Below the pieces are notes generated by a model. It made no database searches. It had not been told where the DNA came from and saw only the letters and a list, made by a program, of their open reading frames with translations. This document shows, one piece after another, positions 1 to 32,091 of a DNA stretch of 32,091 nucleotides (positions within the stretch are counted from its first letter, which is position 1; every line of letters starts with the position of its first letter). This DNA is from Desulfurivibrio alkaliphilus. GTDB taxonomy: Bacteria > Desulfobacterota > Desulfobulbia > Desulfobulbales > Desulfurivibrionaceae. A program made the translations under genes and the position numbers. Location: positions 1-32,091 of the forward strand of contig DSDS01000137.1 of assembly GCA_011048585.1 (NCBI GenBank), written 5' to 3'.

Positions 1-1
1 C

Positions 2-646
2 AGTTTTGACGCCATCGGGGCCTTCTCCCGGCGGGAGGATGCCCCGCATCAGGCTTCCCGCCCCTTTGATCAGGAGCGCGACGGCCTGATTCCCAGCGGG
101 GGAGCGGCCATCCTTTTTCTGGAGGCGGAAGAGGTCGCCAGGGCCAGAAAAGCTAAAATCATCGCTGAAATCAGCGGCTACGACTTCTCTTCCGACGGTT
201 ATCATCTTTCTGTGCCCAGCGGCGAGGGCCTTTCGCGCGCCATGCGGGGGGCCCTGGCCAACGCCGGAGTTTTACCCGCCGAGATCGATCTGGTGATGGC
301 CCACGCCACCTCCACCCCGGCCGGAGATGAAAAAGAGGCCCAGGCTTTGAGTCAGCTTTTCGGCCTGGAACAGGGGGAGCAGGGACCAGTGGTGGCCGCC
401 ACCAAGTCCCTTACCGGCCATGAATTCTGGATGGCCGGCGCCTCCCAGCTGATCTATGCCCTGCTCATGAGCCGGGCCGGTTTTGTCGCCGGCCACCCCA
501 ATCTGAGCAAGCCGGCCCCGGAAGCGGCGCTTTTACGAATACCCACCGCCACCATCGCCGCCACCCCTCACCATATTCTCTGCAACGCCGCCGGATTCGG
601 CGGCGTCAACGCCTGCCTGGTAGCCAAGGTACACCATGAAGTGTGA
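2..646 (+). CDS. beta-ketoacyl-ACP synthase, C-terminal part (5' end outside window)
   Basis: Frame is open from base 2 (SFDAIGAFSRREDAPHQASRPFDQERDGLIPSGGAAILFLE...). Carries the KS motifs AHATSTPAGDEKEA and ATKSLTGHEFWMAGAS and the C-terminal GFGGVNACLV. Confidence 0.93.
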   Translation, partial: SFDAIGAFSRREDAPHQASRPFDQERDGLIPSGGAAILFLEAEEVARARKAKIIAEISGYDFSSDGYHLSVPSGEGLSRAMRGALANAGVLPAEIDLVMAHATSTPAGDEKEAQALSQLFGLEQGEQGPVVAATKSLTGHEFWMAGASQLIYALLMSRAGFVAGHPNLSKPAPEAALLRIPTATIAATPHHILCNAAGFGGVNACLVAKVHHEV

Positions 647-2138
647 CGTGGTGGTGATCGGCAGTGGCATTAGCGGTTTGACCGCCGCCGCCCTGCTGGC
701 CAAAAGTGGCCGGAGCGTGGTGATCGTGGAGCGTACCTCCCGGCCGGGCGGGGCCCTGAAACGGTTTGTCCGCCAGGGGGTCCCCTTCGATGTCGGGTTC
801 CACTACACCGGCTGCCTGGGAGAGGGTGACGTGCTCACTACCCTCTGGGATTACCTGGGGGTGCGCGCCATAATCCCCATCCGCCCCTTCCCCCCCGACG
901 GCCACGACGAGCTGTCCATCGCCGGCTACGACCAGCCGGTACGGGCTTTTTTCTCCTACCGGCGCCTAAGGGATGAATTGGAGCGGAGATTCCCCGGAGA
1001 GCGGATCGCCATCGCTGACTACCTGGGCAAGATTGCCGCGATCTGCCAGAAAATCCCCTTTTACAACCTGGAGTTGCCCCTGACCCCGTTTCTGCGGGGC
1101 TTCCAGGAACCCCCCGTTTCATTGTGCGACTACTTAACCAAACTCACGGCTGATCCCCAGCTCCAGGCGGTCCTGGCCAGTCCCGCCTTCCTCTACGGGA
1201 TCCCGGTCGCGCGGGCAAGTCTGGCGGTCCACGCCATGGTCGCCCACGGCTTTTACCGCGGGGCCTATACCATAGATGGCGGTGGCCAAGCGGTGGTGGA
1301 CGCCTTCCTCCGGATCCTGGAGCAGGCCGGGGTAACCATAATCGGCAAAAACCGGGTCGACGAAATTCTGGTGGAAGGTGGCGTGGCGGCCGGGGTCCGC
1401 ACCGACCGCGGACAGATTATCCACTGTCGTGACGTAATCTACACCGGTCACCCTTCCGCCGTGCCGGCCATGGTGCCGGCGGGTATTTTCCGGCCGATCT
1501 ACCTGAAGAGAATCCAAGGGTTGCGCAACACCGCCTCCATGTTCGCGGTTTTCGCGGTGGCTCCGGATGAGACCCCCGGGGAACCCGACTGGGTCAACCA
1601 CTATCACATCCCGGCCGGGCTCGCCATTCTGCCCGAAACCGCGCGGGTGCCCAGAACGGAAAGGGTCCTGATGATGACCACCCCGGAGCGGGGCCGCTTG
1701 CCAAACTTGAAAAATAACCACCGGGGCATTATACTCCTCAGACCCGCGCTTTGGGAGGAGATTGAGAGATTCGCACCAACCGGTCGCCGCAGTCGCCCCC
1801 CGGCTTACCTGGCCTGGAAAGAGGAGCTGGCCGGGGAGATGATTGCGGCGGCCGGCCGCTACTGGGGGGAGAGCTACGCCGCCCTCCGTCCCTTGGCGGT
1901 GGGCACCCCCCTGACTTTTCGCGATGAGTTGGCCGCCCCTGAGGGAGCCGCCTACGGAGCCCAACATTGCCTGGGCCAGCACAACCCCGGAGCCCGGACC
2001 AGGCTGCCGGGCTTTTGGCTCGGTGGCCAGAGCACCCTGATGACCGGCGTGGTGGGGGCGGCCCTGGCCGGGTTGGTCAGCGCCGGAGAGATTTTGGGAC
2101 TGGAATCGACATGGGAGCAAGTGCGCCAATGCCGTTGA
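636..2138 (+). CDS. FAD-dependent oxidoreductase, phytoene desaturase/CrtI-like
   Basis: N-terminal dinucleotide-binding motif VVVIGSGISGLTAAALLAKSGRSVVIVERTSRPGG. C-terminal GFWLGGQSTLMTGVVGAALAGLVSAGEI resembles the CrtI family C-terminus. Confidence 0.85.
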   Translation: MKCDVVVIGSGISGLTAAALLAKSGRSVVIVERTSRPGGALKRFVRQGVPFDVGFHYTGCLGEGDVLTTLWDYLGVRAIIPIRPFPPDGHDELSIAGYDQPVRAFFSYRRLRDELERRFPGERIAIADYLGKIAAICQKIPFYNLELPLTPFLRGFQEPPVSLCDYLTKLTADPQLQAVLASPAFLYGIPVARASLAVHAMVAHGFYRGAYTIDGGGQAVVDAFLRILEQAGVTIIGKNRVDEILVEGGVAAGVRTDRGQIIHCRDVIYTGHPSAVPAMVPAGIFRPIYLKRIQGLRNTASMFAVFAVAPDETPGEPDWVNHYHIPAGLAILPETARVPRTERVLMMTTPERGRLPNLKNNHRGIILLRPALWEEIERFAPTGRRSRPPAYLAWKEELAGEMIAAAGRYWGESYAALRPLAVGTPLTFRDELAAPEGAAYGAQHCLGQHNPGARTRLPGFWLGGQSTLMTGVVGAALAGLVSAGEILGLESTWEQVRQCR

Positions 2139-3361
2139 AACGAGTTGTCATTACCGGGCGCGGCGCCGTTTCCCCCTTCGGCCTCGGAGTTCAACCCCTC
2201 CTGGAGGGGATCTGGGCCGGGCGCTCCGCCATCCGGGCCATGCCGGAGTGGGCCCGGATCGACGGCTTAAAAAGCCTCCTGGCCGCCCCGGTGCCCGATT
2301 TTGCCGACAAGGAGCTCCTGCCCCGCAGCCTGCGACGCACAATGGGCCCAATGGCCAAATATGCCACCTTGGCGGCTCTTGAGGCCGTCAAGGACGCCGG
2401 GATCGACCAATCCCTGCTGGCCACCGGCACCATCGGGGTCGCCGTCGGTTCCACCACCGGCAGTCCCTCCGCCTATGAAGATTTTTACCGCACCTTCCTG
2501 CCCGCTGAGACCATCGGCGGCATCAGGTCCGGCGAATTTTTTAAAATCATGGGCCACAGTTGCGCGGCCAATATCTGTCTGGCCTTGGGGATCCATGGCG
2601 AACAGTGGTCCCCGGTCAGCGCCTGCGCTTCCTCTTCCCAGGCCATCGGACTGGGCTATCTGCTGATCCAGGCGGGTCGCCAACGGGCCATGCTCTGCGG
2701 CGGCGCCGATGAAGTTCACCACTCGGTCACCGGGGTTTTCGACGTGGTCCGGGCCGCCTCGCTGCAAAACGACAATCCGGCCGCCACACCCAGACCCTTT
2801 GATGCCGAGCGGGACGGGGTGGTTTGCGGCGGCGGGGGCGGAATTATCCTGCTGGAGAGCTACGAGTCGGCCCGGGAAAGAGGCGCCAGGATTTACGGCG
2901 AAATCATCGGTTTTGGCAATGTCAACGACAGTGAGCATATCGCCAACCCCCATGAGGGCTCCATGGCCAGGGCCATGCTCAATGCCATGGACGAATCCAA
3001 GATCAGCCCCGCCGAGGTGGATTATGTCAACGCCCACGCCACCGCTACCCTGCTGGGCGATCCGGCCGAGGCCGCGGCCATCGCCAAGGTGGTGGGGGCC
3101 TCGGTGCCCACCAGCTCCTTTAAGGGGCATATCGGCCATACCCTGGGAGCGGCGGCGGCCCTGGAGACCATCGTTCTGCTGGAGATGCTCCAGCGCCAGG
3201 AGATCATTCCCACCCTTAATCTGGCAAACCCGGACCCGGAGTGCGCCGTGGCCAATCTGGTCCGTAAAATTGAAAAGAGAGCATTAACCACCGTGCTGAA
3301 AAACAACTTTGCCCTGGGCGGCGTCAACGCAGCTTTGGTTCTGAGGAGATTAACACCATGA
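2111..3361 (+). CDS. beta-ketoacyl-ACP synthase (FabF/KS-like)
   Basis: Start trimmed from ORF 1967 to MGASAPMPLKRVVITGRGAVSPFG. Active-site Cys in VSACASSSQA, His in NAHATATLLGDPAE, Lys/His in SFKGHIGHTLGAAAA. An alternative start is 2129. Confidence 0.93.
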   Translation: MGASAPMPLKRVVITGRGAVSPFGLGVQPLLEGIWAGRSAIRAMPEWARIDGLKSLLAAPVPDFADKELLPRSLRRTMGPMAKYATLAALEAVKDAGIDQSLLATGTIGVAVGSTTGSPSAYEDFYRTFLPAETIGGIRSGEFFKIMGHSCAANICLALGIHGEQWSPVSACASSSQAIGLGYLLIQAGRQRAMLCGGADEVHHSVTGVFDVVRAASLQNDNPAATPRPFDAERDGVVCGGGGGIILLESYESARERGARIYGEIIGFGNVNDSEHIANPHEGSMARAMLNAMDESKISPAEVDYVNAHATATLLGDPAEAAAIAKVVGASVPTSSFKGHIGHTLGAAAALETIVLLEMLQRQEIIPTLNLANPDPECAVANLVRKIEKRALTTVLKNNFALGGVNAALVLRRLTP

Positions 3362-3627
3362 TGAGCAACGACGAACTTCGCCGTCGAGTAGTTGCAACCC
3401 TGGCGGAAGAACTGGAGCTGGACCCCGAGGCGTTGACTCCGGAGGCCACCCTATACGATGACCTGGGCCTGGACAGCCTTGACGCCGTGGATATGGTGGT
3501 GGCCCTGGAGAAGAGTTTCGGGATGAAATTTAACGATGAGGAGAGCCTGAAGGCTGTCCGCACGGTTAACGACCTTTTTGAACTGCTGATCAAGTTGAAG
3601 GAAAGCCAAACCGCGGATGAAGCTTAG
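3358..3627 (+). CDS. acyl carrier protein
   Basis: 89 aa with phosphopantetheine site DDLGLDSLDAVDMVVALEKSFG. Start overlaps the preceding KS stop. Confidence 0.95.
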   Translation: MMSNDELRRRVVATLAEELELDPEALTPEATLYDDLGLDSLDAVDMVVALEKSFGMKFNDEESLKAVRTVNDLFELLIKLKESQTADEA

Positions 3628-4345
3628 CAGGCTGGCGGCCAATCTCTATTGCTGGTCAACCTTTATCCTTGTTACTCTGGCCTTCGGAGCGTTCCTGCCG
3701 CTACTCGCGCTGGCCCAAACCCTCTCTCCGGGCAAATCGCCTGGTCGACCTCTGCGGCTTGCCATCAGGAGATACGGCTGGATCCTGCTGCGTCTCCTCT
3801 CCCCGGCCGTGCCCATCTCCGTCGAAAACCGGGCCGGCGCGCTGCCCTTGCCGGCAATCTTTGTGGCTAACCACCGCTCCGCCCTCGACCCCTATCTCTT
3901 CGGGATGCTGGAGGTGGAAAACGCCTTTATCACCGGCTGGCCGTTCAATATCCCAATTTACGGCCGGGTGATGCGGGCCGCCGGCTACATCGACGCCCGC
4001 AACGGCTGGCCGGAGGTTGAAGCCCAGGGCCAGCACCTAATCGACGAGGGCTGCTCGCTGATTATCTGGCCCGAAGGGCATCGTTCCCGGGACGGCAAGC
4101 TGGGCCGTTTCCGCCAGGGCGCCTTCAAGCTGGCGGCGGCCACCGGCCGCCCCCTGATCCCGGTGGCAATCATCGGGGCGGGAGAGGTGTTGCCCCCCGG
4201 TAAATCCTTGTTGACTCCCGGCCCGATCAAGTTGATCATTCTGCCGCCGATCACCTTGAAAAAAGGAGATGACGGTGTTATAGTCCCTCGTCTTTTGGCA
4301 GCGGAAACCCGCAAGGCAATCACCAAGGAACTGGCTGCTTGGTAA
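3617..4345 (+). CDS. PlsC-like 1-acyl-glycerol-3-phosphate acyltransferase family
   Basis: NHX4D motif (NHRSALD) and PEGHRSRDGKLGRFRQGAFKLA. Confidence 0.9.
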   Translation: MKLSRLAANLYCWSTFILVTLAFGAFLPLLALAQTLSPGKSPGRPLRLAIRRYGWILLRLLSPAVPISVENRAGALPLPAIFVANHRSALDPYLFGMLEVENAFITGWPFNIPIYGRVMRAAGYIDARNGWPEVEAQGQHLIDEGCSLIIWPEGHRSRDGKLGRFRQGAFKLAAATGRPLIPVAIIGAGEVLPPGKSLLTPGPIKLIILPPITLKKGDDGVIVPRLLAAETRKAITKELAAW

Positions 4346-4380
4346 GCGCAGCCTACAACTGTTGGCCACCGGAACCGGAG

Positions 4381-5706
4381 ATGCGGATACCGCCCCCCAC
4401 CAGCCGATACTCCCTCACAAGCGGGATCTCCCTGCGAGAGTGTGGAAAAACCGAACGAGAAGCCGCCCAGCTGGAGTTGCTGCGCCGCCACCTGGAGCTG
4501 GCGGGCACCTCCGAATTTTATCGGGAAAAATTCCAACAGGTGGGGTTGGTGCCCAGTCAATTGCGCTCCCTGGCCGAGCTTCACAAGCTGCCCCTCACCG
4601 AGCGGGCGGACCTGAACCGCGGTCATGGCTGTTTTTTCCCCGCCGCCGACCTCACCGCCACCGACCTAGCCCTCACCTCCGGCACCACCGGCAATGCCGT
4701 CACCGTTCCCTACACCAGTAATGACCTGGAGCGGCTGGCCTACAATGAGATGATAGCCTTTTTTCGCATCGGCATCAAACCCGGCCAACGGGTTCTGCTT
4801 TGCGTTACCCTGGATCGCTGCTTTATCGCCGGACTGGCCTATTATACGGGCCTGGTCCGGCTGGGGGCCACCGCCATTCGCAGCGGCGCCGGCAGCCCTT
4901 CCCGGCAATGGGAATTGATTCGCACTTTGAACCCTTCGGTCATCGTAGGCGTGCCCACTTTTCTCTGGCAGTTGGCCCAATGGGGGCTGGAGCACGGGCT
5001 CGATCCGACCCGGGCCGGCATCGAAACCCTGGTCACCATCGGCGAACCGATCCGCAAGGCCGACCTGACCCTCACTCCCCTGGGGGAGATGCTGGAAAAA
5101 GGGTGGGGAGCCAAAACCTACGGTTCCTACGGGGCCACCGAACTGGAAACCGCCTTTGTCGAATGTCCCGCCACCGCCGGGGGCCATGTCCATCCCGAAC
5201 TGATGCTCGTGGAGATTATCGACGAAACCGGCACGCCGGTGCCGGACGGCCAGCCGGGGGAAGTGGTGGTCACCCCCCTGGGGGTTGAAGGCCTGCCGCT
5301 GGTCCGTTTTCGCACCGGCGATGTCGCCCGACTCTACCCTGAACCCTGCTCCTGCGGCTGGCAGACCCCGCGCCTGGGCCCCATTGAGGGACGGTTGGCC
5401 CAACGGCTCAAGTGCCGGGGAACCACCCTCTACCCGGAAAACATCTTCCAGGCCATCGACGAAATTCCCGGCATTGCCGCCTACTACGTGGAAGCCCGGG
5501 CCCACTTCAGCCTCGCCGACGAGATCACGGTAGTGGTGGGCGGAGACGAAGCGGTTGAACCGGCCGCGATCCAGGAGCGGTTGCAAGCCAAACTACGGGT
5601 AAAACCGGAGGTTATAAAAAGATCTCCGGCCGAGGTGGTTGCTGTGATTGAAAAAGGCAGTGGCCGAAAAATGAAAAGATTTTTTGATTTTCGGAAGGTA
5701 GAATAA
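4381..5706 (+). CDS. phenylacetate-CoA ligase (PaaK)-like adenylate-forming enzyme
   Basis: AMP-binding motif LALTSGTTGNAVTVPYT, YGSYGATELE, RFRTGDVARLYPEPCSCG, and a C-terminal domain (GTTLYPENIFQAIDEIPGI). ATG at 4381 preferred over the TTG at 4339. Confidence 0.88.
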   Translation: MRIPPPTSRYSLTSGISLRECGKTEREAAQLELLRRHLELAGTSEFYREKFQQVGLVPSQLRSLAELHKLPLTERADLNRGHGCFFPAADLTATDLALTSGTTGNAVTVPYTSNDLERLAYNEMIAFFRIGIKPGQRVLLCVTLDRCFIAGLAYYTGLVRLGATAIRSGAGSPSRQWELIRTLNPSVIVGVPTFLWQLAQWGLEHGLDPTRAGIETLVTIGEPIRKADLTLTPLGEMLEKGWGAKTYGSYGATELETAFVECPATAGGHVHPELMLVEIIDETGTPVPDGQPGEVVVTPLGVEGLPLVRFRTGDVARLYPEPCSCGWQTPRLGPIEGRLAQRLKCRGTTLYPENIFQAIDEIPGIAAYYVEARAHFSLADEITVVVGGDEAVEPAAIQERLQAKLRVKPEVIKRSPAEVVAVIEKGSGRKMKRFFDFRKVE

Positions 5707-5708
5707 CC

Positions 5709-6743
5709 GTGTCGTGTTTAAGTGAATATTGGGGGCAGGAGTTCACCCCGCAGGAGATCGCCCAGACCCGGAAAAACAACGGGCTGCTGTCGCTGGAGCT
5801 TGAGCTTTCCCGGGCGTGCAATATCCGTTGTGTGTACTGCTATGCCGCTTCCGGTCTACCCCTGGCCAATGAGCTTACCGCCGCCGAAATCGAGAATGTG
5901 ATCGACCAGGCCACCGCCCTCGGCATCCGCAAAATTATCGTCCTCGGCGGCGGCGAGCCCCTCTTCTATCCCAGCATTTTCGAGGTGATCGATTACATTC
6001 TGGCCAAGGGGATCAAGGTGGACATCTTTACCAACGGCACCCTGATCACCCCGGAGATCGCCGAGCTCCTGGCCCAGAAAGGGGTGGCGGTGGTGATCAA
6101 GATGAACAGCCGCGATGCCGCCGTCCAGGATTATCTGGCGGGACGGCCGGGAACCTTCGCCGCCATCGAAAAGGGCCTGGCGGCCCTGCTGGCCGCCGGC
6201 TACCCAAACGAGCATCTTCTGCTGGGCATTCAGACCATTATCTGTCGCCAGAACTATGATGAACTTCCCGATATCTGGCGCTGGGCCCGCAGCCGGAAGA
6301 TCATCCCCTATGTGGAGATGATGACCCTGCAGGGCAGAGCCTCCGAGCACCCCGAGTTGGAAGTTCCCATAACCGAGATCAAAACCCTTTTTGAAAAGCT
6401 CTCCGAGATCGACGCCAAGGAGTTCGGCCAAACCTGGACCCCCCACCCGCCCCTGGCCGCTTCCCAGTGTTCCCGCCATGAATACTCCTGTACCGTGACC
6501 TCCATCGGCGAGGTTCATCCCTGCCCCGGAGTTAACTTGCCGGTGGGCAACATCCGTGAGCAGTCGCTGGCCGATATTCTGCGCACCAGCAAGATTATCC
6601 GCGATCTGCGCAACATCCGGACCACCATCAAGGGTAAATGTTCCGGCTGTGACTATAACACCATCTGTTACGGCTGTCGCGGCCATGCCTACCAGGTAAC
6701 GGGGGATTACCTGGCCGAGGATCCGCTTTGCTGGCTGAAATAG
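5709..6743 (+). CDS. radical SAM protein with SPASM-like C-terminal Cys cluster
   Basis: CX3CX2C in SRACNIRCVYCYA. C-terminal Cys-rich region CSRHEYSCTVTSIGEVHPCPGVN...GKCSGCDYNTICYGCRGHAY...DPLCW. GTG start. Confidence 0.9.
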   Translation: MSCLSEYWGQEFTPQEIAQTRKNNGLLSLELELSRACNIRCVYCYAASGLPLANELTAAEIENVIDQATALGIRKIIVLGGGEPLFYPSIFEVIDYILAKGIKVDIFTNGTLITPEIAELLAQKGVAVVIKMNSRDAAVQDYLAGRPGTFAAIEKGLAALLAAGYPNEHLLLGIQTIICRQNYDELPDIWRWARSRKIIPYVEMMTLQGRASEHPELEVPITEIKTLFEKLSEIDAKEFGQTWTPHPPLAASQCSRHEYSCTVTSIGEVHPCPGVNLPVGNIREQSLADILRTSKIIRDLRNIRTTIKGKCSGCDYNTICYGCRGHAYQVTGDYLAEDPLCWLK

Positions 6744-6771
6744 CAAAACCGGGAAGAACCGGGGAAAACCG

Positions 6772-7419
6772 ATGAAGATACGCCGCCGCCCCGGCCAGCG
6801 CCACAACCCGCTCCGAATAAGTCCGGGGCGGGCGGCTTTCTCGGCCTTCTCCCTCTTTTCACTTATCTTAACCCACCTTTCTCCGGGTCCCTGGCTGCCG
6901 GGGGTGCTGGCCAGTGAGCGGGGGAGGGATAAGGCCGACTGGATTCTGCTGGCCGGCTACGGCACCAGCCATCCCGGGATGGGGGCCACCAAACTCCGGA
7001 TACAGACCGTCGATCTGGTCCCCAGGTATGAGCGGAACCTGACAGCAAACCCGGGCTCATCCTGGTACCGGGGTGAGCACTCTTTGCTGCTGGAGCTGCC
7101 GCTCCACCTGGCGGTGAGTCCTGACAGTACCCTCATGGCGGGGATCAACTTCCTGGCCTGCTGGCGATTCACCGCCCATGACCGGCTGCAGCCCTACCTC
7201 CTGGCCGGGGGTGGTCCCCTCTACATGGCCAGCAATCTGGAGGGGATGGGAACCAGGCTGAACGGCAACTACCAGTTCGGCATCGGCCTGCGCCGACCGA
7301 TGGGCCACCACAGATACCTGAATTTGGAATACCGTTTTCACCATGTCTCAAACGGGAACCGCAAGGAGCCCAATGATCCCCTCAACTCAAGCAAATTTTT
7401 GCTGGGGGTAACCTTTTAA
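6772..7419 (+). CDS. PagL/acyloxyacyl hydrolase-like outer-membrane lipid A deacylase
   Basis: Hydrophobic N-terminus. C-terminal motif LEYRFHHVSNGNRKEPNDPLNSSKFLLGVTF resembles the PagL His-X-Ser region (HHxSNGN). Confidence 0.75.
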   Translation: MKIRRRPGQRHNPLRISPGRAAFSAFSLFSLILTHLSPGPWLPGVLASERGRDKADWILLAGYGTSHPGMGATKLRIQTVDLVPRYERNLTANPGSSWYRGEHSLLLELPLHLAVSPDSTLMAGINFLACWRFTAHDRLQPYLLAGGGPLYMASNLEGMGTRLNGNYQFGIGLRRPMGHHRYLNLEYRFHHVSNGNRKEPNDPLNSSKFLLGVTF

Positions 7420-7436
7420 CCGAAGCGGAAGCAGCT

Positions 7437-7991
7437 TTGCCGACACCAAACAGCCCTGACTCGCGGGATTATTATCGTTATGCCTTCTGCGAAACGGCCA
7501 GCCCGGAGGTAACCCGACTGCTGGCGGCGACTCCTTCCCGCTGGGGACGAATGCCGCCCCTGAGTCGAGCCCTGGTGGTGGAAGCGGGCCGCGTCCTGGT
7601 GGAAAACGGTCTCTTGGCGCCGGGCGAGAAATTTTCGGACCAGGGCAAACGGGTGGGGCTGATCGGGGGCACCACCACCGGTTCCCTGGCCACTGATCTG
7701 GAGTTCGCCGCCACCCTGCTGACCGGTCCCAACCTGGCCAGTCCGGCCCTCTTCGGCTATACTCTGCCCAACATCCCCCTCTCCGAAGCCGCCAACCACT
7801 TCGGCCTGATCGGTCCGGTTTACGCGATCTTTGCCCCGGAGTCGCCGTTGGTCGCCGCCGAGGAGGAAGCCGGCCGCTGGCTCGTCAGCCAGCCCGAACT
7901 TACCCTGATGCTCGCCTGTGCCTTCGACAGCCGGCCCATGCCCGGTCAGGCCGGTCAACTGGCCATAACCTTCACCATCGTGAGCCGATAA
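7437..7991 (+). CDS. truncated beta-ketoacyl synthase-like protein (N-terminal half; possible chain-length-factor-like partner)
   Basis: GLIGGTTTGSLATDLEF resembles the KS GTTxG region. FGLIGPVYAIFAPESPLVAAEEEAGRWL aligns without gaps to the KS nucleophile region but has no Cys. TTG start is uncertain. Confidence 0.75.
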   Translation: MPTPNSPDSRDYYRYAFCETASPEVTRLLAATPSRWGRMPPLSRALVVEAGRVLVENGLLAPGEKFSDQGKRVGLIGGTTTGSLATDLEFAATLLTGPNLASPALFGYTLPNIPLSEAANHFGLIGPVYAIFAPESPLVAAEEEAGRWLVSQPELTLMLACAFDSRPMPGQAGQLAITFTIVSR

Positions 7992-7993
7992 AG

Positions 7994-9256
7994 ATGCAAA
8001 TCACCCTGGTGTACCCCAAGTGGAATAAGATCCCGGAACAGACCGAATTCCATCTGCCACCCCATGGCCCGGTCTGCGTGGCCGCCTCAATTCCCGATCA
8101 CCATCAGCTCAGGTTTGTCGACGAGAACGTCGACCCCCTGGACTTCGCCCAGCCCACCGAAGTGGTGTTGCTCTCCATGATGCTCACCTGCCAGCTTCCC
8201 CGGGGCAAGGAGATCGCGGCGGAGTACCGCAAGCGGGGAGTGCCGGTGATCTGCGGCGGCATTGCCACCATGCTCCACGCCCAAGAGATGGCCGGCTATG
8301 TTGATTCGGTCTTTCTGGGGGAAACCGAGGGGGGCCGGCTGGCCGCGGTGCTGGAGGATTGTCGGAACGGAACGCTGCAGCCCAAATACGATTTTTTCCA
8401 CGATTTTCCTCCCATTGATACTATCGGTCCCGCCCGCCGGGAGATTCTCAACCGGCAGCGCTACATCTATCGGGGGGTGCAGATGGTGGATCTGGTTCAC
8501 GCCTCCCGGGGCTGCCGCTTCAACTGTTTTCCCTGCGCCACCGCCTTTCTTGGCGGCCGCCAGTTTAGACCGCGCCCCATCGATCGGGTGGTGGAAGAGT
8601 TGGCCGGTATTGAAAACAACCGCCTCTTTCTGGTGGATAACTCCCTGGCCCAGGATAAAAAATGGGTGATGGAGCTTTTTGAGGCGATCAAGCCCCTGAA
8701 GAAGAAGTGGATCAGTCACCCCATTCTCGACGAAGATGAAGTGGTGGCCAAGGCGGCCGAAGCGGGGTGCTGGTACGTTTACCAGGCGGTATTCGATACC
8801 TCGCAGGTGATCCGGGACCGGGTCAAACGGCTGAAGGATCACGGGATCGGAGTGGAGGCCGCGGTACTGCTGGGGCCCGACAATCAGGACGCCGACTATA
8901 TCAAGCGGCTGGTTGACTTTCTGCTGGAGATCGATGTCGAAATGGCGGAGTTCTCCATTCTGACCCCCTTTCCCCATACCCCGGTCACCGCCCAGATGGA
9001 AAAGGATGGCCGCATTCTGCACCGGGACTGGAGCCGCTACACCACCGCCGAGGTCTGTTTCCAGCCCAAGAAGATGACCCCCGAGGAGTTGCAGGCCATG
9101 TATCACTACGCCTGGGACAACTTTTACCGGGAGATGCCCCAGTCCCTGCGGATGGCCCGCCTCTTCAGCGAAGTGGTTAAGAAAGAGATGGCCGATGGTT
9201 CATATGTACCCCGACGCCTGGCCGCGAAACGCGGCTGGGAACTGCCCCGGAGCTGA
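7994..9256 (+). CDS. B12-binding-domain-like radical SAM protein
   Basis: N-terminal Rossmann-like region (VICGGIATMLHAQEMAGYVDSVFLGETEG) followed by CX3CX2C in HASRGCRFNCFPCAT. Confidence 0.88.
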   Translation: MQITLVYPKWNKIPEQTEFHLPPHGPVCVAASIPDHHQLRFVDENVDPLDFAQPTEVVLLSMMLTCQLPRGKEIAAEYRKRGVPVICGGIATMLHAQEMAGYVDSVFLGETEGGRLAAVLEDCRNGTLQPKYDFFHDFPPIDTIGPARREILNRQRYIYRGVQMVDLVHASRGCRFNCFPCATAFLGGRQFRPRPIDRVVEELAGIENNRLFLVDNSLAQDKKWVMELFEAIKPLKKKWISHPILDEDEVVAKAAEAGCWYVYQAVFDTSQVIRDRVKRLKDHGIGVEAAVLLGPDNQDADYIKRLVDFLLEIDVEMAEFSILTPFPHTPVTAQMEKDGRILHRDWSRYTTAEVCFQPKKMTPEELQAMYHYAWDNFYREMPQSLRMARLFSEVVKKEMADGSYVPRRLAAKRGWELPRS

Positions 9257-9261
9257 TCGCC

Positions 9262-10608
9262 ATGGGCCTGAACTGCCTCTTGGTCTCCGTCAACCAGGCC
9301 GTTGTCCCCTACCCGGTGTATCCCCTGGGAGTGGCTCACCTTTGCGGGGCCCTGCGGGAAGCCGGCCACGTTCCCACCCACTTTGATCTCCTGGCCGACG
9401 GCGGCCGGGATGGACTTGAGCGGCTGCTCCGGGAAAACAGCTACGAGCTGATCGGACTCTCCATCCGTAACCTGGACACGGTGGACAGCTCCGACCCCCA
9501 CGGTTACCTGCCGGAGATTGCCGAAACCGCCCAACTGATTCGCCGCTGCTCGGCGGCGGTGATGGTGCTGGGAGGATCGGCCTTTTCCATCATGCCCGGC
9601 GAGGTCCTGGCCTACCTGCAGGCCGATTACGGAGTGGTGGGCGAAGGGGAGCTGCTCCTGCCCTGGCTGGCCGATGAGCTGGCCGCGGGCCGTCGTCCCG
9701 AGGCCCGGCTCCTGTACAGTGAACGCAAGGATGATAGCTGGCCCCAACCGATCTTCAGCCCCAGCTCCCTCAAGTACTACATCACCCACGGCGGGATGCT
9801 CAATATCCAAACCAAACGCGGTTGCCCCCACCGTTGCGCCTACTGCTCCTACCCGACCATCGAGGGCAGGACCATGCGCTACCGCGACCCGGAGGAAACC
9901 GCCGCCGAAGTTGGCCGCTTGAGTACCGAGCATGGGGCCAGGTTTATCTTCTTCACCGACTCGGTGTTCAACGACGCGGCCGGCCATTTCCGCCTGGTGG
10001 CGGAGGCGCTGATCAAAAACGGCAACACCACCCCCTGGTGCGCCTTTTTCCGGCCGCAAAATCTGGACCGGGAGGATCTGCTGCTGATGAAACGAGCCGG
10101 CCTGGCCGCCATGGAGGTTGGAACCGATGCCGCCTCCGACCGAACCCTGGCCGCTCTGGACAAGGGTTTCTCCTTCGAGCAGGTGCTGGCCACCAATCGG
10201 CTGGCCCTGGAGGCGGAGATCCCCTGCGCCCATTTCGTCATGCTGGGCGGCCCCGATGAAAATCGGCAAACCCTGAACGAAGGACTCGCCAACCTGGAGA
10301 GCCTGGGAAAGTCCCTGGTCTTCGCCTTCACCGGCATCAGGATTTTGCCGGGCACCAGCCTGGCCCAACGGGCTGTGGCCGAAGGGGTTATCGAGGCCGG
10401 CCAACCGCTGCTGGAGCCGATCTTCTACTCATCACCCCAGCTCGCGGGGATCGATCTGGAGCGGGAGCTGACCGCCTCCTTCGCCGGCCGGCTAGATCGC
10501 ATCTACCCGGTTTCAGAGGCGATCGACCAGCTTACCATGCTCCACCGCATGGGCCACGTCGGCCCCCTTTGGGATTACCTTCTCCGGCCCCGCACCAGAA
10601 GACGATGA
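9262..10608 (+). CDS. B12-binding-domain-like radical SAM protein
   Basis: N-terminal YPVYPLGVAHLCGALREAGH...VLGGSAFSIMPGEVLAYLQADYGVVGEGE, then CX3CX2C in TKRGCPHRCAYCSYP. Confidence 0.9.
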   Translation: MGLNCLLVSVNQAVVPYPVYPLGVAHLCGALREAGHVPTHFDLLADGGRDGLERLLRENSYELIGLSIRNLDTVDSSDPHGYLPEIAETAQLIRRCSAAVMVLGGSAFSIMPGEVLAYLQADYGVVGEGELLLPWLADELAAGRRPEARLLYSERKDDSWPQPIFSPSSLKYYITHGGMLNIQTKRGCPHRCAYCSYPTIEGRTMRYRDPEETAAEVGRLSTEHGARFIFFTDSVFNDAAGHFRLVAEALIKNGNTTPWCAFFRPQNLDREDLLLMKRAGLAAMEVGTDAASDRTLAALDKGFSFEQVLATNRLALEAEIPCAHFVMLGGPDENRQTLNEGLANLESLGKSLVFAFTGIRILPGTSLAQRAVAEGVIEAGQPLLEPIFYSSPQLAGIDLERELTASFAGRLDRIYPVSEAIDQLTMLHRMGHVGPLWDYLLRPRTRRR

Positions 10609-11795
10609 ATGAAAAGGAAAACCCAAAAATTATCGTCGTCATTCCGGTTTACAATCATGGAGACTCCCTGCGGAAGGTGGTGGAAGGCACCCTGGCCGCC
10701 GGCTGGCCGGTGCTGGTGGTTGACGACGGCAGCGACGACGAGCCTCTGCGGCAGCTAACCGGACTCGACTGCGCCAAGCTCCGGCTGCCGACCAACGAGG
10801 GCAAGGGAACGGCCATCCTGGCGGGGGCCAGGGAGGCGGCCCGGCTGGGCTATGAAACCATGATTACCCTGGATGCCGACGGCCAGCATGACCCGGCCGA
10901 GGCGGAGCTGCTGGTCCGGCAGGCGGAGCTCATCGACCGACCGGCCATTGTGATCGGGGCCCGGCGGATGACCCAGGAGACGGCGCCCAAGGCCAGCCTT
11001 TTCGGCCGCGCCTTCTCCAATTTCTGGGTCCGGCTGGAATCGGGCCAGGAGCTGGCGGACACCCAAAGCGGCATGCGCCTCTATCCAATCCGCGAACTGC
11101 TGGCCCTGAACCTGACCTGCAGCCGCTACGATTTTGAGGTCGAAGTGCTGGTGCAAGCAGCCTGGGCCGGGGTTGCCCTGACCTCGGTGGAGATCTCGGT
11201 CCACTACCCTCCCCCCGGGCAAAGGATCACCCATTTCCACCAGTTACGAGACAATTTCCGCCTGACCCTGCTCCATACCCGCCTGCTGCTGCGCCGTCTG
11301 GCCCCTTGGCCCCACCGCCAGGTCTGCAGCCGGCCGGCCCCGCAAGAGAAAAAACTTCGCTTCCCCCGCCCCTGGCTGGCTATGCAGATGCTGTTTCGCG
11401 AACACAGTTCCGCGCCGGGGATGGCCACGGCGGTATGGCTGGGGCTGTTCATGGGCGCGCTCCCCCTGATCGCCGTCCATACGGTGGCAATTATCTACGT
11501 GGCCCATCGCCTCCATCTGAACAAGATGGCGGCGGTGGCGGCCAGCCAGTTCTGCATGCCGCCGGTGGTGCCGGTTATCTGCATTCAAGTCGGCTACTTC
11601 ATGCGGACCGGCCAGCTGCTTCTCGATCTCTCCCGGGAAAAATGGCTGCACGAGATCCATCTCCGCCTCTGGGACTGGTTGCTCGGCTCTCTGGTGGTCG
11701 GCCCCCTGCTGGGCCTCATCGGGGCCGTTCTGGTTTACTGGGCCCAAACCCGGCTGTTCAGGCGACAAACAAAGGAAAAGGGCCCGTCCGGATGA
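10605..11795 (+). CDS. family 2 glycosyltransferase with C-terminal DUF2062-like membrane domain
   Basis: IIVVIPVYNHGDSLRKVVEG, VVDDGSDD, LDADGQHDP. C-terminal hydrophobic region MATAVWLGLFMGALPLIAVHTVAIIYVAHRLHLNKMAAVAASQ. ATG at 10605 chosen over 10569. Confidence 0.88.
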   Translation: MNEKENPKIIVVIPVYNHGDSLRKVVEGTLAAGWPVLVVDDGSDDEPLRQLTGLDCAKLRLPTNEGKGTAILAGAREAARLGYETMITLDADGQHDPAEAELLVRQAELIDRPAIVIGARRMTQETAPKASLFGRAFSNFWVRLESGQELADTQSGMRLYPIRELLALNLTCSRYDFEVEVLVQAAWAGVALTSVEISVHYPPPGQRITHFHQLRDNFRLTLLHTRLLLRRLAPWPHRQVCSRPAPQEKKLRFPRPWLAMQMLFREHSSAPGMATAVWLGLFMGALPLIAVHTVAIIYVAHRLHLNKMAAVAASQFCMPPVVPVICIQVGYFMRTGQLLLDLSREKWLHEIHLRLWDWLLGSLVVGPLLGLIGAVLVYWAQTRLFRRQTKEKGPSG

Positions 11796-12697
11796 CCCCT
11801 GCTTCCCGGCCGCTTGGGGGCCGCCTTAAAATCAGGCTCGAAGCACTGGGCCACGGAATCTTCTATCTTACCCTGCGTCTTTTTGGTCAGCTGGGGGCCT
11901 ATCTGCTGCTGCTGCCGGTGATAGCGGCATATGCCGCTACCAGCCGGAAGATCGGGCGAAAAACGGCCCCCTACCTGAGCCGCCGTTTTCCGAGCGCCGG
12001 CCGTCCGGGCCGCTGGCTGGCCATGATCCGAAACCTGACCTCCTTTGGCCAGGTGCTGGTGGATCGCGCCTGGCTGGGAATCAAAGACGGCGATCTGCGC
12101 GGCGAATTTATCGGCTATCAGCAACTGGAAGAGCTGGTGAACCGGGGGAGAGGGGTGGTGCTGCTCACCGCTCATGTGGGCAACTGGCAGACGGCTCTGG
12201 CCCGACTGGACAGTCTGCCCACCCGGGTTCATGCCCTGATGCGCTACGATCAGGAGGCGGCGGCCAAACACTACTTCGACCTCCGTGACGGCAGGCGCCC
12301 CTTTGAAATCATCGACAGCGAGGGCCCCTGGGGTGGCATGATCGAGGCCACCGCAGCCCTCCAGCGGGGCGAGGTGGTCACCATCATGGGGGACAGGCTG
12401 GTTAAGGGCTCGGCGGTGACGGTGGATCTCCTAGGGGACCCAGCCAGAATACCCGAGGCCGCCTACTTTCTGGCCGGCTCGGTAGGAGCCCCGGTGGTTG
12501 TCATGTTTGCCGCCAAAACCGGGCGCAAATCATACCAGTTACGGGTCTGGGACAGTTGGTATCCCCGTTGGGAAAACCGGGAACAACGGGCGGAGGCCTG
12601 TCGAAACTCCGGTGCCAGGTTTGCCAAAAACCTGCAGGAGTATCTGGACGAGTATCCCCATCAATGGTACAACTTTTACGATTTCTGGCAGCAGTAA
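11792..12697 (+). CDS. LpxL/HtrB-like lipid A acyltransferase family protein
   Basis: ATG at 11792 overlaps the upstream stop (ATGA). Contains VVLLTAHVGNWQTAL, IMGDRLVKGS, and C-terminal YPHQWYNFYDFW. Confidence 0.85.
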   Translation: MTPASRPLGGRLKIRLEALGHGIFYLTLRLFGQLGAYLLLLPVIAAYAATSRKIGRKTAPYLSRRFPSAGRPGRWLAMIRNLTSFGQVLVDRAWLGIKDGDLRGEFIGYQQLEELVNRGRGVVLLTAHVGNWQTALARLDSLPTRVHALMRYDQEAAAKHYFDLRDGRRPFEIIDSEGPWGGMIEATAALQRGEVVTIMGDRLVKGSAVTVDLLGDPARIPEAAYFLAGSVGAPVVVMFAAKTGRKSYQLRVWDSWYPRWENREQRAEACRNSGARFAKNLQEYLDEYPHQWYNFYDFWQQ

Positions 12698-12722
12698 CTT
12701 AAACCAACCAAATGGAAGAAGC

Positions 12723-12980
12723 ATGGAAGAGCTCAAAGAGAAACTGAAGCGGATCTTGATCGACGAGATCAAAATCCAGGGGATGACCCCAGCGGACCTC
12801 AAGGACGATATGCCCCTGTTCGGCGATGACGGTCTGGGGCTTGACTCCCTGGATGCGGTGGAACTAGTCGTCCTGGTACAAAAGCATTTCGACGTCCAGA
12901 TTGCCGACATGGAGGAGGGCAAAGAGGCCTTCGCCTCCATCGCCAGCCTGGCCAACTATATTCACCAGAAAAAGAGCTGA
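12723..12980 (+). CDS. acyl carrier protein
   Basis: Starts MEELKEKLKRILIDEIK. Phosphopantetheine site DDGLGLDSLDAVELVVLVQKHF. Confidence 0.94.
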   Translation: MEELKEKLKRILIDEIKIQGMTPADLKDDMPLFGDDGLGLDSLDAVELVVLVQKHFDVQIADMEEGKEAFASIASLANYIHQKKS

Positions 12981-12989
12981 AGGTAAGTT

Positions 12990-14228
12990 TTGGTGCCAGC
13001 AGCAGACAGGATCGCCATCAGCGCCATGGGGTGCGTCTCCGCCGCGGGTCGAAATCCGGAGGAACACCTCCGATCGTTGAACGGTCGGCCGGTGCCCTGC
13101 GGCCCGGTGCCCGCAGAGACCTTTGCCACCTCCCTGACCTTCCCGGTATTCAGCGCCCCGGACGAGCCGCTACCATCCCCGACCCCTGATTACCCGCGGC
13201 TTGGCCAGATCGCCGCCGACCTGGGTCCCACCGCCAGGCTGGCCCTGCGGGCCGCCCTTCAGGCCCTGGTCCGCAGCGGGATAGAGCCGGCGGACCTGCG
13301 GAAAAAGCGGGTGGGGATCTGCCTGGGCACCACCGTGGGTTGCGCCTTTAACGATGAGGATTACTACCGAGCCTGGCGCCAGGGGGCACATCCACCCTTG
13401 GACCCGGTGCGCCGTTACCTGCGCAACAATATCAGCGCAATCCTGCAGGAGATCCTGGGGGTGAGCGGTCCCAGCCTGGTGGTCACCAACGCCTGCGCCT
13501 CGGGTACCGATGCCCTGGGCATCGCCGGCAACTGGCTGCGGAGCGGGCGCTGTGATCTGGCCATTGCCGGCGGGGCCGACGCCCTGTCACGTATCACCTG
13601 CAACGGCTTTGCCGCCCTCCAGCTCACCGATTCCGCTCCCTGCCGCCCCTTTAATCAGAACCGCCAGGGACTGAATCTTGGTGAGGGGGCCGCCGTGCTG
13701 ATTCTCGAAAATGAGTCCTCGGCCCACCGGGCCCGGCGCCGGCCGATAGGCTGGCTGCGCGGCTACGGCTGTGCCGCCGATGCCTGGCATCCCACCGCTC
13801 CCCATCCGGAAGGGCGCGGCCTGCAGGCGGCCATTACCGCCGCCCTTAAGGACGCCATGATCCCGAATCGGAAACAGATCGCCATGATCAACGGTCATGG
13901 CACCGCCACCCCCAGCAATGACCTGGCGGAGACCTCGGCCCTGGCCGCCATCTTCACCCTTGATTATCGCCCGCCGCTGATTTCCACCAAATCCCTGACC
14001 GGTCATACCCTGGGAGCGGCCGGGGCCATCGAGGCGGTCTTTACCCTGCTGGCCCTGCAAAACGAAACAGTTTCGGGAACCCGCCGCTGCCGCCAACCGG
14101 ACCCGGCCTTTCCCTACCGGCCGCTCACCGAAAATGAGCAGGTTCCGCTGACCGGCAGGATCGGACTTTCCCAATCCCTGGCCTTTGGCGGCGGCAACAG
14201 TTGCCTGGTTTTGGAGGCGGCCCCATGA
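12990..14228 (+). CDS. beta-ketoacyl-ACP synthase
   Basis: Cys in VVTNACASGTDALGIA, His in INGHGTATPSNDLAE, Lys/His in STKSLTGHTLGAAGAIEA. TTG 12990 or GTG 12993 start. Confidence 0.93.
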   Translation: MVPAADRIAISAMGCVSAAGRNPEEHLRSLNGRPVPCGPVPAETFATSLTFPVFSAPDEPLPSPTPDYPRLGQIAADLGPTARLALRAALQALVRSGIEPADLRKKRVGICLGTTVGCAFNDEDYYRAWRQGAHPPLDPVRRYLRNNISAILQEILGVSGPSLVVTNACASGTDALGIAGNWLRSGRCDLAIAGGADALSRITCNGFAALQLTDSAPCRPFNQNRQGLNLGEGAAVLILENESSAHRARRRPIGWLRGYGCAADAWHPTAPHPEGRGLQAAITAALKDAMIPNRKQIAMINGHGTATPSNDLAETSALAAIFTLDYRPPLISTKSLTGHTLGAAGAIEAVFTLLALQNETVSGTRRCRQPDPAFPYRPLTENEQVPLTGRIGLSQSLAFGGGNSCLVLEAAP

Positions 14229-15040
14229 GCAATCCGGTGAGCAAGGATGTTTTTGTCGCCAAGGTGGCACGGGAGATCGGGGTTCCAACCATTCCCGCCG
14301 ACCTGCTCCGCGACCTGCGCCGGGCCGATCTTTTTATCCAGGTGGCCGTGCTGGCCGGAAGCGCGGCCCTGGGTTCCGGCTCAGGCGATGATCCCTGCCA
14401 GACCGGGGTCTTTCTGGGCACCACCACCGGCCCGCTGGATACCAATTTCGGCTTCCTCGATTCCCTCTTCGACAACGGTGAAAGCCAGGCCTCTCCCACC
14501 CTCTTTTCCCATTCGGTGCATAACGCCGCCGCCGGCTATCTCGCCCGCCTCCTGAATCTCAGAGGACCGGCCCAAACGGTCACCAGTCCCGGCTGGCCCT
14601 TTCTGGCGGCCCTGGCCGAGGCCAAAACCGCCTTGGAGCTGATGCCGTTTAAAAGGGCCCTGGTGCTGGCCGTGGAGGAGGAATCCCCGGTGCTGGTTGA
14701 GGCCGCGACCAGGAGCTCGGCCCCGGCGTCGGCTCCCTCCCCGCGACGGGGAGCGGTAGCCTGGTTGCTGACCACCGAGACCGAGTCAAGGTACCGCTTA
14801 CCCAGATTAAACTCTATCCTGGTGGAAGAGAACCATTGCGCCGCCGAGTTCTACCTGCGGCGCCAGGAGGAGGTTTTTCAGCCGGATTTTACCCTTGCCC
14901 CCGGAGCAGAAGCCCCGGCCGGGCTGGCTGGGGCCCTGGCTTTGACCCAGGCCGTGGAGGAAATTGGACCCGGAGACGGCCCGCTCTTCTGGACCGCCAC
15001 TGCCTTCTGCGGCCGTGCCTCGGTTCGCATTGAACGGTAA
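14225..15040 (+). CDS. truncated/degenerate beta-ketoacyl synthase-like protein (KS N-terminal-domain-like)
   Basis: ATG at 14225 overlaps the upstream KS stop. GVFLGTTTGPLDTNFGF and LNLRGPAQTVTSPGWPFLAALAEAKTAL match the KS pattern without the catalytic Cys. Confidence 0.78.
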   Translation: MSNPVSKDVFVAKVAREIGVPTIPADLLRDLRRADLFIQVAVLAGSAALGSGSGDDPCQTGVFLGTTTGPLDTNFGFLDSLFDNGESQASPTLFSHSVHNAAAGYLARLLNLRGPAQTVTSPGWPFLAALAEAKTALELMPFKRALVLAVEEESPVLVEAATRSSAPASAPSPRRGAVAWLLTTETESRYRLPRLNSILVEENHCAAEFYLRRQEEVFQPDFTLAPGAEAPAGLAGALALTQAVEEIGPGDGPLFWTATAFCGRASVRIER

Positions 15041-15078
15041 GGCTCTTGACCCCGTTTCGGGAAAGCAAACCACAACCC

Positions 15079-15086
15079 AAGGAGGT
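15079..15086 (+). promoter_or_regulatory. strong Shine-Dalgarno sequence upstream of the BamE-like secreted protein gene
   Basis: AAGGAGGT, 6 nt before the ATG at 15093. Confidence 0.7.
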
Positions 15087-15092
15087 GTCAAA

Positions 15093-15698
15093 ATGAAATT
15101 AACCAACTGGATTCTGGCCACCACCGTCGCAATTGTCGCCTGCCATCTGAGCCTGGGAGCCACCCCGGCCCTGGCCATTCAATCCCTGAGCGGGATGGTC
15201 GGCCAGACTTACTATCTGGCCTACAATCTCCATCCCGATCCGAAAAGAAATACCCTCTCGTCGGTCAACTATCAACTGGATGGGGCCATGATCCCCTGGG
15301 GCACCCAGGTGAAGGTGCAGAGGGTCGACCGCCGGGGGATGAGACTGGAGGCGGTGGAGAGTAAAAAGGTTTACCTCTATCAGTTTCATCGGAACACCGG
15401 CCAGACCCTGGCCCTGAGCGACCACATGGCCAAACTGCTGGTCAAGGATATCTCCGGCCTGAAAAAGGAGGTCAATGCCCTGCCGGCTCTCGATCAGCGG
15501 GGCATCAAAGAGGGGCGGGTCAAGCTGGGGATGACCAAGCGAGGCACCCTGATCGCCATCGGTCACCCCCCGGAATTCGCCACCCCCAACCCCGAAAGCG
15601 ACAACACCTGGAATTACTGGTACAATCGCTTCCGCACCTTCATCGTTAATTTCGACGACAAGGGCAAGGTGGAAGGGCTAACCGGCTATCCCTTTTAA
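15093..15698 (+). CDS. secreted protein, possible BamE/SmpA-like C-terminal domain
   Basis: Signal peptide MKLTNWILATTVAIVACHLSLGATPALA. C-terminal GRVKLGMTKRGTLIAIGHPPE...WNYWYNRFRTFIVNFDDKGKVEGL is SmpA-like. AAGGAGGT Shine-Dalgarno upstream. Confidence 0.7.
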   Translation: MKLTNWILATTVAIVACHLSLGATPALAIQSLSGMVGQTYYLAYNLHPDPKRNTLSSVNYQLDGAMIPWGTQVKVQRVDRRGMRLEAVESKKVYLYQFHRNTGQTLALSDHMAKLLVKDISGLKKEVNALPALDQRGIKEGRVKLGMTKRGTLIAIGHPPEFATPNPESDNTWNYWYNRFRTFIVNFDDKGKVEGLTGYPF

Positions 15699-15740
15699 TT
15701 CCCGGTTTTCTTCGACAACTATTTACTTGATGGGAACAAG

Positions 15741-16469
15741 ATGACCCAAACACCCATAGCTTTCATCTCCGGGGCCAGCCGAGGCATTGGCGCCGCCATC
15801 GCCCTCCGGCTGGCCGCCGGCGGTTACGATATCTGGCTCAACTACCACGCCTCCCATGGCCCAGCCCAGTCCCTGCGCGAACAGATCGAGGCCATGGGCC
15901 GCCGGTGTACCCTGCTTTCCTTCGACGTGGCCGATGAGGCGGCGGTGACGGCAGCACTGGACCCCCTGCTGGACCAGGCGGTGCCCTACGCCTTTATCCA
16001 TAACGCCGGGATCACCCGCGATGGCCTGCTGCCCATGATGGGCCGCGACAGCTGGGACCAGGTCCTCAACACCCACCTCACCGGCTTTTTCCTCATGGGC
16101 CGCCTGATCTCCAAGGCGATGCTCTCCAAACGGCAGGGGCGAATCATCGCCATCGCCTCGGTCTCGGGCGAGACCGGCCAGGCCGGGCAGGTCAACTATG
16201 CCGCCGCCAAGGCCGGTCTGATCGGGGCCTGCAAATCCCTGGCCCGGGAGCTGGCCCGACGCAACATCCTGGTCAATGTGGTCTCCCCGGGGCTGATCGC
16301 CACCGAAATGATCAAGGATCTGCCCCTGGATAAGATCCTGCCCCTGGTGCCCTTGAACCGGGTCGGCACCGTGGATGAGGTCTCGGGAGTGGTCGAGTTT
16401 CTGCTCGGCCCGGCCGCCGGCTACATCACCGGCCAGGTGATCGGAGTCAACGGCGGCCTCTACATGTAG
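15741..16469 (+). CDS. fabG: 3-oxoacyl-ACP reductase (SDR family, FabG-like)
   Basis: Short-chain dehydrogenase motifs SGASRGIGAAIALRLA, IHNAGITRDGLL, NYAAAKAGL, and GQVIGVNGGLYM. Confidence 0.93.
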   Translation: MTQTPIAFISGASRGIGAAIALRLAAGGYDIWLNYHASHGPAQSLREQIEAMGRRCTLLSFDVADEAAVTAALDPLLDQAVPYAFIHNAGITRDGLLPMMGRDSWDQVLNTHLTGFFLMGRLISKAMLSKRQGRIIAIASVSGETGQAGQVNYAAAKAGLIGACKSLARELARRNILVNVVSPGLIATEMIKDLPLDKILPLVPLNRVGTVDEVSGVVEFLLGPAAGYITGQVIGVNGGLYM

Positions 16470-16509
16470 CGTGACCGGCCGCCCGCCCAATCCACCCAAA
16501 AGGAACCCG

Positions 16510-16953
16510 ATGAACTCCATCCAACTGCCCCATCCGGTGACGGAATTTATGCCCCACCGACCACCGATGCTCCTGGTGGCCACCCTGCTGGAACGCGGCC
16601 GGGAGGCGGTGGTCGAGGCCACGGTGCCCGCGAAGGGCATCTGGCTTGACGAAAACTCCCGGGTGCTGCCCGAGTACTATATCGAGCTGGTCGCCCAGGC
16701 CATGGCCGCGGTCAATGGTTATGACGCCCGGCAGGCGGGGAAGGAACCCGAGGGGGGAATGCTGGTGGGGGTCGACCAATTCTCCCTGCGGGCTTTGCCC
16801 GATCCCGGCCGTACGGTTTGGATCGATGTCGCCAAAACCTTTGAGTTCGGGGCGGTCAAGATCGTCAACGGATCGGTGCGTGATGCCGGCGGCAAACTGG
16901 CCGAGGTCAAGCTTAAAATCTGGTCGGGCGACCTGCCGGGGGGGAACCCATGA
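16510..16953 (+). CDS. hotdog-fold 3-hydroxyacyl-ACP dehydratase-like protein
   Basis: FMPHRPPMLLVATLLERGREAVVEATV and EYYIELVAQAMAAVNGYDARQ match the FabZ/ApeP-like hotdog pattern. Start trimmed from 16471. Confidence 0.82.
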   Translation: MNSIQLPHPVTEFMPHRPPMLLVATLLERGREAVVEATVPAKGIWLDENSRVLPEYYIELVAQAMAAVNGYDARQAGKEPEGGMLVGVDQFSLRALPDPGRTVWIDVAKTFEFGAVKIVNGSVRDAGGKLAEVKLKIWSGDLPGGNP

Positions 16954-17591
16954 TCCTGGCCCGGCCCATAAGGGGGCTGTTCCTGCTGCTCTGTTTTTTG
17001 CTGCCGGCGGCACCCGCCACGGCCACCGGCGAAGATCCAGCCGCTCTGCTGCGGGAGCTGGAAGCCACCGCCGCCAAAGTCCGCAACCTCTCCTGCTCCT
17101 TTACCCAGGAGAAGCAACTGGCCCTTTTCGCCCGCCCGGTAATCTTCCACGGCACCCTCCATCTGGCCAGACCCGATCGTTTGCGCTGGGAATTTACCCG
17201 CCCGGTGCCTTCGGTCCTGATTTTCAAGGGGGAGAGCGGCCTGCGCTGCGCCGAGGGCCAAACCACCCGCTTCGACCTCAACAGCGATCCGATCACGCGG
17301 ATGGTGGCCCACCAGCTCTGGCTCTGGCTGGGCGGAGATTATGCCAAGCTGGCGGCCGAGTACCATCTCACCCTGGCCGCCCCCCACACCTTGCTGGTTG
17401 AACCCCAAAACCGGAAAATCGGCGAGTTTGTCGCCTCGGTCACCATCACTTTCGACCCGGCCTCCCTGCAGCCAAGGCAGGTGAAAATTGCCGAACCCGG
17501 CGGCGACACGACCACCATCTCCTTCCACGCCTACCAACTCGATGCCCCCCTTGATGAAAATCTTTTCAACCGTTGCGACAGCCGTGAGTAA
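16950..17591 (+). CDS. LolA-like outer-membrane lipoprotein carrier family protein
   Basis: Signal peptide, then VRNLSCSFTQEKQLALFARPVIFHGTLHLARPDRLRWEFTRPVPSVLIFKG, the LolA-like pattern. ATGA overlap with the preceding gene. Confidence 0.88.
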   Translation: MILARPIRGLFLLLCFLLPAAPATATGEDPAALLRELEATAAKVRNLSCSFTQEKQLALFARPVIFHGTLHLARPDRLRWEFTRPVPSVLIFKGESGLRCAEGQTTRFDLNSDPITRMVAHQLWLWLGGDYAKLAAEYHLTLAAPHTLLVEPQNRKIGEFVASVTITFDPASLQPRQVKIAEPGGDTTTISFHAYQLDAPLDENLFNRCDSRE

Positions 17592-19968
17592 ACCTTCGCT
17601 GCCGTGGCCCTGGCTGCTGGTGCTGCTGATTGTGGCGGCCGGCACCTGGCAGGCTTTCAAGCTGGAGATCAACGACGACGCCCTGGATCTTTTACCCGGA
17701 GAGGCGGTCCGCGGCGACATTGCCCTGCTGCAGCAGCTGGGCCTGGTGGACCGCCTCTTTATCACCCTGACCCATGACCCCGCCCGCTACCCGGATGGGG
17801 AAGCAACGCTCAGCGCCCTGAAAGCCAGCGCCTTGGGAGTCGGGGAGGCCATGGCGGCGGCCCCGCTGTTCACCGAAGTGATCTACCGTTTTCCCCCCGA
17901 TTTTGAACTGGCCCTTTTCCAGGAACTTGAGCCCCACCTGCCCACCCTGCTCAGTGAGGATGAACTGACCGCCCTGACCCCTCGACTGGCCGAGCAGCAA
18001 CTGACCCGAACCCTAAAGACCAACTTTGCCCGCCTCAACAGTCCGGCCGGTTTTATCCTCAAAAACCAGGTCCAGCGTGATCCCCTGGGCCTGATGGGCC
18101 TGGTGCTGCAAAAACTGTCCCATCTTGAAAGCGGCTTCACCGGCTCCATCAGCGACGGCTTTTTCCTCAGCGATAATCGCCGCAGCATCCTCCTGCTGGC
18201 GGAAAGCGGCAGATCGCTGACCGACTCCAGCGGGGCCAGGGAGGTGGCCCGGCAGCTGGCGAAGATCATGGACGACAACCTGGCCGCCGGGGTGGAGTGG
18301 CGGGTAATCGGCTCCCTGCCCCACACCCTGGCCAATGCCGACTCCGTTCAGCGCGACCTGCGGCTGCTTCTGCCGGTGGCCACCATCCTCCTCTTTACCA
18401 TGCTGATCTTTACCCTGCGGGACTGGCGGGCTTTTCTGGTGCTGGGCATCCCCTTCCTGGCTGCTCCGGCCGCCATCGCGGTGATGGGAATGATCCATGG
18501 CCGGGTCAGCGCCTTGGCTCTGGGTTTCGGGATCGTCCTGATCGGCATCGCCGTTGACTTTGCCGTGCATATCTATCTGGCCCTGGTCGGCGCGGAGGGC
18601 GACAGCAAACAGATCAAGCAGTTGCTGTTGCGGCCCGTGGTCCTGGCCACCCTGACCACCGCCGGGGTTTTCATCATCCTGCTCTTTTCCGAAGTCCCCT
18701 CCCATCGCCAGATGGCCTCCCTCTCCCTGAGCGGCATTCTCCTGGCGGTGATCTTCTCCTGGCTGCTGCTGCCCACCATCGTTCACCCCGGGCGAAGAAG
18801 GGAGCGCCCGGCCCCCTGGTTCCGGGTGCCGAACATCACCTCGCTACCGGGGCGGCTTGCGGCTCTGGCCCTGTGGGGCTCCCTGCTGGCCGCCGGAGTG
18901 CTCTCCTGGCCGCAACTGACTTACAATGGCGACCTGCAGGTGCTGGACGCCCCCGACCCCAAAGTACTCGCCGATGAAGAGCACTTCCGCGCCACCTGGC
19001 GGGAGCGGGGGGACCAGGCCTTTGTGGTGGCGGCCGGCTCCACCCTGGAACAGGCTCTCGAGCGGAATTTCATCGTCTATCAGCACCTGGGGCAAACCGA
19101 CTCCCTGCGGTTTCAGAGCCTGGCTCCGCTGCTCCCCGGGCCGGCGGCCCAACAGCGGCAACTGACCGCCTGGAACGATTTCTGGCATTCCCACTCCGAG
19201 GAGTTCCTACCCCGGTTCAACAAGGCCGCGGCGGCGGCCGGCTTCGCCCCCGAAGCCTTTAAACCCTTCCTCCAGCGACTCAACGCCCCACCGGCGGCTT
19301 CCAGTCCGGAAAAAATTCTCCAGGGGCCGCTGCAACCCCTGCTGGCCACCATGGTAAGGTGGCCCAACCGGTCAACCGCCGGCAACAGAGCGGATATTCT
19401 GCTGTTGACCACGGTGGAACCGGCGGCCGAAGCCCTTCCTCTGCTGCTGGCCCTGGAGGCTGAACATCCCGGGATCACCGTACTCGCCAACCAGAAGTGG
19501 CGGCGGCAGGTGGAGGAGCTGATGCGCCACGATATGGTGGTCCTGGTCAGCGGAGCCGCCCTCCTGATCGGCCTGCTGGCCCTGCTGGCCTTCAAAAAAC
19601 CCCGGCTGGTGCTGGCCGTGCTGGCCCCGGTCCTGTCGGCCCTGGCCGCCATGATCATCTTCAGCCGGCTGACCAGCGGCGAACTCAACATGATGCATCT
19701 TTTAATGGGAATCATGGTGATCGGCCTGAGCGTGGATTACGGGATTTTCGTGGTCTGCGCCCGGGGGGGGCGGCTGGAGGGCAAAACTTTTCTGGCGGTT
19801 TCCATTTGCGCCGCCAGTTCGCTGCTCAGTTTCGGGGTCTTGGCCTTTGCTCAGCACCCCGCCCTCCACTCCCTGGGGGTGACCGTGCTTTGCGGCATCG
19901 GCCTGGCCTGGCCCACGGCGCTGTTGATCTCGCCCATTCTGGCCGGCAACGGCTACCAGGAACGCTAG
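17554..19968 (+). CDS. MMPL/RND-family exporter
   Basis: Two repeats of hydrophobic helices (FGIVLIGIAVDFAVHIYLALVG and LMGIMVIGLSVDYGIFVVCARGG). Start 17542 or 17554, overlapping lolA-like. Confidence 0.9.
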   Translation: MKIFSTVATAVSKPSLPWPWLLVLLIVAAGTWQAFKLEINDDALDLLPGEAVRGDIALLQQLGLVDRLFITLTHDPARYPDGEATLSALKASALGVGEAMAAAPLFTEVIYRFPPDFELALFQELEPHLPTLLSEDELTALTPRLAEQQLTRTLKTNFARLNSPAGFILKNQVQRDPLGLMGLVLQKLSHLESGFTGSISDGFFLSDNRRSILLLAESGRSLTDSSGAREVARQLAKIMDDNLAAGVEWRVIGSLPHTLANADSVQRDLRLLLPVATILLFTMLIFTLRDWRAFLVLGIPFLAAPAAIAVMGMIHGRVSALALGFGIVLIGIAVDFAVHIYLALVGAEGDSKQIKQLLLRPVVLATLTTAGVFIILLFSEVPSHRQMASLSLSGILLAVIFSWLLLPTIVHPGRRRERPAPWFRVPNITSLPGRLAALALWGSLLAAGVLSWPQLTYNGDLQVLDAPDPKVLADEEHFRATWRERGDQAFVVAAGSTLEQALERNFIVYQHLGQTDSLRFQSLAPLLPGPAAQQRQLTAWNDFWHSHSEEFLPRFNKAAAAAGFAPEAFKPFLQRLNAPPAASSPEKILQGPLQPLLATMVRWPNRSTAGNRADILLLTTVEPAAEALPLLLALEAEHPGITVLANQKWRRQVEELMRHDMVVLVSGAALLIGLLALLAFKKPRLVLAVLAPVLSALAAMIIFSRLTSGELNMMHLLMGIMVIGLSVDYGIFVVCARGGRLEGKTFLAVSICAASSLLSFGVLAFAQHPALHSLGVTVLCGIGLAWPTALLISPILAGNGYQER

Positions 19969-20553
19969 ATGGGAAGGTTACTCCGCCCGCTCACGCCACT
20001 GCTGCTGCTGCTCGGCCTGGTGGCCGCCTGCGCCCTGCCGGTCCGGTCGCCGGTCAGCGAGCCGGACCACCCGCCGGCCGCTTCGGCAGAGGGCGGGGAA
20101 CAGCTTTGGCGGATCAAGATCCTGCGGGGAGGAGAGACCCAATTTGCCGGCCTGCTCGGCACCAGAATGGAGGACGACGGGCTCTACTATGTCCTGCTGG
20201 ACGGCTCGGGAGTGACCCTGCTTGAAGCCCGACTGAGCGCCGGCGGCGAGTACCAGCCTATCCGGGAGCTGAAGATATTTCGCGACCACCGGCTGCCGGG
20301 GTTCCTGGCCCAATCCCTGCGGCGGATCTTTCTGCTGCAGCCGGCCGCCGCGCCCTGCGACCGCAACCTGTTGCTGCGCTTTTGCCAGCAGGAAGCCAGC
20401 GCTCAAGGGATGAAGAAGTTCGCCAAACTCGGCCCCCTGCCCCTCTGGAGGGTGGAGTACACCGGCCAACCGGCAACTTTAGCCGTCAACTGGACGGGAA
20501 TTGCTTTCACAAATCCCTGGCTCCGGGTAACATTACTCCTTACCAGAGAGTAA
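19969..20553 (+). CDS. lipoprotein, DUF3261-like
   Basis: Lipoprotein signal MGRLLRPLTPLLLLLGLVAAC. APE clusters typically carry a DUF3261 lipoprotein beside the MMPL exporter, which supports the call. Confidence 0.68.
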   Translation: MGRLLRPLTPLLLLLGLVAACALPVRSPVSEPDHPPAASAEGGEQLWRIKILRGGETQFAGLLGTRMEDDGLYYVLLDGSGVTLLEARLSAGGEYQPIRELKIFRDHRLPGFLAQSLRRIFLLQPAAAPCDRNLLLRFCQQEASAQGMKKFAKLGPLPLWRVEYTGQPATLAVNWTGIAFTNPWLRVTLLLTRE

Positions 20554-20608
20554 TCGACAATTTATCGACCCTGGTGAACACTTACCACCAGAGATTAGGA
20601 GAGGATTG

Positions 20609-20995
20609 ATGCCGGCGATTGAAGAGTCGCTACACAACTCCCTGCGCCGGTGGCAACGGGAACAGCGGGAGGGAGAGATCGCCGCGACCGGAGAATTCAG
20701 CTTCGCTCCCACCTTTCCCGCCTTCAACGGTCATTTTCCCGGGCAGCCGATCCTGCCGGCGGTGGTTCAATTGGCCGCGGTGCGCCATCTGGCGGAGCTG
20801 GCGATGGGTGAGAAACTCAGCCCCGGGGGCTGCCGCAACGTAAAATTCCGCAGCGCGGTCCGGCCCGATGACCTTATCCGGGCCGCCATCGTCCTTAAAC
20901 CCCAAGGGCCGGGCTGGCAGGCGAATTTCTCCCTGCAACGGGCCGGAGAAACGGTGGCCGACGGAACCATCGACCTCTCTTCGGCACACCGGTAA
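20609..20995 (+). CDS. 3-hydroxyacyl-ACP dehydratase-like hotdog protein (ApeI/FabA-Z-like)
   Basis: FPAFNGHFPGQPILPAVVQLAAVRHLAELA is the classic GHFPGxPxxPGV-like hotdog motif. Confidence 0.85.
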   Translation: MPAIEESLHNSLRRWQREQREGEIAATGEFSFAPTFPAFNGHFPGQPILPAVVQLAAVRHLAELAMGEKLSPGGCRNVKFRSAVRPDDLIRAAIVLKPQGPGWQANFSLQRAGETVADGTIDLSSAHR

Positions 20996-21003
20996 CCTTT
21001 GCC

Positions 21004-21474
21004 ATGGGCCTGCTGAAAAAATATTTCCCCATCGATCCGGGCGCTCCCCCTCCCCTTACCGCCACCATCACCAGACGGGTGCGTTTCGAAGAGGTGGACA
21101 TGCTGAGAATTGTCTGGCACGGTCGCTACCCCAGCTACTTCGAAGATGGCCGCATCGCCTCCGGCGACCGCTACGGCTTGAGTTACCGCCAATTTATCGA
21201 TCACGGGGTTCTCGCGCCCATCGTCCAGATGCAGATCGACTACAAAGCTCCCCTCATCTTCGATGAAGAGATCACCATCGCGGCAACCCTGCACTGGAAT
21301 GACGCCGTGCGGCTGGACTACAGCTATCTGATCAGCGGCGCGGACGGCCGGGTGGCGGCCAGCGGCTGCACCGTCCAACTGCTGACCGATCCCCAAGGCG
21401 GCCTGATGCTGACCCATCCCGAGTGGATTGCAGCGTTCAGGGAAAAATGGCGGCGAGGCATTCTGGCACCATGA
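21004..21474 (+). CDS. acyl-CoA/ACP thioesterase (4-hydroxybenzoyl-CoA thioesterase-like)
   Basis: RRVRFEEVDMLRIVWHGRYPSYFEDGRIASGDRYGLSYRQF matches the hotdog thioesterase pattern. Confidence 0.88.
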   Translation: MGLLKKYFPIDPGAPPPLTATITRRVRFEEVDMLRIVWHGRYPSYFEDGRIASGDRYGLSYRQFIDHGVLAPIVQMQIDYKAPLIFDEEITIAATLHWNDAVRLDYSYLISGADGRVAASGCTVQLLTDPQGGLMLTHPEWIAAFREKWRRGILAP

Positions 21475-22577
21475 GTACGATTGTCGTCAGCATGACAGGA
21501 GTGGAAACGGCCCTGGGCAACGGCGAGGCGACCTGGCAGGGCCTGCTGGCCGGTCGTTCGGGTTTGCGAACCGACCCGCGGGCGGGCTTGTCCGATTCCC
21601 GGCCGGTGGGGATGGTGGCCGAGCTGCCGGCCCCCATCGGCACCGACAAACGGCTCCGAGCCCTGCTGGACCGGCTGCTGGCCACCATTCCGATCCTTCC
21701 CCCCCAAACCGCCCTTTTCTGCGCGACCACCAAGGGGGCGGTCGATGAACTGCTCGACGGACCGGGGCCCTGGCCGGGCCAGCCCCAGACCTTAAGCGGA
21801 TATCTCGGTCGGCAACTGGGCCTGGGCGGCAGCGACCATCTGGTAACCAGCGGAGCCTGCGCCTCGGGCACCATCGCCGTCATGCAGGCCGCCACGCGCC
21901 TGCAAGCCGGAGCCTGTCCGGCCGCCCTGGTGATCGGAGTGGATCTTCTCAGCCGTTTCGTCCTGGAGGGATTCGCCAGTCTCCAAGCCCTTTCCGCCAA
22001 CGGTTGCCGACCCTTCGACGCCGCCAGGGACGGCCTCTCCCTGGGCGAGGGGGGCGGCTGGATCCTGCTCACCACCGCCGCCGAGGCCGCCAACCGGCAG
22101 TGGCCGATCCTGGCACAACTCGCCGGCTTCGGCATCTCCTGCGATGCCTCCCACATTACCGCCCCCTGCCGCCACGCCAGCGGCCTGATCAGAACCCTGC
22201 AACAGGCAACCGCCAATGGCCGAAAAAAGGTCGGCGGGATCAATGCCCACGGCACCGGGACATCGTATAACGACGCCATGGAGTTGCTGGCCTTCTCTCG
22301 GGTCTGGGAGAGCCCCCCTCCGGTCCACTCGGTCAAAGGGGCTATCGGTCACTGCCTGGGGGCAGCCGGGGTGATCGAAGCGGCCATTGCCGTCCGCAGC
22401 CTCACAGAAGGCGTGCTGCCACCCACCGTGGGTCTCCGCCAGGGGGAAAACGCCGCCATCCCCATGCACGGCAACACCCCCCTACCCCTGACCGCCCCCT
22501 CGATAATCAGCTGCAACTCGGGTTTCGGCGGCATCAATGCCGCCCTGCTCTTCAGCAAGGATTCCGGGTCGCGATAA
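21471..22577 (+). CDS. beta-ketoacyl-ACP synthase
   Basis: ATG at 21471 overlaps the thioesterase stop. Cys in LVTSGACASGTIAV, His in INAHGTGTSYNDAME, Lys/His in SVKGAIGHCLGAAGVIEA. Confidence 0.93.
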   Translation: MSTIVVSMTGVETALGNGEATWQGLLAGRSGLRTDPRAGLSDSRPVGMVAELPAPIGTDKRLRALLDRLLATIPILPPQTALFCATTKGAVDELLDGPGPWPGQPQTLSGYLGRQLGLGGSDHLVTSGACASGTIAVMQAATRLQAGACPAALVIGVDLLSRFVLEGFASLQALSANGCRPFDAARDGLSLGEGGGWILLTTAAEAANRQWPILAQLAGFGISCDASHITAPCRHASGLIRTLQQATANGRKKVGGINAHGTGTSYNDAMELLAFSRVWESPPPVHSVKGAIGHCLGAAGVIEAAIAVRSLTEGVLPPTVGLRQGENAAIPMHGNTPLPLTAPSIISCNSGFGGINAALLFSKDSGSR

Positions 22578-22594
22578 AACCGGGCCAGGGCTCT

Positions 22595-25500
22595 TTATCC
22601 GGCCGGGCCGACCCCCCAGGTTTTACTCCACTGGAACCCCTTCTCCTGAAAGAGGCGGACACAGGCAGCCACCACGGCCGGGTCATAGCGGCCACCCTGA
22701 TGCTCCCGGATCTCCTGGATCGCTTTTTCCAGTTGCAGGGCCGGGCGGTAGGGACGGTGATTGGTGATCGCTTCCACTACGTCGGCCACCGCGATGATCC
22801 GCGCCTCGAGGATGATCTCCTCGCCGCGCAAATTCTTAGGATAGCCGCTTCCATCCAACCGTTCATGGTGCTGGACCACCATCTCGGCCACCGGCCAGGG
22901 GAAATCAACCCCCTTGATGATCTCATAACCCACCTCGGAGTGGGTGCGAATGAAGCGAAACTCCAACTCGTCAAGCTCTCCCGGCCGGTTCAACAGTTCC
23001 GCCGGAACATAAATCTTGCCGATATCATGGATCATCGCCCCGAGACGCAAACCTTCGATGCGCTGCTCATCAAGCCCCATCTCCCGGGCGATGGCCACCG
23101 CCAGCTCCGCCACCCGCTGCTGGTGGCCGGCGGTATAGGGGTCCCGTTTTTCAATGGTGGTGGCAATGGCCTGGATCGTCTGCACCAGGCTGCGCTGCAG
23201 ACGCTCGGTCAATTGCTGCCGCCCCTGCTCGGCCTCTTTTCGTTTCGAGATATCGAAGATGCTGGCCCGACACTCCACGATCCGGTCCTCATCGTCGAAA
23301 ACCGGCTGAGCGGTGAGGCTGATCCAGATGGCCTCACCGTTTTTGCGCCTGACCTGCAGTTCCTGGTCCTTGAGTTGAGCCCCCCGGCTGAAATGGCGGA
23401 ACAGGGACTCGGCCCGGGCCAGACCGTTTGCCCCGGGGGGGAACAGGGCGAACAGCGAACTGCCAACCAGTTCCGACCTCTGATAGCCCAGCATCAGGAT
23501 AGCCGCTTCGTTGACCTGGATGATGATGCCGTCCTGCAAACGCAGCAAAAGATAACCCGCCGGCGCGTGTTCGAAAAGATCCTGAAACCGGGCTTCGCTG
23601 GCCGCCAGATCGCGGACCGCCGCCTCACGTTCGCCGCGAATCCGCAGCATATGGATGCCAAAGGCGAGATCATCAGCCAGCTCGCTGAGCAGCACCACCT
23701 CGTGGGTGTCGAAGGCATTGGGTTCGGCGGCATAAATGGAGAGGGCGCCGTACAACTCCTCCCCATTAAACAGGGGCAGGGCAATTACCGAGGCATAACC
23801 CCGCTCCAGGGCCTCGTCGCGCCAGGGGGCGAAATTCGGGTCGTTTCGCAGGTCGCGGGAGGTAACGGCCTGACGCCGGACAATGGCGATTCCGGTTGGC
23901 CCCCGGCCATGGGGTTCATCGGCCCAGGTTGTCGGTACCGCCCGCAGAAAGCCCTCCTCGCGGCCGGCGTGGGCCACCGGCCTTACCGTTTGCCCTTGAT
24001 CGGCCTGGATATAACCAACCCAGGCCATCTGGTAACCGCCGGTTTCCACCAGAATCCGGCAGACGTCGTTAAGCAGGCCAGACTCGTCAACGGCCCGAAC
24101 CAGCGCCTCATTGCCCCGGCTGATGGTGCGCAGGGACCGGTTCAACCGTTGCAGTTCCAAGGCAAAACGGCGCAACTCGGTTTGATCCTCTAAAATATGA
24201 ATGGAGTGGCGGTAACTCCCGTCGGCCCGGCGAATCCCGAAGGAGCGGGACACCAGGACCTCGCCCTGGGGCAGGGTTACTTTGTCGCCACCCACCTGGC
24301 TGAGCTTTTCCGGAAAGTCCCGGCAGGATGGCAACGGCTGGGAGAGCGGGGGGAAAACTTCGTAATAGATTCGGCCCCGCAACTCCTCCAGGGGCAGACC
24401 GGTCCGCCGAACATAGGCGGGGTTGGCGTGGACGATCCGGTGATTGCGATCATGGATGAAGATCGGATCCTGAATGGCATCGAAGGCGTCGTTCCAGTCC
24501 CGGTGGGCCATCTCGATGCGGCGCCGGCTCTCTTCCAACTCAACATTGGCCTGCTCCAGCTCGGCGGTGCGTTGCCGCACCCGCTCCTCGAGATGATCCC
24601 GGGCCTCCCGCAACTCCTGCTCCGACTTTTGCAAGTCTCGGGTGCGCTCTTCAACCCGCTGTTCGAGTTCCCGGTTGTAGAGGCGTAACTGCTCCTTTTT
24701 TTCCCTCAGGCTTGCGGCCATACTGTAGGCCGCCGCGGTCAGTTCAGCCAACTCATCCTTGTGCTGAAAAAATTTTATTTTCCCGCCCGGATCGGCAGAA
24801 ATCTGCTCCCGTGCCGCTTGGGGCGGTTCCTCCTGATCGCGAAATATCTCCAGAATCCCGTGCAGGTTGGTCACCACCATGCGGTGAAAGAAAAAATTGA
24901 GCGCCAACAGCACCAGGGCCAAGCCGCTGGCGACCACCAGGAAAATCAAAGTCGCCTTTTGCCGGGCCTCGACCAGGGTCGCCGCCACCGGCACCCCCAC
25001 CGTCACCAGGCCGGCCAGTTCGCCCGCGGTTCTGCCGAAACCCAAACGATCTCCATATGTCTCAACCAGGCTCGGCGGGGCGTGCTCCGAGCGGCCGTGG
25101 CAGAGCAGACACTCCTCCTCGAAGTAGACCGGCCGGAACCGTTTAAATTTGTCCTTGCCATCAATCTTCAGCAGACCCCGCCATTCAACCTGGTCGGGGT
25201 ACTCGATGAAGTAAGCGATCATCCGCCGCTCCAGTTCGTTGACTTCATAGCGGGGGTTACGGGCATTAATCGCCACCCGGCGATAGTCATAATCCCCCAC
25301 CAGGGGGGCGAAACGCTCCATCACCGCCCGCCCCACATATGAGGTGGACATAGCCTCGGGGAGAAAATAATCCCGGCCAAACCGGCTGTACATAACCGGC
25401 CGCAGCTCTTCCCGCACGTAAGCCCGGCTGGCCTCCACCGCCGCCATTACAAGCTCCGACTGGGCGAAAGCCCTTGCCACCAGTTGTTTTTTCTCGGCCT

Positions 25501-25666
25501 GATAGATGATCAGGGCCGTCCCCAGACAATTGAGCAGCAGGATCAGGCCGGTGACTAGAAAAAATTTGGACTGCACGCTCAAGGAATCCTTCAGCGCCCG
25601 GCGCAGCCAGGTCGATCCACCCCGGTCATTTTCAGGATTTTTACCAGCAATGAGTTTGTCATCCAT
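22595..25666 (-). CDS. sensor protein: DUF3365/Tll0287-like heme-binding-type sensor, PAS, GAF, PAS and HD-GYP phosphodiesterase domain
   Basis: N-terminal TM, then EECLLCHGRSEH (CXXCH). PAS-like and GAF-like segments. C-terminal MIHDIGKIYVPAELL and VVQHHERLDGSGYPKNLRGEEI are HD-GYP motifs. Confidence 0.88.
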   Translation of the reverse strand: MDDKLIAGKNPENDRGGSTWLRRALKDSLSVQSKFFLVTGLILLLNCLGTALIIYQAEKKQLVARAFAQSELVMAAVEASRAYVREELRPVMYSRFGRDYFLPEAMSTSYVGRAVMERFAPLVGDYDYRRVAINARNPRYEVNELERRMIAYFIEYPDQVEWRGLLKIDGKDKFKRFRPVYFEEECLLCHGRSEHAPPSLVETYGDRLGFGRTAGELAGLVTVGVPVAATLVEARQKATLIFLVVASGLALVLLALNFFFHRMVVTNLHGILEIFRDQEEPPQAAREQISADPGGKIKFFQHKDELAELTAAAYSMAASLREKKEQLRLYNRELEQRVEERTRDLQKSEQELREARDHLEERVRQRTAELEQANVELEESRRRIEMAHRDWNDAFDAIQDPIFIHDRNHRIVHANPAYVRRTGLPLEELRGRIYYEVFPPLSQPLPSCRDFPEKLSQVGGDKVTLPQGEVLVSRSFGIRRADGSYRHSIHILEDQTELRRFALELQRLNRSLRTISRGNEALVRAVDESGLLNDVCRILVETGGYQMAWVGYIQADQGQTVRPVAHAGREEGFLRAVPTTWADEPHGRGPTGIAIVRRQAVTSRDLRNDPNFAPWRDEALERGYASVIALPLFNGEELYGALSIYAAEPNAFDTHEVVLLSELADDLAFGIHMLRIRGEREAAVRDLAASEARFQDLFEHAPAGYLLLRLQDGIIIQVNEAAILMLGYQRSELVGSSLFALFPPGANGLARAESLFRHFSRGAQLKDQELQVRRKNGEAIWISLTAQPVFDDEDRIVECRASIFDISKRKEAEQGRQQLTERLQRSLVQTIQAIATTIEKRDPYTAGHQQRVAELAVAIAREMGLDEQRIEGLRLGAMIHDIGKIYVPAELLNRPGELDELEFRFIRTHSEVGYEIIKGVDFPWPVAEMVVQHHERLDGSGYPKNLRGEEIILEARIIAVADVVEAITNHRPYRPALQLEKAIQEIREHQGGRYDPAVVAACVRLFQEKGFQWSKTWGVGPAG

Positions 25667-25772
25667 CCCCCGCTCCTTGGGCGCCTATCCCGCGCCCTTT
25701 ATCCGAGCCTAAAAGCGACTGTTTAATTATCTTGAATCGTCGCCTGAGCTGTCAACCTAAATGCCAGCTCGC

Positions 25773-27239
25773 TCAGGACGGGAGGGGGGCGACCAGCAGC
25801 AGTTCCACCGGGCAGTGGTCCGAGCCCATGATCTCCGGGAGGATGGCGGCCGCCTTTACCCGGGGGCGGCTGGCGACATCAACGCAGAAGTAATCGATTC
25901 TCCAGCCCACGTTGCGTTGGCGAGCGCCGCCCCGGTAGCTCCACCAGCTGTAGTGACCGCCTTCCGCATGGAACAGCCGGAAGGTGTCGACAAAGCCGGC
26001 GGCCAGGAACAGATCCATCCAGGCCCTTTCCTCGCGGGAAAAACCGGGACTCTGCCGGTTCTCCTCGGGGCGAGCCAGGTCGATCTCACGGTGGGCCACA
26101 TTGAAATCACCACAGACCACCACGGTTTTTTGCCGGGCCAGGCCGGCGGCAAATTCGGTAAAGCGGCGGCAGAAAGCGAGCTTATAGTCCAGGCGGGCCA
26201 GTTCGGGCTGGGCGTTGGGCAGGTAGGCGTTGATCAGAAAAAAGTCGGCAAACTCCAGGGTCAGCACCCGGCCCTCGCCTTCGAACTCCTCCACCTCCAT
26301 GCCGTAACGGACCGCCAACGGCTCCCGGCGGCTGAAGGTGGCCACCCCCGAATAGCCTTTCCGTTGGGCCGGCAGCCAATAGGCGTGGTAGCCCGGGAGC
26401 TCTCTCACTTCCTTGGGCAGTTGCTCGGGGTGGGCCTTGATCTCCTGCAGGGCCAGGATATCGGGGGCCAGTTGCCGCACGATCCCGGTAAAGCCTTTGC
26501 CGGCGATGGCCCGCAGGCCATTGACGTTCCAGGAGATCAGCCGCAACTCCGGCCTGGCGCCGACAGCGGTCGAGCCGGCCGGCACCCGGCGGGGGGTAAC
26601 CCCGATCCGGGGACACCACCGAACCACCGGGCAACGGTCGCAGTGGGGATAGAGGGGCTTGCAGACCGCCTGCCCGAAGGCCACCAGCATGGAGTTGATG
26701 GTCAGCCAGTATCTGTCCGGCAACTTGGCCCGCAGGGCCATTTCGGTGGCCAGCGGGGTGGCGGTTTGCACGTAACCCCAGATATTCATGATCCGATGGA
26801 CATGGGTATCGACACAGATCGCCGGTTTGCCGAAGGCCACCGCCACCACCAGGTTGGCGGTCTTGCGCCCCACTCCCGGCAGTTTGACCAACTCTTCCAC
26901 GGTATCGGGAATCCGGCCGCCGAACAGCTTGTTAACGGCCTCGGGCAGTTGGGTCAGATAGACCGCCTTGTTGCGGAAAAAACCCACCGGATGGATCAGC
27001 CGGGCCAGTTCCCCTTCCGTCAGGCGGCTTAAGGCATCCAGGTCCGGCGCCTTGGCGAACAGACGGGCGGCGGCCACGGCCGTGGTTTCATCCCTGGTAC
27101 GGGCCGAAAGGATGGTGGCTACCAGTACCTTGTACGGATCCCGGGTCTGGACCGCGATCAAATCCACCACCGGCACCCGGTAGTTGGGGATCTCCTCGGC
27201 CAGGCGAGCCAATATCTTATCAAGCGTAGCGGTGTCCAT
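25773..27239 (-). CDS. fused endonuclease III (N-terminal) - exodeoxyribonuclease III (C-terminal)
   Basis: aa 1-214 Nth-like: LPGVGRKTANLVV, CVDTHVHRI, FeS ligands CKPLYPHCDRCPVVRWC (CX6CX2CX5C). aa 231-488 XthA-like: LRLISWNVNGLRAI, LALQEIKAH, VVCGDFNVAHREIDLA, GSDHCPVEL. Confidence 0.92.
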   Translation of the reverse strand: MDTATLDKILARLAEEIPNYRVPVVDLIAVQTRDPYKVLVATILSARTRDETTAVAAARLFAKAPDLDALSRLTEGELARLIHPVGFFRNKAVYLTQLPEAVNKLFGGRIPDTVEELVKLPGVGRKTANLVVAVAFGKPAICVDTHVHRIMNIWGYVQTATPLATEMALRAKLPDRYWLTINSMLVAFGQAVCKPLYPHCDRCPVVRWCPRIGVTPRRVPAGSTAVGARPELRLISWNVNGLRAIAGKGFTGIVRQLAPDILALQEIKAHPEQLPKEVRELPGYHAYWLPAQRKGYSGVATFSRREPLAVRYGMEVEEFEGEGRVLTLEFADFFLINAYLPNAQPELARLDYKLAFCRRFTEFAAGLARQKTVVVCGDFNVAHREIDLARPEENRQSPGFSREERAWMDLFLAAGFVDTFRLFHAEGGHYSWWSYRGGARQRNVGWRIDYFCVDVASRPRVKAAAILPEIMGSDHCPVELLLVAPLPS

Positions 27240-27353
27240 TTACCGCCGTTGTAAAAGTATTGGCGGCTCCGGTCAACCTTAAAGCGCCTGGGCAACCAGC
27301 CGGCGCCCTTTTTTCAACGAGCCGCCGATCCGCAAATCGGGTAAGCTGGCGCC

Positions 27354-27791
27354 ATGAAAAACGCCGCCGCCATCACCGTCATCAAAGCTTTTGATCGCAA
27401 GGATGAACTGAAAAGGCCGCTGTTCGCCCAAGGCGTCTCGGCCGGCTTTCCCTCCCCGGCCGAAGATTATATCGAAGGCCGACTTGATCTCAACGAGCTG
27501 ATGGTGGCCCACCCCGCCGCCACCTTCTTCGTCCGGGTGGCCGGAGACTCCATGATCGGGGCCGGCATCCACCATGATGACATCCTGGTGGTGGATCGTT
27601 CCCTGGAGCCGATCAGCGGCAAAATAGTAATCGCGGTGGTGGATGGTGAACTTACGGTAAAAAGACTGTTTAAGCGGGACGGCCGGGTACGGCTGCTAGC
27701 CGAAAACCCCGCCTACCCGCCCATCGAACTCAGTGGAGAGGCGACCTGCGAAATCTGGGGCGTGGCCACCTTCGTCATCCATACCCTGTAA
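27354..27791 (+). CDS. umuD: UmuD-like translesion polymerase accessory protein (LexA/S24 family)
   Basis: Cleavage-site region SAGFPSPAEDYIEGRLDLNE, catalytic Ser in RVAGDSMIGAGI, and Lys in DGELTVKRL. Confidence 0.93.
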   Translation: MKNAAAITVIKAFDRKDELKRPLFAQGVSAGFPSPAEDYIEGRLDLNELMVAHPAATFFVRVAGDSMIGAGIHHDDILVVDRSLEPISGKIVIAVVDGELTVKRLFKRDGRVRLLAENPAYPPIELSGEATCEIWGVATFVIHTL

Positions 27792-27800
27792 GGAAAAACC

Positions 27801-29063
27801 ATGGGCCGAATATTCTCCCTGCTCGATTGCAACAACTTCTACGTCTCTTGCGAGCGGCTCTTCAATCCCCGGCTGGCCGACCGCCCGGTGGTGGTCCTCT
27901 CGAACAATGACGGCTGCATTATCGCCCGCTCCAACGAGGCCAAAAAGCTGGGGATCGGGATGGGGGAACCCTTCTTCCGCTGCCGCCGCTTGATCGAGGC
28001 CCACCGGGTCGAGGTTTTCTCTTCCAACTTTCCCCTCTATGGCGATATCTCCCGCCGGGTGATGGAGTTGCTGGGCCAGCTTGAACCGGAGGTGGAGATC
28101 TACTCCATCGACGAGGCGTTTATCCGGCTGCCGGCCAGCAGCCCGGCGAAACTGCTGATAAACGGCCGTAACATAAGGGACGCGATCGGCCGCCAGGTCG
28201 GCATCCCGGTTTCCATCGGTTTTGGCCCCACCAAAACCCTGGCCAAGATCGCCAACCGGATCGCCAAAAAGGAGACGGAACATGAAGGGGTTTTTCTGCT
28301 GCCGGAGCAGGGCCTTGATGATCTCCTGGCCACCGTGGCGGTAGACGATGTTTGGGGGATAGGCCCCCGCTCCGCCGCCCGACTGGCCACCCGCGGCATC
28401 CACACCGCCCTGGCCCTGAAAAACGCCGACGACGGCTGGCTGCGCCGGCATCTCGGCATCACCGGCCTGCGGGTCGCCATGGAACTGCGGGGGGTTTCCT
28501 GTCTGCCCCTGGTCTCGGCCCCGCCGGCCGGCAAATCGATCGCCTCCTCCCGTTCCTTCGGTCGGCCGGTAACCGCCTTGGCCGATCTGCGGGAGGCGCT
28601 CTCCTCCTACGTCTCCCTGGCCGCCGCAAAACTGCGCCATCAGCGGCAGAAAACCGGCGCCCTCCAGATCTATCTGGCCGACAATCTCTTCTCCGCCGAC
28701 CATGGGCGGCAGGTGGACGGCATGGCCGTCAACCTGACCCAGCCCACCTCCGACACCCCGGAGTTGATCAGCCGGGCCGCCGCCGTCCTGGAACGACTTT
28801 ACCGCCCTGGTCGCTCCTATCGCAAGGTCGGGGTGGTTTTGCTGGATCTCAGCCCCGCTTGTCAGGCCCAACCCAGCCTCTTTCAACCGCCTCTCCGGGA
28901 AAGGGAGGAATTGATGGGGGCACTCGACCGGATCAACCGCCGCTGGGGGCGGGACACCATCCACAGCGCCGCCAACGGACTGGCAAAAAACTGGAAAAAC
29001 AAGCAGTCCCGCAAATCCCCGGCCTACACCACCTCCTGGCATGAGCTGCCGGTAGTGGTATAA
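27801..29063 (+). CDS. umuC: DNA polymerase V catalytic subunit UmuC-like
   Basis: MGRIFSLLDCNNFYVSCERLFNP, VVVLSNNDGCIIARSNEAK, EIYSIDEAFI, SIGFGPTKTLAKIANRIAKK. Confidence 0.95.
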   Translation: MGRIFSLLDCNNFYVSCERLFNPRLADRPVVVLSNNDGCIIARSNEAKKLGIGMGEPFFRCRRLIEAHRVEVFSSNFPLYGDISRRVMELLGQLEPEVEIYSIDEAFIRLPASSPAKLLINGRNIRDAIGRQVGIPVSIGFGPTKTLAKIANRIAKKETEHEGVFLLPEQGLDDLLATVAVDDVWGIGPRSAARLATRGIHTALALKNADDGWLRRHLGITGLRVAMELRGVSCLPLVSAPPAGKSIASSRSFGRPVTALADLREALSSYVSLAAAKLRHQRQKTGALQIYLADNLFSADHGRQVDGMAVNLTQPTSDTPELISRAAAVLERLYRPGRSYRKVGVVLLDLSPACQAQPSLFQPPLREREELMGALDRINRRWGRDTIHSAANGLAKNWKNKQSRKSPAYTTSWHELPVVV

Positions 29064-29182
29064 GTTGGGGGTGCCGACTTACATAGCAACAGCGAAGGCC
29101 ACCATGGCGGACAAAGGGGCGGCCCGCGACCGGGTTAATGATTTGCCTTGCGGGCGGGGGCAAACCCGGAAATAATCGGGCG

Positions 29183-31684
29183 ATGGAAGATGAACTGAAG
29201 GGAATCGTCCAGGGGATCACCCACCACAACCCGGACAACGGCTGGACCGTCCTGCGGGTACAGCCCTTTGACCAGCGGCTGGAGCCGGTCAAGGTGGTGG
29301 TTCATCAGGCCCGGGTTTTCGCCGGAGCCACCATGCGTTTTACCGGAAGCTGGCACGAGCACCCCCGGTTTGGCCGCCAGTTCAAGGCCCGTGAAGCCCT
29401 GGAGCTCAAGCCGGCCACCGCCGCGGCCTTGGAAAAGTATCTCGGCTCCGGCCTGATCAAAGGAGTGGGACCCAAGACCGCCCGCAAAATCGTGCGCCAT
29501 TTCGGCGATCAAACCCTTACGGTTTTTGAGCAGGAGATCGAACGGCTCACCGAGGTGCCTGGCATCGCCCAAGGCAAACTGCAAAAGATCCGGGCCGCCT
29601 GGCAGGAACACCGAGCGATCCGGGAGGTGATGCTTTTCCTCCAGAACCAGGGGATCAGCACCCTGTTTGCGGTCAGGATCTACAAAGAGTACGGCGACCG
29701 GGCCATCGAGGTGGTCAGTCGCGACCCCTATCGGCTGGCCGAGGATATTTACGGAATCGGCTTCTTCTCCGCCGACCGGGTGGCCCTGGGGATGGGCTTT
29801 GCCGCCGACGGAGATCCCCGGCTGATGGCGGCCATCCGTCATATTCTGGCCGCCGGCCGGGAACAGGGCCACTGTTATCTGACCCGGGAGCAGGTGGAGC
29901 AGGAGGTGAAACAGTTGCTGGAGCTTGATCTCGGCGACCGGGTCGCCGGCCTGCTGGCACGGATGGCGAACGAAGGGCGGCTGATGGTGCGCCACCTGGC
30001 CGCAGAGGCAACCTCTCCGGCCCGCCCCTGCTACTACTCCAAAACCCTCTACTACGATGAGCAAGCGGTGGCCGACCGGATCCGGAGCCGCCTTGGGGCG
30101 GCGCCCCTCGACCGACAACAGGTGACAGCCTGGCTAGACCGTTACTGCCGGGGCCAAAAGTTGACGCTCTCCCCGGAGCAGCAGGCGGCGGTGGCCGGAA
30201 TCGCCGGTCGCCGCTGCGCCATTCTCACCGGGGGGCCAGGTTGCGGCAAAACCACCACCACCAGGGTTTTGGTCCGGTTGCTGGAGGCCATGGGCCGGCG
30301 GGTGTTGCTGGCCGCTCCCACCGGCCGGGCCGCCCAGCGGCTGAGCGAGGTGGTGGAGCGTGAGGCCCGGACCATCCATCGCCTGCTGGAATGGGCCGGC
30401 AGCGGCTTCAAGCGCCGGGCCGATAATCCCTTAAATTGCGATTTCCTGATCGTTGATGAATCTTCAATGCTCGACATCAGCCTGGCCGCCGCCCTGCTCC
30501 AGGCGGTTCCGCCGGAGGGGCAACTGCTGCTGATCGGTGACCCGGACCAGTTGCCCCCGGTGGGAGCCGGCAATGTGCTGCGCGATCTCATCGCCTCGGA
30601 CCGGGTCCCCTGTTTCAAGTTGAGCAAGGTTTTCCGCCAGGCGGCAACCTCGGCCATTATCCGGTTCGCCCACCAGATCAACCGGGGGGAGATCCCCCGA
30701 ATCACCTCTCCCTTCCACCGCCCGGCCAGCTGGCGGGAGGACAACGACTGCCTCTTTATCGATTCCGACGAAGCCAGCCAGGAGCAGTTGCGGTTTCTCC
30801 ACCGGGTCCGTGGCCATTTCCGGGAAAAGAGCGCCCCGGTGCCGTTGGCCGGCGACCCCTATGAGTTCAGGCTGGGAGAGAAGGTGAGCCCCTATGAAAG
30901 CGAACTGACGGTGCCGGCCAAGTTCAGCCACGTCAATCTGGAGCAACTGCTGGCCGCCGAGACCAAGGCCGAGGAACTGCAGGCCCTGCTCAGCCGGGTC
31001 CACCCCTGGTCTTCGCTGCACTATGGATTGACGGCGGTTGAGGTGGTGGTCAAGCTCTACCGGGAGTGGATCCCCAAGTACCACGGCGGGCAAACCGAGA
31101 TCCAGATCCTGACCCCCATGACTCGGGGAACCCTGGGCACCCGCAATCTCAATCAGGTGATCCAGGCCCGGATCAATCCCGCCGGGGCGGGCAGGCCGGA
31201 AATTGCAGCGGGCAGCCGCCTGTTGCGTCTGGGCGACCGGGTGATCCACACCCGCAACAACTACGATCTGGAGGTGTTCAACGGCGATATTGGCACCATC
31301 AGCGCCATCGACCATGAAGAGCAGACCTGCCAGGTCACCTTCCCCCCCGATGATCGCCGGGTCACCTACCGCCGTGACCAGATGACCGAACTGGAACTGG
31401 CTTACGCCATCACCATCCACAAATCCCAGGGCAGCGAGTTCGCGGCGGTGATTATGCCGCTGCTGACCCAGCACTACAAGATGCTCTTCCGCAACCTGGT
31501 CTATACCGGCCTGACCCGGGCCAAAAAGCTGGCGGTGCTGGTGGGCAGCCGCCGGGCCCTGGCCCTGGCGGTCAACAACCAGGACACCTCCCGCCGCCAA
31601 ACCGCCCTGGCACAACTGCTAAGGGGTGATGCCGCCCCGGGGGCTATCCAGCATGGCCAGGGCCAGAGCGGCGGCCCGCCGTGA
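29183..31684 (+). CDS. recD2: RecD2-like ATP-dependent helicase
   Basis: Walker A ILTGGPGCGKTTTT, Walker B DFLIVDESSML, LIGDPDQLPPVGAGNVL, ITIHKSQGSEF. Start trimmed to MEDELKGIVQGITHHNPDNGWTVLRV. Confidence 0.92.
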   Translation: MEDELKGIVQGITHHNPDNGWTVLRVQPFDQRLEPVKVVVHQARVFAGATMRFTGSWHEHPRFGRQFKAREALELKPATAAALEKYLGSGLIKGVGPKTARKIVRHFGDQTLTVFEQEIERLTEVPGIAQGKLQKIRAAWQEHRAIREVMLFLQNQGISTLFAVRIYKEYGDRAIEVVSRDPYRLAEDIYGIGFFSADRVALGMGFAADGDPRLMAAIRHILAAGREQGHCYLTREQVEQEVKQLLELDLGDRVAGLLARMANEGRLMVRHLAAEATSPARPCYYSKTLYYDEQAVADRIRSRLGAAPLDRQQVTAWLDRYCRGQKLTLSPEQQAAVAGIAGRRCAILTGGPGCGKTTTTRVLVRLLEAMGRRVLLAAPTGRAAQRLSEVVEREARTIHRLLEWAGSGFKRRADNPLNCDFLIVDESSMLDISLAAALLQAVPPEGQLLLIGDPDQLPPVGAGNVLRDLIASDRVPCFKLSKVFRQAATSAIIRFAHQINRGEIPRITSPFHRPASWREDNDCLFIDSDEASQEQLRFLHRVRGHFREKSAPVPLAGDPYEFRLGEKVSPYESELTVPAKFSHVNLEQLLAAETKAEELQALLSRVHPWSSLHYGLTAVEVVVKLYREWIPKYHGGQTEIQILTPMTRGTLGTRNLNQVIQARINPAGAGRPEIAAGSRLLRLGDRVIHTRNNYDLEVFNGDIGTISAIDHEEQTCQVTFPPDDRRVTYRRDQMTELELAYAITIHKSQGSEFAAVIMPLLTQHYKMLFRNLVYTGLTRAKKLAVLVGSRRALALAVNNQDTSRRQTALAQLLRGDAAPGAIQHGQGQSGGPP

Positions 31685-32091
31685 AGCGCCGCTCCCGCCC
31701 AACCGCCGGCGGACCTGGGCCAGGGCGGCCACCATCTCCGCTCTTCGGCTCTCATCCACCAGCAAATCCGCCACCGCTCGGCTGATCTTTTCCGGGGTGG
31801 CTTCATACTGCAATAACTCCGGAATAACCTCCCGTCCCGCCACCAGGTTGACCAGGGTGGCATGGGGCAGATCGATCAGCAAGCGGCCCAGAAGATAGCT
31901 GAAAGGTGAAAGCTTATAGGCGGCCACCATGGGAACTCCCAGGATCGCCAGTTCCAGAGTGACGGTGCCGGAGGCGGCCATCACCACATCACAGCGGGCC
32001 ATGGTCCGGTGGCGCTGTTCGGTGCTGATTTCGACCTGAAGATCAGCGGCCTGATCAAGCCCGTAACGCCGTAATTCCCGGGGATCAAGAC
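31619..32091 (-). CDS. lpxB: lipid-A-disaccharide synthase LpxB, C-terminal part (5' end outside window)
   Basis: Frame is open to the window edge. ARCDVVMAASGTVTLELAILGVPMVAAYKLSPFSYLLGRLLIDLPHATLVNLVAGREVIPELLQYEAT is characteristic of LpxB. Confidence 0.88.
   Translation of the reverse strand, partial: LDPRELRRYGLDQAADLQVEISTEQRHRTMARCDVVMAASGTVTLELAILGVPMVAAYKLSPFSYLLGRLLIDLPHATLVNLVAGREVIPELLQYEATPEKISRAVADLLVDESRRAEMVAALAQVRRRLGGSGASRRAAALALAMLDSPRGGITP

Follow-up and report, generated by a model that had tools for sequence, protein, structure and literature searches.

Gene content and layout of the locus

We identified 25 consecutive genes (g1 to g25), all on the + strand, at positions 1-22577 of the window, the 32,091-nt stretch of Desulfurivibrio alkaliphilus DNA that was analyzed. 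The largest intergenic gap is 52 bp and 11 adjacent gene pairs overlap, in line with the original prediction of a run of about 25 genes with overlapping or near-touching ends. The arrangement is not a product of chance, since orthologues of almost all the genes occur in syntenic order in other genomes. The first gene, g1 (1-646; C-terminal part of a ketosynthase [KS], PF02801), is interrupted by the contig start. Upstream extension, proposed with the original prediction as a check, was achieved with contig C82 of the same genome: it overlaps window positions 1-123 exactly, and the 123-base join completes the 5′ end of g1 (a full KS of 420 aa) and adds upstream genes, among them a dialkylresorcinol (dar) module.

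Pfam searches upheld most of the functions originally assigned. Besides g1, KSs are encoded by g3 (2123-3361; ApeR-like, 41% identical to E. coli ApeR, Cys-His-Lys-His intact), g15 (12990-14228; PF00109 and PF02801, ApeO-like, 35% to ApeO), and g25 (21471-22577; PF02801 and PF00109); all four have intact catalytic residues. The acyl carrier proteins (ACPs) are g4 (3358-3627; PF00550, ApeF-like, 47% to ApeF) and g14 (12723-12980; PF00550, ApeE-like, 37% to ApeE). The ketoacyl reductase (KR) g18 (15741-16469; FabG/FlxB/ApeQ-like, 44% to ApeQ) has a FabG-type YxxxK motif and scores over the cut-off of the FabG model; by Pfam it is the sole ketoreductase among the 25 genes, with no second reductase. 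Two dehydratases, g19 (16471-16953; PF22817, ApeP-like, with a match in the E. coli aryl polyene [APE] set) and g23 (20606-20995; PF07977, FabA/ApeI-like, 33% to ApeI), and a 4HBT thioesterase, g24 (21004-21474; PF13279, ApeK-like, 31% to ApeK), were likewise confirmed, as were the acyltransferases g5 (3617-4345; lysophospholipid type, PF01553, ApeD-like) and g13 (11786-12697; LpxL/HtrB type, PF03279, matching ApeJ), the family 2 glycosyltransferase (GT2) g12 (10605-11795; PF00535, with a DUF2062 domain, PF09835; matching the GT half of ApeJ), the PagL-like outer-membrane deacylase g8 (6772-7419; PF09411), and the LolA-like carrier g20 (16950-17591; PF03548), whose nearest NCBIfam model is the flexirubin LolA2, below cut-off.

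Other labels stood in part. The MMPL-type exporter g21 (17554-19968) falls slightly short of the PF03176 cut-off (19.1 versus 20.5 bits) but matches ApeM. The lipoprotein g22 (19969-20553) has a lipobox (LVAAC) and occupies the position of the E. coli DUF3261 gene (ApeN), but Pfam gives nothing for it even at E = 10, so the DUF3261 assignment is unconfirmed. Two genes did not appear in the original gene list: a PaaK/FlxY-like AMP ligase, g6 (4339-5706; PF00501; 406 bits against the FlxY model, cut-off 520), and a secreted protein, g17 (15087-15698), with a signal-like N-terminal stretch and a weak, sub-cut-off match to BamE (PF04355, E 0.0018).

The two truncated KSs, of 184 and 271 aa, lack catalytic residues and resemble chain length factors (CLFs). 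The larger, g16 (14225-15040; PF13723, weak match to ApeC), is probably the CLF for g15, and its original label as a truncated KS was upheld by Pfam. The smaller, g9 (7437-7991), lacks a catalytic Cys and is not recognized by Pfam; in Foldseek comparisons, however, its AlphaFold model (pLDDT 92.9) resembles N-terminal halves of KSs and the small chain of the KS/half-KS pair 7f28, which points to a probable half-size CLF. In other phyla, g25 lies immediately 5′ of g9 (loci L056, L061, L078, and L103). The original prediction missed that both truncated KSs are probably APE-type CLFs.

Radical SAM enzymes, CrtI-like protein, and dialkylresorcinol module

Three radical SAM genes had been predicted; Pfam confirms g7 and g11, and its match to g10 is weak. 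The radical SAM/SPASM enzyme g7 (5709-6743; PF04055, PF13186) carries a CNIRCVYC motif, and g11 (9262-10608), a B12-binding/radical SAM protein, belongs to TIGR04072 (rSAM_ladder_B12; 584.7 bits, cut-off 360), a family found over cut-off in 22 of 58 relatives and in none of 14 control genomes. The third, g10 (7994-9256), has a CRFNCFPC motif that is invariant in 38 orthologues and is the most conserved protein of the locus (about 61% identity across phyla). We had expected an ordinary cobalamin enzyme; however, the match to its degenerate B12-type N-terminal domain scores below cut-off and its nearest fold is AprD4 (TM 0.74), so that cobalamin use is doubtful. The flavoprotein g2 (636-2138; Pfam NAD_binding_8 and Amino_oxidase) is a CrtI-like FAD-dependent desaturase/oxidoreductase, with scores far under the cut-offs of the CrtD/CrtI-type NCBIfam models. 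In the neighborhood analysis, a CrtI homologue lies at most 20 kb from g10 in 10 of 14 genomes. Relatives keep the radical SAM and CrtI genes together with the FAS-II genes, and the lack of such conservation is what the original prediction had named as evidence against itself. The locus was found under at least eight phylum labels.

On C82, adjoining the window directly upstream, lies the dar module: DarB (597 bits, cut-off 450), DarH (462, cut-off 300), DarG (family score 135, cut-off 70), an ABC transporter, and an ACP. A flavodoxin-like gene beside DarB, possibly DarA, had no convincing match in family-model searches. The same layout of locus and dar genes occurs in a complete congener genome (L155/L156); elsewhere, dar genes are interleaved with CrtI, PagL, and g7 (L184-L193). 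Among relatives, the locus (scored by g10) is present in 20 of the 21 genomes bearing DarB: 20 have both genes, five only g10, one only DarB, and 32 neither (Fisher p 5e-10, a value that ignores the relatedness of the genomes). DarB and g10 are on different contigs in 11 of the 20 genomes carrying both. Given the five genomes with g10 and without DarB, and DarB over cut-off in only one of 33 tested genomes (anammox and other named ones), such loci cannot in general be making a resorcinol ester.

Relation to known pigment and ladderane-candidate clusters

The window holds counterparts of 13 of the 18 E. coli APE proteins, which supports the originally predicted backbone of APE-like polyene assembly and outer-membrane export. 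Common to this locus and that of E. coli CFT073 are the KS/half-size CLF logic, two hot-dog dehydratases, KR, LolA, and MMPL. The E. coli locus lacks CrtI, radical SAM, PagL, and PaaK-type ligase genes, and the first three had indeed been placed outside the canonical APE set; conversely, the window has no counterparts of ApeB, ApeG, ApeA, or ApeH, with g6 giving no match to ApeH. We compared the locus also with the flexirubin/dialkylresorcinol loci of Chitinophaga (PMC3992019) and Azoarcus (PMC3949708), with which it shares DarB, DarH, DarG, an ABC transporter, and an ACP adjoining polyene FAS-II genes. Flexirubin models rank best or second-best for the ligase (FlxY-like), KR (FlxB-like), and LolA (LolA2-like), although all three miss the cut-offs; unlike flexirubin loci, this one adds radical SAM and CrtI genes and has no tyrosine ammonia-lyase. 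No aromatic ammonia-lyase (PF00221, which includes the tyrosine ammonia-lyase FlxA) was found in any of 29 genomes, so a flexirubin-type aryl start is unlikely; with no ApeH-type ligase either, an aryl start is unsupported.

The APE-like reading thus covers the backbone, whereas the extra genes recur elsewhere as a set, in the ladderane-candidate FAS-II clusters of anammox bacteria, such as Kuste3335-3352 of Kuenenia (Rattray 2009, PMC2649909). The combination g1-g25 is of this published kind (PMC2649909; TIGR04072), which the original prediction missed. Anammox genomes were chosen by matches in 800-850 aa frames, PF18582 being unspecific as a marker (it matches 60 of 296 Planctomycetota), and a Kuenenia-like genome additionally by KS active-site signatures identical to those in Table 2 of PMC2649909. 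A CrtI-like protein, a SPASM radical SAM enzyme, a PaaK-type ligase, and KSs are found together in four anammox genomes, and the anammox clusters contain, in synteny with our locus, the set of CrtI, AMP ligase, and the three types of radical SAM enzyme. With the Kuenenia cluster the window shares, in similar order, the AMP ligase (37% identity between g6 and the Kuenenia-like ligase), the SPASM enzyme (g7, 51-53% to anammox cluster proteins), a TIGR04072 protein (the Kuenenia-like homologue of g11 likewise belongs to this family), a second B12-type radical SAM protein, and the CrtI-like protein, as well as KSs, KR, ACP, MMPL, LolA, GT2, and LpxL-like genes. Most window genes, however, are just 22-40% identical to their anammox counterparts. 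Where the window has half-size CLFs, Kuenenia has KS paralogues of full length whose active-site residues are lost (Kuste3348 and Kuste3606); it also has a SAM-dependent methyltransferase (Kuste3347), and Pfam finds no methyltransferase among the 25 genes. The window differs further in its adjoining dar module and its g10 lineage, anammox genomes containing only a relative of 30-37% identity.

In the g7 tree, anammox sequences are sister to a Desulfobulbales clade (SH-aLRT 99), whereas in the g11 and g6 trees they form a separate long branch; these trees therefore do not support the idea that the anammox cluster genes all came from Desulfobulbales in one transfer. Similar clusters were reported in 2009 in Desulfotalea, Geobacter, and Pelobacter (PMC2649909), which are related bacteria, and antiSMASH "ladderane" clusters are known from anoxic-basin genomes (PMC9902471). 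For the former, dar linkage is not described in the literature covered, and the conservation of g10 over many phyla was measured here. A literature search with few subscription journals in its scope found no paper that connects ladderane-type clusters of anaerobes with genes for dialkylresorcinols or flexirubins. The cluster kind is already known; the dar linkage, and the wide phylum spread with conservation of g10 beside a divergent anammox relative, seem to be new.

A possible product and its implications

The best explanation, to which we give about an even chance, is a polyene lipid of the outer membrane, made anaerobically with enzymes shared with ladderane producers; it would be related to flexirubins and aryl polyenes and linked here to a resorcinol. 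From the gene content we infer its reactions and product as follows. The FlxY-like ligase g6 would load a starter onto an ACP, and the KS/CLF pairs g15/g16 and g25/g9, with the ApeR-like KSs, one KR, and two dehydratases, would build the chain; a conjugated polyene is proposed because the locus has no enoyl reductase. The CrtI-like flavoprotein and the three radical SAM enzymes may then desaturate, isomerize, or otherwise tailor the chain without O2, the thioesterase, acyltransferases, and GT2 may attach it to a carrier, and LolA, MMPL, and the lipoprotein may carry the product to the outer membrane. The dar module of Desulfurivibrio and many related bacteria is the probable source of a dialkylresorcinol, to which DarH would esterify the polyene. 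The originally suggested modified polyene or unusual outer-membrane lipid remains the best guess; the "aryl" of the APE label is not supported.

A lipid of the E. coli kind, an ordinary aryl polyene carboxylic acid merely decorated by the radical SAM and CrtI enzymes, would account for the 13 APE counterparts, both dehydratases, KS/CLF, and LolA-MMPL among them; the missing ApeH-type ligase, ApeB, ApeG, and ApeA, the additional KSs and resorcinol module, and the lack of an ammonia-lyase (which bears on the ammonia-lyase route only) make it improbable. Equally unlikely, in our view, is the anaerobic synthesis of polyunsaturated fatty acids or hydrocarbons by the locus, a role suggested in 2009 for the cluster of Desulfotalea psychrophila (C31:8 and C31:9): the paper in question described both the syntenic cluster and C31 polyenes in that species (PMC2649909), but C31:9 is now linked to Pfa and Ole enzymes, in Geobacter as well (PMC4882568), and export genes and a dar module are unsuited to a free hydrocarbon.

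There is a similarly small chance that the locus remodels lipid A or phospholipid with an unusual acyl chain and makes no pigment, PagL deacylating and the LpxL- and PlsC-type acyltransferases re-acylating. PagL, LpxL-like, and LPLAT genes do lie within the operon, and PagL recurs next to dar genes (beside DarG in L186 and L193); however, LPLAT and GT2-acyltransferase genes are usual in APE loci, and PagL is present in just seven of 36 full-length loci. Least probable, and very unlikely in our view, is that the locus makes a cyclobutane (ladderane-like) lipid outside the anammox group. Membership of g11 in TIGR04072, the synteny of the radical SAM trio, CrtI, and ligase with anammox clusters, and the sister position of anammox g7 favor it, but ladderanes were not detected in D. 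psychrophila (PMC2649909), the window has no counterpart of Kuenenia's non-catalytic KSs of full length, and by identity g10 is not orthologous to the anammox enzyme.

We suggest, tentatively and with more doubt than belief, that ladderane biosynthesis derives from a polyene pathway of the flexirubin/APE type that is older and likewise anaerobic. The radical SAM trio, the CrtI-like protein, and the FlxY-like ligase would then serve generally, across many anaerobic phyla, to tailor a conjugated polyene bound to ACP; anammox bacteria would have swapped the half-size CLFs and g10 for other versions and converted the polyene into cyclobutanes, and Desulfobulbales would esterify the polyene to a dialkylresorcinol.

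The operon combines pigment-type polyene assembly with radical enzymes suspected in the synthesis of the ladder-shaped lipids of anammox bacteria, and their occurrence in a sulfur-cycling anaerobe gives access to an unsolved lipid pathway outside that group. Orthologous loci in cultured Desulfurivibrio, Desulfosediminicola, and Victivallis vadensis encode these enzyme families in organisms amenable to cultivation and analysis. If the dar link is true, an ACP-bound polyene can be predicted as the substrate on which the radical SAM enzymes associated with ladderanes act, and anaerobes would gain a flexirubin-like class of lipids, undescribed in the literature covered.

Gene order and the polyene synthesis backbone

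The original prediction had described about 25 consecutive + strand genes with near-touching or overlapping ends, and we find 25 (1-22577), with a maximum gap of 52 bp and 11 overlaps; nearly all were assigned by Pfam. The operon ends 17 bases from a convergent sensor gene (22595-25666, - strand; Tll0287, PAS, GAF, and HD domains), followed by an endonuclease III (HhH-GPD)/exonuclease III-like fusion in one frame (25773-27239, - strand; 488 aa), consecutive UmuD-like, UmuC-like, and RecD2-like genes (27354-31684, + strand), and a partial LpxB gene (- strand). The fusion has an end-to-end match in 23 of 37 relatives; most others have two separate or split matches.

Comparison with the aryl polyene (APE) proteins of E. 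coli CFT073 revealed counterparts of ApeR, Q, P, O, M, L, K, J, I, F, E, and D (ApeJ being split into g12 and g13) and a weak counterpart of ApeC, whereas ApeH, ApeB, ApeG, and ApeA, as well as ApeN by sequence, had none in the locus. Conversely, the CrtI-like, radical SAM, and PagL-like proteins, predicted to lie outside the canonical APE set, indeed have no match in the CFT073 APE locus, nor does the AMP ligase (g6). Since the sole reductase of the locus is FabG-like, the chain is expected to remain unsaturated.

Catalytic Cys, His, Lys, and His are intact in the four ketosynthases (KSs), and g9 and g16, recognized from the start as truncated KSs, both lack the catalytic residues. The g9 model (pLDDT 92.9) resembles the N-terminal halves of KSs and, in the KS/half-KS pair 7f28, the chain of 203 residues; half-size KSs of APE loci are chain length factors (CLFs; PMC8358021). 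In other phyla g25, a KS gene, is immediately 5′ of g9, and g15, another, is 5′ of g16; thus, two KS/CLF pairs are probably encoded in the locus. The LpxL-like g13 (11786-12697, + strand) has HxGNWQ at the usual HX4E/D motif, as do 48 matches in related loci, and its anammox homologues have HLGNWE; a difference in catalysis or acceptor is possible.

A resorcinol module upstream and the distribution of the locus

The source genome (1.75 Mb, 78% complete) has a contig, C82, whose last 123 bases are exactly the first 123 of the window; the same order in a complete genome of the same genus, which carries the same locus (L155/L156), supports a putative join of the two. C82 encodes the dialkylresorcinol proteins DarG and DarH, an ABC ATPase, an ABC permease, and an ACP, and then, on the opposite strand, DarB and a flavodoxin-like protein.

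Of 58 relatives, 21 have DarB over the cut-off, and 20 of these also carry an orthologue of the radical SAM protein g10 (7994-9256; Fisher p 5e-10, relatedness ignored), and in the family's genus labelled g4 (not gene g4) every genome has both or neither. The two genes are within about 21 kb on one contig in seven relatives, and similar closeness in the source genome is implied by the C82-window overlap; inspection of five such loci showed the dar genes mixed in with, or next to, CrtI, PagL, g7 (SPASM radical SAM), and KS genes. DarB was over the cut-off in none of 19 anammox genomes and in just one of 14 other carriers. A search of 29 genomes yielded no aromatic ammonia-lyase, which makes an aryl start derived from tyrosine unlikely. 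In relatives (L156 and L184-L193), the dar genes and the g7 region have additional radical SAM genes (23-25% to g10/g11) between them; none was seen there in the source genome.

The 80 g10 loci from a GTDB collection include ones with the phylum labels Deltaproteobacteria/Desulfobacterota, Nitrospirota, Omnitrophota, Calditrichota, Kiritimatiellota, Lentisphaerota, Planctomycetota, and Spirochaetota. Judged by g10, the closest isolate (81%) is Desulfurivibrio sp. AMeS2, whose genome is assigned to the genus of the source genome. In the set of 36 loci that span 20 kb or more, g9 and each of g11 to g16 were found in 31-35, g7 in 26, and g6 in 22, the outer genes being undercounted because flanks were just 10 kb. 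Conservation of CrtI with the locus, a test proposed with the original prediction, did not refute it: 10 of 14 genomes checked in full have a CrtI-like gene within 20 kb of g10. An isolate related to the Pontiellaceae record L096, Pontiella strain F1T, has a yellow colour for which its authors suspected carotenoids or aryl polyenes (PMC7356697).

Ladderane-type enzymes and a known kind of cluster

The B12-binding/radical SAM protein g11 (9262-10608) belongs to TIGR04072 (rSAM_ladder_B12; 584.7 bits vs a cut-off of 360), as does its homologue in a Kuenenia-like genome (440 bits). The cluster in that genome reads LpxL-like, LolA, a g10-like enzyme, three KSs, ligase (37%), g7 (51%), g11 (36%), KR, ACP, MMPL, CrtI-like, and GT2; another three anammox genomes agree closely, and the KS active-site signatures of the Kuenenia-like genome are those published for Kuste3348 and Kuste3606 (PMC2649909). 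Anammox and the Desulfobulbales clade are sisters in the g7 tree (SH-aLRT 99); in the g11 and g6 trees anammox forms separate long branches.

The most conserved protein is g10, with a median of 78% among Desulfobulbales-type loci and about 61% elsewhere, where the other genes reach 26-54%. The 19 anammox genomes contain no g10 orthologue by identity, only a relative of 30-37%. The fold of g10 is closest to AprD4, a radical SAM diol-dehydratase (TM 0.74), and its Pfam B12-domain match is under the cut-off, so g10 may not use cobalamin; no NCBIfam family is over the cut-off.

Such clusters were already known in Desulfotalea psychrophila, in which ladderanes were not found, Geobacter, and Pelobacter, and anaerobic PUFA synthesis was proposed (PMC2649909); the hydrocarbon type cited for that proposal is now tied to Pfa and Ole enzymes (PMC4882568). 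Expressing the Kuenenia genes in a heterologous host failed to reveal the pathway (PMC4790861), and ladderane-type clusters have been reported from many phyla of an anoxic basin (PMC9902471). The Desulfurivibrio locus is a nearly complete new member of this published kind, with a resorcinol module added in its lineage. The best mechanism, to which we give an even chance, inferring all reactions and the product, is that it would make, anaerobically, a polyene lipid similar to flexirubins, with ladderane-associated enzymes doing the tailoring.
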